This document shows, in pieces, positions 1 to 64,000 of a stretch of DNA of 64,000 nucleotides. Positions within the stretch are counted from its first letter, which is position 1; each line of letters opens with the position of its first letter. Source of the stretch: Phenylobacterium sp. (GTDB lineage Bacteria; Pseudomonadota; Alphaproteobacteria; Caulobacterales; Caulobacteraceae); NCBI RefSeq assembly GCF_030679875.1, contig NZ_JAUXSP010000015.1, forward strand, positions 62,001 through 126,000, in the 5' to 3' direction. The notes under the pieces were generated by a model. The model saw nothing but the letters and a program-made list of their open reading frames with translations, was not told the origin of the DNA and searched no databases. The position numbers and the translations under genes are program-made.

Positions 1-38
1 GTGAAGTTCGCCTGAGCTAGACCTCCGTCAGAACCGGG

Positions 39-63
39 CGGCCCCTGGCCTTGTCAGGGGCCG
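39..63. terminator. Stem-loop at the 3' end of the lipoprotein gene
   Basis: A perfect 9-bp inverted repeat (CGGCCCCTG / CAGGGGCCG) encloses a 7-nt loop and overlaps the stop codon of the minus-strand lipoprotein gene. The position suits a terminator, possibly acting on both strands. There is no clear T-tract, so function is inferred from position and stem strength only. Confidence 0.4.
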
Positions 64-593
64 CAGGTCCACAAACCGTCAAAGACCCGGCTGGCGCCAT
101 CGGCGCGCTGATAGGTCAAGGTGGCCGGGCGTGGCGGCGATTCGCCGCCGCCCGTGGCCTGACCGGTGACCTCGACCGCGACCGTCTTGCCCTGGCCCGC
201 GAAGCTCGCGCCCTCCAGCATGGCGTCAAAGCCCCCAGGGGCGGCGACCCGCTCCACATAGCCTGAGACCTTGACCACACCGACGGCGGCTTCGCCCGAG
301 GCGACATCTCCCCTGACCAGCAGCAGAACCCCGTCGTCCGCGCGCGCGAAACTGCAGGCCAGTTCGCCCGGCAGGGTCTCGGCGTTCAGGTCCTCAGCGG
401 TGAGGACCTGAAGCTCAATGGCCGAGCCATCGCCGCCGACCGTGCCGCCGATGGGGTCCGGGGATGGAGCGGTCGCCTCAGACGCAGGCGGAGGGGTCGG
501 CGCGGGCTGCTCTTCCGCGCCCCGCGAGCAGGCGGCCAGCACGAGGGCGGCCAGAAGGGGCGAGAGTCGGCGGGTGCGGCTGGACTTGGTCAT
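54..593 (-). CDS. Putative lipoprotein, function unknown
   Basis: A 179-aa exported protein. The ATG at 593 gives a basic N-terminus (TKSSRTRR), a hydrophobic stretch and the lipobox LAAC with Cys22 as the lipidation site. An upstream in-frame ATG at 680 would bury this signal and is unlikely. A Pro/Ala/Glu-rich linker follows, then a domain of about 130 residues holding two Cys (in LACSFARADDG and the C-terminal LWTCGP) that could form a periplasmic disulfide. I do not recognise the family. The gene is divergent from the sulfatase, which shares the upstream region of about 138 nt. The lipoprotein call is firm; no function can be given. Confidence 0.75.
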   Translation of the reverse strand: MTKSSRTRRLSPLLAALVLAACSRGAEEQPAPTPPPASEATAPSPDPIGGTVGGDGSAIELQVLTAEDLNAETLPGELACSFARADDGVLLLVRGDVASGEAAVGVVKVSGYVERVAAPGGFDAMLEGASFAGQGKTVAVEVTGQATGGGESPPRPATLTYQRADGASRVFDGLWTCGP

Positions 594-731
594 CCCGGCA
601 CAAGGACGGGCGCGGTGATTGGTTCCCATGAGGCGGAGGCTCCAGCCCCGAGATTGCGTCCAGCGCCCGTTTGCGGGCAACCTTCACCAGGCGACGGCGC
701 AAGACCGTCCCGATCCCGGGAGGACACTTCG

Positions 732-2009
732 ATGCCGCGCAAGCCCAACTTCATCGTCATCCTGGCCGACGACCTAGGCTATGGGGACATCGGCTGCGAT
801 GGCGGGACCCTGATCCGCACCCCAGAGTTGGACCGGATGGCCGCTGAGGGGGCGCGGCTCACCGACTTCTACGCCTCGGCCAATGTCTGCACGCCGTCCC
901 GCGCAGGCCTGCTGACCGGCGGCTACGCCATCCGCCATGGCCTGGCCCGCGAAGTGATCCAGCCGGCTGACACCAATGGCCTGCCGCCTGAGGCCCCGAC
1001 CATTCCGCGGCTGCTGAAGCCCGACTACGCCACCGCCCTGATCGGCAAGTGGCACCTGGGGCACGTCTCGCCCCACTGGCCGCCGCAGCGGTTCGGCTTC
1101 GACCGCTTCATGGGCCTGCCCTACAGCCACGATATGCGGCCCCTCACCCTGTTCGACGGTGTGGGGGAGGCGGCGATGAGCGAGTCCAAGGCCGACTTCG
1201 CCAAGCTGACCCAGCACTTCTTCGAAGCGACCACCGCCTTCGTCGAGGCCCATCGGGACGAGCCCTTCTTCATCCTGCTGGCCCTGACCGCGCCGCACGT
1301 GCCCCTGCGGCCCAATCCCGACGACCCGCAGGGCTCCCCGGCCGGCGACTACGGCGAGGTCGTGGAGGAGGTGGACGCCCAGGTGGGCCGTCTGCTGCGC
1401 AGGCTGGAAGCCATGGGGTTGGCCGAAGACACCCTGGTGGTCTTCACCTCCGACAACGGCCCCTGGTTCGAGGGCTCGTCTGGCCCCTTCCGCGACCGCA
1501 AGGGCGGGGCGGCCTGGGAGGGCGGCTATCGCGTTCCCTTCATCGCCTGGCGGCCAGGAACGATTCCCGCCGGGACGGTCACCGACGCCTTGGCCAGCAA
1601 TCTCGACCTGCTGCCAACCTTGACGGCCATGGCCGGTGTGCAGACGCCAGCCGCGGGGATCGACGGCGCCGACCTCTCAGGAGTGCTGATGCGCGGGGAG
1701 CCCTCGCCCCACGACCAGGTGATCCTGTTCGACAACCTGCATGTGGCCGCTGTGCGCACGCCGCGCTGGAAATATGTGGTGCGGTCCTACTACCGGACCA
1801 TGGACATCCCGCTGGACCAGCACCGTTACCCGCTGCTGTTCGACCTCAGCGTCGATCCAGGCGAGACCTACTCCCTGCTGTCGCGCCACCCCGACGTCGC
1901 CAAAGACATGGCCCGCCGGGTCACTGAAGCCCGCGCCAAATACGCCCCCTTTGCAGAAGCTAAGCCGCCGGCCAAGGCGCCGGAGAGCGCGGAGACGTGG
2001 AGAGACTGA
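732..2009 (+). CDS. Sulfatase (formylglycine-dependent, arylsulfatase-like)
   Basis: A 425-aa type I sulfatase of the alkaline-phosphatase superfamily, expected to hydrolyse sulfate esters. The N-terminus shows the metal-binding ILADDLGYGD (Asp13-Asp14), followed by the signature CTPSR with Cys53, which would be oxidised to formylglycine. Further family motifs are GKWHLGH, LTAPHVPL and FTSDNGP. I chose the ATG at 732 because GGGAGGA lies about 7 nt upstream and the sulfatase fold begins there; the longer frame from 615 has no such support. No signal peptide is visible, so it is probably cytoplasmic. The maturation enzyme (FGE) is not in this window. The substrate cannot be predicted. Confidence 0.9.
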   Translation: MPRKPNFIVILADDLGYGDIGCDGGTLIRTPELDRMAAEGARLTDFYASANVCTPSRAGLLTGGYAIRHGLAREVIQPADTNGLPPEAPTIPRLLKPDYATALIGKWHLGHVSPHWPPQRFGFDRFMGLPYSHDMRPLTLFDGVGEAAMSESKADFAKLTQHFFEATTAFVEAHRDEPFFILLALTAPHVPLRPNPDDPQGSPAGDYGEVVEEVDAQVGRLLRRLEAMGLAEDTLVVFTSDNGPWFEGSSGPFRDRKGGAAWEGGYRVPFIAWRPGTIPAGTVTDALASNLDLLPTLTAMAGVQTPAAGIDGADLSGVLMRGEPSPHDQVILFDNLHVAAVRTPRWKYVVRSYYRTMDIPLDQHRYPLLFDLSVDPGETYSLLSRHPDVAKDMARRVTEARAKYAPFAEAKPPAKAPESAETWRD

Positions 2010-2039
2010 GGAAGCGGCCGCGACCGGGCTCGCTCAGCC

Positions 2040-3845
2040 CTAGTCGGCGTCCATCTTCAGGGCGGCGATGAAGGCTTCCTGCGGGATTTCCACCTTGCCG
2101 AACTGACGCATGCGCTTCTTGCCGGCCTTCTGCTTGTCCAGCAGCTTGCGCTTGCGGCTGGCGTCGCCGCCGTAGCACTTGGCCGTCACGTCCTTGCGCA
2201 GGGCGCGGATGGTCTCACGGGCGACGATGCGGCCCCCGATGGCCGCCTGGATCGGGATCTGGAACTGGTGCGGCGGGATCAGGTCCTTCATCCGCTCGAC
2301 CATGGCCCGGCCGCGCATCTCGGCGCGGTTGCGGTGGACCAGCATGGAGAGCGCGTCCACCGGCTCGGCGTTGACCAGGATCGACATCTTCACCAGGTCG
2401 CCCACCCTGTATCCCTCGATCGCGTAGTCGAAGGAGGCGTAGCCCTTGGAGATCGATTTCAGGCGGTCATAGAAGTCGAACACCACCTCGTTCAGGGGCA
2501 AATCGTAGACCACCAGCGCCCGGGAGCCGACATAGGACAGTTCCCGCTGCTCGCCGCGGCGGTCCTGGCAGAGCTTGATAATCGAGCCGAGATGCTCGTC
2601 GGGCGTCAGGATGGTGGCCTTGATCCAGGGCTCGGCGATGGTGTCGATGCGCACGGGATCAGGCAGGTCAGCGGGGTTATGGAGCTCCATCTCCTCGCCG
2701 TTGTTCAGTTGCACGCGGTAGACCACGCTGGGGGCCGTGGCGATCAGGTCGAGGTCGAACTCGCGGGAGAGCCGCTCCTGAATGATCTCCAGGTGCAACA
2801 GGCCCAAGAACCCGCAACGGAAGCCGAAGCCGAGAGCCGCACTGGTCTCCATCTCGTAGGAGAAGCTGGCGTCGTTCAGGCGCAGGCGGCCGATGGCGGC
2901 CCGCAGGTCCTCGAAGTCGTTGGCGTCCACCGGGAATAGGCCGCAGAACACCACCGGCTGGGCTTCGCGGAAGCCGGTCAGGGCCTGGGTGGTGGGACGC
3001 TTCTCGTCGGTGATGGTGTCGCCGACGGCGGCGTCGGCCACTTCCTTGATCTGGGCGGTGATGAAGCCGATCTCGCCGGGGCCCAGCTCCTCGGTCTCGG
3101 TCTGTTTCGGCAGGAAGACGCCCAGCCGGTCCACCTGATAGGTGGAGCCGTTCTGCATCATCTTCACCTTCTGGCCGGCCTTCAGCGTGCCGTCGATGAC
3201 CCGCACCAGAACGATGACCCCGAGATAGGCGTCGTACCAGGCATCGACCAGCAAGGCCTTCAGCGGCGCGTCCCGGTCGCCCTTGGGCGCCGGCAGGCGG
3301 GTGACGATGGCCTCCAGCAGGTCGGCGATGCCAACCCCGGTCTTGGCCGAGCAGAGAATGGCCTCGCTGGCGTCGATGCCGATGACATCCTCGATCTGCT
3401 CGCGCACCCGTTCGGGCTCGGCGGCCGGCAGGTCGATCTTGTTCAGGACCGGCACGATCTCGTGGTTGTTGTCGATGGCCTGATAGACATTGGCCAGGGT
3501 CTGAGCCTCGACGCCCTGACTGGAATCCACCACCAGGATCGAACCCTCGCAGGCCGCCAGCGACCGGCTGACCTCATAGGCGAAGTCCACATGGCCAGGG
3601 GTGTCCATCAGGTTCAGGACATAGGTCTCCCCGTCCTTGGCCTTGTAGTTCAGGCGGACGGTCTGGGCCTTGATGGTGATGCCGCGCTCGCGCTCGATCT
3701 CCATGGAGTCGAGCACCTGCTCCTTCATCTCACGCTGGGTGAGGCCGCCGGTCTCCTGGATGAGCCGGTCGGACAGGGTGGATTTTCCGTGGTCGATGTG
3801 AGCCACGATGGAGAAGTTGCGGATGCGCGAGAGCGGGGTCGACAT
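2040..3845 (-). CDS. lepA: Elongation factor 4 (LepA), ribosome-associated GTPase
   Basis: A 601-aa translational GTPase that acts on the ribosome. The G1 P-loop is in [13 protein letters not shown]3 is DTPGHVDF and G4 is NKID. The LepA-specific C-terminal region is present, with the basic [15 protein letters not shown] segment. Length matches the family (about 600). The start ATG at 3845 precedes [13 protein letters not shown], the usual LepA N-terminus. A GST gene lies 48 nt upstream on the same strand, so the two may be co-transcribed, but no functional link is obvious. Confidence 0.98.
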
Positions 3846-3893
3846 GGCCCGCCTCTAGCACACCTGTGAAAATCCGCGAGGGGTCGAAGGGCC

Positions 3894-4541
3894 TCAGGCG
3901 ACCATGCCGACGTTCTGGGCCCGCACGCTGACCGCGCCCACCACATGCTGGACGTAGGCCGGACGGGCGCACAGGCGGCCGTACCACGCCGCGAGATCGG
4001 GCAAAGCCGGGCGCTCCAGGGTGTCTGGAATGCGAAACCAGCGATGAACGATCACCCCCAGGGCCAGGTCGGCGATACTGAGCTGATCGCCGATGACGAA
4101 GGTCTGGTCGCGAAGCTGGACGTCGAGGACGCCCAGGGTCTCCGTCGCCGCCGCAATGGTCTGACGCATCTCGGCGGGCTCGGGGGTCTGGCGACGATAG
4201 GCCGTGCGCACCGCGCCGACCGCACGGCCAGGCGCCGCAGCCCAATCCATCCAAGCCTCGGCCTGCCAGCGCGCGCCCGCCTCGGCGGGCAGGAGGTGAG
4301 CCTCAGGGCAGGCCGCGGCGAGCCAACGGATGATGGTGTTTGACTCCCAGAGCGCAAAGCCATCGTCGTCGGTAACCGCCGGGATGCGCCCGTGGGGACT
4401 GATCTTGCGATAGTCGGGGTCGTCTCCGCCGCCATACGCCCCGCCCCAGTCCCGCCTCTGGTGCGCCAGGCCTGTCTCTCCCAGCGCCCACATCACCCGC
4501 GCCGTCGCCGATGAATCAGCGCGCCCCCAGACCGTCAGCAT
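3894..4541 (-). CDS. Glutathione S-transferase family protein
   Basis: A 215-aa GST. The N-terminal thioredoxin-like domain begins LTVWGRADSSATARVMWALGE, with the serine region expected for glutathione thiolate activation. The glutathione-binding segment GRIPAVTDDDGFALWESNTI holds the cis-Pro and the ES pair. The all-alpha C-terminal domain carries the N-capping-box-like IADLALGVI. Length is typical. It is divergent from the sensor kinase at 4716 and upstream of lepA. The substrate is unknown. Confidence 0.9.
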   Translation of the reverse strand: MLTVWGRADSSATARVMWALGETGLAHQRRDWGGAYGGGDDPDYRKISPHGRIPAVTDDDGFALWESNTIIRWLAAACPEAHLLPAEAGARWQAEAWMDWAAAPGRAVGAVRTAYRRQTPEPAEMRQTIAAATETLGVLDVQLRDQTFVIGDQLSIADLALGVIVHRWFRIPDTLERPALPDLAAWYGRLCARPAYVQHVVGAVSVRAQNVGMVA

Positions 4542-4715
4542 GCTCCGCTCCCCTCATTGATGGCGGTAGCTAGGGCCGATCCTGCGACAGGCCTTTGTTG
4601 GGTTCGCCACCAGGCCACGAACAAGAGGACCGCCTGTCCCCGCGCAGGGCGAAGACACTGGACGCAACCCGCGAAGCCCACGACCGTGATCCTGCGCGAC
4701 AGAGAGGCTTGGAAA

Positions 4716-5810
4716 ATGAGCGGCTTGCGGGACTCGATCGCCTACTTCTTCAACTCGAACGCCCTGAATCCCCACGGCATCTGTCTGATGTGGCGGCCGG
4801 AGCTGATCTGGACCCACGCCATCTCCGACATCCTGATCGGGATCGCCTATTTCTCGATCCCCTTGGCGCTGGGAGTCTTCCTCTGGCATCGGCGGGACGT
4901 GAAGTTCAGCTGGGCGATCTGGATGTTCGTCGGCTTCATCATGCTGTGCGGCGTCACACATTTCATGATGGTCTGGACCCTCTGGAACCCGGACTACGGG
5001 ATCGAGGCGCTGATCAAGGCCCTAACGGCGACGGTCTCGGTGGTCACCGCCTTCGCGCTTTGGCCCCTGTTGCCCCGGGTCATCGCGCTGCCCTCCCCCA
5101 CCGAACTTGAGCGCCGCATTGCGGAACGGGACGCCGCCCTGACCGAGCTTCGGGCGGCCATGGACACCATGGTGGAGATGCGCGAGCACGAGGCCCGCCA
5201 GAAGCTGCTGCTGGACGAATTGAACCACCGGGTGAAGAACACCCTGGCCTCGGTCCAGTCCATCGCCGTCCAGACCCTGAGCCGCGAAGCCGAGCCCCAA
5301 GCGGTGAAGGCAACCTTTGTCGAGCGCCTGATGGCCCTGTCATCGACCCACAACCTGCTGGTCAAGCGCAGCTGGGAGGGGGCCTCCTTCGCCGATCTGG
5401 TTCGGGCGAGCCTGGCCCACTATGGCCAGCCCTTCCGCCTGGACGGCCCGGACCTGACCCTGTCGCCGAACACAGCCGTCAGCCTGGGCATGGCCTTGCA
5501 TGAGCTAGCCACCAACGCCCTGAAATACGGCGCATGGTCACAAGGTGGCGAGGTCCGCATCGAGACCACAATCGACGTTGTGGCCGAGACGATCGCCATA
5601 TCCTGGCGAGAAACCGGCGGGCCGCAGGTTGATCCGCCCCGCCAGAGGGGCTTCGGATCGCGGCTGCTGGAACAGGGGATCGCCGGCGAGCTCGGCGGAA
5701 AGGTTGGGCTGCAGTTCGAGACTGAAGGTCTGGTATGCGCCATTCGCGCGCCGATCACCCCGGCCTTCTATCCTGCAGGCTGGACCTTCCCGACCGCCGC
5801 CCTGGCCTGA
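4716..5810 (+). CDS. Membrane histidine kinase with ethylene-receptor-like copper-binding domain
   Basis: A 364-aa sensor kinase. Residues about 30-120 form three transmembrane helices resembling the ethylene-binding domain of plant ETR1. Asp38, Tyr45, Cys78 and His82 match ETR1 Asp25, Tyr32, Cys65 and His69 with identical spacings; Cys65 and His69 are the Cu(I) ligands. A short coiled coil (about 125-160) leads to an HWE/HisKA_2 kinase module, with LDELNHRVKNTL as the phospho-acceptor box, the N-box ALHELATNALKYG and the WRETGG motif. The ATG at 4716 has AGAGAGG upstream; the longer frame from 4557 has none. No response regulator is adjacent. Ethylene binding is an inference. The domain could instead sense copper or a redox signal. 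Confidence 0.85.
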   Translation: MSGLRDSIAYFFNSNALNPHGICLMWRPELIWTHAISDILIGIAYFSIPLALGVFLWHRRDVKFSWAIWMFVGFIMLCGVTHFMMVWTLWNPDYGIEALIKALTATVSVVTAFALWPLLPRVIALPSPTELERRIAERDAALTELRAAMDTMVEMREHEARQKLLLDELNHRVKNTLASVQSIAVQTLSREAEPQAVKATFVERLMALSSTHNLLVKRSWEGASFADLVRASLAHYGQPFRLDGPDLTLSPNTAVSLGMALHELATNALKYGAWSQGGEVRIETTIDVVAETIAISWRETGGPQVDPPRQRGFGSRLLEQGIAGELGGKVGLQFETEGLVCAIRAPITPAFYPAGWTFPTAALA

Positions 5811-5993
5811 CGCGTTCGCTCAAACAGACCCGCTTCTACGGTCACCACGCGATCAAATTTCTGGATCCCGCGAAAGTTTCAATGGCGCCGTGCGGGCTGC
5901 GGCATATCGCACCGCTGCGCCGTTCGTCGAACGCAATTAAGGATTGCCTGTGAGCCAGTTGGCTAAGCCAAACTCAGGAGGCCTAGCCGAATT

Positions 5994-8240
5994 ATGTATG
6001 CCGTCATCACTTGCCTGCGCGACGAGCACGACCCGTGGCTCGTCCTGATCGCAGCGGCGATCTGTATCGCATCGGCCATGGCGAGCTTTGGCAGCTATCA
6101 CCGCGCCGTTTCGTCCCGCCGCCCGTCGATCTGGATGATCGGCCCTGGATTCATCGCCGGGATGGGCGTCTGGGCCACGCACTTCATGGCGATGCTCGCC
6201 TATCAGCCGATGCTGGACATCGGCTATCGCTTGGACCTGACCCTGGCCTCAATGGTCGCGCCTGTGTTGGGCATGACAGCCGCCTTCACCATTGTCCGCG
6301 GCAGAGGCGCCCCGGCCCTCGCCCTGACGGGCGGCCTCGTCGCCGGCGGCTCCGTGGCGGTCATGCACTATATGGGGGTGGCTGCGGTCCGCCTGCCGGC
6401 CGAGGTCACCTGGAACCTCAATCTGGCGGCCGTCGCCTGCGTCATCGGGATCGCCGGCGCGAGCCTCGCCTTCATGTTGGACCAGGGACGGGCCCGGTCG
6501 CTGCGGGCTGGACCGATCCTGATGGCCGCCACCATCTGCAGCCTGCACTTCTCAGCCATGGGCGCGGTCATACTGCGGCCAGACCCGGGTCTGGCCCTGG
6601 ACGGCGACCTGATCAGCCGGCAGGTCCTGGCCTTCGCCACGGGGTCTGCGGTCGTCCTGATCCTGGGGGCGGCGATCGCCATTCAGCTCATTGAGCGCCT
6701 GACCCAGCGAGCGACCCTGGACGCCCTGGGCGGCGCCCTCGACAGCGCCCCTTCGGCGCTCGCCTTTTTTGACTCCACCCGGCGGCTCACCTTCTGGAAC
6801 GCCCCCTTTGCGCAGATACTCGCCCTGTACGGGGTTGAGCCCTACGAGGGGATGCCCATCAACAGCATGGGCGAGCGCCTGTCAGACTCCGAGGCTCTCC
6901 GCCCGGTCCTGAAGGGGGAACGCCTGTCGCGGTCGGCTCTTGACGCCATCGTCGCCCAGGGCGCCTTCCCCACCCCCGATGAACGGGTGCTTCGTATCGA
7001 GATGGGCGACACCACTGACGGGGGTTTTGTGGTGGTGATGCATGACGTCACGGCCCAGACATTGGCCACCGAGGCCCTGGGTCGGGCCCGGGACGCTGCT
7101 GAAGCCGCCAGCCGCGCCAAGAGCGACTTCCTGTCCAATATGAGCCACGAGATCCGAACGCCGCTGAACGGCATGCTGGGCATGGCCCAGGTCATGGCGC
7201 AACACCCGCTTGGTGAAGACCAGCGCGAGCGGCTGACGATCATCCGCGAGTCGGGGGCCACCCTGCTGACCCTGCTGAACGACGTCCTCGACATCGCCAA
7301 GATTGAGGCGGGACGCCTGGAACTTGAGACTGAGGACTTCGATCTCGCCGCACGCATCCGCGCCGTCTGTGCGCCGTTGGCGGCCGAGGCGGCGCCCAGA
7401 TCGGTGAACTTCGTGGTCGACATCTCCCCGGCGCTGAACGGTCTCTGGCGCGGGGACGGCGCACGGATCGCGCAGGTGGTCGGCGCCCTGGCGTCCAATG
7501 GTCTGAAGTTCACCGAGCATGGCGAGGTCAGGGTCCAGGCCGGGCTTTCCGTGGATGAGGCCGAGGTGGTCATCTCCGTGCAGGACACCGGCATTGGCAT
7601 GGCCGAGGGACAGGTTGAGCATCTCTTCAAGATCTTCGCCCAGATGGACGCTTCGCCCACGCGACGCCACGGGGGCGCGGGCCTCGGCCTGGCCATGGCG
7701 CACCACCTCACTGGATTGATGGGTGGCGCGTTGCGGGTGGTGAGCCACAAGGGCGAAGGCTCGACCTTCACCCTGGCCCTGCCCTTGGCGCGCAGCGTCT
7801 CGACACCCCCGGCCCTGGTTCAGGCGCCGCGCCCCCTGCGGATTCTCGCGGCGGAGGACAATCCGACCAACCAGCAGGTGTTGAGCGCCCTCCTGGCGCC
7901 CTTGGGGGCCGAGCTGGTCCTGACCGAGAATGGCCGCGCAGCCGTTGACGCCTTCACCCAGGGCGGCTTCGACCTGGTGCTGATGGACATTCAAATGCCG
8001 GGGATGAATGGGGTCGAAGCCACCTGCGCCATTCGTGGACTCGAGCGTGAGCAGCATCTGGCGCGCACGCCGATTCTGGCGGTGACCGCCAATGTCATGA
8101 CCCATCAGTTGCAGGAGTATGGGGCCGCCGGCATGGATGGCGCCGTCGCCAAACCCCTGCGCGCCGGAGAGCTTCTTGCGGCGATCATGGGCGTCCTGGA
8201 GCCAGGAGAACCCGAAGAGAGCGTCGCTTCGGCGATTTGA
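5994..8240 (+). CDS. MHYT-domain hybrid sensor histidine kinase/response regulator
   Basis: A 748-aa hybrid kinase. The N-terminal 220 residues are a seven-helix MHYT domain with three His-containing repeats (THFMAM, VMHYMG, LHFSAMG). This domain is predicted in the literature to bind copper and sense a diatomic gas. A PAS-like segment (about 245-355), a HisKA domain (SNMSHEIRTPLNG) and an HATPase domain (N-box ASNGLKFTEHG, VQDTGIGM, GGAGLGLAMA) follow. A C-terminal receiver domain has the acidic AAEDN and the phospho-acceptor in LVLMDIQMPGMNG. The start ATG is preceded by CAGGAGG (5975-5981). It lies just downstream of another membrane kinase with a copper-type sensor. The output partner is not visible. 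Confidence 0.93.
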   Translation: MYAVITCLRDEHDPWLVLIAAAICIASAMASFGSYHRAVSSRRPSIWMIGPGFIAGMGVWATHFMAMLAYQPMLDIGYRLDLTLASMVAPVLGMTAAFTIVRGRGAPALALTGGLVAGGSVAVMHYMGVAAVRLPAEVTWNLNLAAVACVIGIAGASLAFMLDQGRARSLRAGPILMAATICSLHFSAMGAVILRPDPGLALDGDLISRQVLAFATGSAVVLILGAAIAIQLIERLTQRATLDALGGALDSAPSALAFFDSTRRLTFWNAPFAQILALYGVEPYEGMPINSMGERLSDSEALRPVLKGERLSRSALDAIVAQGAFPTPDERVLRIEMGDTTDGGFVVVMHDVTAQTLATEALGRARDAAEAASRAKSDFLSNMSHEIRTPLNGMLGMAQVMAQHPLGEDQRERLTIIRESGATLLTLLNDVLDIAKIEAGRLELETEDFDLAARIRAVCAPLAAEAAPRSVNFVVDISPALNGLWRGDGARIAQVVGALASNGLKFTEHGEVRVQAGLSVDEAEVVISVQDTGIGMAEGQVEHLFKIFAQMDASPTRRHGGAGLGLAMAHHLTGLMGGALRVVSHKGEGSTFTLALPLARSVSTPPALVQAPRPLRILAAEDNPTNQQVLSALLAPLGAELVLTENGRAAVDAFTQGGFDLVLMDIQMPGMNGVEATCAIRGLEREQHLARTPILAVTANVMTHQLQEYGAAGMDGAVAKPLRAGELLAAIMGVLEPGEPEESVASAI

Positions 8241-8330
8241 CCTTGCGGATCCGGCCACCGGTGTCGCGTGTTTCCGACGGGCCTTCCCGGGGTCGTCGTG
8301 ACAACATCGCCCACCAGCCGGAGATTCGTG

Positions 8331-9614
8331 ATGTTCAGATCGCTTAGTGTGCTCGTGCTCGCCGCCCTGGCTGGCGGTCTGGTGCTGGGCGCGGCGATCC
8401 ATGCGGCGGAGTCGCCGGCGCTGACCGCCGGCGCGGAGACTTTCGAGGCGGTCGGCGCCCTGTGGCTCAACGCCCTGCGCATGACCATCGTCCCCCTGGT
8501 ATTCTCGCTGTTGGTGACGGGCGTCGCCTCGGCGGCCGATGCGGCGGCCACCGGCCGGCTGGCGGCCCGGGCCTTCATGATCTTCGCCGCCGTCCTGGTC
8601 GTCGCCGCCCTGTATGGCGCGGGCGCCATGAACGGACTTCTGGCGCTCTGGCCCATTGATCCGGCCGGCGCCGCCGCCCTGACCAGCGCCGCCCAGGCGG
8701 GCGAGGTCGCCGCGACACCCACCGGCTTCCGCGAATGGCTGCCAACGCTGGCGCCCTCCAACCCCATCCGCGCGGCGGCCGAGGACGCCATCCTGCAGAT
8801 CGTGGTCTTTGGCCTGGTCTTCGGCTTCGCCGTCACCCGCCTGCGCCACGACCTCCGCGCCCCGCTGATCGCCTTTTTCAGGGCCATCTCGGAGACCATG
8901 ATCATCATCGTGCGCTGGGTGCTGGTAGCCGCGCCGCTCGGCGTGTTCGCGCTGGCCCTGGGCATTGGTCTGCGCACGGGCATGGATGCGGCCGGCGTCC
9001 TGACCCAGTACGTCGTCATGGTCTCAGCGGTGACCATCGGGGTGCTGATCATCCCCTATACCCTTGTGGCCGTGCTGCGCGGTCGCGACCTCGCCCGCTT
9101 CGCCCGGGCCTGCGCCCCTGTGCAGGTCCTGGCCTTCAGCACCCAGAGTTCGCTCGCCTGCCTGCCGGCCATGGTCGAGCGCGCCCGTGACGAGATGGGC
9201 GCCTCGGCCAGGGTCACCGGGGTGGTCCTGCCGCTGGCCGTGGCGGTGTTCCGCATGACCAGCCCGGTGGCCAACCTGGCCGTGGCCTTCTTCATCGTCC
9301 GCCTCTACGGGCTCGAGCCCGGGGGCGGCCAGATCGCCGCAGCCATCGCCGTCTCCCTGGCGGTCAGCGTCGGCGCGGTCGGCCTGCCGGGCCAGATCTC
9401 CTTCTTCGCCAGCATGGCCCCCATCTGCCTGGCGCTCGGCGCCCCGCTCGAGATCTTGGCCATCCTCCTGGCGGTCGAGGTGATTCCCGACATCTTCCGC
9501 ACGGTGGGCAATATCACCGCCGACATGGCCGTCGCCGCGGTGGTCCCCGAGCCCGCCGAGGCGGCCGAGACTGAAGACCCCCGCATCCCTTCGCAGCCAT
9601 CGGGCGTAGTCTAA
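8331..9614 (+). CDS. Dicarboxylate/amino acid:cation symporter (DAACS family)
   Basis: A 427-aa inner-membrane secondary transporter of the GltP/DctA type. It would import a dicarboxylate or acidic/neutral amino acid with Na+ or H+. The serine-rich re-entrant segment appears as AFSTQSSLACLP, and the conserved second half as RMTSPVANLAVAFF, with a late GNITADMAV motif. The ATG at 8331 follows CGGAG and begins directly with a hydrophobic helix; an ATG at 8268 lacks these. Some residues in the usual substrate loop differ from DctA, so the substrate is open. It is one of two such transporters in the window. Confidence 0.9.
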   Translation: MFRSLSVLVLAALAGGLVLGAAIHAAESPALTAGAETFEAVGALWLNALRMTIVPLVFSLLVTGVASAADAAATGRLAARAFMIFAAVLVVAALYGAGAMNGLLALWPIDPAGAAALTSAAQAGEVAATPTGFREWLPTLAPSNPIRAAAEDAILQIVVFGLVFGFAVTRLRHDLRAPLIAFFRAISETMIIIVRWVLVAAPLGVFALALGIGLRTGMDAAGVLTQYVVMVSAVTIGVLIIPYTLVAVLRGRDLARFARACAPVQVLAFSTQSSLACLPAMVERARDEMGASARVTGVVLPLAVAVFRMTSPVANLAVAFFIVRLYGLEPGGGQIAAAIAVSLAVSVGAVGLPGQISFFASMAPICLALGAPLEILAILLAVEVIPDIFRTVGNITADMAVAAVVPEPAEAAETEDPRIPSQPSGVV

Positions 9615-9639
9615 GGCGAGAGGGCGGTTCTGACGCCCC

Positions 9640-10446
9640 ATGACGGAGACGCCCGTGCCCCTCTGGCAATTGCTCGCCTTGAACGCCCTGATCCTGAGCG
9701 GCGCCTATCTGGTGCTCTGGGGGATCGCCATCCGGCTGCGCGATGTCAGCTTCATCGACGCCTGGTGGCCCACGGGGATGGCCCTGCTGGCCTGGACGAG
9801 CCTGATCTTCAGCGGCGGGTCAGGCCTGCATGGCTGGATCCTCGCCCTGCTGGTGAGCGCCTGGGCCCTGCGGCTCGGCCCTCACCTGCTGCGCCGCTGG
9901 CGGGCCCATGGGGCCGATCGCCGCTATGAAGAGATGCTGGCCGACGGCAAGGCCCGCGGCTGGAGCTTTGCGGTTTCAGCCCTGATCTTCGTCTTCGCCC
10001 CACAGCTGCCCCTGCAACTGCTGGTCGCCCTGCCGGTGCAGATGGGTCAGGTGGAGACGCCCCTGGGCTTTGGCCCCTTGGCCGTGGTCGGCACGACCCT
10101 GGCCCTCTTTGGCCTGGTGTTCGAGGCGATCGGCGACGCCCAGCTCGACCGGTTCAAGGCCGATCCTGGCAACAAGGGCAAGGTGCTGGACACCGGCCTT
10201 TGGCGCTTTACCCGCCACCCCAACTATTTCGGCGACGCCTGCCTGTGGTGGGGCCTCTATCTGGTGGCCGCCGAGACTGGCCTGGGGCTTTGGTCGTTCC
10301 TTGGGCCCATCCTCATCACCCTGTTGCTCACCAAGGGCAGCGGCGCGCCGACGGTGGAGAAGGGGATGGAGAACCGCCGGCCGGAGTACGCCGCCTATAT
10401 CCGCCGGACCTCCGGCTTCATCCCGTGGCCGCCGCGCAAGGACTGA
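9640..10446 (+). CDS. DUF1295 membrane protein (steroid 5-alpha-reductase-like)
   Basis: A 268-aa polytopic membrane protein of about seven helices. The C-terminal half carries the signature of the DUF1295/isoprenylcysteine-methyltransferase-like superfamily: KGKVLDTGLWRFTRHPNYFGD followed by a Trp-rich helix, then SGFIPWPPRKD at the end. Related proteins reduce or methylate lipophilic substrates, but this one has no assigned reaction. It starts 25 nt after the symporter gene and may be co-transcribed with it. Confidence 0.85.
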   Translation: MTETPVPLWQLLALNALILSGAYLVLWGIAIRLRDVSFIDAWWPTGMALLAWTSLIFSGGSGLHGWILALLVSAWALRLGPHLLRRWRAHGADRRYEEMLADGKARGWSFAVSALIFVFAPQLPLQLLVALPVQMGQVETPLGFGPLAVVGTTLALFGLVFEAIGDAQLDRFKADPGNKGKVLDTGLWRFTRHPNYFGDACLWWGLYLVAAETGLGLWSFLGPILITLLLTKGSGAPTVEKGMENRRPEYAAYIRRTSGFIPWPPRKD

Positions 10447-10518
10447 CCACCCCGCATTGCCACAACCTCCCCCAGCCGCTTAGCTGGCTGGCAAGAACAA
10501 GATCAGGGAGCGGCGGCC

Positions 10519-12885
10519 ATGGGACGGCATCTGGGACGATGGGCGGGGCGGGGTCTGCTGGGCCTGGTTCTGACGGGCTTTGCTCTGGAAGCGGCGGTCG
10601 CAGAACCGGCGCGCAGCACCCATCAGGTGGCCGGCCTCGGGGCGCCGGCCGAGATCCTGGTCGACCGATGGGGCATCTCGCACATCTATGCGGGGAGCGT
10701 CCGCGACGCCTTCTTCCTGCAGGGCTACAACGTCGCCCGCGACCGGCTCTGGCAGATCGACCTGTGGCGCAAACGCGGACTGGGCCTGCTGGCCGAGGAC
10801 TTCGGCCCGGACTTCGCCGCCCAGGACCGGGCCTCGCGCCTGTTCCTCTATCGGGGCGACATGACCGCCGAATGGGCCGCCTATGGGCCACAGGCCAAGG
10901 GCTATGCGGAAGCCTTCACCGCCGGGATCAACGCCTATGTGGCTGAGATCCAGGCCGGCGCTCGGCCCCTGCCCGAGGAATTCCAGATCGCCCGGACGAC
11001 GCCCGACATCTGGGCGCCCGAAGATGTGGTGCGCATCCGTAGCCACGGCCTGACCCGCAACGCCGCGGCCGAGGTGGAGCGGGCGCGCATCACCTGCGCG
11101 GCTGGACTTGACGCCAACGCCTTGAACCGTCGCCTGGAGCCCGACCACGCCCTAAGCCTCCCAGAGGGGCTGGATCCCTGCGCCATACCCGCCGATGTGC
11201 TGGGCGACTATCGGCTGGCCACCCAAGGGGTAACCTTCAAGGCCGGCCAGGTGGTGGCGCTCGCCGAGGACATCCCCGCCGACGCCATTGGGTCAAACAA
11301 CTGGACCGTGGCGCCGTCACGGACCGCCACCGGGCGGCCGATCCTGGCCAACGACCCGCACCGGGCGCACGGCGTGCCCTCCCTGCGCTACATCGTTCAT
11401 ATGGAGGCGCCGGGCTTCTCGGCCATCGGCGCGGGCGAGCCCGCCCTGCCCGGGATCTCCATCGGTCACAATGGGACCATCGCGTTTGGCCTGACCATCT
11501 TCCCGGCCGACCAGGAAGACCTCTATGTCTATGAGACCGACCCCGCCCATCCCAGCCGCTACCGCTATGGCGAGGGTTGGGCGGCCATGGAGGTGGTCAC
11601 CGAGACCCTCGAGGTCGAGGGCCAGGCGCCGCGGACGGTGGAGCTGAAATTCACCCGCCACGGCCCGGTCGTTTTTGAGGACCCGGAGAACCGTCGCGCC
11701 TATGCGGTCCGCAGCGTCTGGAGCGACCCGGGCACCTCGGCCTATTTCGGCTCTGCGGACTACATGACCGCGCAGAACTGGGATGAGTTTTCCACCGCCA
11801 TGGGCCGGTTCGGGACCCCCAGCGAAAACCAGGTCTATGCCGACACCACAGGCAATATCGGCTGGATCGCCGCGGGCCGCGTGCCCGTCCGCCAGGGCTG
11901 GGACGGCCTGATGCCTGTGCCAGGCGACGGCCGCTATGAGTGGCGGGGCTTCATGGACTCAGCCGACCTCCCCAGCCGCTACAATCCCGACCAGGGCTGG
12001 CTGGCCACCGCCAACCAGTTCAACCTGCCTGAGGATTATCCGGCTGATCGCGTGATCAGCTTCGAATGGTCGAACCCGTCACGGATGGCCCGGATCGCCC
12101 AGGTCCTGGACGGCGACGCCTCAGTGACCCTCGCCGACGCCATGGCCCTGCAGACCGACTCCACCAATGTCACCGCCGCCGCCCTTGTCCCGCTTTTGGG
12201 CGACATCGCAGGCCCGGAGCCTCGGCTGGCCCAGGCCATCGCCCTGCTGCAGGCCTGGGACGGGCGCACGGACGCCGACAGCGCTGCGGCCGCCCTCTAT
12301 GAGGTCTGGCTCCTCAAGCATCTGGGTCAGGCCACCGTTCAGGCTGTCGCGCCCGCCCAGGCCCGAGCTCTGATCGGCGGCGGCGACCAACCCGCGATCA
12401 GCGCCTATCTGGTCGCCGCCTCCCCCAACGAGCGCGGGCCGATCCTGGCTGCGAGCCTGACGGCGGCCTGGAACGAGGTCACCCAGAAGCTCGGCCCCGA
12501 TCCCGCGGACTGGACCTGGGGCGCCCTGCATCAGGCCAGGTTCGACCACGCCCTGGCGCCGCTGGTGTCTTCGGACGCCGCCGAGCGTCTGGCGGTCGGT
12601 CCCGCCCCCATGGCCGGAACCATGCTGAGTCCGCTCGCGGCCACCTGGCGGCCCAGCGACTATCGGGTGGTGTCCGGCGCCTCGTTCCGCATGGTTCTCG
12701 ACGTGGGCGCCTGGGACAACAGCATGGCGATCAATACGCCTGGCCAGTCTGGCGACCCGGCCAGCCCGCACTATCGCGACCTCTTCCCCCTGTGGGTGAA
12801 GGGCGAGTATGTGCCGCTGCTCTACAGCCGGCCGGCCATCGAGGCGGCGACGGAGACCGTGCTGACCCTGACGCCGGCCCCCTAA
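10519..12885 (+). CDS. Secreted penicillin acylase family Ntn-hydrolase
   Basis: A 788-aa precursor with an N-terminal signal peptide (cleavage likely near ALEAAVAEPA) and periplasmic location. The family self-cleaves into alpha and beta chains, exposing a catalytic N-terminal Ser. Here that is Ser259 in IGSNNWTVAPS, preceded by Gly. Other family motifs are ILVDRWGISHIYA, GYNVARDRLWQ, ANDPHR and the C-terminal DVGAWDNSMAINTPGQSG. Family members cleave amide bonds in beta-lactams, acyl-homoserine lactones or other acyl amides, and sequence alone does not decide which. GGGAG precedes the ATG. The stop overlaps the stop of the convergent aldehyde dehydrogenase gene (12882-12885). Confidence 0.92.
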   Translation: MGRHLGRWAGRGLLGLVLTGFALEAAVAEPARSTHQVAGLGAPAEILVDRWGISHIYAGSVRDAFFLQGYNVARDRLWQIDLWRKRGLGLLAEDFGPDFAAQDRASRLFLYRGDMTAEWAAYGPQAKGYAEAFTAGINAYVAEIQAGARPLPEEFQIARTTPDIWAPEDVVRIRSHGLTRNAAAEVERARITCAAGLDANALNRRLEPDHALSLPEGLDPCAIPADVLGDYRLATQGVTFKAGQVVALAEDIPADAIGSNNWTVAPSRTATGRPILANDPHRAHGVPSLRYIVHMEAPGFSAIGAGEPALPGISIGHNGTIAFGLTIFPADQEDLYVYETDPAHPSRYRYGEGWAAMEVVTETLEVEGQAPRTVELKFTRHGPVVFEDPENRRAYAVRSVWSDPGTSAYFGSADYMTAQNWDEFSTAMGRFGTPSENQVYADTTGNIGWIAAGRVPVRQGWDGLMPVPGDGRYEWRGFMDSADLPSRYNPDQGWLATANQFNLPEDYPADRVISFEWSNPSRMARIAQVLDGDASVTLADAMALQTDSTNVTAAALVPLLGDIAGPEPRLAQAIALLQAWDGRTDADSAAAALYEVWLLKHLGQATVQAVAPAQARALIGGGDQPAISAYLVAASPNERGPILAASLTAAWNEVTQKLGPDPADWTWGALHQARFDHALAPLVSSDAAERLAVGPAPMAGTMLSPLAATWRPSDYRVVSGASFRMVLDVGAWDNSMAINTPGQSGDPASPHYRDLFPLWVKGEYVPLLYSRPAIEAATETVLTLTPAP

Positions 12886-14336
12886 AGCGGCAGGTGGGCG
12901 ATGACCTTCGGCGTCAGATAGGCGTCGATGCCCTCCATGCCGCCCTCACGGCCATAGCCGCTCTCCTTGACGCCTCCGAACGGCGCCTCGGGGCCGCCGA
13001 CGGCGAAGGTGTTGAGGCCGACCATGCCGGCCTCAAGGCTGCGCCCCAGCCAGGCGGCGGTCTCCTGCGAGCCGGTGAAGGCATAGGCGGCCAGGCCATA
13101 GGCGGTGCCGTTAGCCCGGGCCATCGCCTCGTCTCGGTCGGTGAAGGGGGCGAGGATGGCGATGGGACCAAAGGGCTCCTCATGAAGGATCGCGGCGCTC
13201 TCGGGCACGTCCGTCAGCACGGTGGGGCGATAGAAGTAGCCGCGATTACCCAGCCGTTCGCCGCCGGTCCGCACCTGGGCCCCGGCTGCCACCGCGCCAG
13301 CGACCGCCGCCTCCACCGCCGCCAGTCGGCGGTCGTGGGCGAGCGGCCCCATCTCGGTCCGCGGGTCCAGGCCATCGCCCACCACCAGCGACTCGGCGCC
13401 CGCCACGAAGGCCTGGACAACCTGGTCGTAGATCGGCGCCTCCACATAGAAGCGAGTCGGCGAGATACAGACCTGGCCGGCGTTGCGAAACTTGCCCTGG
13501 ACCAGGGCCTGGGCGACGGCGATGGGATCCATGTCGGCGAACACCATCACGGGCGCATGGCCGCCCAATTCCATGGTGCAGGGCTTCATGTGGCGCGCGG
13601 CCTGCTCGGCGAGCAGCTTGCCCACGGGAACTGAGCCCGTGAACGACACCTTGCGGATGATCGGCGAGGCGATCAGGTGAGCTGAAATCTCAGCCGGGCG
13701 GCCGAACACCAGATTCAATACGCCGGCGGGCAGGCCTGCGTCGGTGAGGGCCTGAACCAGGGCGACACAGCCGCCCGGCGCGTCCTCAGGCCCCTTCAGG
13801 ATCATCGAGCAACCGGCGGCCAGGGCGCTGCCGATCTTGCCCGCCGCCTGGGAGGCCGGAAAGTTCCACGGGGTGAAGGCGGCCACAGGCCCGACCGGAT
13901 GACGGGTCACCGTCCACATCAGGCCCGGCTGGTTGGCGGGGATCACCCGGCCATAGGCCCGACGCCCCTCCTCGGCGGCCCATTCAAAGTGCCGGGCGCA
14001 ACCCTCGATCTCCATCTGCGCCTGGGCCAGCGGCTTGCCCTGCTCGAGGGTCAGATCCCGGGCGATCGTCTCAGCCCGCATGCGGATCAGCGCCGCGGCG
14101 CCCCGCAGCACGTCGGAGCGCTGCAGCGGCGTCGTCTGCCTCCAGGCCGCAAAGCCCGCCTCGGCCGCGGCCAGGGCGTCATCGAGATCTGCTGGAGTCG
14201 CCACCGCGTGGCGGCCTACGACCCGCTCATCGGCCGGGTTCAGGACGTCAAGCCACTCCCCATCGCCGCCGGCCCGCCACACGCCACCGATGAACAGGGG
14301 GCGGTCCCTGAGCTTGGCTTCGGACTCCGAAGTCAA
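12882..14336 (-). CDS. NAD(P)-dependent aldehyde dehydrogenase, succinate-semialdehyde type
   Basis: A 484-aa ALDH close in length and motifs to succinate-semialdehyde dehydrogenases. Numbering from the TTG start: PWNFP with Asn158, SFTGS (cofactor loop), MELGGH with general base Glu256, and AGQVC with nucleophile Cys290. No ATG lies near the family N-terminus. A TTG at 14336 gives TSESEAKLRDRPLFIGG and overlaps the upstream oxygenase stop (TTGA), suggesting translational coupling. The coupling argues that it oxidises an aldehyde made by that oxygenase. If a 4-guanidinobutyrate-like compound is hydroxylated, succinate semialdehyde would be that aldehyde. The exact substrate is inferred. Confidence 0.88.
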   Translation of the reverse strand: MTSESEAKLRDRPLFIGGVWRAGGDGEWLDVLNPADERVVGRHAVATPADLDDALAAAEAGFAAWRQTTPLQRSDVLRGAAALIRMRAETIARDLTLEQGKPLAQAQMEIEGCARHFEWAAEEGRRAYGRVIPANQPGLMWTVTRHPVGPVAAFTPWNFPASQAAGKIGSALAAGCSMILKGPEDAPGGCVALVQALTDAGLPAGVLNLVFGRPAEISAHLIASPIIRKVSFTGSVPVGKLLAEQAARHMKPCTMELGGHAPVMVFADMDPIAVAQALVQGKFRNAGQVCISPTRFYVEAPIYDQVVQAFVAGAESLVVGDGLDPRTEMGPLAHDRRLAAVEAAVAGAVAAGAQVRTGGERLGNRGYFYRPTVLTDVPESAAILHEEPFGPIAILAPFTDRDEAMARANGTAYGLAAYAFTGSQETAAWLGRSLEAGMVGLNTFAVGGPEAPFGGVKESGYGREGGMEGIDAYLTPKVIAHLPL

Positions 14337-15520
14337 CGGGCGGGCCCCCTGGATTTCGGATCCGCCTCTGCGGCCTGACCAGCCTGGTACTCGTTCACCG
14401 CCTTGCGCTTGAACGGATTTTCCCTGTGGATCGGGAAGTCGATCTTCAGCTCGCCCCGGACGATCTTCTTGCGCAGGTGCTTGGCGCCGTGGACGCTGAA
14501 GCCAGCCAGATGGTCCCCGGCCACGATCCGTGTGTAGCGCGAAGGATTTTCCGCCGACACGAACTGCGGCAGCGGCTCGACCACCACGTCGTAGTCGACG
14601 GCGAAGAACAGCGGCATGGAGAAGCGCTCCTTGCCGGTGTTCACTACTCGGTGCTGGGTGGCCTTGAACCGACCATTGGTCCAGCCCTCCAGCAGGTCGC
14701 CGATATTGACGATGAAGCCGCCCTCGATCGGCGGCGCCGAGACCCATTCGTCAGCAGCGCTCATCACCTGCAGGCCCGGTCCGCCGGTGTGGAGAATGGT
14801 GAAGCACTCGAAGTCCGAATGCGCCCCGATTCCCAGATGGTCATTGTCCATGGGCCGGTCATTGGGCGGGTAGTGCAGCAGCCGCAGCTGGGACGGGGTC
14901 TTCCTGGTCCGTTCAAGGAAGAATTGAGGATCCAGGGCGAGGCGCAAAGCGAAGGCTTCGAAAAGCCGATCGCCCACATCGCGCACCGCGGCATAGTAGG
15001 CCATCACCTCTTCGCGGAATCCGGGGATCCAGTCCGGCCACTGGTTGGGCACCAGCATCAGGTTTCCGGCCTTGAAGTCGGGATCTTCGTCGTCGATCTC
15101 GATGGCCACATCGAAGGCCGCATGCAGCCGCGGCTTGGTCAGATAGTCATGCTCCGGGCTGGGCTCCACCAGCCGGTAAAGCTCAGGATCGCCGTCATCA
15201 TCCTCGTCGGATATCGGGACCCAGCCGCGGGTGCCCGGCGAGTGGCGGATGTGCACCTGCTGGCGCTGCTCGCGCGGTGAATAGTGGAACTGACGTGAAA
15301 GCTCGTAGGTCCGATCGATCAGCGCCTGCGGCACCCCGTGGTTCTTGATGTAGAAGAAGCCCACCGTTTCGCAGGCCCGGCCGATCTCGGCCACAGCCGC
15401 GGCCTTGGCCTCGGGATCTCCGCCGGTCAGGGCCGCGATATCGATCACGGGAATTTCCGAGAAGGCGAGAAGCTTGGCTCCCATCTCGCCGACGGCTTGG
15501 GTCTGATCGCCGGTGCTCAT
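14333..15520 (-). CDS. 2-oxoglutarate/Fe(II) oxygenase, isopenicillin N synthase-like
   Basis: A 395-aa non-haem oxygenase with an N-terminal DIOX_N region (IPVIDIAAL) and the C-terminal double-stranded beta-helix. The iron triad is His234, Asp236 (GAHSDFE) and His290 (ATQHRVV). The 2-oxoglutarate anchor is in ERFSMPLFF. The ATG at 15520 precedes the first recognisable domain; the frame extends to 15733 without a usable start. It heads a two-gene unit with the aldehyde dehydrogenase and is divergent from a polyamine-type importer, with the shared operator at 15643-15666 between them. Related enzymes include homoarginine hydroxylases and the ethylene-forming enzyme, which release guanidine. 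The substrate here is inferred from neighbours. Confidence 0.9.
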   Translation of the reverse strand: MSTGDQTQAVGEMGAKLLAFSEIPVIDIAALTGGDPEAKAAAVAEIGRACETVGFFYIKNHGVPQALIDRTYELSRQFHYSPREQRQQVHIRHSPGTRGWVPISDEDDDGDPELYRLVEPSPEHDYLTKPRLHAAFDVAIEIDDEDPDFKAGNLMLVPNQWPDWIPGFREEVMAYYAAVRDVGDRLFEAFALRLALDPQFFLERTRKTPSQLRLLHYPPNDRPMDNDHLGIGAHSDFECFTILHTGGPGLQVMSAADEWVSAPPIEGGFIVNIGDLLEGWTNGRFKATQHRVVNTGKERFSMPLFFAVDYDVVVEPLPQFVSAENPSRYTRIVAGDHLAGFSVHGAKHLRKKIVRGELKIDFPIHRENPFKRKAVNEYQAGQAAEADPKSRGPAR

Positions 15521-15642
15521 CGTGAACGCTCCATGGCAGAGCGCGCGGGCTTCGGCGCCCGCGCCGCCAGACTGAAGCCTGTCGAAGAATCCGAGCCCGC
15601 GCGCGGCGGTGGCGGCGGAACGGGCCAGATTCCCAGCTTGGT

Positions 15643-15666
15643 AATACGAATTGTTCAAATCGTAGT
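15643..15666. promoter_or_regulatory. Predicted NikR-like operator (copy D)
   Basis: AATACG-N12-CGTAGT, one mismatch per half from the consensus ATTACG-N12-CGTAAT and with identical spacing. The left arm extends outward to GTAATACG, close to the GTATTACG consensus. It lies in the 282-nt control region between the divergent oxygenase (start 15520) and ABC importer (start 15803), where it could control both. Protein binding is inferred. Confidence 0.6.
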
Positions 15667-15802
15667 CGCGGCGCCCAGGGCCGGCGCCCATCGTCCAAGC
15701 ATTTGGCGCCGCCGCACGAGCGGCCTGCGCCATCGCTTGCCACGACCGGGCCGAAGGTATCGCCTCAACAAACCCCGCGGGGCGGCGAGTACGGAGGCGA
15801 CC

Positions 15803-16921
15803 ATGGGCACGACGGATCGACGAGGCGGGAAAGCCCCGTCTGGCCAGGGACTTATCGGCCGCCGGGGGCTGCTCCTGGGGGCCAGCGCCGCAGGCCTGGC
15901 CCTGGCGGCCGGATGCTCTGGCTCCGGTGACGCCGGCGGCGGGCGCAGCCTGCGGGTCTCATCCTACGGCGGCAATTTCGAACAGGCCCTGCGGGACCAC
16001 ATCTATCCCCTGTTCACCGAGGCGACGGGCATCCGGGTGGAGTCCATGCCTCAGCCCGCTGGCCTGCAGTTCCTCTTGCAGCTGATCGAAGCCAACAAGG
16101 CTGGCCAGACCCCCATGGACCTCTGCATCAGCGCCCCGGTGGACGTGATGCGCGGCAATGCGGCGGGTCTCTGGCGAACCTATGATGCGGATCGCATTCC
16201 CAATCTCGCCAACCTGCCCGACAGCTACCTGACGCGCCGGCCGGACGGGCTGGCCGCCGTGGGCGCCGTGGGCTGGTACTTCACCATGGTCACCAATCCG
16301 CAGGCCATCAGCCCGACGCCCGCCAGCTGGACGGAGCTGTGGGCGCCTGGCCGACGCAACGCCTGGGGCCTGGCCGGCACGGGCGCGGGGCCGATGTACG
16401 AGGTCACCGCCGCCACCTATTTCGACGGTCCTGAAATGCTCAACACCGAGGCGGGCATCCGCGCCTGCGTCGCCAAGATGGCCGGGTTGAAGCCCAACAC
16501 CCGACTCTGGTGGGAGAGCGAAGGGACCATGCAGACCGCCCTCGAGAACGGCGAGGTTCAGGGCGGGGTCTATTTCGCCGACGTCGCCGAGACCCTGATC
16601 CAGAGCGGCGCGAACCTGGAGGTGGTCTTCCCCCGGGAGGGCCCGGTGATCGACTTCGGCAGCTGGTGCCACCCCTCGGCCTCGACCAAGACCGAAGAGG
16701 CCCACGAATTCATCAACTTCATGCTGACCCCGCAGGCTCAGAACCTGATCGCTTCGCGCATGAACGCGCCCCCCCTGATCCGCCCCGAACTGCTGACCCT
16801 GGACGATACGGTCCGAGCCAAGGTGACCAGCCCGACCACCCCCATAGCCACCAATCTGGAGGCCCGGCGGCTGCACATGGACCTCATGGTCCAGGAATTC
16901 AGCCAGATGCTGGCGAGCTAG
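15803..16921 (+). CDS. Polyamine-type ABC transporter substrate-binding lipoprotein
   Basis: A 372-aa extracellular solute-binding protein of the PotD/PotF class. The N-terminus has a twin-arginine-like GRRGLLLGA motif and a lipobox LAAGC, so export may use Tat followed by lipidation. The mature protein starts LRVSSYGGNFEQALRDHIYPLF, typical of spermidine/putrescine-binding proteins, and ends with SASTKTEEAHEFINFML. GGAGG lies 7 nt before the ATG at 15803, and longer starts are unsupported. It begins an operon of ATPase, two permeases, an unknown protein and a NikR-like regulator. Given the guanidine genes nearby, a guanidino compound is a likely ligand. This is an inference. Confidence 0.9.
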   Translation: MGTTDRRGGKAPSGQGLIGRRGLLLGASAAGLALAAGCSGSGDAGGGRSLRVSSYGGNFEQALRDHIYPLFTEATGIRVESMPQPAGLQFLLQLIEANKAGQTPMDLCISAPVDVMRGNAAGLWRTYDADRIPNLANLPDSYLTRRPDGLAAVGAVGWYFTMVTNPQAISPTPASWTELWAPGRRNAWGLAGTGAGPMYEVTAATYFDGPEMLNTEAGIRACVAKMAGLKPNTRLWWESEGTMQTALENGEVQGGVYFADVAETLIQSGANLEVVFPREGPVIDFGSWCHPSASTKTEEAHEFINFMLTPQAQNLIASRMNAPPLIRPELLTLDDTVRAKVTSPTTPIATNLEARRLHMDLMVQEFSQMLAS

Positions 16922-16930
16922 GGGGCGGCG

Positions 16931-17980
16931 ATGTTCGGGCTGGAGCTGCGCGACCTCACCAAGGCCTACGGCGACCAGTTGGCCGCCGACCATGTCAGCC
17001 TCTCCATTCCCCATGGCGCCTTCGTCTGCTTTCTCGGGCCTTCGGGCTGCGGCAAGACCACCGTCCTGCGCATGATCGCTGGCCTGGAGACCCCGACATC
17101 GGGCGCCATCCTGCTGAACGGCAAGGACATCACCGGACAACCCGCGAACAGCCGCCAGTTCGGGATGGTCTTCCAGTCCCTGGCTCTGTTTCCCCATCTC
17201 AGCGTGGGCGAGAATATCGCCTTCGCCCTGCGCCTCCGCGGCGAAGATCCGCGCCGGCGCAAGGCGCGGGTCGCCGAACTCCTGGAGCTGGTCCGGCTGC
17301 CAGGCCTGCAGGGGCGCGCCATCAGCCAGCTGTCCGGGGGGCAGCGCCAACGGGTGGCCATCGCCCGGGCGCTGGCCCAGGAGCCCCCTGTCTTCCTGCT
17401 GGACGAGCCCTTTTCGGCCTTGGACGCCAAACTTCGCGAGGAGATGCAAGGCGAGCTCCGCGCCCTTCAGCGGCGGCTAAAGATCACCACGATCCTGGTG
17501 ACGCACGACCAGCGCGAAGCCATGACCATGGCCGACACCATTGTGGTGATGGGCGAAGGTCGGATTCAGCAGCACGGTCCGCCTGTCGCCATCTACAGGC
17601 GCCCAGCCAATCGTTTCGTCGCCGACTTCATTGGGGCGAGCAACCTGCTGCCGGTGGAGATTCTCGACGGCCACACTGTTCGATACGGCGTCACGGCTTT
17701 GCGGGTCGGCGCGACCTGCGGTGTGGGCGGCGCCCAGGCGACCCTCGCCATCCGGCCCGAAGACCTCATCCTCACCCGCGCCGCCCGGGGCGAGGACAAC
17801 GAGATGGCCGGGGTCATCAGCCTGGTGCGGGATATGGGCGCCTATGTGGAGTATCGAATTGACTGTCAGGGACAGGACATTCTCGGCGTCGCCACCCCAC
17901 GGGACTGGATCGGCGCAAACCCAGGCGAGATCGCCCATGTCCGCCTGCCCGTCGAGAGCTGCCAGGTCCTGGCGCGATGA
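16931..17980 (+). CDS. ABC transporter ATP-binding protein, PotA-like
   Basis: A 349-aa ATPase energising import with the adjacent permeases. Visible motifs are Walker A GPSGCGKTT, Q-loop VFQSLALFPHL, signature QLSGGQRQRV, Walker B VFLLDEPFSALDAK and the switch His in VTHDQREA. The C-terminal 110 residues form a TOBE-type regulatory domain, as in PotA. It begins 10 nt after the binding-protein gene with GGGGGCG upstream. The stop overlaps the next start by ATGA. Confidence 0.95.
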   Translation: MFGLELRDLTKAYGDQLAADHVSLSIPHGAFVCFLGPSGCGKTTVLRMIAGLETPTSGAILLNGKDITGQPANSRQFGMVFQSLALFPHLSVGENIAFALRLRGEDPRRRKARVAELLELVRLPGLQGRAISQLSGGQRQRVAIARALAQEPPVFLLDEPFSALDAKLREEMQGELRALQRRLKITTILVTHDQREAMTMADTIVVMGEGRIQQHGPPVAIYRRPANRFVADFIGASNLLPVEILDGHTVRYGVTALRVGATCGVGGAQATLAIRPEDLILTRAARGEDNEMAGVISLVRDMGAYVEYRIDCQGQDILGVATPRDWIGANPGEIAHVRLPVESCQVLAR

Positions 17981-18873
17981 CCACCGCTGACGTCGCGATT
18001 ACGTCGCAAGCTTCGGGAACCCGTCGCATCGGCGAGCCGTGGGTGCTGGCGGGCCTGCTCACCGCCCCCGGCCTCTACATCATCATCATGGCCGTCGTAC
18101 CGGCTTTCCTGATGGTGCAGCTAAGTCTGGCCCACCGGGAGGTTGGCGGACTCTGGTCCCCGGGCTTTGAGCTCACCCAGTACCGCCAACTGGCGACGCC
18201 GCTATTCGCGCGGGTGATGGGGTTTTCGCTGCTGCTGGCCGTGGCCGGCGCGGCGATCTGCGTCAGCCTGGCCTTCCCCGCAGCCTATTTTATCACCCGC
18301 ATGAAGCGTCGGGCTCAGGTCGCGTGGCTGGTCTTCCTGCTCGGGTCATTGTCACTCTCCGAAGTGCTGATCGTCTTCGCCTTCCAGGTCCTGCTGTCCA
18401 CGAGCGGGACCCTGGCGGGCGCTCTCTCAGCGGTGGGCTTGCTGGCGCCCGGCGCCTCCCTTTATCCCAACTTCCCCGCGGTCTTGAGCTGCCTCGTCTA
18501 TCTGCTGCTGCCCTATGTGATCCTGTACTTCTATCCGGCGCTGTCGCAGCTGGACCCGGAGGTGGAACAGGCCGCGGCCACCATGGGCGCCTCCCGGTTC
18601 TCGACCTTCACCAGCGTCGTCCTGCCCATGATGCGCGGACAGATCCTGACCGGCGTCCTGCTGGTGGTGATCTTCACATTCGGGGCCTATCTGACCCCCC
18701 TGGTCCTGGGCCGGCCGCCCCAGTGGACCGTCGCCATCCACATCAGCAACGCGGCCATGGGCGCCGGCAATGTGCCCCTGGCTGCGGCCTACGCCGTGGC
18801 GGTGGTGGTCTTCATGGTCGCCTTGCTGGCCCTGACACGGCTTCTGTCGCGCCGTAGGGGGGCCGAGGCATGA
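17977..18873 (+). CDS. ABC transporter permease, PotB-like
   Basis: A 298-aa inner-membrane permease with about six helices. The EAA-type cytoplasmic loop reads QAAATMGASRFSTFTSVVLPMM, the contact site for the ATPase. The N-terminal leader of about 22 residues precedes the first helix (VLAGLLTAPGLYIIIMAVVPAF). Both ends overlap neighbours by 4 nt (ATGA), so the operon is translationally coupled. Substrate class follows from the binding protein and is not shown by this sequence. Confidence 0.93.
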   Translation: MTTADVAITSQASGTRRIGEPWVLAGLLTAPGLYIIIMAVVPAFLMVQLSLAHREVGGLWSPGFELTQYRQLATPLFARVMGFSLLLAVAGAAICVSLAFPAAYFITRMKRRAQVAWLVFLLGSLSLSEVLIVFAFQVLLSTSGTLAGALSAVGLLAPGASLYPNFPAVLSCLVYLLLPYVILYFYPALSQLDPEVEQAAATMGASRFSTFTSVVLPMMRGQILTGVLLVVIFTFGAYLTPLVLGRPPQWTVAIHISNAAMGAGNVPLAAAYAVAVVVFMVALLALTRLLSRRRGAEA

Positions 18874-19682
18874 GGCTGGCGGCGGGCGTCCTTCTGCGCC
18901 GAGGCTTCCTTAGTCTCCTGGCCCTCTTTCTGGCTGCGCCGCTGATCGTGGTGCTGTCGGTCTCATTCAACGCCACCCGGCGAATGAGCTTCCCACCGAC
19001 CGAATTCAGCCTGCGCTGGTATGGGGCCTTCTTCGCCGACCATGCCTGGATGGCGTCCCTGGAGCGGTCGCTGACCATCGCCGGTCTGGCGGCCCTGGTG
19101 TCGGTCATGGTCGCCCTGCCGATCACCTACGCCATCTGGCGCTATCAGGCGAAGGCCGCGGTCTTCCTGGCCGGGATCGGCGCAGCCCTGTTCCTGATCC
19201 CGGGCGTGGTCGCAGCCCTGATGCTGTCAGCCTTCTGGGGAGTCACCGGCCATGTGGGCCGGCTGGAGAATGTGGTGCTCAGCCACGCCATCGTCCTGCT
19301 GGGCATTCCCCTGTCCCTGCTGATGGTCGGCTTCCGCACCATCGACCAGGCCCAGGTGGAGGCCGCCTACACCATGGGCGCCCGAGATTCCGACGCATTC
19401 CGCATGGTCGTGCGGCCGGCCATGACCCCCTACCTCCTCTGCGCCTTTGTCTTCGTCTTTGTGCTGAGCATTAACGAGTATCTGATCGCCTATATGGTCG
19501 CCGGCTTCACGGTGCAGACCCTCCCGATCAAGATTTTCGCCAGTATGCGGCAGGGCTACGAGCCCACCATGTGCGTGGCTGCGGTGATCTTCATGGTCAT
19601 GGGCTTCTCCGCCTTCGGCCTGATGTCCAAGGTCGCTGATCTGCCCCGGCTGATGGGCCGAACCCGCCCGTTGGAGGCCTGA
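18870..19682 (+). CDS. ABC transporter permease, PotC-like
   Basis: A 270-aa second permease of the importer, with about six helices. The EAA loop is VEAAYTMGARDSDAFRMVVRP. The N-terminal part has the PotC-type pattern LIVVLSVSFNATRRMSFPPTEFSLRWY. It overlaps PotB-like by 4 nt and is followed after 4 nt by a gene of unknown function. Together with the PotB-like subunit it would form the heterodimeric channel. Confidence 0.93.
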   Translation: MRLAAGVLLRRGFLSLLALFLAAPLIVVLSVSFNATRRMSFPPTEFSLRWYGAFFADHAWMASLERSLTIAGLAALVSVMVALPITYAIWRYQAKAAVFLAGIGAALFLIPGVVAALMLSAFWGVTGHVGRLENVVLSHAIVLLGIPLSLLMVGFRTIDQAQVEAAYTMGARDSDAFRMVVRPAMTPYLLCAFVFVFVLSINEYLIAYMVAGFTVQTLPIKIFASMRQGYEPTMCVAAVIFMVMGFSAFGLMSKVADLPRLMGRTRPLEA

Positions 19683-19686
19683 AACC

Positions 19687-20490
19687 ATGAGCGCCAAGGT
19701 CCCTCCGCAGGTCACCGGCGTCTGGCGGCGCGAGCAGATCACCACACCAGGCGGCTACCGCGACGACACGACCCGGGTCTTCTGGGTGCAGGCTGACAGC
19801 TGGTACGGCGACATCCGGCTGAGGATCGACATTCCCCGCAAGCCAGCCGCCACGCGTTTCGCCGATTTCAGCGACGCCGAACTGATCGAACTGGCCAAGG
19901 CGCAGGGCTTTGCTGGCCAGCTGGCCGTGACACCGGAAATGTGCGCCTGGCGCCGCGACCTGGACTATCAGCCCCCCGGTCCAATTCCCGACGAGGGAAC
20001 CTGGAGGATCGAGGGCGACATCCTGATCGAAGGCGGCATCCACGCCGAGTACGAAGAGATCTGGCGCCAGGAGCCCCAGAGCCAGGGGTTGCGGGCCGCC
20101 TTCGGTCTCGGCGGCGGCCAGGGGCTGTTGGTCATCGCAGGCGACCACTTCCTGATGATCCGGACGCGACAGGCCCCATTGCCGCCAGGGGACTCCCTGC
20201 CAGCCTTGGTGGAGGCGGCGATCGCCGAAGGCGCACGTGGCAAGGCCGAAGCCCTGCTAGATATGCCTATCTGCTATGGCGCCATCGACCAGGGGTGGAG
20301 GGTGATCCATTCGACCTTGCCTTGGCTTGAGGGTCGTCCCCTCTGGCCACAGCCCCCGCTGTTCGATAGCGCGGCCGGCCAGCTTCTCGATGGCGGACCG
20401 GCGCCATGGACCCTGCTGGAGGTCCATGATCCCAAGGGCGAGTTGCCGAGGCTGTTCACCCTGGCCACGGTCGCGGGTTCATCGCTATGA
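19687..20490 (+). CDS. Unrecognised cytoplasmic protein in the importer operon
   Basis: A 267-aa soluble protein with no signal peptide or membrane helix. I do not recognise the family with confidence. It is rich in aromatic residues and predicted beta strands (VTGVWRREQI, TRVFWVQADSWYGDIRLRI, GTWRIEGDILIEGG, YEEIWRQE), which looks like a lipocalin-style barrel. A distant similarity to the Hri1 fold is possible but weak. It starts 4 nt after the permease gene, and its stop overlaps the start of the NikR-like gene (ATGA at 20487-20490). That fixed position suggests a role with the imported compound, perhaps binding or modifying it. Confidence 0.7.
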   Translation: MSAKVPPQVTGVWRREQITTPGGYRDDTTRVFWVQADSWYGDIRLRIDIPRKPAATRFADFSDAELIELAKAQGFAGQLAVTPEMCAWRRDLDYQPPGPIPDEGTWRIEGDILIEGGIHAEYEEIWRQEPQSQGLRAAFGLGGGQGLLVIAGDHFLMIRTRQAPLPPGDSLPALVEAAIAEGARGKAEALLDMPICYGAIDQGWRVIHSTLPWLEGRPLWPQPPLFDSAAGQLLDGGPAPWTLLEVHDPKGELPRLFTLATVAGSSL

Positions 20491-21035
20491 AGAGCGCCCC
20501 GTCCGCCCGCCAGGTCCGCCTCGTGTCCAACGCCCCTCGAAAGGTCGTCAACGCCGCGGCTGGCTCGCAGCTCGCCCGCATCGGGGTGAGCCTGCCTGGC
20601 TCGCTGCTGGCCCAGGTGGACGACATGGTGGCCGAGCGCGGCCTGCCGGGACGCTCCCAACTGATCGCCGAGCTGATCCGCCACGAGGTGGCCGATGTGG
20701 ACCGCGAAAGTGGCGAAGAGGTGCGCGCCGGCACCATCACCCTGATCTATCGCGCTGACAGCGGCCGGGTGCGCCATGCCCTGGCCCGGGTCCAGAGCGA
20801 CTTCGTCAAGGAGGTCATCTCGTCCCAGCACGTCTTCCTGGAGGACGATCAGTCCCTGGAGGTCCTGTTGGTCCAGGGCTCAGGCGAGCGCCTGCAGCAG
20901 CTCTGCGATCGCCTCCGCGGGATCCGGGCGGTCCAGCAGTTGAAGCTGGTCACCACCACCTCGCTCCTGCCTCCCCTGCACGCCCATGGCGGCAGTGACA
21001 CCGCCGAGCCGACCACGCGCCGAGCCGTTCGCTAG
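20487..21035 (+). CDS. NikR-like ribbon-helix-helix regulator 1 (nickel ligands lost)
   Basis: A 182-aa transcription factor. Residues about 28-70 form a ribbon-helix-helix DNA-binding domain (ARIGVSLPGSLLAQVDDMV, RSQLIAELIRHE). Residues about 82-160 form the NikR-type ACT-like tetramerisation domain. Ungapped alignment to E. coli NikR across this region puts Ser104, His115, Phe117 and Ser123 at the nickel ligands His76, His87, His89 and Cys95, so three of four are lost. An N-terminal extension of about 27 residues is extra. It is the last gene of the importer operon (ATGA overlap). Its stop shares CTAG with the convergent oxygenase. It probably binds the operators nearby in response to an organic ligand. 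Confidence 0.88.
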   Translation: MKSAPSARQVRLVSNAPRKVVNAAAGSQLARIGVSLPGSLLAQVDDMVAERGLPGRSQLIAELIRHEVADVDRESGEEVRAGTITLIYRADSGRVRHALARVQSDFVKEVISSQHVFLEDDQSLEVLLVQGSGERLQQLCDRLRGIRAVQQLKLVTTTSLLPPLHAHGGSDTAEPTTRRAVR

Positions 21036-22009
21036 ACGTCCTCGGGCAGGACCAGTTCACCCCGCGCCCGGCGGGCCTTCAGATAGGCGAAGGTGCGCGC
21101 GGTCTGGGCGAACAGATGCTCGCCAGAGACCAGCCGCCTGTAGCGGGCCTGACGCTCTGCGGTGACCAGCCGCGGATCGGGCTCGACCACCGTGTCGAAG
21201 TCGCAGGTGGCGAAGAAGGGGAAGCTGTAGCGCTCCTCGGCGACCTTGCGGACCCGATGGCTGGTGGCGGTGAACACCCCGTTGGTCCAGGCCTCCAGCA
21301 TGTCGCCGATATTGATGACGTAGCAGCCGGGACGCGGTGCGGCGTCAATCCACTGACCCGCGCCGTTGCGCACCTCCAGCCCCGGCGCCGTGCCTCGGAG
21401 GATGGTGAAGAACTCGTAGTCGGTATGGGCCCCGATGCCCTCGCGGTCCTCGGCCGTGGGATCGTACGGATAGTGGATCATCCGCAGCTGGCTGGGCGGG
21501 CGCTGGCGGTGGGGCTCGAAGTGATCCTCCGGCAGATCAAGCGCCAGGGCGAAGCCGCGAAAGAGCCGCTGGGCCAGTTCGGAGACCGCCGCATAGTAGG
21601 CGCTGGTCGCCTCGCGAAAGCCAGGCTGGTCGGGCCAGAGATTGGCCCCCAGCATCGGCGCCTCGGCGCTGGCCCCTGGGAGGTCGAGATTGAGGTCATA
21701 GGCCTCCTTGCGGTCGATGGTCCCGCCGGGAAACACCTCCTCGCCTTCCGGTACATAGCCGCTGTGGTTTTCCGACTGGCCGATATAGCTGGCCATCTTG
21801 GCGTGCATGGGCTGGGCGAAGAAGGCCTTGGCCGCATCCAGGACGTTCTGAAAGAGCTGTTCGTCGAGGCCATGGCCCGACACATAGAGAAAGCCCACCT
21901 CCCGGGCGGCGGCGCCCATCCGCCCAGCCACGGCGCGGCGGACCGCCACGTCTGAAGAACTCAGCCCGGCGATATCGACCACTGGAATGCTGTCGAAGTC
22001 CACGGCCAC
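21032..22009 (-). CDS. 2-oxoglutarate/Fe(II) oxygenase 2, isopenicillin N synthase-like
   Basis: A non-haem oxygenase of 325 aa from the GTG at 22009, or 329 aa from the ATG at 22021. I prefer the GTG because GGAG sits 6 nt upstream, while the ATG has AGG directly against it. The iron triad, numbered from the GTG, is His195, Asp197 (GAHTDYE) and His251 (ATSHRVR), with the 2-oxoglutarate arginine in EERYSFPFF. The substrate region includes HSGYVPEGEEV, shared in style with other small-molecule hydroxylases. It is divergent from the NitT-type importer and has two operator copies upstream. It is distinct from the oxygenase at 14333 but clearly in the same family. A guanidine-releasing hydroxylation is inferred. 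Confidence 0.9.
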   Translation of the reverse strand: MAVDFDSIPVVDIAGLSSSDVAVRRAVAGRMGAAAREVGFLYVSGHGLDEQLFQNVLDAAKAFFAQPMHAKMASYIGQSENHSGYVPEGEEVFPGGTIDRKEAYDLNLDLPGASAEAPMLGANLWPDQPGFREATSAYYAAVSELAQRLFRGFALALDLPEDHFEPHRQRPPSQLRMIHYPYDPTAEDREGIGAHTDYEFFTILRGTAPGLEVRNGAGQWIDAAPRPGCYVINIGDMLEAWTNGVFTATSHRVRKVAEERYSFPFFATCDFDTVVEPDPRLVTAERQARYRRLVSGEHLFAQTARTFAYLKARRARGELVLPEDV

Positions 22010-22032
22010 GCCGCACTCCATCCTCAGATACG

Positions 22033-22056
22033 ATTACGAGATATGAATTTCGTAAT
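22033..22056. promoter_or_regulatory. Predicted NikR-like operator (copy A)
   Basis: A perfect ATTACG-N12-CGTAAT inverted repeat, extended by A/T inside both arms (ATTACGA and TCGTAAT) and by AC outside the right arm. It ends 12-24 nt upstream of the oxygenase start, depending on the start chosen, so occupancy would block that gene's transcription start. It is the best-matching copy together with the one at 32400. Confidence 0.7.
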
Positions 22057-22189
22057 ACTCACGATGATGCAAGCCTGGCCCGGAGGTCGCTGGACAGCTG
22101 CATGAGAAAGTGGCGCCGGAGGCATTTGGCGCCCGGGATTCAGGCGTCATTCGCCCCACCAATTCCCGCCGGCCCAAGGCCCTTGGAAT

Positions 22190-22213
22190 GTTACGAACTC
22201 TTCTGAATGTAAT
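22190..22213. promoter_or_regulatory. Predicted NikR-like operator (copy C)
   Basis: GTTACG-N12-TGTAAT, one mismatch per half and the same 12-nt spacer. The right arm extends to TAATAC as in copies A and B. It ends 52 nt before the ATG of the NitT-type binding-protein gene, a promoter-proximal position. With copy A it brackets the divergent control region. Confidence 0.6.
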
Positions 22214-22265
22214 ACTGGAAGGGGCGCGCCGAGGCGGCGTGGCCACGGATGGAAGGGGAGTCCGA

Positions 22266-23360
22266 ATGAAGTGGGTCAACGGATTACGCGCCTTGGCGAT
22301 TGCTGCGGTGGGCAGCCTGGCTTTGACGGCGTGCGGTCAGAACGCCGAGGAGACGGCCAAGGGGCCGGACGCGGTCGAGGAGTTCACCATCGGCTGGACC
22401 ATCTATGCCGGCTGGATGCCGTGGCCCTACGCCGAACAGGCGGGCATCGTTAAAAAGTGGTCGGACAAGTACGGCGTCAACATCAAGCTCGTACAGGTCA
22501 ATGACTATGTGGAGTCCCTGAACCAGTACACGGCCGGCACCCTGGACGGCGTGACCTCGACCAATATGGACGCCCTGACCATTCCCGCCGCCGCCGGCAA
22601 GGACACCACGGTGGTGATCGTCGGCGACTATTCCAACGGCAATGACGGCATCATTCTGAAGAACGGATCGACCCTGGCCGACATCAAGGGCCGCTCGGTC
22701 AACCTCGTCGAGAATTCGGTCTCGCACTATCTCCTGGCCCGCGGGCTGGAGAGCGCCGGCCTGGCCATGAGCGACGTCTCGGTGGTGAATACGTCAGATG
22801 CTGACATGGTCGCCGCCTTCACCGCCCCCCAGACCACGGCTGTCGTGCCCTGGAACCCGCAGCTGGCCGAGATCAAGAAGCAGCCCGGCGCGGTGGAGGT
22901 GTTCAACTCCACCCAGATTCCCGGCGAAATCCTCGACATGATGATCGTGTCCACCGAGGTGCTGGCCGCCAATCCAAACCTGGGCAAGGCCCTGGCCGGC
23001 ATCTGGTACGAGACCATGGCCCTGATGAGCGCCGACACCCCTGAGGGCCAGGCCGCCCGCGAAGCCATGGCGCAGATCTCGGGTACGGACCTGGCCGGCT
23101 ATGAAGGCCAGCTCGAAACGACCTTCATGTACTACACCCCCCAGGACGCTCTGGCCGCGATGATGGGGTCAGACATCGTCGCAGCCAATGACAAGGTCCG
23201 GCAGTTCAGCTTCCAGGCCGGGCTGTTTGGTCAGGGCGCCCGATCGGTGGACGATATCGGCATCAGCTTCCCGGGCGACCGTATCCTGGGCAACGGCGAG
23301 AACGTCATGCTGCGCTTCGATCCGACCTATACCCAGATGGCGGTGGACGGCGCCCTCTAG
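22266..23360 (+). CDS. NitT-type ABC substrate-binding lipoprotein, urea/guanidine carboxylase-associated
   Basis: A 364-aa binding protein. The signal peptide ends in the lipobox LTAC, so the mature protein is lipid-anchored. The domain starts FTIGWTIYAGWMPWPYAEQAG and continues VQVNDYVESLNQYTAGTLDGV, the pattern of the binding protein found beside urea carboxylase genes, a branch of the nitrate/taurine class. The ATG at 22266 follows AAGGGGAG; the longer frame from 22110 would hide the signal peptide and overlap operator C. It heads a three-gene importer converging on the carboxylase operon. Ligand guanidine rather than urea is inferred from the DUF1989 genes. Confidence 0.92.
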   Translation: MKWVNGLRALAIAAVGSLALTACGQNAEETAKGPDAVEEFTIGWTIYAGWMPWPYAEQAGIVKKWSDKYGVNIKLVQVNDYVESLNQYTAGTLDGVTSTNMDALTIPAAAGKDTTVVIVGDYSNGNDGIILKNGSTLADIKGRSVNLVENSVSHYLLARGLESAGLAMSDVSVVNTSDADMVAAFTAPQTTAVVPWNPQLAEIKKQPGAVEVFNSTQIPGEILDMMIVSTEVLAANPNLGKALAGIWYETMALMSADTPEGQAAREAMAQISGTDLAGYEGQLETTFMYYTPQDALAAMMGSDIVAANDKVRQFSFQAGLFGQGARSVDDIGISFPGDRILGNGENVMLRFDPTYTQMAVDGAL

Positions 23361-23402
23361 CGCCCCGCTCGCTCGCGTACCCCTGATCGAGGTGACCGCC
23401 CC

Positions 23403-24227
23403 ATGCGCCGATTGCTGAACGCCAGGCCGCGTGGCGGCGGTCGCCTCCTTCTGGGCCTATTGCCGATCGCCATCCTGGTTCTGCTCTACCTGGTGGCGTC
23501 CCAGGCCCGCCATGCGGAAAATCCCCGCGACAAGATCCTGCCGACACCCGCGGCCATGGCCGAGTCGATGCAGATCATGGCCCTACAAAGAGACCCCAGG
23601 ACGGGCGAAATCCCCCTGGTGGCCGACACCAAGGCCAGCCTCACCCGGCTGGGAATCGCCGTCGGCGCCGCAGCGGCCACCACCCTTGTGCTAGGGCTCT
23701 CCATCGGCCTGCTGCCCTATGCCCGGGCAGGTCTTGGCCCCCTGGTGGCCACCATCTCTGTCATCCCGCCCATTGCGGTCCTGCCCATATTGTTCATCGT
23801 CTTTGGCTTGGGCGAGACGTCCAAGATCGTGCTGATCTTCGTCGGCATCGCCCCCTTCATGGTCCGCGACCTGGCCTCCCATGTGGCGGCCATACCCGAG
23901 GAGCAGATCGTCAAGGCCCAGACGCTGGGGGCGTCCACCTGGCTGGTGGCCCTGCAGGTCGCCCTGCCCCAGGCCATGCCGCGGCTGATCGACAGCGTGC
24001 GCTTCTCGCTCGGTCCCGCCTGGGTGTTCCTGATCTCGGCTGAAGCCATCGCCTCGGATGTGGGCCTCGGCTACCGCATCTTCCTCGTTCGCCGCTACCT
24101 GGCCATGGACATCATCCTGCCCTACGTCGCCTGGATCTCGCTGCTGGCGGTGATCATCGACCTTGCGCTGCTGACCTGGAGCCGCACCGCCTTCCGCTGG
24201 GCCCATGCGCCGGGAGGCCGTCGATGA
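23403..24227 (+). CDS. NitT-type ABC transporter permease
   Basis: A 274-aa inner-membrane permease with about six helices, starting after a short basic leader (MRRLLNARPRGGGR). The EAA loop is EEQIVKAQTLGASTWLVALQVALP. It follows the binding-protein gene by 42 nt, and its stop overlaps the ATPase start (ATGA). It forms a homodimeric channel in this family. Location and context support uptake of guanidine or a related small cation. Confidence 0.93.
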   Translation: MRRLLNARPRGGGRLLLGLLPIAILVLLYLVASQARHAENPRDKILPTPAAMAESMQIMALQRDPRTGEIPLVADTKASLTRLGIAVGAAAATTLVLGLSIGLLPYARAGLGPLVATISVIPPIAVLPILFIVFGLGETSKIVLIFVGIAPFMVRDLASHVAAIPEEQIVKAQTLGASTWLVALQVALPQAMPRLIDSVRFSLGPAWVFLISAEAIASDVGLGYRIFLVRRYLAMDIILPYVAWISLLAVIIDLALLTWSRTAFRWAHAPGGRR

Positions 24228-25003
24228 CCCCGGTTCTGTCGTTTCGTAACGTCTGGGTCGAATACGGCGACCACGTGGTCCTGGAAAAGGTTAGCCTGGA
24301 CGTGGCGCCTGGCGCCTTCGTCTCAATTGTCGGACCGTCAGGCGCCGGCAAGAGCACCTTCCTGCGCCTGGCGCTCGGTCAGGAGGCGCCCAGCCGCGGG
24401 GAGATCCTGCTGGACGGCGCCCCCATTCCAGCTGAGCCCGGTCCGGACCGCGGTGTGGTCTTCCAGCGCTACTCGGTCTTCCCGCACATGACCGTGCTGC
24501 AGAATGTGATGTTCGGCGCCCGCTGCGACCAGGCGCCGCTGACGGGCCTACTGATCGGATCGGCGCGACGGAAAGCCAAGGCCGAGGCCATGGCCATCCT
24601 GGATCAGGTCGGTCTGGCGGCGTCGGTAAAGGTCTTCCCCCGGGCGCTGTCGGGCGGCATGCAACAGCGCCTGGCCATCGCCCAGGCCCTGATCACCCGG
24701 CCACGCATCCTGCTGCTGGACGAGCCCTTCGGCGCCCTCGATCCCGGCGTGCGGCTGGACATGCACGAGTTGATCACCGGCCTGTGGCGCGAGCATGGGC
24801 TCACCATCCTGATGGTCACCCACGACATCAAGGAAGCCTTCAAGCTGGGCACCCGGGTGATCGCCGTGGACAAGCGCCGCCACGATCCTCATGCGCCACA
24901 CCGCTATGGCTCCACGGCGGTTTATGACTTCCCGCTGGACGATAAGATGAAGACCGCGATCCCCAAGGAGATCGCGGCTCTGACCGGTGCAACTGAAGCC
25001 TGA
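24224..25003 (+). CDS. NitT-type ABC transporter ATP-binding protein
   Basis: A 259-aa ATPase with Walker A GPSGAGKST, Q-loop VVFQRYSVFPHM, signature ALSGGMQQRL, Walker B ILLLDEPFGALDP and switch His in VTHDIKEA. A C-terminal segment (RRHDPHAPHRYGSTAVYDFP) is typical of the carboxylase-associated subclass. It overlaps the permease gene by 4 nt. Its stop lies 1 nt from the stop of the convergent allophanate hydrolase gene, leaving no room for a terminator. Confidence 0.94.
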   Translation: MTPVLSFRNVWVEYGDHVVLEKVSLDVAPGAFVSIVGPSGAGKSTFLRLALGQEAPSRGEILLDGAPIPAEPGPDRGVVFQRYSVFPHMTVLQNVMFGARCDQAPLTGLLIGSARRKAKAEAMAILDQVGLAASVKVFPRALSGGMQQRLAIAQALITRPRILLLDEPFGALDPGVRLDMHELITGLWREHGLTILMVTHDIKEAFKLGTRVIAVDKRRHDPHAPHRYGSTAVYDFPLDDKMKTAIPKEIAALTGATEA

Positions 25004-25004
25004 T

Positions 25005-26783
25005 TCAGGCCAGGCTGGCGATATAGGCGCGCCAGCCACCCAGATGGGTGATGTCCGTGGCGCCGGCGAGCGCCCGGGGCTCGGCGACGAAGCCCTTGAC
25101 CGTGGTTCCGTCCTCCAGGCTCACCGTGCCAATGGCAAGCGGCGCCGGCACCTCGGCGGTGAAGCTGCCGAAGCCCGCCAGGTCCAGCTCGTAGACCTCG
25201 ACTTCGATGGCGGCGCCCTCGTCATCACCCACATGGATCAAGGCGGGTTTGGGCGGCGTGGTCTCGGCCATGGCGTAGAGCCTGTAGGCGCTGGCCGTCC
25301 TGGTGCGAGCCACCAGCCGTGCGTCGCGCGAGGTCAGCTGCCAGTGGAGCGGCATGCCGGCCAGGTGGGCGCCGACGACGCTCAGTTTGACAGTCTGGGG
25401 CTTGCCGGTGGTGTCGAGCTCAGGGGCGGCGGGCATGGGATGGATCTCCTCATAGCGACGGGCGAGGTCCAGCAGGGCGGCGTCAGCCCAGGCCGGACCG
25501 ATCAGGGTGACGCCAAAGCCCGTACCGTTGTCCCGATAGCCGGCGGGCACGGCGATGGCGCTCATGTCGAGCAGGTTCACGAAGTTGGTGTAGAGGCCAA
25601 GATTGGCGTTGAGCGCGAAGGGCTCGGCCAGCACTTCGCTGATCCGGTAGATGGTCGGCGCTGTCGGCAGCAGCAGGACGTCGATGCTCTCCCAGAGCGC
25701 CTGCGCGTCGCGCGCGTGATCCTGCAAGGCGTAGAGACCCTTGAAAGTCTCGACCCCTGAGACTCCAAAACCCGTCTGGACGATGGCCCGCACCACCGGA
25801 TGGACGGCGCTGGGCCGGGTCCGCAACAAGTCCTCGAGGGCGGCGGTGCGTTCGGCGACCCAGGGGCCGGCATAGAGCAGCTGGGCGGCCTCCAGCAGGG
25901 GGGCGATGTCCACCTCCACCAGGGTCGCGCCAGTGGCCGCCAGCCGGGCGATAGCCTGGTCGTAGAGGCGCTCCGAGGCCCCGTCGCCCATATAGTTGAG
26001 CTGATCCAGTCGTGGCACGCCCATGCGGAAGGCTGGTCCCAGGGCCGGCGCGGCCGGGCCCTGCTCTCGGGAATAGGGATCAGCTCCGTCGAAGCCTGCG
26101 GCGACGGAGTCCACCAGGGCCGCGTCGGTCGCTGTTGCGGTGAAGACCGTGATGCAGTCCAGCGACCGGCAGGCCGGCACCAGGCCGGAGGTGCTCCAAC
26201 TTCCCTTGGTGGGTTTGAGGCCGACCAGGCCGTTGAAGGCGGCCGGCACCCGGCCAGACCCCGCCGTGTCAGTGCCCAGGGCGAAGGCCACCAGGCCCGC
26301 GCCGACCGCGACGGCGCTGCCCGAGCTGGATCCGCCGCTCACATAGTCGCGGTTGAACACGCAGCCGGGAACGCCATAGGGCGTGCGGCTGCCCACCAGG
26401 CCCGTAGCGAACTGATCGAGATTGGTCTTGCCCATCAACACGGCCCCGGCCGCCTGCAGCCGGGCCACGACTGTGGCGGTCTCGTCCGGGACATAGGCGT
26501 AGGCGGGGCAGGCCGCGGTGGTCGGCAGGCCAGCCACATCGATATTGTCCTTCACCGCGAACGGGACGCCGGCCAGGGGCAGGTCTTCTCCAGCCGCGAC
26601 CCTGGCGTCGACCCTTTGGGCGGCGTCCAGCACGTCAGAGGCTTTTGACTTTTCAATCCAGGCTTGAGGCTGGACCTCGTCATAGGCGCCGATCCGCGTC
26701 AGGCTTTCCTGAGCCACGTCTTCTGCGGTTCGGCGGCCCGACCGGACCTCGGCGGCGATGGCGGCGACGGACAGGCGTTCCAT
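25005..26783 (-). CDS. atzF: Allophanate hydrolase
   Basis: A 592-aa amidase-signature enzyme that converts allophanate to two ammonia and two CO2 in the cytoplasm. The Ser-cisSer-Lys triad is visible as Lys78 (FAVKDNID), the cis-Ser in GGSSSGS (about Ser153) and Ser176 in TDTAGSGR. The C-terminal 150 residues form the extra allophanate-hydrolase domain, ending in GWRAYIASLA, so the protein is full length. It is the last gene of the carboxylase operon, 13 nt after the carboxylase stop. It takes the product of the DUF1989 deiminase (if guanidine is the substrate) or of the carboxylase directly (if urea). Confidence 0.95.
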   Translation of the reverse strand: MERLSVAAIAAEVRSGRRTAEDVAQESLTRIGAYDEVQPQAWIEKSKASDVLDAAQRVDARVAAGEDLPLAGVPFAVKDNIDVAGLPTTAACPAYAYVPDETATVVARLQAAGAVLMGKTNLDQFATGLVGSRTPYGVPGCVFNRDYVSGGSSSGSAVAVGAGLVAFALGTDTAGSGRVPAAFNGLVGLKPTKGSWSTSGLVPACRSLDCITVFTATATDAALVDSVAAGFDGADPYSREQGPAAPALGPAFRMGVPRLDQLNYMGDGASERLYDQAIARLAATGATLVEVDIAPLLEAAQLLYAGPWVAERTAALEDLLRTRPSAVHPVVRAIVQTGFGVSGVETFKGLYALQDHARDAQALWESIDVLLLPTAPTIYRISEVLAEPFALNANLGLYTNFVNLLDMSAIAVPAGYRDNGTGFGVTLIGPAWADAALLDLARRYEEIHPMPAAPELDTTGKPQTVKLSVVGAHLAGMPLHWQLTSRDARLVARTRTASAYRLYAMAETTPPKPALIHVGDDEGAAIEVEVYELDLAGFGSFTAEVPAPLAIGTVSLEDGTTVKGFVAEPRALAGATDITHLGGWRAYIASLA

Positions 26784-26796
26784 GGGCGTCCTCGGG

Positions 26797-29700
26797 TCAA
26801 GCCGGTTCGACAGCGATCATCGGCGCGCCGGGCGCGATAGCCTGGCGTTCCTGGGCATAGACCTGGCGGACAATGCCGGCGCTGGGGCTCGTCACATCGC
26901 ACTCGGTCTTCATGGCCTCGATGATGGCGATGACGGCGCCCTTCTCGACCCGGTCGCCGGGCTGGACCAGCATCTTCCAGACGCTGCCGCCCAGGGGCGC
27001 CTCGACGAGCTCGGCGCCCTCGGGCACGACGATCTCCTCGGCCTCGGCCACATCGTCGGCGGCGCTGGCCAGGGCCTCCACCCGGGCGAACTCGCCGCGG
27101 CGCTCCCACTCGGCGCGTTCGGCGTCGAAGGCGGCCTCGCGGGTGGTCTGGAAGTCCTCGATGCTGGCGGCGTTCTCGGCCAGGAAGCGGCGATAGTCCG
27201 ACAGGCGGAAGGTCTCATGGTCGATCCGGATCTCCCGCCGACCCAGGGGGAAGTCGCGCCGCCACTCGGTCAGCGCCTCGTGACTGACGGGGAAGAACCT
27301 AATCTGGTCGAAGAAGCGCAGTAGCCAGGGCTTGCCCTCGGTGAAGGCGTTCGTCTGACGATAGGTGTTCCACACCTGGATGGTGCGGCCAAAGAGCTGG
27401 TAGCCGCCCGGCCCCTCCATCCCATAGACGCACATATAGGCGCCGCCGATGCCGACGACGTTAGGCGGCGTCCAGGTGCGGGCGGGATTGTACTTGGTGG
27501 TCACCAGCCGGTGGCGCGGGTCGATCGGCGTGGCCACAGGCGCGCCCAGATAGACGTCCCCCAGGCCCATCACCAGATAGCGGGCGTCGAAGACGATGCG
27601 GTGGACATCATCTTCGCTGGCCAGGCCGTTGATCCGCCGGATGAACTCGATGTTGTCCGGGCACCAGGGGGCGTCGTCCCGGACCGAGGCCATGTACTTG
27701 TCGATGGTCTCGTAGATCGCCGGGTCCTTCCACGAGAGCGGCAGATGAACCACGCGGGACGGAATCTCGAAGTCATCAAGCCCGCCCAGGCGATCTTCGG
27801 CGTCATTCAGCGCACGCAGCAACTCGACCTGCGACAGGACCCGGCTGTCGTAGTGGACCTGCAGCGACCGGATGCCAGGGGTGATGTCGATGACGCCGGG
27901 CAGCGCCATGGTCTTCAGTTCCAGCATCAGCGCGTGGATGCGCAGACGCAGTTCCAGGTCGAGCACGATGGGGCCGTATTCCACCAGCAGGTGGCGATCC
28001 CCCTGGCGGCGATAGACTACGCGGGGCCGATGGCCTTCGGCCTCGATGACACCGAGGATCGGGCTGTCGCTGGACAGGACGGCGGGCGCGGGGACCGGCT
28101 GGGGCGCGGGCAAGGCGGCCCCGGCGATCAGGACGTCTTGCGCCTTCTCCGCCGCCACGGCCTCCTCATCGCTGACCACCTGGAAGGTCACGGTGTCGCC
28201 GGGCGCGAGCTGGCCGATCTTCCAGAGATCGGCCTGGATGGTCACGAAGGGGCAGACAAAGCCGCCCAGGGACGGCCCATCCGGCCCCAGAATGATCGGC
28301 ATGTCGCCGGTGAAGTCCACCGCGCCGATGGCGTAGGCGTTGTCGTGGATGTTGGAGGGGTGAAGTCCCGCCTCGCCGCCATCGCGGCGGGCCCATTGCG
28401 GCTTCGGTCCGATCAGCCGCACGCCGGTGCGATTGGAGTTGTAATGCGCCTTCCACGGGGCGCTGGCGATCATCGCCACATCATCCTCGGTGAAGAAGTC
28501 TGGCGCGCCATGGGGGCCTGCCAGCACGCGGACCGTCCAGGCCTTGGAAAGCGACGGCTGCTGGTCCGGCGCCAACACCGCCCGCGGCGGGCCGACCAGG
28601 CCATCGCCAACCCGCAGGACATCGCCGGCGGCCAGGGTGCGGCCGGCATGACCGCCGAAGCCGCCCAGGGTGAAGCTCGCCCTGCTGCCCAGATAGGCCG
28701 GCACGTCCAGTCCGCCGCGGACCAGAAGATAGGCCCGCAAACCCGCCCCCTTCACCCGCCCGAGTTTCAGGGTCTGGCCGGCGAAGACCTGGAACGGGAC
28801 ATAAGGCTCGATCGGCGCGCCATCCAGGCTCGCCTCCAGCGCCGCGCCGGCCAGGCAGACCGAGGCGGTGCGGTTGAACAACAGGGTGGGGCCAAGGGCG
28901 GTGATTTCCAGCCCCGCGGCGGTCTCCATATTGCCCAGCAGGGCGTTGCCCAGCCGGAAGGCGAGCGCATCCATCGGGCCGGACGGCGGCACGCCCACGT
29001 CCCAGTAGCCCTGGCGGCCAGGATAGTCCTGCACGGTGGTCGCCGGGCCGCCACTCAGTACACGGATTGTCTGAGGTTCGAAGGTGATGTCGGCCAGGGC
29101 GCGGGTCGAGACCTGGCCGGTGACGAAGGCCTCGCTGCGGGCGACCTGGCGCAGCCATTCCAGATTGGTCTCCAACCCCGCCAGGCGCGTGTCATCCAAC
29201 GCCTTCTGGAGCGCCGCAACAGCCTGCGCCCGGTCAGGGGCGGTGACGATCAGCTTGGCCAGCAGCGGGTCGTAGAAGGCGCTGACCTCGGTCCCGTCCA
29301 CCACCCAGGAGTCTGCGCGGACGCCCTCGGGGAAATGCACCTGCGTCAGAACCCCGGAGCTTGGCCGATAGTCCTGGCCCGGGTCCTCGGCATAGAGGCG
29401 GGCCTGGATCGAGGCGCCGCGAGGGGCGGCCTCGAAGCCATCGAGGAACCCGTAGTCGCTGGCCGCGCCGCGGATCATCCAGGCCACCAGATCGACGCCG
29501 GTGACCTGTTCGGTCACCCCATGCTCCACCTGCAGGCGGGTATTGACCTCCAGGAAGAAGAAATCGTCGCGCTCGGCGTCGTAAAGGAACTCCACAGTAC
29601 CGGCCGAGCGGTAGCGGGCCGCGGAGGTCAGGCGCACGGCGGCCTCAATCAGCGCTGCGCGGGTGGCGGATGGCAGATGCGGGGCCGGTGTCTCCTCAAT

Positions 29701-30411
29701 GACCTTCTGGTTGCGCCGCTGAAGGGAGCAATCCCGCTCGCCCAGAGCGACCACATGACCCTGGCCATCACCGAAGACCTGCACCTCGATGTGTCGAGCC
29801 TGGCGGACGTAGCGCTCGAGGAAGACCCCCCCGTCGGAGAAGTTGCTGCCGGCCAGCCGGGTCACGGCGGCGAAGGCCTCGGCCACGGCGGCCTCGTCCT
29901 CGCAAACCCGCATGCCGATACCGCCGCCGCCAGCGGTCGCCTTCAGGATCACCGGGAAGCCGATTGTTCTGGCCGCCTCTAGCGCCACCGTCGCGTCGGT
30001 CAACAGGTCTGTGCCGGGCGCCAGCGGCACGCCCTGGGCCTGGGCCAGGTCGCGGGCCGTATGCTTGAGGCCAAAGGCGCGGATATTGTCCGGCGTCGGA
30101 CCGATGAAGGCGATCCCGGCCGCCTCGCAAGCCTCGGCGAAGGCCACGTTCTCGCTCAGGAAGCCATATCCGGGGTGAATGGCCTGCGCCCCCGTAGCCC
30201 GGGCGGCGGCCAGTATGGCCTCGACGTCCAGATAGGACTGAGCGGCGGGCGCCGGCCCGATCCGCACCGCCTCATCGGCTTGGCTGACATGCAGGGAGCC
30301 GGCGTCGGCGTCGGAGAACACCGCCACCGAGGCCACGCCCATATCCTTGAGCGTGCGCAGGATGCGGCAGGCGATGGCGCCGCGATTAGCGACGAGAACC
30401 TTGGTGAACAC
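26797..30411 (-). CDS. Biotin-dependent urea/guanidine carboxylase
   Basis: A 1204-aa ATP- and biotin-dependent carboxylase. Domains are biotin carboxylase (about 1-450, with KATAGGGGIGM and FFLEVNTRLQVEHGVTE), KipA/KipI-like carboxyltransferase (about 455-1060, with GVPPSGPMDALAFRLGN and GIGGAYMCVYGMEGPGGYQ), and a biotinyl domain with the acceptor Lys1168 in EAMKTE. The family was first called urea carboxylase. Members encoded with two DUF1989 genes prefer guanidine and make carboxyguanidine. Both DUF1989 genes precede it here, so guanidine is the likely substrate, though no residue I can read decides this. Gaps to neighbours are 13-14 nt. Confidence 0.96.
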   Translation of the reverse strand: MFTKVLVANRGAIACRILRTLKDMGVASVAVFSDADAGSLHVSQADEAVRIGPAPAAQSYLDVEAILAAARATGAQAIHPGYGFLSENVAFAEACEAAGIAFIGPTPDNIRAFGLKHTARDLAQAQGVPLAPGTDLLTDATVALEAARTIGFPVILKATAGGGGIGMRVCEDEAAVAEAFAAVTRLAGSNFSDGGVFLERYVRQARHIEVQVFGDGQGHVVALGERDCSLQRRNQKVIEETPAPHLPSATRAALIEAAVRLTSAARYRSAGTVEFLYDAERDDFFFLEVNTRLQVEHGVTEQVTGVDLVAWMIRGAASDYGFLDGFEAAPRGASIQARLYAEDPGQDYRPSSGVLTQVHFPEGVRADSWVVDGTEVSAFYDPLLAKLIVTAPDRAQAVAALQKALDDTRLAGLETNLEWLRQVARSEAFVTGQVSTRALADITFEPQTIRVLSGGPATTVQDYPGRQGYWDVGVPPSGPMDALAFRLGNALLGNMETAAGLEITALGPTLLFNRTASVCLAGAALEASLDGAPIEPYVPFQVFAGQTLKLGRVKGAGLRAYLLVRGGLDVPAYLGSRASFTLGGFGGHAGRTLAAGDVLRVGDGLVGPPRAVLAPDQQPSLSKAWTVRVLAGPHGAPDFFTEDDVAMIASAPWKAHYNSNRTGVRLIGPKPQWARRDGGEAGLHPSNIHDNAYAIGAVDFTGDMPIILGPDGPSLGGFVCPFVTIQADLWKIGQLAPGDTVTFQVVSDEEAVAAEKAQDVLIAGAALPAPQPVPAPAVLSSDSPILGVIEAEGHRPRVVYRRQGDRHLLVEYGPIVLDLELRLRIHALMLELKTMALPGVIDITPGIRSLQVHYDSRVLSQVELLRALNDAEDRLGGLDDFEIPSRVVHLPLSWKDPAIYETIDKYMASVRDDAPWCPDNIEFIRRINGLASEDDVHRIVFDARYLVMGLGDVYLGAPVATPIDPRHRLVTTKYNPARTWTPPNVVGIGGAYMCVYGMEGPGGYQLFGRTIQVWNTYRQTNAFTEGKPWLLRFFDQIRFFPVSHEALTEWRRDFPLGRREIRIDHETFRLSDYRRFLAENAASIEDFQTTREAAFDAERAEWERRGEFARVEALASAADDVAEAEEIVVPEGAELVEAPLGGSVWKMLVQPGDRVEKGAVIAIIEAMKTECDVTSPSAGIVRQVYAQERQAIAPGAPMIAVEPA

Positions 30412-30425
30412 TGAACTGCCCCTGC

Positions 30426-31058
30426 TCAGGCGGCGATAATCATGCGCACCGGCGTCGGATTGAAGCCGTTGCAGGGATTGTTGATCTGCGGACAGTTGGA
30501 GACCACCGCCACCAGATCCATCTCGGCGCGGATATCCACGAACAGACCCGGCGCCGAAATGCCGTCCACGATGCCGAGCGCGCCATCAGCCTCCACCGGC
30601 ACGTTCATGAACCAGTTGATGTTGGAGACCATGTCGCGCTTGCCCCGCCCATGCCGGGCGTTGGCCTGCAGGAAGTTCTCGACACAGGCATGCTGGCCCT
30701 TGGTGTGGTGGCCATAGCGCAGGGTGTTGCTCTCGCAGGAGCAGGCCCCGCCGATGGTGTCGTGATAGGCCACCGAAGTGCCCAACACCGTGGCCATCGG
30801 ATTTCCCTCGTTCGACAGCAGCACCGAACCCGTGCGCAGGAAGATGTTGCCCTGGGCGGCGATGGTGTCCTGGGCGCTGTAGCGCTCGGCGTCGTCGGCG
30901 AGCGCATACATCAAAAAATCCACGGCCTGGTTACCCTCCAGGTCAATGATCCGCAGCACCTCGCCCTTGCGCACCACATGATCCCAGGGGGCGAGGGCGG
31001 GCACGATCTCGTCATGCAGGACGGGGCCAGGCAGTCCTTCCAGGGCTTTATCGGTCAT
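30426..31058 (-). CDS. Urea carboxylase-associated protein 2 (DUF1989), carboxyguanidine deiminase subunit
   Basis: A 210-aa DUF1989 protein. Family signatures seen are LRIIDLEGNQAVDFLMY, GACSCESN (candidate metal-binding Cys) and VSNINWFMNVPVE, ending in CNGFNPTPVRM. The DUF1989 pair in guanidine carboxylase operons is described as a heteromeric carboxyguanidine deiminase that yields allophanate and ammonia. This is the shorter of the two (UAAP2 type). It lies 14 nt upstream of the carboxylase and 11 nt downstream of its partner. The reaction is taken from the family, not shown here. Confidence 0.9.
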   Translation of the reverse strand: MTDKALEGLPGPVLHDEIVPALAPWDHVVRKGEVLRIIDLEGNQAVDFLMYALADDAERYSAQDTIAAQGNIFLRTGSVLLSNEGNPMATVLGTSVAYHDTIGGACSCESNTLRYGHHTKGQHACVENFLQANARHGRGKRDMVSNINWFMNVPVEADGALGIVDGISAPGLFVDIRAEMDLVAVVSNCPQINNPCNGFNPTPVRMIIAA

Positions 31059-31069
31059 GGCGGCGCCCT

Positions 31070-31900
31070 CTAGCGACGGAAGTAGTTTTCGACGTTCAGG
31101 AAGGCGCGTAGGCCCTCCGGCGTCGCGTTGCGGATCAGATCATCGTGCGGCGTCACCGGCCCGCGCCAGGCGCTGACCCGTAGTGGCGTGACGCTGTAGT
31201 CGGACCGGGGGTCGCGGACGTGGGGGCAGTTGGCCAGAACCACGATCACGTCCATCTCGGCCCGCAGGGTCAGGCTGCGACCAGGGGGATAGGGACCGAC
31301 GTGGGTCTCCACCGCGCCGTCGGGACCGATCTTCGCGCCCTTGAACCAGTTGATGCAGGGGTGGATGTCCTTGCGGCCGAGACCGAACTTGGCCAGCGCC
31401 AGGGAGAAGCGGTCGCGCGCGTTGGGATGCGGCCCCCAATTGTCCCCGGTCCCGTAGAGGCGGGCGTTGGAGGCGGCGTTGGACGCCCCACAGAAGGCGT
31501 CATGAGTTTCCGCGCCGTCCTCCAGAAGGCTCATCATCGCCCGCCCCATGTCGGAGAGCAGCAGGCGGCCTTGGCCCAGATAGGCGTTCCACTGCACCTT
31601 GACCGTGTCGGCGACATTCAGCCGCTCCACTGGATTTTCGGCGTTGAACACCAGCATGGAGGCGCAGGCGTCGCCCTGAAGGTCGGTCAGGCGCAGCCGT
31701 GCGCCGCGGTTCAGGCGCTTGGCGCCGTAGCCCCCTGCGCCGATCGTCTCCTCCCAGAGCATGTCGTCGGCCGCCACCCCTGTCGGCAGGTCACGAGCCT
31801 CGCTTGGCGGCAAGATCGGCATGGTCTCGATGCGGGTCGCGCCTTGGGCGCGGGCATGGGCCTGGGCGCTCTTGGGATCGGCGGTGGACGCGGCGCTCAT
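31070..31900 (-). CDS. Urea carboxylase-associated protein 1 (DUF1989), carboxyguanidine deiminase subunit
   Basis: A 276-aa DUF1989 protein of the UAAP1 type. It shares with its partner the pattern LRLTDLQGDACASMLVFNAENPVERLN, then DAFCGASNAASNARLYG and INWFKGAKIGPDG, and near the end LANCPHVRDPRSDYSVTPLRV. The ATG at 31900 overlaps the stop of the upstream NikR-like gene (ATGA), so it is preferred to the ATG at 32023 inside that gene. A 30-residue Ala-rich leader precedes the domain. It would form a complex with the 30426-31058 product. Confidence 0.9.
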   Translation of the reverse strand: MSAASTADPKSAQAHARAQGATRIETMPILPPSEARDLPTGVAADDMLWEETIGAGGYGAKRLNRGARLRLTDLQGDACASMLVFNAENPVERLNVADTVKVQWNAYLGQGRLLLSDMGRAMMSLLEDGAETHDAFCGASNAASNARLYGTGDNWGPHPNARDRFSLALAKFGLGRKDIHPCINWFKGAKIGPDGAVETHVGPYPPGRSLTLRAEMDVIVVLANCPHVRDPRSDYSVTPLRVSAWRGPVTPHDDLIRNATPEGLRAFLNVENYFRR

Positions 31901-32379
31901 GCCGCGCCTCCGGCCTGGGCGGCCTTGCCCCCACGCCCATGGGCGTGCAGCGGCGGCAACAGGGCGCGCGTGGTCACCAGGCGGATTTGATGCACGCCAC
32001 GGATCCGGCGCAGCTCGTCGCACAGCATGTGCAGGCGCTCCGAAGGGCCCTGCACCAGCAGGACCTCCAGGGACTGGTCATCCTCCAGGAAGACGTGCTG
32101 CGAGGAGATGACCTCTTTCAGGAACGACCCTTGCGCCTGGGCGAGCGCCTGTCGAACCCGCCCGCTCTCGGCCCGGTAGATCAGGGTGATGGTGCCGGCC
32201 AGGATGGCGCCGTCCCGGCCCTCGCTATGCTCGGCCAGTTCGTGGCGAATCAATTCAGCGATCATCTGCGAGCGGCTGGGCAGATCACGCTCGGCCACCA
32301 TCGCATCGAGCTGGGCCAGGAGCTCGGCGGGCAGGCTGACGCTGAGGCGGGCGAGCTGGGAAATCGGTTCCACGGTCAT
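31897..32379 (-). CDS. NikR-like ribbon-helix-helix regulator 2 (nickel ligands lost)
   Basis: A 160-aa paralogue of the 20487 protein, nearly identical through the ligand region (EVISSQHVFLEDDQSLEV). The RHH domain is residues about 9-50 (ARLSVSLPAELLAQLDAMV, RSQMIAELIRHE). At the four NikR ligand positions it has Gly84, His95, Phe97 and Ser103, so nickel binding is unlikely. It ends in PPLHAHG followed by a Gly/Ala tail. It is the first gene of the carboxylase operon, with operator B 20 nt upstream of its start, which suggests autoregulation. The stop overlaps the next start (ATGA). Confidence 0.88.
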   Translation of the reverse strand: MTVEPISQLARLSVSLPAELLAQLDAMVAERDLPSRSQMIAELIRHELAEHSEGRDGAILAGTITLIYRAESGRVRQALAQAQGSFLKEVISSQHVFLEDDQSLEVLLVQGPSERLHMLCDELRRIRGVHQIRLVTTRALLPPLHAHGRGGKAAQAGGAA

Positions 32380-32399
32380 GAGGTGATCTTGGCTCCGTT

Positions 32400-32423
32400 A
32401 TTACGTTCGTCAATTTTCGTAAT
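32400..32423. promoter_or_regulatory. Predicted NikR-like operator (copy B)
   Basis: A perfect ATTACG-N12-CGTAAT inverted repeat with the same spacing as copies A, C and D. The right arm extends to TAATACC. It lies 20 nt upstream of the NikR-like regulator 2 start, at the head of the guanidine carboxylase operon. It is 237 nt before the divergent symporter gene. Confidence 0.7.
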
Positions 32424-32484
32424 ACCGATTGCGCGGGCGGTCCAGGCCCCGCCTGCGACATGGGCGCCCCGGCCGCAGCGGCGC

Positions 32485-32607
32485 CTAGCCGTTGGGCGCC
32501 GACCTTCCCCCTAGCCGGTCGCCCAAGGCGTCGGCGTCGTTGGCCTTGTTCGACGGCTTCGCCAGGATCAGTGGGGCGAGAGTGATTGGCGCAGGCCGAT
32601 AACCTCC
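32485..32607 (-). other. Start-less reading frame between regulator 2 and the symporter
   Basis: Minus-strand open frame of 40 codons bounded by TAG on both sides, inside the 281-nt intergenic region. Its middle part reads LAKPSNKANDADALGDRLGG with the high-GC third positions of the neighbouring genes. It has no ATG, GTG or TTG at its beginning, although GGGAGG lies near the upstream stop. It may be the 3' remnant of a decayed gene or chance. The rest of this intergenic region holds operator B and GGGCGCC-type repeats. Confidence 0.25.
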
Positions 32608-32660
32608 CTACCCTGCGCTGAACCGCCGCCGTAGCGCGGCATAGTGATCAAGAGAGTCGC

Positions 32661-33965
32661 ATGACCGATTCGCCGCCGACGAGCCCCGCCGCCGCCGAGG
32701 CGCCCGCCAGACGCACGTTTGTCCAGCGCTGGTGGTTTGACGTCGTCCTGTGGAAGCGCATCCTGTTGGCCCTCGTCCTGGGGGTGATCGCTGGGCTGCT
32801 GCTGGGCGAACAGGCCAACGCCATCAAATGGATTGGCGACCTCTTCGTTCGCCTGATCCGCATGATCGTCGTGCCCCTGGTCTTCGTCTCCATTGTCGCG
32901 GGCGTGGCCGGCATGGGTGACCCCAAACGGCTGGGATCCATCGGCGGAAAGACCATCTTCCTCTACCTGCTGACGACCGCCATCGCCGTCGGCGTCGGCA
33001 TGGCCATGGGACTCCTCTTTGGACCAGGCCAGGGCGTTAACTTCCAGGGCGTCATTCCAGAGGCCGTCGGCACAGCGCCGCCGGTCCGTGATCAGCTGCT
33101 GGGCATCGTCCCGCTCAATCCGATCCAGGCCCTCGCCAGCGGCGATATCCTGGCGGTGATCTTCTTCTCATTCCTGGTGGGGGCGGCGATCCTGGCCCTA
33201 GGGGAGAAGGCCGACCCGATACGCAAGCTGTTCGACGCCGGCGTGGACGTGATCCTCTACATCACCCGCCTGGTGATGGAGGTGGCGCCTTTCGGCGTGT
33301 TCGCTCTGATGGCCTGGGTCATGGGAACAGCGGGCCTTAGCGTCTTCTACAATATCTTCCTGATGGCTGCGGCCCTCCTGCTCGGCTGCATCCTGCATAT
33401 CCTGCTGGTGCACGGCGGCATGCTTCGCCTGCTGGCCGGCCTGCCCATCTGGCCGTTTTTCCGCGACATTCCCGACGCGGTGATGGTCGCCTTCTCGACC
33501 TCTTCCAGCGCGGCGACCCTCCCGGTCTCCATGCGCGTAGCTGAAAAGAACCTTGGGGTCAGCCACACCGTGGCCTCGACCGCCCTGCCCCTGGGGACCA
33601 CCGTCTCTATGGACGGCACAGCCCTCTATATCGGCCTTCTCGCCATGTTCACCGCTCAGGCCTTCGGCATTGAGCTGACTCTCTCCCAGTACTTTCTGGT
33701 CGGCCTGACCACGATCCTGGTCTCTGTGGGCACCGCCCCCATCCCGTCGGCCTCGCTGTTCATGCTGGCCGCCGTGCTGACCACCATGGGCGTCTCGCCC
33801 GAGCAGACCGCCCTGGTGGTCGGCTTCGTCCTGCCATTTGACCGCCTGCTCGACATGACCCGAACCGTCGCCAATGTCACATCTGACCTCGCAGTGGCCG
33901 TGACCGTCGCCAAGTGGGAAGGCGAGTTGGATGAGGAGTCCTATCGCGCCAAGCCTGTCGAGTGA
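32661..33965 (+). CDS. Dicarboxylate/amino acid:cation symporter (DAACS family)
   Basis: A 434-aa inner-membrane symporter closer to canonical GltP/DctA than the one at 8331. Motifs are KMIVVPLVF-like IRMIVVPLVFVSIVAG, the serine-rich AFSTSSSAATLPVS, the helix-break segment ALPLGTTVSMDGTALY, and DRLLDMTRTVANVTSDLAVAV. These carry the residues that bind carboxylate and Na+. A cytoplasmic N-terminal leader of 25 residues is Pro/Ala-rich. It is divergent from the guanidine operon and might share its regulation, but its start is far from operator B. The substrate may be glutamate, aspartate or a C4-dicarboxylate. Confidence 0.94.
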   Translation: MTDSPPTSPAAAEAPARRTFVQRWWFDVVLWKRILLALVLGVIAGLLLGEQANAIKWIGDLFVRLIRMIVVPLVFVSIVAGVAGMGDPKRLGSIGGKTIFLYLLTTAIAVGVGMAMGLLFGPGQGVNFQGVIPEAVGTAPPVRDQLLGIVPLNPIQALASGDILAVIFFSFLVGAAILALGEKADPIRKLFDAGVDVILYITRLVMEVAPFGVFALMAWVMGTAGLSVFYNIFLMAAALLLGCILHILLVHGGMLRLLAGLPIWPFFRDIPDAVMVAFSTSSSAATLPVSMRVAEKNLGVSHTVASTALPLGTTVSMDGTALYIGLLAMFTAQAFGIELTLSQYFLVGLTTILVSVGTAPIPSASLFMLAAVLTTMGVSPEQTALVVGFVLPFDRLLDMTRTVANVTSDLAVAVTVAKWEGELDEESYRAKPVE

Positions 33966-34021
33966 GGGTTCAATGTCTTAGGGCCTTGCGACCGCGCGGT
34001 TCATGAACGAACTAGGGTCCC

Positions 34022-35287
34022 ATGCCTGCTGTCACGCCTGAACTCTTCCTGCTCGTCACGGGCCTCCTGCTTCTGACGACGGTTCTGGCCGGCACACTCT
34101 CCAGCCGCTTCGGGGTGCCCGCCCTGATCGGCTTCCTGGCCCTGGGCATGCTGGCCGGCTCCGATGGGCCTGGCGGCATCGGGTTCGCCGACTATCAGGT
34201 CGCCCAGACCATCGGCGTGGCCTGCCTGATCTTCATTCTGTTTTCCGGGGGGCTCGACACCCCCTGGAAGGCGGTGCGGCCTGTCCTGACCCCGGCCCTC
34301 TGTCTGGCTACGATCGGCGTGGTGATCAGCGCTGGCATCGTCAGCCTGACCGCCATCCTGCTGTTGGATTTCAGCCTGCTGCAGGGGTTCCTGCTGGGCA
34401 GCGTCGTGGCCTCCACCGACGCGGCGGCCGTGTTCGCAGTGCTACGGAACCAGGAAACCAAGCTTCGCGACGACGTCCTGGCCCTGATCGAACTGGAGAG
34501 CGGCTCCAACGATCCCATGGCCATCTTTCTCGTCGGGGTCGCCCTGGCGATGATCGCGGTTCCCACCACTCCCCTGCTAAGCTTCGTTCCGGACTTCCTG
34601 CTGCAGATGATCCTGGGGGCCATGATTGGCCTCGCCATAGGCTACGCCTTCACCGTGGTCCTCGCCCGCGCCAAGCTCCGGCAGGGCGGCCTCTTTCTGG
34701 TGGTGTCGGTGGCCGCCGCCCTGCTGGCCTTCGGCCTGGCTGGGGTCCTGACCGGAAGCGGATTCCTGGCGGCCTATGTGGCGGGCGTTCTGGCGGGCAA
34801 TCGCGACTATCCGGGGCGCCGGGCGGTGTCCCAGTTCCAGGATGGCCTGGCCTGGCTCGCCCAGGTGGTGATGTTCCTGACCCTTGGACTGGTGGTCTTC
34901 CCCCATCAGTTGCCGGGCGTCGCCTTCGAGGGCCTGGCCATCACCGCGGTCCTCATGCTGGTCGCCCGCCCAGCCAGCGTCTTCATCAGCCTCGCCCCGT
35001 TCCGTCAGTTCGACTGGCGGGCTAAGCTGTTCATCTCCTGGGCTGGCCTGCGCGGGGCGGTGCCCATCGTGCTGGCCACCTTTGGCATCGTGGCGGGGGT
35101 GGAGGACGCCCAGGCGATGTTCAACATCGTCTTCTTCGTCGTGCTGGCTTCCAGCGTCATCCAGGGACCCACCATCGGCTTGCTGGCCAAGCGGCTGGGC
35201 CTGGATCGTAAGACCACGGCCAAGGCGGGGAGCTCAGTCCCGCCCGGGGTTCCTCCCCCCGTGAGGATCGAGGAGACTTCCCTATGA
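34022..35287 (+). CDS. Cation:proton antiporter, NhaP2/CPA1-like membrane domain
   Basis: A 421-aa polytopic protein of about 12-13 helices. The transport core shows TDAAAVFAVLRN and LIELESGSNDPMAIF, the Asp pair of K+(Na+)/H+ antiporters. NhaP2-type proteins usually continue into a cytosolic TrkA-C domain of about 150 residues. Here the protein ends soon after the last helix with a Pro-rich tail, so the regulatory domain is missing. The sirtuin gene starts within its stop (ATGA at 35284-35287), implying coupling. Ion specificity is not decided. Confidence 0.88.
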   Translation: MPAVTPELFLLVTGLLLLTTVLAGTLSSRFGVPALIGFLALGMLAGSDGPGGIGFADYQVAQTIGVACLIFILFSGGLDTPWKAVRPVLTPALCLATIGVVISAGIVSLTAILLLDFSLLQGFLLGSVVASTDAAAVFAVLRNQETKLRDDVLALIELESGSNDPMAIFLVGVALAMIAVPTTPLLSFVPDFLLQMILGAMIGLAIGYAFTVVLARAKLRQGGLFLVVSVAAALLAFGLAGVLTGSGFLAAYVAGVLAGNRDYPGRRAVSQFQDGLAWLAQVVMFLTLGLVVFPHQLPGVAFEGLAITAVLMLVARPASVFISLAPFRQFDWRAKLFISWAGLRGAVPIVLATFGIVAGVEDAQAMFNIVFFVVLASSVIQGPTIGLLAKRLGLDRKTTAKAGSSVPPGVPPPVRIEETSL

Positions 35288-36033
35288 GCCCTCGCCAGGC
35301 GCTCTCCCGGCTGATCGAGACGTCCCGCAAGATCGTCGTCTTCACCGGGGCGGGCATCTCCACGGAATCGGGCATCCCCGACTTCCGCAGCCCTGGCGGC
35401 GTGTGGAGCAAGATGAAGCCCATCTACTTCCAGGACTTCGTCGCCAGCGAGGCGCAGCGTCGGGAGGCATGGACCCGCGCCTTTACGGGCCGCGCAGGCT
35501 GGACGGGGCGTGAGCCCAATGCCGGCCATCACGCCGTCGCTCGACTGGTGAAACAGGGCCAGGTTGAGGCGGTCATCACCCAGAACGTGGACAATCTGCA
35601 TCAGGCTTCCGGTGTTCCCGATGAGCGGATTATCGAACTGCACGGCAACGCCAGCTACGCCACCTGCCTGGCCTGCGGCCTTCGCCATGAACTGCCTCAA
35701 CTGAAGCACGAGTTCGAGGCGACGGGCGACATTCCCACCTGCCGCGAATGCGGCGAACTGGTGAAGACCGCCACCATATCGTTTGGCCAGCCCATGCCAG
35801 AGGCGGAGATGAGACGCGCGACGGCCGCGACGCTGGCCTGCGACCTCTTCCTGGTGCTGGGCTCGTCTCTGGTGGTCTATCCGGCGGCGGAGTTTCCGCT
35901 GCTGGCCAAGCGGCGGGGCGCAGCCCTGGCCATCGTCAACCGTGAGCCGACGGACCAGGACGAAGCCGCCGACCTCGTCGTCCATGACGAGATCGGGCCC
36001 ACGCTCAGCGAGATTGTCCCGAGCGACAGCTGA
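35284..36033 (+). CDS. cobB: NAD-dependent protein deacylase, Sir2 family
   Basis: A 249-aa sirtuin that removes acyl groups from lysine using NAD+. Motifs are FTGAGISTESGIPDFRS (NAD binding), ITQNVDNLHQASG, the catalytic His in IELHGNASY, and a four-Cys zinc site (CLACG and CREC). The residue pair that would mark desuccinylases (Tyr and Arg) is not clearly present, so deacetylase activity is more likely. It is coupled to the antiporter gene, an unusual pairing. The symbol follows family usage. Confidence 0.93.
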   Translation: MSPRQALSRLIETSRKIVVFTGAGISTESGIPDFRSPGGVWSKMKPIYFQDFVASEAQRREAWTRAFTGRAGWTGREPNAGHHAVARLVKQGQVEAVITQNVDNLHQASGVPDERIIELHGNASYATCLACGLRHELPQLKHEFEATGDIPTCRECGELVKTATISFGQPMPEAEMRRATAATLACDLFLVLGSSLVVYPAAEFPLLAKRRGAALAIVNREPTDQDEAADLVVHDEIGPTLSEIVPSDS

Positions 36034-36039
36034 GAGCGG

Positions 36040-36657
36040 TCAAGCCTTCGCGCTCGGCCGGGCCTTGACCCGCTCGAACCAGGCCGGGAGATGCTGGGCT
36101 TCAGCTGGCAGGGGCTGGCCCACCTGGGCCCCAAAGGCCAGGAAGCAGAACAACAGAATGTCGGCCAGGGTGAAGCGGTCCCCGCAGACATAGTCGCGGT
36201 CGACCATCAGTCCGTCGAGCCAGAGAACCTTGTCCCGGGCGATGGCCTTGAGGTCATCGGCCGCCTCAGGCCGCACCAGGCGGAAGCGCGGCTCGAACAG
36301 CGGCCGACCCTCGGCGGCGCGGAAGCCGCCCGTCAGGGGCTCGACGATGTTCAGGTCGATCCGGCGGGTCCACATGCGGGTCTCCGCCCTTTCCTCCGCC
36401 GTGGTCCCGATCAAGGCCGGCTCAGGCACCATCTCCTCTAGGTACTCGCAGATGGCGGTGATCTCGCAGACGACCGTCCCGTCATCCAGTTCCAGCGCCG
36501 GCATCTGACCTGCCACATTGACCTTGTGGGCATAGGGCGGCTGGCGGTTTTCCCCCTTCATCAGGTCAACCTGCTGCTGCGGAATATCCAGGCCCTTCTC
36601 GGCCATGAACATGCGCACCACATGCGGATTGGGTCCGACGGAATTGTAGAACTTCAT
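36040..36657 (-). CDS. Glutathione S-transferase family protein
   Basis: A 205-aa GST. The N-terminal domain has MKFYNSVGPNPHVVRMFMAEKG and the glutathione-binding segment VAGQMPALELDDGTVVCEITAICEYLEE. The C-terminal helical domain includes FTLADILLFCFLAF. Length is typical. It converges on the sirtuin gene with only 6 nt between stops. It differs clearly from the GST at 3894. The substrate is unknown. Confidence 0.92.
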   Translation of the reverse strand: MKFYNSVGPNPHVVRMFMAEKGLDIPQQQVDLMKGENRQPPYAHKVNVAGQMPALELDDGTVVCEITAICEYLEEMVPEPALIGTTAEERAETRMWTRRIDLNIVEPLTGGFRAAEGRPLFEPRFRLVRPEAADDLKAIARDKVLWLDGLMVDRDYVCGDRFTLADILLFCFLAFGAQVGQPLPAEAQHLPAWFERVKARPSAKA

Positions 36658-36717
36658 GGCGGCCTCCCGGCTTTTTCTCGTCCGGAGACGAGTTGACGGG
36701 ATTCCCCTCGCGTCAGG

Positions 36718-37995
36718 TCAAGCCTCTTGCGGACAGGAGGCCGATGGATCGTCCTCGGCGCAGGCCTCATTCATGCGGGCGAAGTGATCACCGGGGTCCA
36801 GGCGCGCAAGCGTCGGCGCAGGGGCGGGCCTGGACCTCGTCGTCACCTCGGCGCCCTCGGTCAGGGTCCGATGGACGGGGCACTTCTCGGCGATCTCAAT
36901 GATCCGCGCGGTCTGGTCAGCGTCGAGGTCGCCCTCCAGGCCGATCTCACGGACGAACCGGTCCTTGGTGGTGGCTGTGCGCGCCTCATGGGTCACCTCG
37001 ACACTGACCTTGTCCAGAGACCAGCCTTTGCGGTCGGCATAGAGGCGGCAGGTCATGGCGGTGCAGGCGCCCAGCGCTGCGCCCAGCAGATCGTAGGGGC
37101 TTGGGCCTGAGTCGAGGCCGCCCACATCGATGGGCTCGTCGGCCAGGAAGCGCGAAGGGCCCGCCCGCACAGAGACCTGGAACTTGCCGACGCCGGTCTC
37201 CTCGACCCTGACGGCCTCGCTGGAGGCCTCAGCCGTGGCCTCTGGCGCTGTCAGATAGCGCGCCGCCCAGGCGGCGATGACGGCGGCGGCATAGTCGGAA
37301 TCGGCCTTGCCGGTCAGCAAGTGGTCGGCGTCGTCCAGGGAGATGAAGCTCTTGGGATGGCGGGCGGCGACAAATATCTCGGTCGCATTGTCGATGCCCA
37401 CCACCTCGTCCCGGGGCGCGTGCAGGATCAGCAGGGCGCGCTTGAGCTGAGCGATCCGCTTGGCCTGGTCCTGCTCAGCCAGGTCGGCGATGAAGCCGGC
37501 GCCCAGTTCGAACCGGCGGCCGGCGATCTCCACCGGAACCGGACCCTCGGCCGTGGCGAGCGCGCCTTCGACATGGCGCAGCACATGCTCTGCCGAGGCT
37601 GGCGCATTGATCACCGCCACGGCGCGCACCGTCGGGCACTGGCCCACGGCGGCCAGGACCGCGGCGCCGCCGAAGCTGTGCCCGACAAGCACCTGCACCT
37701 CGTGGCCGGCGGCGTTCATCGCCTCGACGGCGCTGACCACATCGGCCACGTCGCTGGACAGACCCGCGCCGAAGTCCCCCTCGCTTTCCCCCAGCCCGGT
37801 GAAATCAAAGCGCAGGACCCCGAACCCCTTGTCGGCCAGGGCGCGGCTGATCCGGACCGCCGCCAGCGCCCGCTTGTCGCACGTGAAGCAGTGGGCGAAG
37901 ACCACATAGGCGCGCGCCGGGCTCGCCCCCGTTTCAAGCACGCCAGAAAGACGTCGCCCGGCCGCATTCTCGAAATCGAAATCCATGCTGGCCAT
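36718..37995 (-). CDS. Alpha/beta hydrolase-OsmC fusion protein
   Basis: A 425-aa two-domain protein. Residues 1-250 are an alpha/beta hydrolase with the nucleophile elbow GHSFGG, an Asp in LHAPRDEVVG and a His in DDADHLL. Residues about 265-410 are an OsmC-like peroxidase domain, with a Cys in ALGACTAMTCRLYADRKG and a second Cys in AEKCPVHRTL. The fusion is found in several proteobacteria and may act on organic hydroperoxides or acyl thioesters. I chose the ATG at 37995 because GGAG lies 6 nt before it; in-frame ATGs at 38007 and 37986 are alternatives. It sits near a peroxiredoxin gene on the same strand. Confidence 0.9.
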   Translation of the reverse strand: MASMDFDFENAAGRRLSGVLETGASPARAYVVFAHCFTCDKRALAAVRISRALADKGFGVLRFDFTGLGESEGDFGAGLSSDVADVVSAVEAMNAAGHEVQVLVGHSFGGAAVLAAVGQCPTVRAVAVINAPASAEHVLRHVEGALATAEGPVPVEIAGRRFELGAGFIADLAEQDQAKRIAQLKRALLILHAPRDEVVGIDNATEIFVAARHPKSFISLDDADHLLTGKADSDYAAAVIAAWAARYLTAPEATAEASSEAVRVEETGVGKFQVSVRAGPSRFLADEPIDVGGLDSGPSPYDLLGAALGACTAMTCRLYADRKGWSLDKVSVEVTHEARTATTKDRFVREIGLEGDLDADQTARIIEIAEKCPVHRTLTEGAEVTTRSRPAPAPTLARLDPGDHFARMNEACAEDDPSASCPQEA

Positions 37996-38110
37996 GGGAG
38001 TCTCCATTCATGCAGGCCCCGGAAGTCTGGGCCACTGGGGCGACGGCTCCAGCCTGTGAGCCCAGCAAACGGCCAGGATCAGACCGGCGTTCCGCCGCCC
38101 CTGGCGCCCA

Positions 38111-38599
38111 TCAGGCGCCGAGCTGGTCCATCAGATATTCAGCCGACGACACCCGGAATTCGCCCGGCTCTTCGATGTTCAGGGATTTTACGACCCCGTC
38201 CTCAATGACCATGGAATAGCGTTGCGAGCGTTCGCCCATGCCGAATTTGGTCGCATCCATGGTCAGACCCACGGCGCGGGTGAAGTCGCCGCTGCCATCG
38301 GCCAGCATCACGATGTCGTCGCCGACGGCTTGGGACTCGCCCCAGGCCTTCATGACAAAGGCGTCGTTGACTGAGAGACAGGCGATCATGTCGACGCCCT
38401 GGGCCTTCATAGACTCAGCCTTGTCCACATAGCCCGGCAGGTGGCGCGCCGAGCAGGTCGGGGTGAAGGCGCCGGGAACGGCGAACAGGGCGACCTTCTT
38501 GCCCTTGAAGAGGTCATCGGTTGTGACGGGCTTGGGGCCGTCGAGGGTCGCCTGGGTGAGGGTGACGCTGGGCAGCTTGTCGCCGGTTTTGATGGTCAT
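38111..38599 (-). CDS. Peroxiredoxin, Prx5 subfamily
   Basis: A 162-aa thiol peroxidase. The peroxidatic Cys is Cys49 in PGAFTPTCSARHLPGY, the Prx5 signature, and the Arg of the active site lies in RAVGLTMDA or the GERSQRY segment. The ATG at 38599 has GGAG 8 nt upstream; the frame extends to 38716 without a supported start. It would reduce hydrogen or organic peroxides using glutaredoxin or thioredoxin. It is divergent from yqgE, with 126 nt between. Confidence 0.93.
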   Translation of the reverse strand: MTIKTGDKLPSVTLTQATLDGPKPVTTDDLFKGKKVALFAVPGAFTPTCSARHLPGYVDKAESMKAQGVDMIACLSVNDAFVMKAWGESQAVGDDIVMLADGSGDFTRAVGLTMDATKFGMGERSQRYSMVIEDGVVKSLNIEEPGEFRVSSAEYLMDQLGA

Positions 38600-38725
38600 G
38601 GCCGTGCTCCGCAATGGGTCGCCAGGATGGGCGCAAGGCCAGCAAATAGCGCATTGCTCACCCCCTTCAACCTTCCTGCGTCGACTGTGTCTTGAAAGCG
38701 CCGCGTTCAGTCTCAAACTAGGGGG

Positions 38726-39319
38726 ATGGGCGCCATTGATCAGACCAAGCCGACCGGGACCTATCTCTCAGGAAAATTGCTGATCGCCATGCCAGGCATC
38801 GGCGATCCCCGGTTTGAGCGCGCGGTCGTGCTGGTCTGCGCCCACGATGAAGAGCACGCCATGGGGCTGACCGTGAACCGGCCGGTGGACGGGCTCATGC
38901 TCGCCGATCTGCTTGAGCGGCTGGACATCGCGGCCGCGTCTGAGACCGCCTCGGGTCTCGACGACCCGATACTGATCGGCGGGCCGGTGGAGCGTGAGCG
39001 CGGATTTGTGCTGCACACCGCCGACTATCGCAGCGAGAACAGCCTGCCCGTGGGCGAGGACCTGGCCCTGACCGCCACCCGTGAGGTGCTGGAGATCCTG
39101 GCCCATGGCGAGGGCCCCCGTCGCAGCGTGATGGCCCTGGGCTATGCCGGCTGGGGCGCCGGCCAGCTGGAGCAGGAGCTTCGCGACAATGTCTGGCTGA
39201 CCTGTGCGGCTGACGAGGCCCTGTTGTTCGGCGACGACCATGACCACAAGTGGTCCCAGGCCCTGGCCAAGCTGGGGATCGATCCTGGCCTGCTCTCGGC
39301 GGTGGCCGGACAGGCCTGA
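38726..39319 (+). CDS. yqgE: YqgE/AlgH family protein
   Basis: A 197-aa member of the UPF0301/DUF179 family. Diagnostic motifs are GKLLIAMPGIGDPRFERAVV, HAMGLTVNRPV, IGGPVERERGFVLH and GYAGWGAGQLEQEL. The fold is known but the biochemical role is not. Length is normal. It converges on the GGDEF/EAL gene across 16 nt that include a GC palindrome. Confidence 0.93.
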   Translation: MGAIDQTKPTGTYLSGKLLIAMPGIGDPRFERAVVLVCAHDEEHAMGLTVNRPVDGLMLADLLERLDIAAASETASGLDDPILIGGPVERERGFVLHTADYRSENSLPVGEDLALTATREVLEILAHGEGPRRSVMALGYAGWGAGQLEQELRDNVWLTCAADEALLFGDDHDHKWSQALAKLGIDPGLLSAVAGQA

Positions 39320-39321
39320 GC

Positions 39322-39335
39322 GCCCCGCGCGGGGC
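39322..39335. terminator. GC palindrome between convergent genes
   Basis: GCCCCGCGCGGGGC is a perfect palindrome filling the 16-nt gap between the stops of yqgE and the GGDEF/EAL gene. It could fold into a 5-bp stem and serve both strands as a terminator. No T-tract follows, so this is only a candidate. Confidence 0.35.
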
Positions 39336-40994
39336 TCAGCCCCGGGCCTTCACCGGAGCCGCGCCGTCCACATAGCTTTCGTTCAGATAGACCTCGGCCT
39401 CCTGCGGCGACAGGGCCGGCGCATAGCCGAACCCCTGCCCATAGTCGCAGCCCAGGGCCAGGAGCTGGCGGGCCATGCCGGCGTTCTCGACACCTTCGGC
39501 GACCACTTCGAGGTCAAGATCCTGACCCAGCTTGACCACCGAGGAGACAATCTTGGCCGAGCCCGCATCGGTGGCCATGGTTCGGACGAAGTAGCGGTCG
39601 ATCTTGAGCGTGTCGAAGGGCAGTCGCGTCAGATAGGACAAGGACGAAAATCCCGTGCCGAAGTCGTCCAGGGCCAGCGCCGCCCCGGCTTGGCGCAGAT
39701 CGCGCAGGATGATGGCCGCCCGGTCCGGGTCACGCATGACGTCGCCCTCGGTCACCTCCAGCTTCAGGGCGCCAGCGGGCAGGCCGGTCTCGCGCAGGAT
39801 ACGGACCACATTGGCGATCAGGTCAGGATGATCGATTTCACCTGTCGACAGATTGACCGCGACGGTCAGTTCGCCAGCCGCCCGGTGATTGCGCCGCCAC
39901 ACCGCCAGCTGACTGGCGGCCTCGCGCATCATCAGCGAACCCAGGGCGCTCATCAGGCCCATTTCCTCGCAGAGCGGCAGGAACTGGTCGGGCATCAGCA
40001 GGCCGCGTCTCGGGTGACGCCAGCGCACCAGGGCCTCAAAGCCCGACAGGGCGCCCGTCGATAGCCGCACGATCGGCTGATAGAAGGCGGTCAGCTCGCC
40101 TCGGCCAATGGCGCCGCGCAGATCGCCCTCGAGGGCCAGACGCGAGAGTCCGTCACTTTCCAGGGCCCGGCCATAGGCCGCCGCCCCGCCACGGCCGCCG
40201 GTCTTGGCCGCCTCGACGGCCAGTTCAGCCCGCCGCAACAGTTCAGCCGCCTCCGGCGCCTCATCCCCGCCCCGGGCGCGGACCGCGCCGACCGAAAGGG
40301 TGGGGTGGATGTCGAAGCCCGCGACCCTCAGAGGCCGCTCCAAGGCGCTGCGCAGCACCTCGCTGGCGGGTATCTCGCCCACTCTGGCCAGCACGCTGAA
40401 TTCGTCTTCTCCGACCCGCGATAGCAGGGCGCCCGGGGGGAAGGCCGCCGCAAGACGTGACCCCAGGGCCGCGAGCACCAGATCGGCGCGCTCATGGCCC
40501 AAGGCCTCATTCAGGCGGCGCAGGCGGTCGAGATCGGCGACCACCAGCTCGTAGTCGCCGGCGATCTGAAGGCGCTCGCGGGCCCGGAGGATAAAGCTCT
40601 TCCGGTCGAGCAGGCCGGTGAGGTTGTCCAGGTCGGAGGCGGCGAATTTGGTTTCGGCGGCGACGACGCCGGCGGCGCGGACACCATCCTCGAGCCATAC
40701 GCCTCGCCAGATGCAAACCCCACCGCCGCGCATGCGCAGGCGAACGGCGATCTCGGTTCCGGGCTCCTGAACCCGCAAGACCTCTTCAGCCCTGGCCCGG
40801 TCCTGCGGAAGGGCGAGGGCGCGGATGGCGGCCGACGAGCACTCTGGCGCGAGGGGTCCGAGGCCCAGGGCCCGCGAGGCGCCCGTCAGACGCAGACAGT
40901 CGCGCTCAGGCTCCCAGTGCCAGAGAGCCACGTCGGCCGCGCCCAGCGCTTCCAGCGTGCTCGTGGCGTCCCATATCCAACGATCGCTCGCCAT
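39336..40994 (-). CDS. PAS-like/GGDEF/EAL cyclic-di-GMP phosphodiesterase
   Basis: A 552-aa cytoplasmic protein. Residues 15-110 look like a PAS sensor (DVALWHWEPERDCLRLTG). The GGDEF domain (about 125-285) has a degenerate active site, VGEDEF instead of GGDEF. The EAL domain (about 295-540) is intact, with FEALVRW, VNLSTGEI, LEVTEGDVM, LDDFGTGFSS, LKIDRYFV and VAEGVEN. The likely activity is therefore c-di-GMP hydrolysis, with the GGDEF domain perhaps binding GTP. No signal peptide or membrane helix is visible. Confidence 0.92.
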   Translation of the reverse strand: MASDRWIWDATSTLEALGAADVALWHWEPERDCLRLTGASRALGLGPLAPECSSAAIRALALPQDRARAEEVLRVQEPGTEIAVRLRMRGGGVCIWRGVWLEDGVRAAGVVAAETKFAASDLDNLTGLLDRKSFILRARERLQIAGDYELVVADLDRLRRLNEALGHERADLVLAALGSRLAAAFPPGALLSRVGEDEFSVLARVGEIPASEVLRSALERPLRVAGFDIHPTLSVGAVRARGGDEAPEAAELLRRAELAVEAAKTGGRGGAAAYGRALESDGLSRLALEGDLRGAIGRGELTAFYQPIVRLSTGALSGFEALVRWRHPRRGLLMPDQFLPLCEEMGLMSALGSLMMREAASQLAVWRRNHRAAGELTVAVNLSTGEIDHPDLIANVVRILRETGLPAGALKLEVTEGDVMRDPDRAAIILRDLRQAGAALALDDFGTGFSSLSYLTRLPFDTLKIDRYFVRTMATDAGSAKIVSSVVKLGQDLDLEVVAEGVENAGMARQLLALGCDYGQGFGYAPALSPQEAEVYLNESYVDGAAPVKARG

Positions 40995-41024
40995 GGCCTC
41001 TCGGGGGCCGGCGCAGGCCGCCGG

Positions 41025-41636
41025 CTAAACAGAAACAGTCACCTCCGGCCCCTCGTCCCGAGAACGGGGCGTGGTCATGCCGAACAGGACATGATCTCGC
41101 CAAACGCCGTTAATTTTCAGATAAGCCTTGGCGAACCCTTCCTCCTCGAACCCCGCCTTGGCCAACAAACTGCGGGACGCAGCGTTATGCGGCAGGCAGG
41201 CTGCCTCCAGCCTGTGGAGGCCCAAGGTGTTGAAGGCGAAGGTGTTCAGAGCCCGCGCGGCCGCCAGGGTGAGGCCGCGCCGGGTGAAGGGCTGACCGCA
41301 CCAGTAGCCCACCGTCCCCATCTGGGCGACGCCCCGTCGGATATTGGACAGGGTGATGCCGCCGGTCAGGGCGCCATCGGACTCCTGAAACACCAGGAAG
41401 CTGTAGGCCACGCCCGCCTCGCGGTCGCGGGCATAGGCCGCCAGTCGGCGACGGAAGGCCACTCGGGTAAGGTCATCCGCGGGCCAGGTTGGCTCCCAGG
41501 GCTGCAGGAAGGCCCGCGAAGCGGCCCGCAGGTCGCGCCATTCCCCATAGTCGGCGGCGCGGGGCGGGCGAAGGAAGACCCCCGCTCCATCCACGCGCAA
41601 GCCCCCCTCCAGGGCGATCCAGTCCAGTAAGGCCAT
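41025..41636 (-). CDS. GNAT N-acetyltransferase, RimJ/RimL type
   Basis: A 203-aa acetyltransferase. The acetyl-CoA-binding region is seen in MGTVGYWCGQPFTRRGLTL and the following ALNTFAFNTLGLHRLEA, with the RimJ-like NAASRSLLAKAGFEEEGFAK near the end. The ATG at 41636 opens with MALLDWIALEGG and fits the family; the longer frame from 41708 is unsupported. It lies downstream of the M16 peptidase on the same strand. It may acetylate a ribosomal protein or another N-terminus. Confidence 0.88.
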   Translation of the reverse strand: MALLDWIALEGGLRVDGAGVFLRPPRAADYGEWRDLRAASRAFLQPWEPTWPADDLTRVAFRRRLAAYARDREAGVAYSFLVFQESDGALTGGITLSNIRRGVAQMGTVGYWCGQPFTRRGLTLAAARALNTFAFNTLGLHRLEAACLPHNAASRSLLAKAGFEEEGFAKAYLKINGVWRDHVLFGMTTPRSRDEGPEVTVSV

Positions 41637-41765
41637 GATGCGATTGCGGCTCCGATTGCCCCGTCCGTCAAGTCGAAGGACCGCGAAGACGCCGTAAAAC
41701 CCCCTCAAGCCCGCGGACTATCCCCTAACTCGCCAGGGTGGGCTGGTGGTTCCTGCCGCGGCCGG

Positions 41766-43028
41766 TCAGCCGAACATCGTCTCGGTAAAGGCCCTCGCCG
41801 CGCCGGTCGCCTGCCGGGGCCCGAGCACCGAGATGGCGGCCCTTCGGCTGTTGCAAAGGTCCGCCCCCAGGCGGGCCAGATCATCAAGGCTTACCGCCTC
41901 GATCCCCGCAGCGATTTCCGCCGGCGGCAGGGGGCGGTCAAACAGAAGGAGCTGTGCGGCGGTCTGCTCGGCCCGGGCCAGCGGCGATTCCCGCATCATG
42001 AACATCGCCCCCTTGATCTGGGCCTTGGCGCGGGCGAGTTCAGCGGCGGTTACAGATCCCCCCAGCCCCGCGATCTGCTCGGCGGCCACCTTGGCCAGCT
42101 CCACTGCATCCTTGGCCGCGCAGCCCGCGAAAACCCCGAGCACGCCCTGGTCGGCATAGGTCTCGCTGTAGGCGTCGACGGCGTAGGCCAGGCCGCGCTT
42201 CTCGCGCGCCTCCTGGAAGAGGCGCGAGGCCATGCCACCTCCCAGGATCTCGGCGAACAGGCGCAGGACGAAATAGTCGGGATGGCTGACCCCCACCGTG
42301 GGCAACAGGAAGACCAGGTTGGCCTGCTCCAGGCGCTTGGTCTCTACGGCCTGTCCTCCGGTGAACTGCGCGTCCGGGGCGCAGGCGGCCTCGACCGGCG
42401 CTGTGGCCCCGCCGAAGTCCCGCTCCGCCAGGTCCAGCAGTTCGGCCTCATCGACCGCGCCGGCCGCGCTCACCACCAGGGTTGTCGGGTCATAGAGCTG
42501 ACGGCGCCAATCGGCCAGGCTGTCAGGCGCGGCGGTCGCGATCGACTCTACCGTCCCGAGGATCGAGCGGCCCAGCGGCTGCCCCCCATAGGCGGCGGCC
42601 TGGGCCATTTCGAACACCAGGTCATCGGGGGTGTCAGCAGCCTCGGCGATCTCCTGGCCCACAACCTGCTTCTCGCGGGCGAGGTCGTGGGGATCGAGAC
42701 GAGGGGCCAGGACCAGATCGGCCAGGACCGCCGAACCAAGCCGAAGGCCGCCGGCGAGGCAACGGACCTGGAAGCTGGTCCGCTCATAGCCCGTGGCCGC
42801 GTTGATCTGACCGCCCTGCGCTTCGATCGCCTCGACGATCTCCATGGCTGAGCGGTCGCCGGCGCCCTTGAAGACCATGTGCTCAAGCAGATGAGACCAG
42901 CCAGACCTGCCTTGATCCTCAAACCGCGCGCCGCGGCCGGCCACCACGCACAGGGCCGTGGTCTCGAGGCCGGGAATGGGGTCGCAGACGACCCGTACGC
43001 CATTGGCCAGGCGATGAACCGAGGCCAA
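41766..43028 (-). CDS. M16 family zinc metallopeptidase
   Basis: A 420-aa pitrilysin/processing-peptidase-like protein. The inverted zinc motif HLLEH (His46, Glu49, His50) is followed about 75 residues later by the third ligand region REKQVVGQEIAEAAD. The substrate-binding R/Y element appears as RLFQEAREKRGLAYAVDAYSE. Size matches the bacterial one-domain-pair members close to mitochondrial processing peptidase. It starts 3 nt after thrC, an arrangement common in alphaproteobacteria. Confidence 0.95.
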   Translation of the reverse strand: MASVHRLANGVRVVCDPIPGLETTALCVVAGRGARFEDQGRSGWSHLLEHMVFKGAGDRSAMEIVEAIEAQGGQINAATGYERTSFQVRCLAGGLRLGSAVLADLVLAPRLDPHDLAREKQVVGQEIAEAADTPDDLVFEMAQAAAYGGQPLGRSILGTVESIATAAPDSLADWRRQLYDPTTLVVSAAGAVDEAELLDLAERDFGGATAPVEAACAPDAQFTGGQAVETKRLEQANLVFLLPTVGVSHPDYFVLRLFAEILGGGMASRLFQEAREKRGLAYAVDAYSETYADQGVLGVFAGCAAKDAVELAKVAAEQIAGLGGSVTAAELARAKAQIKGAMFMMRESPLARAEQTAAQLLLFDRPLPPAEIAAGIEAVSLDDLARLGADLCNSRRAAISVLGPRQATGAARAFTETMFG

Positions 43029-43031
43029 GCC

Positions 43032-44435
43032 CTAGCTCTCGGCGAAGGCGCGGACGCAGGCCTTGATGGCCTCCGCGTCGGCCGGCAGCCGGTCAAAACG
43101 TTCCGGTCGATCCGCCAGGCTCTGGGTCCAGCGCGGGAGATCCGGCGTCACCGAGGTCGCCGCGGCCACAGCTTCAGGGAACTTGGCGGCGTGGGCGGTG
43201 GACAGAACAATCACCGGCCCAGCCAGATCACCGGCCCGGCGCAGGGCGGCGACGCCGACGGCGGTGTGGGGATCGATCAGCTCGCCGGTTTCATTCAGCG
43301 TCGCCAGCATGGTGCGGCGGGTCTCATCCTCACTGACCGCCACCCCGGTGAACAGCTCGGCCATATAGGCCTGGGCCTGCGGTGGGATGTCGATATGGCC
43401 GGCCTCGCCAAAGGCGGTGAAGGCGCGGGCGGTCTCGACCGATTCACGGCGGACCGCCTCGAAGTAGAGCCGCTCGAAGTTGGACGCCGACTGAATATCC
43501 ATGGCCGGACTCTGGGTCGCGGTCACCTCGCCCCGGGCGTAGCGGCCATCCTGGAAGGCGCGGGCCAGGATGTCGTTGGAATTGGTCGCCACCACGATGC
43601 GCGCGATGGGCAGCCCCATCTTGTGGGCGACATAGCCGGCGAAGGCGTCACCGAAATTGCCCGACGGGACGCAGTAGGACACCGGACGTTCAGGGGCCCC
43701 GACAGCCACGGCGGTGGTGAAGTAGTAGACGCTTTGGGCCACGATCCGCGCGAAGTTGATCGAGTTGACCCCGGTGAGATCCACGGCCTGACGCAGGCTC
43801 TTGTCCTGGAAGGCCGCCTTCACGATGGCCTGACAGTCGTCGAAGGTGCCCTGGACCGCCACGCAACGGATATTGTCCTCCGTCGCGGTGGTCATGAAGC
43901 GGCGCTGAACCTCTGAAATCCGACCTTCAGGAAACAGGGCGCAGACCCGCACATGGGCTCGCCCGCGGAAGGCCTCGACGGCCGCGCCGCCGGTGTCGCC
44001 GGAGGTCGCGCACAGAATGGTCTGGGTGCGGTTCTGGCCGGTCAGCACATGCTCATAGAGGCGGGCCAGCAACTGCATGGCCACGTCCTTGAACGCCAGG
44101 CTCGGCCCATGGAACAGTTCGGCCACAAAGGCGTCAGGGCTGATCTGCACCAGGGGGACGACAGCGGCGTGGGCGAAGGTGGCGTAGGCTTCCTCGCACA
44201 TGGCGTTCACCGCCTCGCGGGGGATTTCCTCCCCGGCGAAGCGGGCGAGAACCTCGGCCGCCACATGCGCATAAGGCTTGCCGCGAAACGCCGCGATCTC
44301 GGCCGTCGTGAAGCTGGGCCAGGAGTCCGGCACATAGAGCCCGCCGTCGGGGGCGAGCCCGGCCAGCACCGCGTCCACAAAGCCAACCGCCGGGGCCTGG
44401 CCCCGGGTGGAGACATACCGCATCAACTTTTCCAT
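43032..44435 (-). CDS. thrC: Threonine synthase
   Basis: A 467-aa PLP enzyme that converts O-phosphohomoserine to threonine. Motifs are MRYVSTRGQAPAVGFVDAVLAG, the PLP lysine in GPSLAFKDVAMQLL, CATSGDTGGAA and YCVPSGNFGDAFAGYVA. Two starts are possible, ATG at 44435 or 44423. The second overlaps the surf1 stop as TGATG. The gene ends the cytochrome oxidase operon together with the M16 peptidase, as in relatives. Confidence 0.97.
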   Translation of the reverse strand: MEKLMRYVSTRGQAPAVGFVDAVLAGLAPDGGLYVPDSWPSFTTAEIAAFRGKPYAHVAAEVLARFAGEEIPREAVNAMCEEAYATFAHAAVVPLVQISPDAFVAELFHGPSLAFKDVAMQLLARLYEHVLTGQNRTQTILCATSGDTGGAAVEAFRGRAHVRVCALFPEGRISEVQRRFMTTATEDNIRCVAVQGTFDDCQAIVKAAFQDKSLRQAVDLTGVNSINFARIVAQSVYYFTTAVAVGAPERPVSYCVPSGNFGDAFAGYVAHKMGLPIARIVVATNSNDILARAFQDGRYARGEVTATQSPAMDIQSASNFERLYFEAVRRESVETARAFTAFGEAGHIDIPPQAQAYMAELFTGVAVSEDETRRTMLATLNETGELIDPHTAVGVAALRRAGDLAGPVIVLSTAHAAKFPEAVAAATSVTPDLPRWTQSLADRPERFDRLPADAEAIKACVRAFAES

Positions 44436-45154
44436 CTGCGCCTGAGAACGGCGACATAGACGGCGATCAGGGCGCCGGCAAGGCCGAACCAGGTGAGGGC
44501 ATATTCCAGATGGCGGTTGGCGATCTCGCCCGGCAGCGGGGTCGGCTCAAGGGCTGGGAAGGCTGGATTGCTCGCGGTTTCCGCCAGAAGGAACACCGGC
44601 GCCGGAGCCACAACGCCGAGCGTCTCGGCCATGGCGCCCACATCGCGGGAGTACCAGACATTGGTGTCAGGGCGATTGTCCGGGGTGACGAAGTTGGCCG
44701 GATCAGGATTGCGCAACAGGCCGATGACCTCCACCGGACCGGTCCCATCGGCGACCACCGGCGGTCGCTCAGTGACCGTATCGGGGACAAAGCCGCGGTC
44801 GACCAGCAGGGTCTGGTAGTCGCCCCCAGCGACGGGGCACGCTGAGATCAGCCTTTGCCCCGCCTGCCCGTCCTTGATGGCGTAGAGCTGGAGGAAGGGC
44901 GCGGTGTCGAGCCCAGGACAGGTCAGGTTCACCCGATAGAAGCCCAGGTCCTCCCCGCCCGCGGCCAGGGCCAGGATCTCGCCTGCGGGCCGCGGCGCAG
45001 CCTCAGCCCGGGTCTCAATCTGCGCCAGAAGCTCGGACTTCCACGCCATGCGCTGCATCTGCCAGACCCCGAGCGCGATCAGGATGGCGAGCGAGATCAG
45101 AGTCGCGAGCGTGAGACCGAGGGGAATATTGCGAGGCCGGGCAGGTTCAGTCAT
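44423..45154 (-). CDS. SURF1-family cytochrome oxidase assembly protein
   Basis: A 243-aa membrane protein with one helix near each end (LGLTLATLISLAILIALGVWQMQRM and LTWFGLAGALIAVYVAVL). Between them is a periplasmic domain holding the family motifs YRVNLTCPG, LVDRGFVP and NRHLEYALTWF. It helps insert haem a into subunit I. The start overlaps the DUF983 stop region by 8 nt. It is in the cytochrome oxidase operon, which supports the role. Confidence 0.94.
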   Translation of the reverse strand: MTEPARPRNIPLGLTLATLISLAILIALGVWQMQRMAWKSELLAQIETRAEAAPRPAGEILALAAGGEDLGFYRVNLTCPGLDTAPFLQLYAIKDGQAGQRLISACPVAGGDYQTLLVDRGFVPDTVTERPPVVADGTGPVEVIGLLRNPDPANFVTPDNRPDTNVWYSRDVGAMAETLGVVAPAPVFLLAETASNPAFPALEPTPLPGEIANRHLEYALTWFGLAGALIAVYVAVLRRRWKS

Positions 45155-45506
45155 CGGATCTGGCCTCGCCCGCTCGATTGATGAACTGGGCGGCGAGCAT
45201 GACGCCTTTCAGGGGACGCAGCAGGCCGACAGACACGATCACCGTCAGCGGCAACCAGAGCATCAAGTGGAGCCAGATCGGCGGGGTGAAGGCCAGTTCC
45301 ACATAGAGGGCGGCGAAGGCCACCATGAAGCCGGCGATGAGGATCACGAACACCGCGGGCCCGTCCCCGGAATCGGCCTTTCCGAGATCATAGCCGCAGG
45401 CGGCGCACTGGGGCGCGACCTTCAGGAAACCCGCGAAGAGCGGGCCTTCACCACAGTGGGGGCACTGGCCGATCAGGCCCCGCACCAGAGGATTTTCGAC
45501 CCGCAC
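45147..45506 (-). CDS. DUF983 membrane protein
   Basis: A 119-aa protein with two CxxC pairs at the N-terminus (CPHCGEG and CAACGYD), likely a small zinc ribbon, then two transmembrane helices (VFVILIAGFMVAFAALYVEL and LMLWLPLTVIVSVGLLRPL). The start is a GTG with AAGG upstream. It is regularly encoded between ctaE and surf1 in alphaproteobacteria, implying a part in oxidase biogenesis that is not defined. Confidence 0.9.
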   Translation of the reverse strand: MRVENPLVRGLIGQCPHCGEGPLFAGFLKVAPQCAACGYDLGKADSGDGPAVFVILIAGFMVAFAALYVELAFTPPIWLHLMLWLPLTVIVSVGLLRPLKGVMLAAQFINRAGEARSDD

Positions 45507-45621
45507 CGGCTAGGGCCTTCCCGGCTGAACGATCAGCGTCGGAACGAGCGTAGCGGACGGATGGGAGAGCCCGGCGCGGCAGGAGCGTGACACCCCGTGA
45601 CGGACCGGGCCCATAGCCGGC

Positions 45622-46494
45622 CTAATGCCCCGCGCCGCCGAACACCACGTAGATGAAGGCGAACAGGAACAGCCACACCACATCGACGAAGTGCCAGTAC
45701 CAGGCGGCCGCTTCGAAGCCGAAGTGGCGCTCCGGCGTGAAGCCGCCGCGCATCAGGCGCATCAGGCAGATGGCCAGGAAGATGGTGCCCACAAGGACGT
45801 GGAAACCGTGGAAGCCGGTGGCCATGAAGAAGGACGATCCATAGAGGCCCGAGCTGATCGCCGCGTCATTGTAGAAATAGTTGTGCGACAGGATGTGGTG
45901 GTACTCGTAGGCCTGGATGGCGCTGAAGATGACGCCGAGGATCACGGTCAGGATCAGGGCGAACTGGGCGCCCTTGCGGTCGCCCTGCTGCAGGGCGTGG
46001 TGGGCCCAGGTCACCGTGGTGCCTGAAAGCAGCAGCGTCAGGGTGTTGACCAGGGGGAGGTTCCAGGCCGGCACGGTCTCGATGCCCTGCGGCGGCCAGG
46101 TGGCCCAGGCCTGACGGACTTCCTCGATGCTGGAAAGCGTGCGGGCCTCATGGAAGAGGGCCATTTCGAAGAAGATCCAGAACCAGGCCACGAAGAACAT
46201 CACTTCGGAGGCGATGAACAGGATCATGCCGTAGCGCAGGCCGAGATTGACGACCGGCGTATGGTCGCCGGCGTTGGCCTCCTTGGTCACGTCGATCCAC
46301 CAGGCGGCCATGGTGATCAGGACCAGGGTCAGGCCGGCGGCGAACAGCCACCAGGTCCCGGCCGGGACGCCGAACAGGCCCTTGAGCCACATGACCAGGC
46401 CCACGGCCATGGCGGTGGCGCCCACCGAGGCCACCAGGGGCCACGGGCTGGGATTGACCAGGTGGTAGTCGTGCTTGACGCCTGCTTGGGCCAT
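45622..46494 (-). CDS. ctaE: Cytochrome c oxidase subunit III
   Basis: A 290-aa seven-helix subunit. Family motifs are LVNPSPWPLVASVGA, FFVAWFWIFFEMAL, LLSGTTVTWAHHAL and HGFHVLVGTIFL, ending WHFVDVVWLFLFAFIYV. The Glu in the FFEMA segment is the conserved lipid/proton-related residue. It follows ctaG after 75 nt, a gap with a GCCGGCG-N14-CGCCGGC inverted repeat that may limit read-through. Confidence 0.98.
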   Translation of the reverse strand: MAQAGVKHDYHLVNPSPWPLVASVGATAMAVGLVMWLKGLFGVPAGTWWLFAAGLTLVLITMAAWWIDVTKEANAGDHTPVVNLGLRYGMILFIASEVMFFVAWFWIFFEMALFHEARTLSSIEEVRQAWATWPPQGIETVPAWNLPLVNTLTLLLSGTTVTWAHHALQQGDRKGAQFALILTVILGVIFSAIQAYEYHHILSHNYFYNDAAISSGLYGSSFFMATGFHGFHVLVGTIFLAICLMRLMRGGFTPERHFGFEAAAWYWHFVDVVWLFLFAFIYVVFGGAGH

Positions 46495-46569
46495 TTCGGT
46501 CCTAACCCCTCATGATATAGTCCCGCCGGCGTGGCTTGGGCTCGCCGCCGGCAGGTGGTCTTGATGGTG

Positions 46570-47217
46570 CTATAGCCCCGCCCCTTGCGATCCGCCAAGA
46601 GGGGAAGCCGCGGATGTCGTCGGCGCATGCGCGACCGGTTGAACCGTGGCGTCCTCGTCGGACGGATAGAAGGTGTAGGACAGGGTGATCTCGGCCTTGT
46701 TCCGGGTCTCGAAGTCCTCGGCGTATTCGGGATCGACGAAATAGACCATCGGGAACTTGATGGTCTCACCCGGACCAATGGTCTGGTCGGAAAAACAGAA
46801 GCATTCGAGTTTGCGGAAATAGGCGCCCGCCGCCTCGGGAACCACATTGTAGACCGCCCGCCCGGTCATGGCGGTCGGGCCGTTATTGGTCACCTCGAAG
46901 AAGGCCAGGCCCGTCTCGCCGATCTTCAAGCGCTGGGACACATCCTCTGAGCGGAACGCCCAGGGCAGGCTGCGGACATTGGTGTCAAAGCGCACATTGA
47001 GGCTGCGGTTCAGGATCTGGGTCGGCGCCGCTTCGGCCTGGCTGACGGTGCCGCCAAAGCCGGTGACCTGGCAGAAGGCGCGGTAGAGCGGCACTGAGGC
47101 GTAGGCCAGGCCGATCATGCCGACGAAGACGCCGGCGCAGATCAAGCCAAGGCGCACATTGCGCTGCGCCCCTTCGGGGCCAGGGCGCAGAGGTTCAGAG
47201 AGGTCTGTCGAGGACAT
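46570..47217 (-). CDS. ctaG: Cytochrome c oxidase copper chaperone CtaG (Cox11)
   Basis: A 215-aa protein anchored by one N-terminal helix (VRLGLICAGVFVGMIGLAYASVPLYRAFCQ), with a periplasmic beta domain. The copper motif is CFCFSDQTI (Cys-x-Cys), and GPGETIKFPMVYFVDP follows. It delivers Cu(I) to the CuB site of subunit I. The ATG at 47217 has GGGAG nearby and overlaps the upstream small gene by 23 nt. A start at 47253 is possible but adds residues unlike the family. Confidence 0.95.
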   Translation of the reverse strand: MSSTDLSEPLRPGPEGAQRNVRLGLICAGVFVGMIGLAYASVPLYRAFCQVTGFGGTVSQAEAAPTQILNRSLNVRFDTNVRSLPWAFRSEDVSQRLKIGETGLAFFEVTNNGPTAMTGRAVYNVVPEAAGAYFRKLECFCFSDQTIGPGETIKFPMVYFVDPEYAEDFETRNKAEITLSYTFYPSDEDATVQPVAHAPTTSAASPLGGSQGAGL

Positions 47218-47389
47218 TGGCTCCCAATCGAACAACGGTGACGAGGAAAACAAGCACGGCGAAGGCGATCAGACCCAGGGCCAGGGCGATGTTGCGGCCA
47301 CGCCGCGCCTGGAGCCTGGGATCAGGCTGGCCGCTCCGGTTCGGCGCAGCTTGCATCGGCGCATCCTGAGGCGCTTCAGGCTCGCTCAT
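47195..47389 (-). CDS. Small single-helix protein of the cta operon (CoxF-like)
   Basis: A 64-aa protein: a polar Pro/Ala-rich N-terminus, a basic LQARRGR stretch, one transmembrane helix (NIALALGLIAFAVLVFLVTVV) and a short tail. It sits between ctaB and ctaG, where alphaproteobacteria commonly encode a short protein (called CoxF in some). It overlaps ctaB by 1 nt and ctaG by 23 nt. The function is unknown, and the assignment rests on position and shape. Confidence 0.8.
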   Translation of the reverse strand: MSEPEAPQDAPMQAAPNRSGQPDPRLQARRGRNIALALGLIAFAVLVFLVTVVRLGANVLDRPL

Positions 47390-48369
47390 CAGAGGCCTCC
47401 GGGGATCAGGTTGAGGAAGGTCGGCAGACCCAGGACGGCTTCGACCAGCAGGGTGGCGAAGATCAGGGTCAGATAGAGGATGGAAAAGGCGAACAGATTT
47501 CGGGCGTCCCGGGCGCCGGCCCGAACGTCATAGAGCCGCCCGTCGAGGCGGGGGTCGGCGCTGTCGCCAGCCCGGCTGCGCATGACCCGCCAGGCAAGGA
47601 TGAGGAAGACCAGCCCGCCGGCGCCGGCGACAGCCAGATAGGGCAGACCGCCGAGCCCCGTGAAGGCCGGAACCAAGCAGATCGGAACGAACAGCAGGCT
47701 GTAGATGAAGATCTGTCGGCGGGTGGAGGCTGGGCCGGCCACAACGGGCATCATCGGCACGCCAGCCTTCTCGTAGTCCTCGCTGGAATAGAGGGCCAGG
47801 GCCCAGAAGTGGGCCGGGGTCCACATGAAGATGATGGCGCAGAGCAGCCAGGCGTTCAGCGGAACCTCGCCTGCGGCGGCCGCCCAGCCGATCACCGGCG
47901 GCAAGGCCCCGGCCAACCCGCCAATGACGATGTTCTGGGCGGTCCAGCGCTTGAGCCACATGGTGTAGACGACGGCGTAGAAGAAGATGGTGAAGGCCAG
48001 CAGGCCAGCGGCCAGCCAGTTGACGGCCACCCCCATGAACATGACCGACAGCATGGAGAGAATGACGCCCATGGAGAGGGCCTCGGCCCCCTGGATGCGG
48101 CCGGCTGGCACAGGCCGGCCCCGGGTGCGGCGCATCTTGGCGTCGATATCGGCGTCGTACCACATGTTGAGCGCGCCCGAGGCGCCCGCGCCGACCGCGA
48201 TGCACAGGACGGCGACGGCGCCGATCAGCGGGTGGATCGGCGCCTTGGCGCAGACCAGGCCCGTGGCGCCTGTAAACACCACCAGCGACATGACCCGCGG
48301 CTTGAGCAGCTGCAGATAGTCCTGCCAGCGGGCGGGGGTGTCGGACGTGGTGGTGATGGCGCTCGTCAT
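47389..48369 (-). CDS. ctaB: Protohaem IX farnesyltransferase (haem O synthase)
   Basis: A 326-aa UbiA-family prenyltransferase with about nine helices. The catalytic Asp motif is [19 protein letters not shown], and a second acidic loop is SSEDYEKAG. It makes haem O, the precursor of haem A for the oxidase. The start is unclear. In-frame ATGs lie at 48396, 48384 and 48369. AGGAG is spaced best for a TTG at 48378. I give the ATG at 48369, which opens [10 protein letters not shown]. Confidence 0.95.
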
Positions 48370-48471
48370 GGTCGCCAAAGACATACTCCTAAACATACCC
48401 GTCGCAACGGCGAAGGGGCGCGGCTCGGGTGTGACCGAACCGCGCCCCAGGGTCCTGGCCGGGCCGGCCGA

Positions 48472-50133
<1,662 letters not shown>

Positions 50134-50144
50134 CTACCCCTGGG

Positions 50145-51113
50145 TCAGTTCGCGGCCGCTGCGGCAGCGGGCGCAGCGGTCTCAGGCGGCGAGACAGCCG
50201 CATCTTCGGTTTCGCCCTCGGTCGCCGAAGCGTCGGTGGCCGTCTGGTCGATGGCGGGCGCCGTGGCCTCGGCCTCGGTGCTGGCCGCAAGCCCGGCGGG
50301 GTTGCCGCCCTTGCCGGCGATCCAGGCGTCAAACGCCGCCTGGCTCACCACCCGGATTTCGATGGGCATATAGGCATGGTCGACGCCGCAGAGCTCGGAG
50401 CACTGGCCATAATAGACCCCCTCGCGCTCAGCGGTGAACCAGGTCTCGTTTACGCGGCCGGGGATGGCGTCGGTCTTCAGACCGAAGGCCGGCAGGGCGA
50501 AGGAGTGGATCACGTCGGCGGCGGTGACCAGGACGCGGACCGTCTTGCCCACCGGAACCACCATGGGCTCGTTGGCGGCCAGCAGATACGGCACGCCGGC
50601 GGCCCGGGCTTCTTCCTCAGGCAGCATGTTGGAGATGAATTCGCCCACCTCATGGTCGGGGTATTCGTAACCCCAGTACCACTGATAGCCCACCGCCTTC
50701 ACCGTCAGGTCGGGGCGGGGCATGTCATGATAGGTGAACAGCAGGCGGAAGGAGAAGATGGCGATGAACACCAGGATCAGCACCGGCACCAGGGTCCAGA
50801 CGACCTCGATGGTCGTGTTGTGGCTGAACTTGGCCGGCACCGGGTTGGACCGCGCATTGTAGCGAACGACCACCCAGATCAGCAGCGCCGCTACAAACAG
50901 GGTGATGATCGTAATGATCGGCATCAGGATCCAGTCATGGAACCAGATCGCGTCATACTTCAACGGCGCGGCGGCCGGCTGAAGCGCGATTCCCTTAGGC
51001 GTGGGCTGGCCTATCAGGTCCTGGGCCAGCGCCTGAACGCCCCAGAACGCCATCGTCGCGCCCGCTGCGGCCCCGGCCGCCAACGTCCGCATCCCCTGCA
51101 AGCTCGACTTCAT
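50145..51113 (-). CDS. ctaC: Cytochrome c oxidase subunit II
   Basis: A 322-aa subunit with a signal peptide, two transmembrane helices and a periplasmic cupredoxin domain. The CuA site is in YYGQCSELCGVDHAYMPI, with the upstream His in ADVIHSFALP. The aromatic electron-entry patch appears as YQWYWGYEYPD. An unusual Ala/Thr/Glu/Pro-rich tail of about 50 residues follows the domain. AGGGGAT precedes the ATG. It is the first gene of the oxidase operon. Confidence 0.98.
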   Translation of the reverse strand: MKSSLQGMRTLAAGAAAGATMAFWGVQALAQDLIGQPTPKGIALQPAAAPLKYDAIWFHDWILMPIITIITLFVAALLIWVVVRYNARSNPVPAKFSHNTTIEVVWTLVPVLILVFIAIFSFRLLFTYHDMPRPDLTVKAVGYQWYWGYEYPDHEVGEFISNMLPEEEARAAGVPYLLAANEPMVVPVGKTVRVLVTAADVIHSFALPAFGLKTDAIPGRVNETWFTAEREGVYYGQCSELCGVDHAYMPIEIRVVSQAAFDAWIAGKGGNPAGLAASTEAEATAPAIDQTATDASATEGETEDAAVSPPETAAPAAAAAAN

Positions 51114-51413
51114 ATCCCCTCGGTCTCTTTGGCGGGCTCGGCGTCGGGGAAATACCCAAAAGCCGATCCGCGACTGAAACGAGGCTTACGCAGCGAAAAG
51201 GCGTCCGCCGCCAGGCCCTCAAGGCGCGTGCATACGCGCTCTCCCCCAAATTGCCAAGGCGATAGCCCGCGACAAGGCCCATCACGTTTGTGCGGCGATT
51301 TTGGACCAAATGACGCATGCGGAACTGGCGCCTGAGCGGCGCCCCGTGACGAGGGCCGCCCGAGACCCTATGTCTTGAGCAGGCCAGCCCGTGGCCCCGC
51401 CGAAGGACTCTCT
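51114..51413. promoter_or_regulatory. Divergent control region, oxidase operon / tldD
   Basis: A 300-nt gap with no convincing gene. It must hold the promoters of the ctaC-led operon (minus) and tldD (plus). I see no recognisable operator or strong -35/-10 pair. The last 15 nt contain the AAGGA ribosome site for tldD. Confidence 0.5.
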
Positions 51414-52844
51414 ATGAACGCCCACATTTCAGCGCCTTCAATCCTGGACTCCTGCGGCGTCGCGCCTGAGCGGGCGCGTGAAATCCTCGGCGAAGCCCTG
51501 GCCGGCGCTGACGACGGGGAGATTTTCGCCGAACGCTCGGAGAGCGAGTCCTTTCTGTTCGACGATGGCCGACTGAAATCGGCGGCCTATGATTCGACGG
51601 AGGGATTTGGCCTGCGAGTGGTGGCCGGCGAGACCGCCGGCTACGCCCATTCCAGCGAGATCTCGGAGGGCGCCCTGCGCCGGGCCGCATCCTCGGCCGC
51701 CCTGGCCAAGCGCGGCTATCAAGGCGTCGCCGCCGAGGGTCCCCGGGCCACCAATGTCCGCCACTATGGCGATGATGACCCCCTCGCCACCCCCGACTTC
51801 GCCGAGAAGGTCGCCCTGCTGCAAGAGATCGACGCCTGGGCGAGAGCCCGCGATCCCCGGGTCGTGCAGGTCATGGCCAGCCTGACGGCTGAGCGGCGCA
51901 TCGTGGAGATCCTGCGGGCCGATGGGCGGCTGATCCGCGACGTGCGCCCCCTGTCGCGCATCAATATCCAGGTGACGGTCGAGAAGGACGGCCGACGCGA
52001 GGCCGGCTTTTCTGGGGCCGGCGGCCGGGCGGGCTATGAGGCCTGGATCACCCCTGACGCCTGGCGCGAGCAAGGCGAAGAAGCCCTGCGCCAGGCCCTC
52101 GTCAACCTTGACGCGGTGGCCTGTCCCGCGGGCGAGATGGACGTGGTGCTGGGCCCCGGCTGGAATGGGGTTCTGTTGCACGAGGCCGTCGGGCACGGTC
52201 TGGAAGGCGACTTCAACCGCAAGGGCACCTCGGCCTTTTCCGGCAAGATCGGCCAACGGGTGGCCGCGCCGGGCGTCACCGTATTCGACGACGGCGCCCT
52301 GCCCGGCCGTCGCGGCTCGCTCACCATTGACGACGAGGGCACCCCGACGGAGCGCACGGTGCTGATCGAGGACGGTATCCTGGTCGGCTACATGCATGAC
52401 CGCATGAGCGCCCGGCTGATGGGTCTGACCGCCACCGGCAATGGCCGGCGGCAGTCCTATGCGCACATGCCCATGCCCCGGATGACCAATACGGCCATGG
52501 AGGGCGGCTCCACCCCCCAGGCCGAGATGATCGCCTCGACCAAGCGCGGTCTCTATTGCGCCAATTTCGGCGGCGGCCAGGTGGACATCACCAACGGCAA
52601 GTTCGTCTTCCAGTGCACCGAGGCCTACCTGATCGAGGACGGCAAGGTGACAAGACCCGTCAAGGGCGCGACCCTGATTGGCGATGGCCCCTCGGCGCTC
52701 ACCCGGGTGACCATGATCGGCGATGACTTCGCCTTCGATCCCGGCGTCGGGGTCTGCGGCAAGTCCGGCCAGAGCCTGCCGGTGGGTGTGGGTCAGCCGT
52801 CTCTGAAGATCACCGGCCTGACGGTGGGCGGCACCAGCATCTAG
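51414..52844 (+). CDS. tldD: Metalloprotease TldD
   Basis: A 476-aa protein of the TldD/PmbA family. It forms a heterodimeric protease with TldE that degrades unfolded peptides and matures some peptide natural products. The zinc motif is LLHEAVGHGLEGD (HExxxH). Other motifs are NRKGTSAFSGKIGQ, TGNGRRQSYAHMPMPRMTN and the C-terminal GVCGKSGQSLPVGVGQP. The ATG at 51414 follows AAGGA; 13 extra residues from 51375 are unsupported. tldE/pmbA is not in this window. Confidence 0.96.
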   Translation: MNAHISAPSILDSCGVAPERAREILGEALAGADDGEIFAERSESESFLFDDGRLKSAAYDSTEGFGLRVVAGETAGYAHSSEISEGALRRAASSAALAKRGYQGVAAEGPRATNVRHYGDDDPLATPDFAEKVALLQEIDAWARARDPRVVQVMASLTAERRIVEILRADGRLIRDVRPLSRINIQVTVEKDGRREAGFSGAGGRAGYEAWITPDAWREQGEEALRQALVNLDAVACPAGEMDVVLGPGWNGVLLHEAVGHGLEGDFNRKGTSAFSGKIGQRVAAPGVTVFDDGALPGRRGSLTIDDEGTPTERTVLIEDGILVGYMHDRMSARLMGLTATGNGRRQSYAHMPMPRMTNTAMEGGSTPQAEMIASTKRGLYCANFGGGQVDITNGKFVFQCTEAYLIEDGKVTRPVKGATLIGDGPSALTRVTMIGDDFAFDPGVGVCGKSGQSLPVGVGQPSLKITGLTVGGTSI

Positions 52845-52936
52845 GACACACTCGGCCTAAGTTTGGCGAATCTGTCGGAGATTTAACTAGGGCGCGAGCT
52901 CAACCCTGGATCATCTGCCCGGCAGGAGACGCCCAG

Positions 52937-54991
52937 ATGATCCAAAGAAACCGCCTCGCTGCGCTGGCCGCAGCGTGCCCCCTGATGATTCCCGCCGCGG
53001 CCCTGGCGCAGGCGCCGGCTGATCCGCCCATGGCCGCGAGCGCCCAGGGTGTGACCAGCTATGCGCCGGACTTCTTCGCCGACGCCCGTCCAACCACGGC
53101 GCTGGACATGATTGAGCGCATACCGGGCTTCGTGCTCGACGGGGGCGACAATGTGCGCGGCTTCGAGGGGGCGGCGGGCAATGTGCTGATCGATGGCCGG
53201 CGGCCAGCCTCAAAGTCGGACAATCTGGCAGAAATCCTGCGCCGGATCCCGGCGTCTCAGGTCTCCCGCATCGACGTGATTCGCGGCGGCGCGCCGGGCG
53301 TCGACATGCAGGGCAAGGCGGTGATGGCCAATCTGCTCCGCGCCGAAACCAACACGGTCCAGGGCCTGATCGCCCTGGCCGACCGCCAGGTCTATGATGG
53401 ACGCAATCTGCTGGGGCTGCGGGTCGAAGGCTCCGGCCGCGCAGGCGCGCTCGCCTGGGAGGCGGGCTTGGTCGGCGGACAGGGACCTGATGACGGGGCT
53501 GGCGAAGGCCCGCGGGTTCGCGTCGACCGCCTGGGCGTTCCGCTCATTCTCAGCGACGTCGACAGCCAAGGCCAGGCGACCAATGGCGCCTTGACGGGGG
53601 CCGTGGAGCGTCCGGTGCTTGGTGGGCAATTGCGGGTCAATGGCCGGCTGTTCGTCGACCACTATGAGTATGACGAGCGAAATCAGCAGCGGGGCGGCGG
53701 TCCGCTGGAGGTATCCCACGAGGACTTCGACCTGACCGAAACCGAGCTCGGCGCCAGTTTCACCCGGCCTTTGAGTCCGCGGACCAGCCTGGAGCTGATC
53801 GGCCTTCGGCAGACCGCCGAACAAGTCATCGACTCCACCTTCAGCGACCCCTTCGAACAGGCCCATTTCGCTTTGGAGAGCGATACGGTGGAGACCATCG
53901 GGCGCGGCGTGCTGCGTTGGCGACAGAGCGAGGCCCTGTCCTGGGAGCTAGGCGCTGAGACCGCCGTGAACACCTTGGACGGCCGCACGCGGTTCGCCCG
54001 CAACGGGACGCCCATAGCCCTGCCCGCGGCCAATGTTCAGGTCGAGGAGCGGCGGGGCGAAGCGTTCCTGAAGACCGCGTGGCGGGCCACCCCGCGCCTG
54101 ACCGTCGACGGTGCGCTGCGCTATGAGGCCTCCGACATCACCGCCGAGGGCGATCTGGCCTTGGAGAAATCCCTGGCCTTCGCCAAGCCCCGCCTCAGCC
54201 TGGCCTGGGCGCAGGATTCACGCACCCAGCTGCGGTTCAGCATTGAGCGCAGCGTCGGCCAGCTGAACTTCGACGACTTCGTCGCCACCTCCGCCTTGAA
54301 CACCGGGGTGCTGACCGCGGGCAATCCCGACCTGAACCCCGCCCAGGAGTGGGTGGCCGAAGCCGCCATCGAGCGGCGTTTCTGGACCAGCGGCGCGCTG
54401 GTGGTCACCGTTCGCCGGGCCGAGGTCACCGACGTCATTGACCGGGCGCCCGTACGCCTGATCGACGGGGGGATTTATGATGCTCCGGCCAATATCGGTT
54501 CGGGGGTGCGCGAGGAGCTGGCCATGAACCTCAACCTGCCCCTGGAACGGTTTGGCGTGAAGGGCGCCCAGCTGCGCGGGGAGGCCACCTGGAGGTGGTC
54601 TGAGGTGGAGGATCCCACCACCGGCGAGAGCCGCGAGATTTCGGGCCTGCGTCCCCTGGAATGGGAAGCCCACTACACACACGATCTGCCAGCTTGGAAG
54701 TCGGTCTGGGGGATCGACGTGTTCGGCGGCTGGCGGGAGACCTACTACCGCTATGACGAGATCTCGACGCGGAAGCTCAAGACCTTCGTCGTGCCCTTCG
54801 TCGAGTGGAAGCCTCAGCCGACCTGGGTGATCCGGTTCGAAATCCCCAATGTCACCGAGCGCGGCGTGCGCCGCACCCGCACCGTCTATGAAGGCCCCAG
54901 GGATGTGAGCCCCGTCGCCTACATTGAGGACCGGGACATCCAGTTCGGCCGGATGTACCGGTTGCGGATCAGCAAAACCCTCGGCGGCTGA
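52937..54991 (+). CDS. TonB-dependent outer-membrane receptor
   Basis: A 684-aa precursor. The signal peptide ends near AAALAQA. A plug domain (about 50-140) includes TALDMIERIPGF, NVLIDGRRPASKSDNLAEIL and ASQVSRIDVIRGG. The rest is a beta barrel, with PDLNPAQEWVAEAAIERRF and a terminal strand ending YRLRISKTLGG. The length is a little short for the class. It belongs to the group with a 'plug plus large barrel' and no carbohydrate transporter nearby. The ligand is unknown. GGCAGGAG lies upstream of the ATG. Confidence 0.9.
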   Translation: MIQRNRLAALAAACPLMIPAAALAQAPADPPMAASAQGVTSYAPDFFADARPTTALDMIERIPGFVLDGGDNVRGFEGAAGNVLIDGRRPASKSDNLAEILRRIPASQVSRIDVIRGGAPGVDMQGKAVMANLLRAETNTVQGLIALADRQVYDGRNLLGLRVEGSGRAGALAWEAGLVGGQGPDDGAGEGPRVRVDRLGVPLILSDVDSQGQATNGALTGAVERPVLGGQLRVNGRLFVDHYEYDERNQQRGGGPLEVSHEDFDLTETELGASFTRPLSPRTSLELIGLRQTAEQVIDSTFSDPFEQAHFALESDTVETIGRGVLRWRQSEALSWELGAETAVNTLDGRTRFARNGTPIALPAANVQVEERRGEAFLKTAWRATPRLTVDGALRYEASDITAEGDLALEKSLAFAKPRLSLAWAQDSRTQLRFSIERSVGQLNFDDFVATSALNTGVLTAGNPDLNPAQEWVAEAAIERRFWTSGALVVTVRRAEVTDVIDRAPVRLIDGGIYDAPANIGSGVREELAMNLNLPLERFGVKGAQLRGEATWRWSEVEDPTTGESREISGLRPLEWEAHYTHDLPAWKSVWGIDVFGGWRETYYRYDEISTRKLKTFVVPFVEWKPQPTWVIRFEIPNVTERGVRRTRTVYEGPRDVSPVAYIEDRDIQFGRMYRLRISKTLGG

Positions 54992-55035
54992 GCGGGACAG
55001 CGACCAGATGCGCCTGCCCCGCCCGTTCCGCTGTC

Positions 55036-56985
55036 CTAAGACTGACGGTCATCCCGCAGGGTCTGGGGATTCACCGCCTGGCGTTCGCCATCGACGGTGG
55101 GCGCGATCGGCTCCGGCGACGGGCCATGCCCCGTCTCCACCCCGTGCGCCCAGCCCTTGATGAAGAAGCTGAGCACCATGAAGATCACCCCGGCCGCCAG
55201 ACCCCAGTAGCCGAGCATCTGGAAGACCCGCAGCGAACTCTGCAGCGCCGCTTCGGGATCCAGGACCTGGCCGCCCAGGGTGGCGGTGCCGGCGAAACCG
55301 GCGATCCGCCCCCCCACAAACTGAGCGATGGAGCTGGAGAGGAACCAGACGGCCATCATGAACGACACCACCGAGGGCAGGGAGAGCTTGGTGATCTCAG
55401 ACAGGCCTACCGGCGAGAGGAAGAGTTCGCCGGTGGTGTGCAGCAGGTAGAGCAGGCCCAACACCATGAGCGGGAGCCGGAAGGTCGGATCGGCGAAGCC
55501 TGCGCTCCAGACGACCACCATGAAGCCCAGACCGGCCTGCAACAGGGCCAGACCGAATTTCATGGTCGGATCGGGATCCATGTTGCGGCGGCCAAGAAAG
55601 GCCCAGAGCGCGGCGAAGATCGGCGCGAAGATGAGAATGAAGCCCGCGTTGAAAGACTGCACCTGGGCGGCGCCAAAGCGGGTGTCGATCCATGACCACC
55701 AGCTGCCAGGCGCCATACCCGCGGCTTCCAGCTGGTCAGGGGTGCCCATTGGCATGCCCAGGAAGGTGCTGGCCTGGCCTGTGATCGACAGGTCCACATT
55801 GCGCGCCGCGAACAGGTTGAGCGAGGTCCCGGCCTGTTCAAACAGGGTCCAGAACACCACTGAGCCGAAGATCAGAACCATGGCCAGCATCATCCGCTGA
55901 CGCTCGACCCGCGTCTGGCAGACCCGCACGATCACATAGGCGACGATGGCCAGAGACACCACGATGGCGACAGACAGCACCTGGCCCACCACAGCCTCGC
56001 GCTGAACAAGCCACCACACCGCAGCAATGGCGGGGATGGTGGAGAGATAGATCAGCCATTCCCGGTTCAACGGCCCCACCACGGGCTTGGCCAGCAGTTC
56101 GGGATTGGGAGGCTCGCCCTTGCCCTGAAGCAGGGGCTTGCCCAGCACGAAGACGATCCAGCCCAGAGCCATGCCGATCCCGGCCAGGCCAAAGCCGTAG
56201 CTCCAGCCAAACTGCTGTCCGAGCAGTCCGCACAGGACCGAGGCCCAGAAGGCGCCGAGATTGATGCCGTAATAATAGAGGGTGAAGCCGGAATCCCGCC
56301 GCGGGTCGCCCTGCGGGTAGAGCTGTCCCACGATGGTGGAGATATTCGGCTTCAGGAAGCCGACGCCGAGGATGATCAGCGACAGCGCCAGATAGAAGAC
56401 GTTGACGCCCACCGGATCAGCCGTCTTGGCCATCTGGTAGCTGCCCTCAGGCAGGACGGCCGGCAGGGATGCGGCTGCGGGGAGGTCGATGATCCGCAAC
56501 CCGCCGCCCTCAGCAGGGGCGAAGGCGTAGGGGGCGCCGTCCACCACGAGCCGGACCTCACGGTCATCCATGCGGCCCTCAAGCGAGACCTCATAGGCCT
56601 GGCCGGCATAGGTCAGGGTTTCGCGGGTGGGCTCACCCTCCACCGCCATGGCCAAGTGGCCGGCCACCAGCAGCAGGGCGCCAAAGGCCACCGCCTTGCG
56701 GGTGCCGAGATAGCGGTCGGCCAGGACGCCGCCGATCAGGGGCAGCAGATAGACGAGCGAGGTGTAGGAGCCATATTGGCTATTGGCGATATCGTCATCG
56801 AACAGAAGGTGCTGCGTCAGATAGAAGATCAGGATGGTCCGCATGCCGTAGTAGGAGAAGCGCTCCCACATCTCGGCGAAGAACAGGACGATCAGACCCC
56901 GGGGATGATTGCGCATCAGCTGCAGCAGCACCGGAAGGCCGGTGAGCAGCGTGATGATCACGCCGAGCACGACGACGATGTTCAT
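55036..56985 (-). CDS. POT-family proton-dependent oligopeptide transporter
   Basis: A 649-aa MFS transporter importing di- and tripeptides with protons. The POT motifs are FFAEMWERFSYYGMR (ExxERFxYY type), FTLYYYGINLGAFWA and GTSLNLFAARN in the later helices. About 14 helices are present. Between the third and fourth, a polar insert of about 70 residues (from EGEPTRETLTYAGQ to SYQMAKTADP) looks beta-rich and lies outside the usual POT plan. The start ATG at 56985 opens directly with a helix. The gene converges on the TonB-receptor gene and is divergent from the DUF427 gene. Confidence 0.92.
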   Translation of the reverse strand: MNIVVVLGVIITLLTGLPVLLQLMRNHPRGLIVLFFAEMWERFSYYGMRTILIFYLTQHLLFDDDIANSQYGSYTSLVYLLPLIGGVLADRYLGTRKAVAFGALLLVAGHLAMAVEGEPTRETLTYAGQAYEVSLEGRMDDREVRLVVDGAPYAFAPAEGGGLRIIDLPAAASLPAVLPEGSYQMAKTADPVGVNVFYLALSLIILGVGFLKPNISTIVGQLYPQGDPRRDSGFTLYYYGINLGAFWASVLCGLLGQQFGWSYGFGLAGIGMALGWIVFVLGKPLLQGKGEPPNPELLAKPVVGPLNREWLIYLSTIPAIAAVWWLVQREAVVGQVLSVAIVVSLAIVAYVIVRVCQTRVERQRMMLAMVLIFGSVVFWTLFEQAGTSLNLFAARNVDLSITGQASTFLGMPMGTPDQLEAAGMAPGSWWSWIDTRFGAAQVQSFNAGFILIFAPIFAALWAFLGRRNMDPDPTMKFGLALLQAGLGFMVVVWSAGFADPTFRLPLMVLGLLYLLHTTGELFLSPVGLSEITKLSLPSVVSFMMAVWFLSSSIAQFVGGRIAGFAGTATLGGQVLDPEAALQSSLRVFQMLGYWGLAAGVIFMVLSFFIKGWAHGVETGHGPSPEPIAPTVDGERQAVNPQTLRDDRQS

Positions 56986-57191
56986 GAATCGACTTCCGCT
57001 TGGTCTGCATTAAGCCAGCCTTGGAGCCAGCGCCGAGGTTCATTTGACCCGGGCGGCCCGGGAAAGCGGGGAGAAGATCACGCGTCTGCGCGCGAGACAA
57101 GCAAGGCTTGCCCGTCCCCATCGTCACGTCGTGAAGGCCGGAGCCATGGGCCCTGTTGTGCGTTCACCTTGGGTCCACAGGAGATGAGTCC

Positions 57192-57671
57192 ATGCCCGAC
57201 CCCGGCGCCACCCACGCCCTGGAAATTCGCCCAGCCGGCGGCCGCATGCGCGCCGCCTTCCGCGGTCATGTGATCGCCGACAGCAATGACGTCCTCATCC
57301 TGCGGGAGGGCGCGATGGCGCCCGTCGCCTATTTCCCCAAGGACGACATTGAGATGGGCTATTTCGCCCGGACCGAGCGCTCAACCCACTGCCCGTTCAA
57401 GGGTGACGCCGGCTACTACACGGTGACGCTGGAGGGCGAGGTGCTCGAAAACGTCGCCTGGACCTATGAGGATCCTCTGCCGGGGGCGGTCCAGATTGAT
57501 GGTCGGCTGGCCTTCTACACTGATCGGATCGAGGTCTATGAGGTGGGCGACAAGACCGCCCCAAACGACCACCACGCCAATGTGGACGAGGTCGTGCAAC
57601 ACACCGATTCTGGCGGCGGCCAGAGCCAGAAGGCGCATTGGCCGACCAATGTGGAAGAGCCCAAGGGGTGA
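57192..57671 (+). CDS. DUF427 protein
   Basis: A 159-aa small beta-barrel protein. Family signatures are HVIADSNDVLILREG, PVAYFPKDDIEMGYF and STHCPFKGDAGYYTV, with NVAWTYEDP later. The ATG at 57192 has CAGGAG 7-8 nt upstream. The family is widespread but has no established function. A polar C-terminal tail (VQHTDSGGGQSQKAHWPTN) is added here. It converges on gshA. Confidence 0.9.
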   Translation: MPDPGATHALEIRPAGGRMRAAFRGHVIADSNDVLILREGAMAPVAYFPKDDIEMGYFARTERSTHCPFKGDAGYYTVTLEGEVLENVAWTYEDPLPGAVQIDGRLAFYTDRIEVYEVGDKTAPNDHHANVDEVVQHTDSGGGQSQKAHWPTNVEEPKG

Positions 57672-57681
57672 GGCGACGGCC

Positions 57682-59040
57682 TTAGAAGGCCATGGTCTCA
57701 TAGGCCTTGGACAGGTCGCCGGCCCAGGCCCCGTGGTACTGCTCGAGCATCCGCTCGGCCGGGGTCAGGCCGGTTTCGGCGATATCTTCCAACTCAGCGA
57801 GGTAGCCGGTCTCATCGACCATGCCGCCGCTGAGACGGTTGCGGGCCTTCAGGCCCTGGCGGGCGATGACCAGGACGTCCTTGGCCACGTCTTGCAGTGT
57901 GCGGCCGCCGATCTGCGCCTTCAGGCCGACCTTGGCGGCTTGGCTGCGCAGACCTTCATGGTCTTCCACTGACCAGGACTTGCAGACATCCCAGGCTGCA
58001 TCGAGAGCGGCCTGGTCATAGAGCAGGCCGGTCCACAGGGCCGGCAGGGCGCAGAGCCGGCTCCAGGGGCCAGCATCGGCGCCACGCATCTCCAGATAAT
58101 ATTTGAGCCGCACCTCAGGGAAGATGGTGGTGACGTGGTCGGCCCAGTCCTTGATGGTCGGCCGCTCGCCCGGCAGTTCCGGCAAACGTCCGGCCATGAA
58201 CTCACGGAAGGATCGCCCGGCCACGTCGATGTAGCGGCCCTCGCGCTTCACGAAATACATCGGCACGTCCAACGCATAGTTGGCGTAGGTCTCGAAGCCG
58301 AAGCCATCCTTGAAGACGAAATCCAGCATGCCCGTCCGGTCAGGGTCGACATCGGTCCAGACATTGGCCCGGGCCGACAGGAAGCCGTTGGGCTTGCCTT
58401 CGGTGAAGGGGGAGTTGGCGAACAGCGCCGTGGCCACCGGCTGTAGAGCCAGGCTGGTCCGGAACTTCTTGACCATGTCGGCTTCGGAGCCGAAGTCGAG
58501 GTTCACCTGCACCGTGCAGGTGCGGAACATCATGTCCAGCCCCATGCCGCCGACCTTCGGCATGTAGTTGCGCATGATCTTGTAGCGGCCCTTGGGCATC
58601 ACCGGGATCTGGTCCCGGGCCCAGGTGGGCGTGAAGCCGAGACCCAGAAAGCCCAGGCCGAGTTCGTCGGCTACGGCCTTGACCTCGGCCAGATGGCCGC
58701 CGGTTTCATCGCAGATCTCGTGCAGGTCGTTCAGGGGCGCGCCAGACAGTTCGAACTGGCCGCCCGGCTCCAGGCTGACATTGGCGCCATTGCGCTCCAG
58801 CCCGATGAGGGTGTCGCCTTCGAACACCCCCTGCCAGCCAAACCGCATCAGCCCGGTCAGCAGGGCGTGAATGCCATTGGGCCCCTCATACGGGACCGGC
58901 GAATTGTCCTTGAGGTAGAAGGGAAATTTCTCGTGCTCGGCGCCGATGCGCCAGTCCGCCTTGGCCTTGGAGCCATCGGCGAACCACGCCACCAGGTCCT
59001 CGAACGCCAAGGGGCGTTCCTCGCAAATGACGTTGGCCAT
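57682..59040 (-). CDS. gshA: Glutamate-cysteine ligase, plant/alphaproteobacterial type
   Basis: A 452-aa enzyme for the first step of glutathione synthesis. The N-terminal WRIGAEHEKFPF (Glu cluster for Mg-ATP) and the Glu/Gly-rich NVSLEPGGQFELSG match the GCS2 superfamily. GLGFTPTW and MRGADAGPWSRLCALPA follow. The ATG at 59040 follows GGGGAG; the longer frame from 59145 is not supported. It relates to the two GSTs in the window, which use glutathione. It is 112 nt from rsmE on the same strand. Confidence 0.95.
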   Translation of the reverse strand: MANVICEERPLAFEDLVAWFADGSKAKADWRIGAEHEKFPFYLKDNSPVPYEGPNGIHALLTGLMRFGWQGVFEGDTLIGLERNGANVSLEPGGQFELSGAPLNDLHEICDETGGHLAEVKAVADELGLGFLGLGFTPTWARDQIPVMPKGRYKIMRNYMPKVGGMGLDMMFRTCTVQVNLDFGSEADMVKKFRTSLALQPVATALFANSPFTEGKPNGFLSARANVWTDVDPDRTGMLDFVFKDGFGFETYANYALDVPMYFVKREGRYIDVAGRSFREFMAGRLPELPGERPTIKDWADHVTTIFPEVRLKYYLEMRGADAGPWSRLCALPALWTGLLYDQAALDAAWDVCKSWSVEDHEGLRSQAAKVGLKAQIGGRTLQDVAKDVLVIARQGLKARNRLSGGMVDETGYLAELEDIAETGLTPAERMLEQYHGAWAGDLSKAYETMAF

Positions 59041-59152
59041 GACACTCTCCCCAGCCCGCCAGTAATTTTCGCCACGGCCGAGGCCCCCAGCGGCGGCGAT
59101 CTTTACGCCGTTCGCTGAAGTGGGCGCAACGATGGCGAAGCGCAATGCCCCC

Positions 59153-59890
59153 TCAATCAGAGGCGGCGTGATCGCGCCAGTCTCCGCAGGCGCTCTGCCA
59201 GAGGGTCAGGGCGCTGATGGCCGCCGTGTCAGCCCGCAGAATCCGCGGGCCAAGACTGGCGGGCACGGCCTGATCAAGGCTGCGAAGCCGTTCACGCTCG
59301 GCGGGGGAAAAACCCCCTTCCGGTCCTATCAGCACGGCCCAGGGGCCGGAGGGCTGCCCTCGCAGGGCGTCAAGAACCGGCGGGGCGTCGCCGGCCTCGT
59401 CACAGAAGAGCAGGCGGCGGCTGGCCTCCCAGTCGTCGAGCACGGCGCTCAGCCGTATTGGCTCGAAAATCTCCGGCAGATCGATGCGGCCGGTCTGCTC
59501 GGCGGCCTCCGTGGCGATCGCATTCAGCCTGGACAGTCGGATATGCTCGGGATTGGTTCGCTCGGTCAGCACCAGGCGCACCCGCCGTGCGCCCAGTTCG
59601 CAGGCCTTTTCGATGATGGTCTCCAGCCGGGCGCGCTTGACCACGGCGACGATCAGGTCGAGGTCGGGGCCCCGCGTCAAGGCCCTCGTCTGCGCCTCGA
59701 CCTCAAGCACCGCCCCACGCTTGCCGCTCTCGATGACCACGGCCCGCCACTCCCCATCGCGGCCATTGAACACCAGCACCGGATCGCCGGGCGACCGACG
59801 CATGACTGCGATCACATAGCGGCTCTGATCGGGATTGAGGCCGAGCTTGGCGCCGGGGGCGAGATCGTGGGTCACAAACAGTCGGATCAT
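59153..59890 (-). CDS. rsmE: 16S rRNA (uracil-1498-N3)-methyltransferase
   Basis: A 245-aa SPOUT-class methyltransferase that methylates U1498 of 16S rRNA. Motifs are RLFVTHDLAPG, HVMRR-like VIAVMRRSPGDPVLVFNG, ERTNPEHIRLSRLNAIATEAAEQTGR and the knot region LIGPEGGFSPAERERL. The ATG at 59890 gives the usual RsmE N-terminus. A long open frame continues upstream to 60877 but covers ppk2 in antisense and is not coding. Confidence 0.95.
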   Translation of the reverse strand: MIRLFVTHDLAPGAKLGLNPDQSRYVIAVMRRSPGDPVLVFNGRDGEWRAVVIESGKRGAVLEVEAQTRALTRGPDLDLIVAVVKRARLETIIEKACELGARRVRLVLTERTNPEHIRLSRLNAIATEAAEQTGRIDLPEIFEPIRLSAVLDDWEASRRLLFCDEAGDAPPVLDALRGQPSGPWAVLIGPEGGFSPAERERLRSLDQAVPASLGPRILRADTAAISALTLWQSACGDWRDHAASD

Positions 59891-59968
59891 CGGTCGATTT
59901 TCTAAGGGTTGCCGCCGTCCGCGCATAGGGCATGGCGCAGAGCCCCGCCGTCGGCGTAGGCTTTCGCC

Positions 59969-60742
59969 ATGAGCAAGTCCGCAAAGACCGACGAGACCTA
60001 TGACGAAGCCCTGCCTCGGCTGCAGCTGGCCCTGGTGAAGATGCAGCAGCGGGCCCTGGCCGATGGCGAGAAGGTGCTGGTCATCTTCGAAGGCCGCGAC
60101 GCCGCCGGCAAGGACGGGACCATTCAGCGGATCACCGAGCACATGTCGGTCCGCGCCACCCGGGTCGTGGCCCTGTCCAAGCCCTCCGACGTCGAGCGCA
60201 CCCAGTGGTACTTTCAGCGCTATGTCAGCCATCTGCCGGCGGGCGGCCAGTTCGTGATCTTCAACCGCTCCTGGTACAACCGCGCCGGCGTGGAGCGGGT
60301 TCTCGGCTTCTCCAGCCTCGCCGAGCAGGAGGATTTCCTTCGCGAGGTGCCGCTGTTTGAGCAGATGCTGGTGGCGAGCGGCATCCGACTGGTGAAGATC
60401 TGGATGGATGTCAGCAAGGACGAGCAGGCCGAGCGTCTGGCGGAGCGGAAGAACGACCCGCTCAAGGTGCTGAAGTCGAGCCCGCTGGATGAATTCGCCC
60501 AGCCCCGTTGGGACGACTATTCCGCGGCCCGCGACGAGATGCTGCGGCGCACCGACACCGCCCAGGCGCCCTGGGTCTGCGTCAAGGCCGACCACAAGAA
60601 GACCGCTCGGCTCAATGTCATCCGCCACCTGATTGGAGCCCTGGCGGCCCCCGGGCTCGCGCGCACGGTGGAGGATCCCGATCCTGAAATCCTCTTCGGC
60701 TTCGACATCGCCGCCCTGACAGACGGGCGTCTCTGCCCCTGA
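59969..60742 (+). CDS. ppk2: Polyphosphate kinase 2
   Basis: A 257-aa PPK2-family kinase that moves phosphate between polyphosphate and nucleotides. The Walker A site is FEGRDAAGKDGTI, and the family signatures are WYFQRYVSHLPA and NRSWYNRAGVERVLGF. The lid region includes DVSKDEQAERLAERKNDPLK. Length fits the short one-domain class. Whether it favours ADP, GDP or AMP is not decided by the sequence alone. It is divergent from rsmE. Confidence 0.95.
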   Translation: MSKSAKTDETYDEALPRLQLALVKMQQRALADGEKVLVIFEGRDAAGKDGTIQRITEHMSVRATRVVALSKPSDVERTQWYFQRYVSHLPAGGQFVIFNRSWYNRAGVERVLGFSSLAEQEDFLREVPLFEQMLVASGIRLVKIWMDVSKDEQAERLAERKNDPLKVLKSSPLDEFAQPRWDDYSAARDEMLRRTDTAQAPWVCVKADHKKTARLNVIRHLIGALAAPGLARTVEDPDPEILFGFDIAALTDGRLCP

Positions 60743-60825
60743 CCTGCCGTCGCCGCCGATTTTGGTGGCCGCCGGCCTCGCAGGTTGGCTAGGTTGAGGT
60801 GGAGACATGCGGGAGCGGTGCAGTC

Positions 60826-62310
60826 GTGGCGTGGAATGAGGGGACAGGCCTGCCGAGCTTGGACGCCCGCCTGACATTTCTGCGTACCGGCGGGGTGACG
60901 GGCGCCCTGATCGCCGAACGTGACTGGTCCACCAGCCCCATCGGGCCCATCTCGGCCTGGCCCCAGAGTCTGCTCACAGCCCTGAGCATGTTGCTCCATT
61001 CCCCGACCCCAATCGTGATGCTCTGGGGGCCGCAGGGCGTCATGCTCTACAATGACGCCTATTCCGTCTTCGCCGGCGCCCGCCATCCGAGGCTTCTGGG
61101 CAGCAATGTGCTGGAGGGCTGGCCGGAGGTCGCCGACTTCAACGCCCACGTCATGGAGGTGGGCCTGGCGGGCGGCTCGCTCAGCTACAAGAACCAGGAA
61201 CTGGTCCTCTATCGCAACGGCCAGGCTGAGAAGGTCGTGATGAATCTCGACTATTCGCCGGTCTTTGACGAGGCGGGCGCGCCAGCCGGCGTCATCGCCA
61301 TTGTCGTGGAGACCACAGAGCAGGTGCGCGCCGAAGCCGCGCTGAAGGCTGAGCGGGATCGCGCCCACAATGTCCTGGAGGGGATGACGGACGGCTTCCT
61401 GCTGCTGGCGCACGACTTCACGATCCTCGAGATGAACGCTGAAGGAATCCGGGTCGACGGGCGTCCCCGCGAGGCCTTCATCGGCCAGAATCACTGGGAC
61501 GTCTGGCCAGACACCTACGACATGCCGCTGGGTGCGATTTATCGGCAGGCCATGAGCCAGCGGACCGCCTTCGTTCTCGAAAATCGGTATGTGTTCCCAG
61601 ATGGACGGGCCACCTGGCTCGACGTGCGGGGCAACCCGGTCGAAGAAGGCCTGGCCATCTTCTACCGCGACATCACCGAACCGAAACGGGCCGAAGAACA
61701 CCTGCGGCTGATGGTTCATGAACTGAACCACCGGGTGAAGAACTCCCTGGCCACAGTGCAGGCGATCGCAGCCCAGACCTTGCGCGGCGGCGAGGCGCCT
61801 CTGGCGGTGCGCGAAGCCCTGACCTCTCGCCTCCTGGCCCTGGCCAAGGCGCATGATGTCCTGACTGACGCCCGGTGGGCCGGCGCCCGGCTGGATGAGA
61901 TCGCCGCCCAGGCGGCCGAACCCTATGGCGGCGAGCGGTTCAAGATCGAAGGACCCGGGGTGATCCTCGCCCCTCGGACCGCCATTGCGATGGCGCTGGC
62001 CTTCCACGAACTGGCGACCAACGCCGCCAAGTACGGCGCCCTCAGCTCGGCCGCCGGCCAGGTCGAGTTGATATGGAGCCTGACCGCGAACGTCGATCCG
62101 CCACAGCTGCGCCTGACCTGGCGGGAAACTGGGGGGCCGCCTGTGCAGCCGCCGACCCGGAAGGGCTTTGGCTCCCGTCTCATTGAGCGCGGCCTGGCCG
62201 CGGAATTTGTCGGCGAGGTGCGGATGGACTTTCAGCCCGCCGGACTGGTCTGCCAGGTCGAGGTGGTGCTGCCGGTCGACGAACTTCAGGACTGGGCCGT
62301 CAGGCCTTAA
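60826..62310 (+). CDS. PAS-domain HWE histidine kinase
   Basis: A cytoplasmic sensor kinase of 494 aa from the GTG at 60826 (GGGAG 10 nt upstream), or 503 aa from a GTG at 60799. Two PAS-type modules are seen: one with LWGPQGVMLYNDAYSVFAG and LDYSPVFDEAG, and one with EGMTDGFLLLAHDFTILEMNAEG. The kinase region has the acceptor LMVHELNHRVKNSLATVQAIAAQTL, the N-box AFHELATNAAKYGALS and WRETGGPPVQPP. It is paralogous to the kinase at 4716 over this module. No response regulator lies beside it. Light, redox or a small ligand could be the input. Confidence 0.9.
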   Translation: MAWNEGTGLPSLDARLTFLRTGGVTGALIAERDWSTSPIGPISAWPQSLLTALSMLLHSPTPIVMLWGPQGVMLYNDAYSVFAGARHPRLLGSNVLEGWPEVADFNAHVMEVGLAGGSLSYKNQELVLYRNGQAEKVVMNLDYSPVFDEAGAPAGVIAIVVETTEQVRAEAALKAERDRAHNVLEGMTDGFLLLAHDFTILEMNAEGIRVDGRPREAFIGQNHWDVWPDTYDMPLGAIYRQAMSQRTAFVLENRYVFPDGRATWLDVRGNPVEEGLAIFYRDITEPKRAEEHLRLMVHELNHRVKNSLATVQAIAAQTLRGGEAPLAVREALTSRLLALAKAHDVLTDARWAGARLDEIAAQAAEPYGGERFKIEGPGVILAPRTAIAMALAFHELATNAAKYGALSSAAGQVELIWSLTANVDPPQLRLTWRETGGPPVQPPTRKGFGSRLIERGLAAEFVGEVRMDFQPAGLVCQVEVVLPVDELQDWAVRP

Positions 62311-62340
62311 GGCGCGCGGCTGGACAGACCCAGACCTCCG

Positions 62341-63561
62341 ATGCCCCCAGCCCACACCCCAATGGAACAGCTGAGCAGCCCACAGGCCCGCCGCATCGCC
62401 CTCGCCGCTCAGGGCTTCGGCCGCAGCCGTCCCGCGACGCCGGGGCCGCGACACCTGATGGATGTCATGGGGCGGTTGGGCGTGGTGCAGATCGACTCGG
62501 TCAATGTGGTGTCCCGCACCCACTACCTGCCCTTCTTCTCCCGCCTGGGAGCCTATCCCCGAGACGCCCTGGAGAGACTGGCCTGGGGCAGGCGGCCGAA
62601 GTTTTTTGAATACTGGGCCCATGAAGCCTCCCTGCTGCCCCTGGCGACCCAGCCCCTGCTCCGCTGGCGCATGGAGGACGCGGAGGCGGGCGTCGGCGTC
62701 TGGAAGGGCGTGGCCAGGTTCCTGCGCGAACATCCGGCCCTGATGGCCCGCGCCCTGGCCGCGGTGGCCGAGCGCGGACCATTGTCGGCCTCGGAGCTGG
62801 AAGTAGGGGTCAAGGGGGCCGGCGGCTGGTGGGGTTGGAGCGAGGCCAAGCGGGCGGCCGAGTGCCTGTTCTGGACCGGACGCCTGACCACCGCCACGAG
62901 GCGGGCGACCTTCGAGCGTGTCTATGGCCTGGCCCATGAGGTGTTGCCCGCCGAAATCCACGGCGCGCCGACGCCCGCGCGAGACGACGCCCAACGGGCC
63001 CTGCTCATGATCGCCGCCAGGGCGCAGGGCGTGGCCACCGAGCGGGATTTGCGGGACTATTTCCGCATGGCGCCGGCCGACACCCGCGCGCGGATCGCCG
63101 AACTGGTTGAGGCTGGCGACCTCGTCCCCGTGGCCGTACGCGGCTGGGACCAGGCCGCCTATCTCGATCCCACCGCCCGCCGCCCCCGACGGATCGGGGG
63201 CGCAGCCCTGCTGTCGCCCTTCGACAACCTGATCTGGTTCCGGGAGCGGACCGAGCGGTTGTTCGGGGTGCGGGTGCGCCTGGAGATCTACACCCCGGCC
63301 GAGAAACGCACCCATGGCTACTACGTCCTGCCCTTTCTGGAGGACGAGGCGATCACCGCCCGGGTGGACCTGAAGGCCGACCGCAAGGCTGGGGTGCTGC
63401 GCGTGCTGGCGGCCCACGCCGAACCGGGCGCCACACCGGTGACAGCCGACCGGCTGACGACCGAGCTGCGCCTCATGGCCGGCTGGCTGGGCCTGACCGA
63501 TGTGGCGGTCGAGCCCCGCGGCGACCTGGCGCCAGCCCTGGAGTCCGCCCTCAGGCGCTGA
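62341..63561 (+). CDS. YcaQ/AlkX-type DNA glycosylase (winged-helix)
   Basis: A 406-aa protein of the winged-helix DUF1006 family, linked to unhooking of DNA interstrand crosslinks. The catalytic motif of the YcaQ branch is Q-phi-D, and Gln50-Ile51-Asp52 occurs in GVVQIDSVNVVSRTHY. Other family segments are FEYWAHEASLLP, GGAALLSPFDNLIWFRERTERLF and HGYYVLPFLEDEAITARVDLKADR. Two ATGs (62341, 62362) are possible and neither has a strong ribosome site. The gene overlaps the convergent FkbM gene by 11 nt. Confidence 0.93.
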   Translation: MPPAHTPMEQLSSPQARRIALAAQGFGRSRPATPGPRHLMDVMGRLGVVQIDSVNVVSRTHYLPFFSRLGAYPRDALERLAWGRRPKFFEYWAHEASLLPLATQPLLRWRMEDAEAGVGVWKGVARFLREHPALMARALAAVAERGPLSASELEVGVKGAGGWWGWSEAKRAAECLFWTGRLTTATRRATFERVYGLAHEVLPAEIHGAPTPARDDAQRALLMIAARAQGVATERDLRDYFRMAPADTRARIAELVEAGDLVPVAVRGWDQAAYLDPTARRPRRIGGAALLSPFDNLIWFRERTERLFGVRVRLEIYTPAEKRTHGYYVLPFLEDEAITARVDLKADRKAGVLRVLAAHAEPGATPVTADRLTTELRLMAGWLGLTDVAVEPRGDLAPALESALRR

Positions 63562-64000
63562 GCGACTTCGGCGCCATGACCAGCCAAGGCGTCGGCCCAA
63601 GCCGCCACTCCCAGACGGCTAGCAACTGGTCCAGATGGTTGGAGGCCATCAGCCAGTCCGGCAGGGGCAAGGTTCGCCCGCCCATGGGCAGTTCTGTCAC
63701 ATGATGAGTCGGGGCGAAACGCGCCGTCAGGCGCGCCGCCACGCCGGGCCGATAGACCTCGTGGGCCTCGACGATGATGTGCATGTGGGCGAGCGCCGGG
63801 CTGAGATCGGGGCGAAGGAGGTCTTCCTCGGCGCCTTCGACATCCATCAGGACAAGACGGCGGGGACCGGCGAAAGCCTCGAAATCTTCCGGCTTAAGGG
63901 TCTCGCCGATGGTCACGCGATCAGTGACACCGTTCAAGGCCGCCATCTGGGCGCAGGCCGCCCGCGCCTTGGGCTCGGTGTCGAAGGCATGCACCTGAGC
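63551..64000 (-). CDS. FkbM family methyltransferase, C-terminal part (cut by window edge)
   Basis: The C-terminal about 149 residues of a SAM-dependent methyltransferase. The visible part holds VHAFDTEPKARAACAQMAALNG, TLKPEDF and the motif LVLMDVEGAEEDLLRPD, typical of the FkbM family. The reading frame stays open to the window end, so the start lies outside. The ATG at 63994 is inside the SAM domain and is not the true start. The substrate (sugar, lipid or protein) is unknown. Confidence 0.85.
   Translation of the reverse strand, partial: AQVHAFDTEPKARAACAQMAALNGVTDRVTIGETLKPEDFEAFAGPRRLVLMDVEGAEEDLLRPDLSPALAHMHIIVEAHEVYRPGVAARLTARFAPTHHVTELPMGGRTLPLPDWLMASNHLDQLLAVWEWRLGPTPWLVMAPKSLSA

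Follow-up and report, generated by a model that had tools for sequence, protein, structure and literature searches.

A putative two-module regulon for guanidino compounds under NikR-fold control in Phenylobacterium

The gene cluster at 12882-32379 of the window (the whole 64-kb stretch of Phenylobacterium DNA analyzed here) is best read as a two-module regulon for the use of guanidino compounds as a nitrogen source, including control by NikR-fold proteins (probability roughly 0.7). In module 1, the TIGR03427 importer would bring in guanidine and methylguanidine, the oxygenase OGB would hydroxylate the methyl group of methylguanidine, and guanidine would be converted via carboxyguanidine and allophanate to ammonia and CO2 by guanidine carboxylase (GC), CgdA/CgdB and allophanate hydrolase (AH). 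In module 2, a Pot-type importer would bring in a further guanidino compound, cationic and probably larger, the oxygenase OGA would hydroxylate the carbon adjoining the guanidino nitrogen, guanidine and an aldehyde would be released by the same lyase, U267, or by spontaneous decay, and the aldehyde would be oxidized by the dehydrogenase ALDH. The regulators NikR1 and NikR2, without canonical nickel binding, would bind operators of the TATTACG-N12-CGTAATA type and activate the modules in the presence of guanidino compounds, replacing the riboswitches used elsewhere.

Layout of the cluster

Gene calls and domain profiles gave 17 genes (Table 1). The first-pass annotation had listed twelve catabolic and transport genes plus two regulators, 14 in all, and left U267 unmentioned; Pfam and NCBIfam profiles confirmed all the families it did name where it had placed them. 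Its succinate-semialdehyde-type dehydrogenase is indeed SSADH-like, but the best NCBIfam match (TIGR01780, 451 bits) does not reach the cut-off of 646 bits. The list of open reading frames starts too early for ALDH, OGA, potD, gSBP and cgdA; these genes probably begin at 14336 (a TTG, judged by eye), 15520, 15803, 22266 and 31900, respectively. The cluster contains three divergent promoters with an operator common to all, and because synteny is kept in relatives, the gene arrangement is not due to chance.

Table 1. Genes and operators of the cluster (window positions; bit scores are for the NCBIfam profiles named)
Feature	Position	Strand	Remarks
ALDH	12882..14336	-	SSADH-like aldehyde dehydrogenase; Pfam Aldedh; inferred start overlaps OGA stop codon
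OGA	14333..15520	-	2OG/Fe(II) oxygenase; DIOX_N + 2OG-FeII_Oxy; proposed hydroxylase of second guanidino compound
Module 2 operator	15642..15667	.	variant TAATACG-N12-CGTAGTC
potD-like periplasmic binding protein	15803..16921	+	SBP_bac_8
potA-like ABC ATPase	16931..17980	+	profile matches
potB-like permease	17977..18873	+	profile matches
potC-like permease	18870..19682	+	profile matches
U267	19687..20490	+	MgdL-family lyase, 267 aa; proposed N-(hydroxyalkyl)guanidine lyase
NikR1	20487..21035	+	NikR-fold regulator of module 2; NikR_C + RHH; Ni ligands degenerate
OGB	21032..22021	-	MgdH-type 2OG/Fe(II) oxygenase; DIOX_N/2OG-FeII_Oxy; proposed methylguanidine hydroxylase
Operator 1, OGB/gSBP divergent promoter	22032..22057	.	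motif scan
Operator 2, OGB/gSBP divergent promoter	22189..22214	.	157 bp from operator 1
gSBP	22266..23360	+	binding protein of guanidine-type importer; TIGR03427 538 bits, cut-off 334
gPerm, importer permease	23403..24227	+	profile matches
gATP, importer ATPase	24224..25003	+	profile matches
AH, allophanate hydrolase (AtzF type)	25005..26783	-	TIGR02713 779 bits, cut-off 511
GC, guanidine (urea-type) carboxylase	26797..30411	-	TIGR02712 1813 bits, cut-off 1304
CgdB-type carboxyguanidine deiminase subunit (UAAP2)	30426..31058	-	DUF1989; TIGR03424 327 bits, cut-off 285
CgdA-type carboxyguanidine deiminase subunit (UAAP1)	31070..31900	-	DUF1989; TIGR03425 287 bits, cut-off 206
NikR2	31897..32379	-	NikR-fold regulator of guanidine operon; RHH + NikR_C; Ni ligands degenerate
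Operator TATTACG-N12-CGTAATA	32399..32424	.	about 20 bp upstream of NikR2

The guanidine core, the two oxygenases and the proposed lyase U267

GC, both DUF1989 deiminase subunits and AH are contiguous at 25005-31900, each scoring over its curated cut-off; the A/B naming of the two subunits was assigned in this study. It is very improbable that this core handles urea through a urea carboxylase, allophanate hydrolase and associated proteins, as the NCBIfam names would have it. Urea does appear in the family names of TIGR02712, TIGR03424, TIGR03425 and TIGR03427, and the genome has no urease alpha subunit over the cut-off of 23 bits (two partial matches score 22 and 21). However, both DUF1989 subunits are present, the PF09347 proteins CgdA and CgdB are described as carboxyguanidine deiminase (PMC11410670), and guanidine-I and guanidine-II riboswitches precede homologous operons with the same genes.

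OGB falls inside an 87-row MgdH-type clade (support 97) together with the oxygenase of a Vreelandella-type operon (L173; 55% identity). Membership of the MgdH and MgdL families was judged using this operon as a stand-in for the V. boliviensis sequences. It has the order ABC-cgdA-cgdB-gca-OG-U267-...-AH with Gd-I and Gd-II riboswitches, and additionally holds a Dpp-like transporter and a GntR gene; its U267 match contains two stops within the matched stretch, while the 225-aa reading frame used here is open. Residues H199, D201, H255, R264 and S266, which we take to be the iron (2-His-1-Asp) and 2OG ligands, are invariant in the oxygenase alignment (A2).

U267, which ends the Pot operon and is separated from OGB by NikR1 alone, has no sequence match in Pfam, NCBIfam or the PDB. 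Its D42-x-R44 aligns with D49-x-R51 of the MgdL-like protein of the Vreelandella-type operon, and D-x-R residues are reported to be catalytic in MgdL, an N-(hydroxymethyl)guanidine lyase described in 2025 (PMC12508155). D42 and R44 are nearly invariant in the U267 alignment (L064 and L065 are without D42 or R44), although identity to homologs outside the Caulobacteraceae is 23-44%. The predicted structure is beta-rich (pLDDT 91.5) with both residues within strand 39-46, and its top Foldseek matches are lipocalin-like but weak (E 5e-3 at best). Among 80 named U267 loci, most of which were chosen for holding U267, an MgdH-type oxygenase (at least 50% identity) is present in 69 and lies directly 5' on the same strand in 57. 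Seven loci are without such an oxygenase, one of them (L111) with a full guanidine core, and 47 are without carboxylase or cgdB within the stretches examined, many of which are incomplete. Twenty stretches came from a search for oxygenases made without regard to U267: all four with an oxygenase in the MgdH-type clade had a U267 homolog, and none of the other 16 did. One oxygenase, L168, has U267 as a neighbor yet lies outside the clade, and tandem MgdH-type genes occur with no guanidine core nearby (G329, G834 and G923).

With U267 belonging with MgdL and OGB inside the MgdH-type clade, the right half of the cluster is, on sequence grounds, an already known kind of pathway that combines a methylguanidine demethylase with guanidine carboxylase (PMC12508155). 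The NitT importer belongs with this guanidine half.

OGA orthologs (at least 72% identity) were found in 12 of 299 Caulobacteraceae genomes and the carboxylase in 44, including all 12 with OGA (P = 2.5e-11, hypergeometric, relatedness ignored). The proposal that the two halves are joined is therefore borne out by the genome-neighborhood check and by the operator common to the three promoters. It was also proposed that the two oxygenases share a single larger guanidino substrate (arginine, homoarginine, agmatine or 4-guanidinobutyrate) in one linear pathway, in keeping with OGA's constant company of GC and with the position of both oxygenases, ALDH and both importers between common operators. 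This is unlikely, as OGB groups with the right half and the MgdH-type clade, and an OGB-like gene, a U267 homolog and the guanidine core occur without an OGA ortholog in nine genomes (G026, G059, G241, G271, G079, G051, G067, G250 and G043). OGB is thus independent of module 2, and it most likely acts on methylguanidine, not an arginine-like compound. U267 accompanies OGA with no OGB-like match (G032, G211 and G115) or OGB with no OGA (e.g. G026, G059 and G271), so a single lyase probably serves both oxygenases.

The left half, comprising the Pot-type importer, OGA and often ALDH, is a genuine addition but is less well conserved. ALDH lies in the Pot neighborhood of 8 of the 12 OGA genomes, this one included, and is absent or a remnant (G190) near the Pot sets of the other 4. 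Polyamine routes typically use a Pot-type binding protein and an SSADH-like ALDH. Module 2 carries both, and many genomes with module 1 have no module 2, as would be expected if module 2 were an unrelated polyamine or amino acid catabolic set that is a chance neighbor of the guanidine regulon. This is rather unlikely, however, because OGA was never seen without GC, module 2 shares U267 and has a paralogous NikR, and the operator variant is found at 11 of 12 module 2 promoters (the Pot promoter of G115 is without operator). Furthermore, OGA and a Palleronia gene, itself on a long branch, form the sister group of the MgdH-type clade. In Palleronia (L086) this OGA-like gene, a Pot set and U267 again lie beside a guanidinase-like gene, with importer genes, under a Gd-I riboswitch. 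OGA has an insert of about 16 residues and has lost the K/H-E motif, and the potD-like protein has weak PDB matches, with 4edp best and then PotD. OGA may split a larger guanidino compound.

Proposed regulation by NikR-fold proteins

The first-pass annotation called both regulators NikR-like. They have the RHH and NikR_C domains (Pfam) but are not ordinary NikR proteins, as only H87 is retained of H76, H87, H89 and C95, which we take to be the nickel ligands in this numbering (in NikR2, the other three are replaced relative to Pyrococcus NikR, 2bj1). The NikR equivalog model NF003381 scores them at 97.7 and 91.9 bits, both under the cut-off of 105. A ligand-deficient NikR lies beside guanidine-type genes in 3 of 3 cases, canonical NikR in 0 of 16. 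An alternative, that some other site senses nickel or a different metal and that cluster control follows from this, would fit the NikR fold family and the retention of H87 here and of H87 and H89 in L245. It is nevertheless improbable, since all four ligands are replaced in L194-L203 with the NikR gene, operator and operon all kept, and the cluster is without a recognized nickel enzyme.

The operator pattern TATTACG-N12-CGTAATA was derived from the window itself, where 4 sites were observed versus 0.17 expected. Across 23 Caulobacteraceae neighborhoods there were 59 sites where 1.6 would be expected, and 57 of the 59 lay at those same promoters. Another 18 stretches contain cgdA, cgdB and GC; in each, a NikR2-like gene adjoins cgdA and an operator is present (in 17, with at most one mismatch). 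Genome-wide, the operator count at two mismatches equals the control count. Acinetobacter puyangensis has three exact TATTAC-N14-GTAATA sites versus 0.00 expected, and the regulator, operator and guanidine genes are linked throughout the Caulobacteraceae as well as in a small number of other Alpha- and Gammaproteobacteria.

Guanidine riboswitch control of the carboxylase pathway is frequent but not universal. No guanidine riboswitch was detected: no Rfam match of any kind in the window exceeded the gathering score (class IV may be outside the library), and a search at E up to 1 over 12000-34000 gave only a sub-threshold snoRNA match. The best reading is that a protein-based guanidine regulon stands in for riboswitches here, with the DNA binding of the NikR-fold proteins, their ligand and the sign of regulation all deduced from these features. 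The odds are even for a reading in which such proteins form a new class of guanidine/methylguanidine sensors that lost the metal site, gained a guanidino ligand and, replacing riboswitches in Alpha- and Gammaproteobacteria, govern guanidine catabolism through TATTAC-N14-GTAATA operators, and in which a duplicated copy with a diverged operator runs a new route where an oxygenase releases guanidine from a larger compound.

Comparison with known systems

What is known of guanidine biology comes mostly from riboswitches, and regulation is the newest aspect of this cluster. If the protein regulator is real, riboswitches would not be the only means of sensing guanidine, and control by RNA and control by protein would have been exchanged in evolution. 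NikR likewise uses palindromic operators, and the operator described here presumably differs from the E. coli NikR site. The nickel-responsive repressor NikR (PDB 2bj1, 1q5v) shares the RHH and NikR_C domains, whereas the window-type proteins have lost three or four of the four nickel ligands and are linked to guanidine genes.

The first-pass annotation knew of no description of the joined system, but an operon with a 2OG oxygenase and guanidine carboxylase has been published for methylguanidine in Vreelandella boliviensis (gca, mgdH, mgdL, atzF; PMC12508155). That operon shares with the window the ABC importer, CgdA/B, guanidine carboxylase, allophanate hydrolase, 2OG oxygenase and beta-barrel lyase with D-x-R. 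The window differs in having NikR-fold regulators and operators with no guanidine riboswitch detected, an additional oxygenase and importer along with ALDH, and divergent transcription units instead of a single operon. MgdH/MgdL-type pairing is spread over Alpha-, Beta- and Gammaproteobacteria and Myxococcota, which suggests that methylguanidine use is not confined to halophiles.

All enzymes of the guanidine carboxylase pathway (GC, CgdAB and AH, e.g. in Raoultella and Klebsiella; PMC12186494) and its ABC importer are also present in the window, which adds upstream oxygenases and is without detected riboswitch control. The OGA module suggests that guanidine has yet another natural source. The 2-ODD-C23 homoarginine-6-hydroxylases, EFE and NapI are likewise described as 2OG/Fe(II) oxygenases that free guanidine by hydroxylation beside the guanidino nitrogen (PMC11018352, PMC12508155), though these are plant enzymes or side reactions, and the similarity of OGA to EFE and 2-ODD-C23 is at the superfamily level only. 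Palleronia joins the OGA/Pot/U267 module to a guanidinase-like gene, as in guanidinase (GdmH) operons (PMC12186494, PMC11410670), whereas the window takes the carboxylase route.

Gene content of the cluster and its putative lyase

A list of ORFs, base composition by codon position and profile searches together resolved 17 genes in the cluster of the window (see table). On the left, genes for an SSADH-like aldehyde dehydrogenase (ALDH) and a 2OG/Fe(II) oxygenase (OGA) lie on the minus strand, followed on the plus strand by potD, potA, potB and potC for a Pot-type importer (the Pot set), U267, which encodes a 267-residue putative MgdL-family lyase, and the NikR-fold regulator gene NikR1. On the right, the gene for a second, MgdH-type oxygenase (OGB) is on the minus strand, a guanidine-type importer (gSBP, gPerm and gATP) on the plus strand, and then allophanate hydrolase, guanidine carboxylase, the DUF1989 carboxyguanidine deiminase subunits cgdB and cgdA, and a second regulator, NikR2, again on the minus strand. 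Thirteen of the 16 intergenic gaps are 14 bases or less, and six of these are 4-base overlaps. The first-pass annotation counted twelve catabolic and transport genes plus two regulators here; the fuller set includes U267, which it left unmentioned.

The genome (3.5 Mb, 32 contigs) has no urease alpha gene over the cut-off, and NikR1 and NikR2 are its only NikR_C genes. The closest named loci are from Phenylobacterium and other Caulobacteraceae, mainly metagenome assemblies. Sodium:dicarboxylate symporter genes flank the cluster on both sides, with a penicillin-amidase-family gene at its left border, and a histidine kinase gene is situated within a few kb of the oxygenases, which are EFE-related.

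Coordinates of the features discussed (L, fetched DNA stretches of relatives; G, relatives' genomes)
Feature	Stretch	Positions	Strand	Remark
Cluster of 17 genes	window	12882-32379		
U267	window	19687-20490	+	no family from profile and PDB sequence searches
Symporter gene, left	window	8268-9614		
Symporter gene, right	window	32661-33965		
Penicillin-amidase-family gene	window	10519-12885		
HWE histidine kinase gene	window	4557-5810		ETR1_N ethylene-receptor-like N-terminal domain (126.8 bits)
Isochorismatase-family gene	L086	9369-9989		in Palleronia Pot operon
Isochorismatase-family hydrolase gene	L145	16373-17044		between carboxylase and SBP genes
Second U267 locus of G347	L168	7745-10384		PhyH-family oxygenase, 2OG oxygenase, U267 homologue, then Pot-type transporters

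U267 gave no match in Pfam, NCBIfam or PDB sequences. MgdH, a 2OG oxygenase, and MgdL, a lyase with a beta-barrel fold, have been described as a pair in a guanidine carboxylase operon, with D49 and R51 as catalytic residues of MgdL (PMC12508155). D42 and R44 of U267 are nearly invariant across the family alignment (A1), and for the two rows missing one or the other (L064 and L065), no oxygenase was recognised in the source stretch. The U267 homologue of stretch L173 has D at 49 and R at 51, with positions counted by eye. The predicted U267 structure is beta-rich (mean pLDDT 91.5). Foldseek returned nothing for it at E ≤ 0.001; among the 50 rows listed, five had a probability of at least 0.89. 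These are barrels of lipocalin-like or related type plus a single uncharacterised protein; the rest, sliding clamps and thiocyanate dehydrogenase, score 0.15 or less.

U267 matches were found in 25 of 299 family genomes (own included), A1 matches in 14 of 398 phylum genomes, and a single partial match on plasmids, from Novosphingobium. Scanning named genomes brought up 104 relatives, of which 80 were retained as named loci. An oxygenase of the OGA/OGB kind is present at 73 of these 80 and absent from seven; it is of the MgdH type with at least 50% identity at 69, and at 57 this MgdH-type gene lies directly 5' of U267 on the same strand. Because the available stretches are often incomplete, the counts for carboxylase (33/80) and for a gSBP homologue of at least 40% identity (56/80) should be read with that in mind.

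The two oxygenases and the left-hand module

In a 117-row oxygenase tree made by a quick method, OGB and the L173 oxygenase fall within one 87-row clade (support 97). The link between oxygenase and U267 is partly built into this clade, since most of its rows come from loci fetched for U267. A fair test was a class-wide oxygenase search from which 20 stretches were fetched: all four stretches inside the clade (L175, L176, L177 and L181) have a U267 homologue, and none of the 16 whose oxygenases fall outside it does. The oxygenase of L168 is outside the MgdH-type clade despite adjoining a U267 homologue, and that locus is possibly another substrate branch. Tandem MgdH-type oxygenases with an SBP and U267 were also seen in three genomes of one genus (L163, L175 and L176; G329, G834 and G923), and the fetched stretches lack a guanidine core. 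Oxygenase-U267-SBP sets occur in Pseudomonas, Haliea and Marinobacter (L101, L105, L115, L117 and L134), with no carboxylase, cgdB or guanidine riboswitch within those stretches.

The 11 Caulobacteraceae OGA rows group with a long-branched Palleronia row (support 90). This clade is sister to the MgdH-type clade, and together they form 99 rows that exclude all others (support 97). OGA matched 30 of 367 genomes class-wide; among the 29 other than its own, 20 stretches were fetched from 18, in addition to one from G329, and none of these oxygenases joined the OGA clade. Plasmids gave eight records at 37-43%. Compared with the MgdH-type rows shown, Caulobacteraceae OGA carries roughly 16 inserted residues and has lost the K/H-E motif, which argues that its substrate likely differs from that of MgdH-type enzymes. 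In the predicted OGA model (mean pLDDT 73.9), the insert region 105-128 scores below 50.

The first-pass annotation had proposed that two halves are joined here, and co-occurrence across genomes supports this: OGA orthologues occur in 12 of 299 family genomes, all 12 with the carboxylase, which is found in 44 of the 299. The same search gave OGB-like matches in 20 genomes, 18 with carboxylase; the other two are G280, which is fragmented, and G226, with no guanidine genes around the match. In G032, G211 and G115, U267 accompanies OGA and no OGB-like match reaches E 1e-60; in G026, G059, G271 and others it accompanies OGB, with no OGA. Because U267 accompanies either oxygenase in the absence of the other, we infer that a single lyase serves both.

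The ALDH gene is at the Pot set in eight of the 12 OGA genomes (window included), is a remnant in G190, and is not within the stretch in G140, G032 or G115. Overall, the left half is a linked module that probably releases guanidine. The Pot-type importer and SSADH-like ALDH prompt a guess of agmatine or 4-guanidinobutyrate as its substrate; PDB matches of potD and gSBP were too weak to name a ligand.

Putative NikR-fold regulators and their predicted operators

The pattern TATTACG-N12-CGTAATA, derived from the window itself, has four matches there at up to three mismatches (0.17 expected per 64-kb window, shuffle maximum 2), all in the three divergent intergenic stretches of the cluster. Genome-wide, exact ATTACG-N12-CGTAAT occurs twice, both times within the locus. 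At two mismatches the genome-wide signal was rejected, since the pattern and its reversed version each gave 9 hits per strand.

Across 23 family neighbourhoods (window excluded) there were 59 matches compared with 1.6 in first-order simulated sequence; 57 are at locus promoters, the strays being one each in G050 and G032, and G115 and G004 had no match. One operator lies 18-40 bp ahead of NikR2. The OGB-gSBP intergenic stretch has two, spaced by 155-158 bp, except in G190, where it has a single one. At the Pot promoter, the variant TAATACG-N12-CGTAGTC or a close form is found in 11 of 12 genomes with the left-hand module, window included. NikR1 is also present in all 11, suggesting that the regulator paralogues are paired with their operators.

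Among 20 further stretches, 18 carry cgdA, cgdB and carboxylase. A NikR2-like gene adjoins cgdA in all 18, and an operator occurs at some position within every one of these stretches, in 17 at one mismatch or less and in L207 at three. L208 and L213 have neither such a gene nor an operator in the stretch. L208 has a second carboxylase (55% identity) and allophanate hydrolase without CgdA/B; this carboxylase is possibly a true urea carboxylase.

Relative to the nickel ligands of Pyrococcus NikR (2bj1), NikR2 has H76 replaced by G, H89 by F and C95 by S, with H87 retained. NikR1 is similar but has S at 76. Ten stretches (L194-L203) also have H87 replaced by N and C95 by A, leaving no ligand. When NikR2 was searched against the phylum, 22 of 329 genomes gave a match, its own among them, and 20 stretches around these matches were fetched, leaving out G354 and G604. 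In sixteen the NikR is canonical and has C95, and no guanidine core gene was seen in its surroundings; the gene was not recovered in L260. The three ligand-deficient forms are in L243 and L244, alongside a complete guanidine core, and in L245. The L245 form retains H87 and H89 but neither H76 nor C95; its neighbours include cgdA-like and importer-like genes, with no carboxylase in the stretch. This association of ligand loss with guanidine genes is significant (Fisher p 0.001). All three have TATTAC-N14-GTAATA at one mismatch or less at the promoter of either NikR or gSBP; in raw counts, uncorrected for chance, L243 and L244 have further one-mismatch matches elsewhere.

The allophanate hydrolase gene of Acinetobacter puyangensis (L145) adjoins a NikR-like gene lacking three of the ligands. 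That stretch has three exact TATTAC-N14-GTAATA sites (0.00 expected), one each preceding the importer-OGB-U267 unit, the NikR-allophanate hydrolase unit and an SBP gene. In Thalassolituus (L132), gSBP- and cgdA-like genes are close to a single exact site and to a NikR-like gene that has none of the ligands.

Other arrangements and known guanidine systems

No guanidine riboswitch was found in the window at gathering score, or in 12000-34000 at E up to 1. None was found in the ten scanned of the 18 further stretches with cgdA, cgdB and carboxylase, in eight stretches from six of the 23 family neighbourhoods, or in the L145 stretch. Riboswitches are carried by L162, L164, L165, L167, L173 and L086, where a NikR-like match is absent at E 1e-5; L161 showed neither. 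L173 has a guanidine-I riboswitch upstream and guanidine-II before the carboxylase, in the order ABC, cgdA, cgdB, carboxylase, oxygenase, U267, Dpp-like transporter, GntR gene and allophanate hydrolase.

In Palleronia aestuarii L086, the gene for an arginase-family enzyme has as near neighbours U267, an OGA-like gene, a Pot set and a gene of the isochorismatase family. The top PDB match of this enzyme is 7esr/7oi1 (E 4e-159), the Synechocystis guanidinase GdmH, tabulated as 'Probable agmatinase 2'. Homologues of gSBP, gPerm and gATP (56-60%) lie downstream of its guanidine-I riboswitch (66.2 bits, cut-off 63). The OGA-like module therefore recurs next to what looks like the alternative route of guanidine use. 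No CgdA/CgdB homologue was found in the 20 kb of L145, whose isochorismatase-family hydrolase might replace the carboxyguanidine deiminase.

In the literature searched, which left most subscription journals outside its coverage, no title or abstract opening among the matches listed describes a NikR-type guanidine regulator, and no paper names NikR together with 'guanidine carboxylase'. By its predicted activities, the right half corresponds to an already published kind of system that combines methylguanidine demethylase with guanidine carboxylase, and the newest element of the cluster is its predicted regulon of nickel-ligand-deficient NikR.
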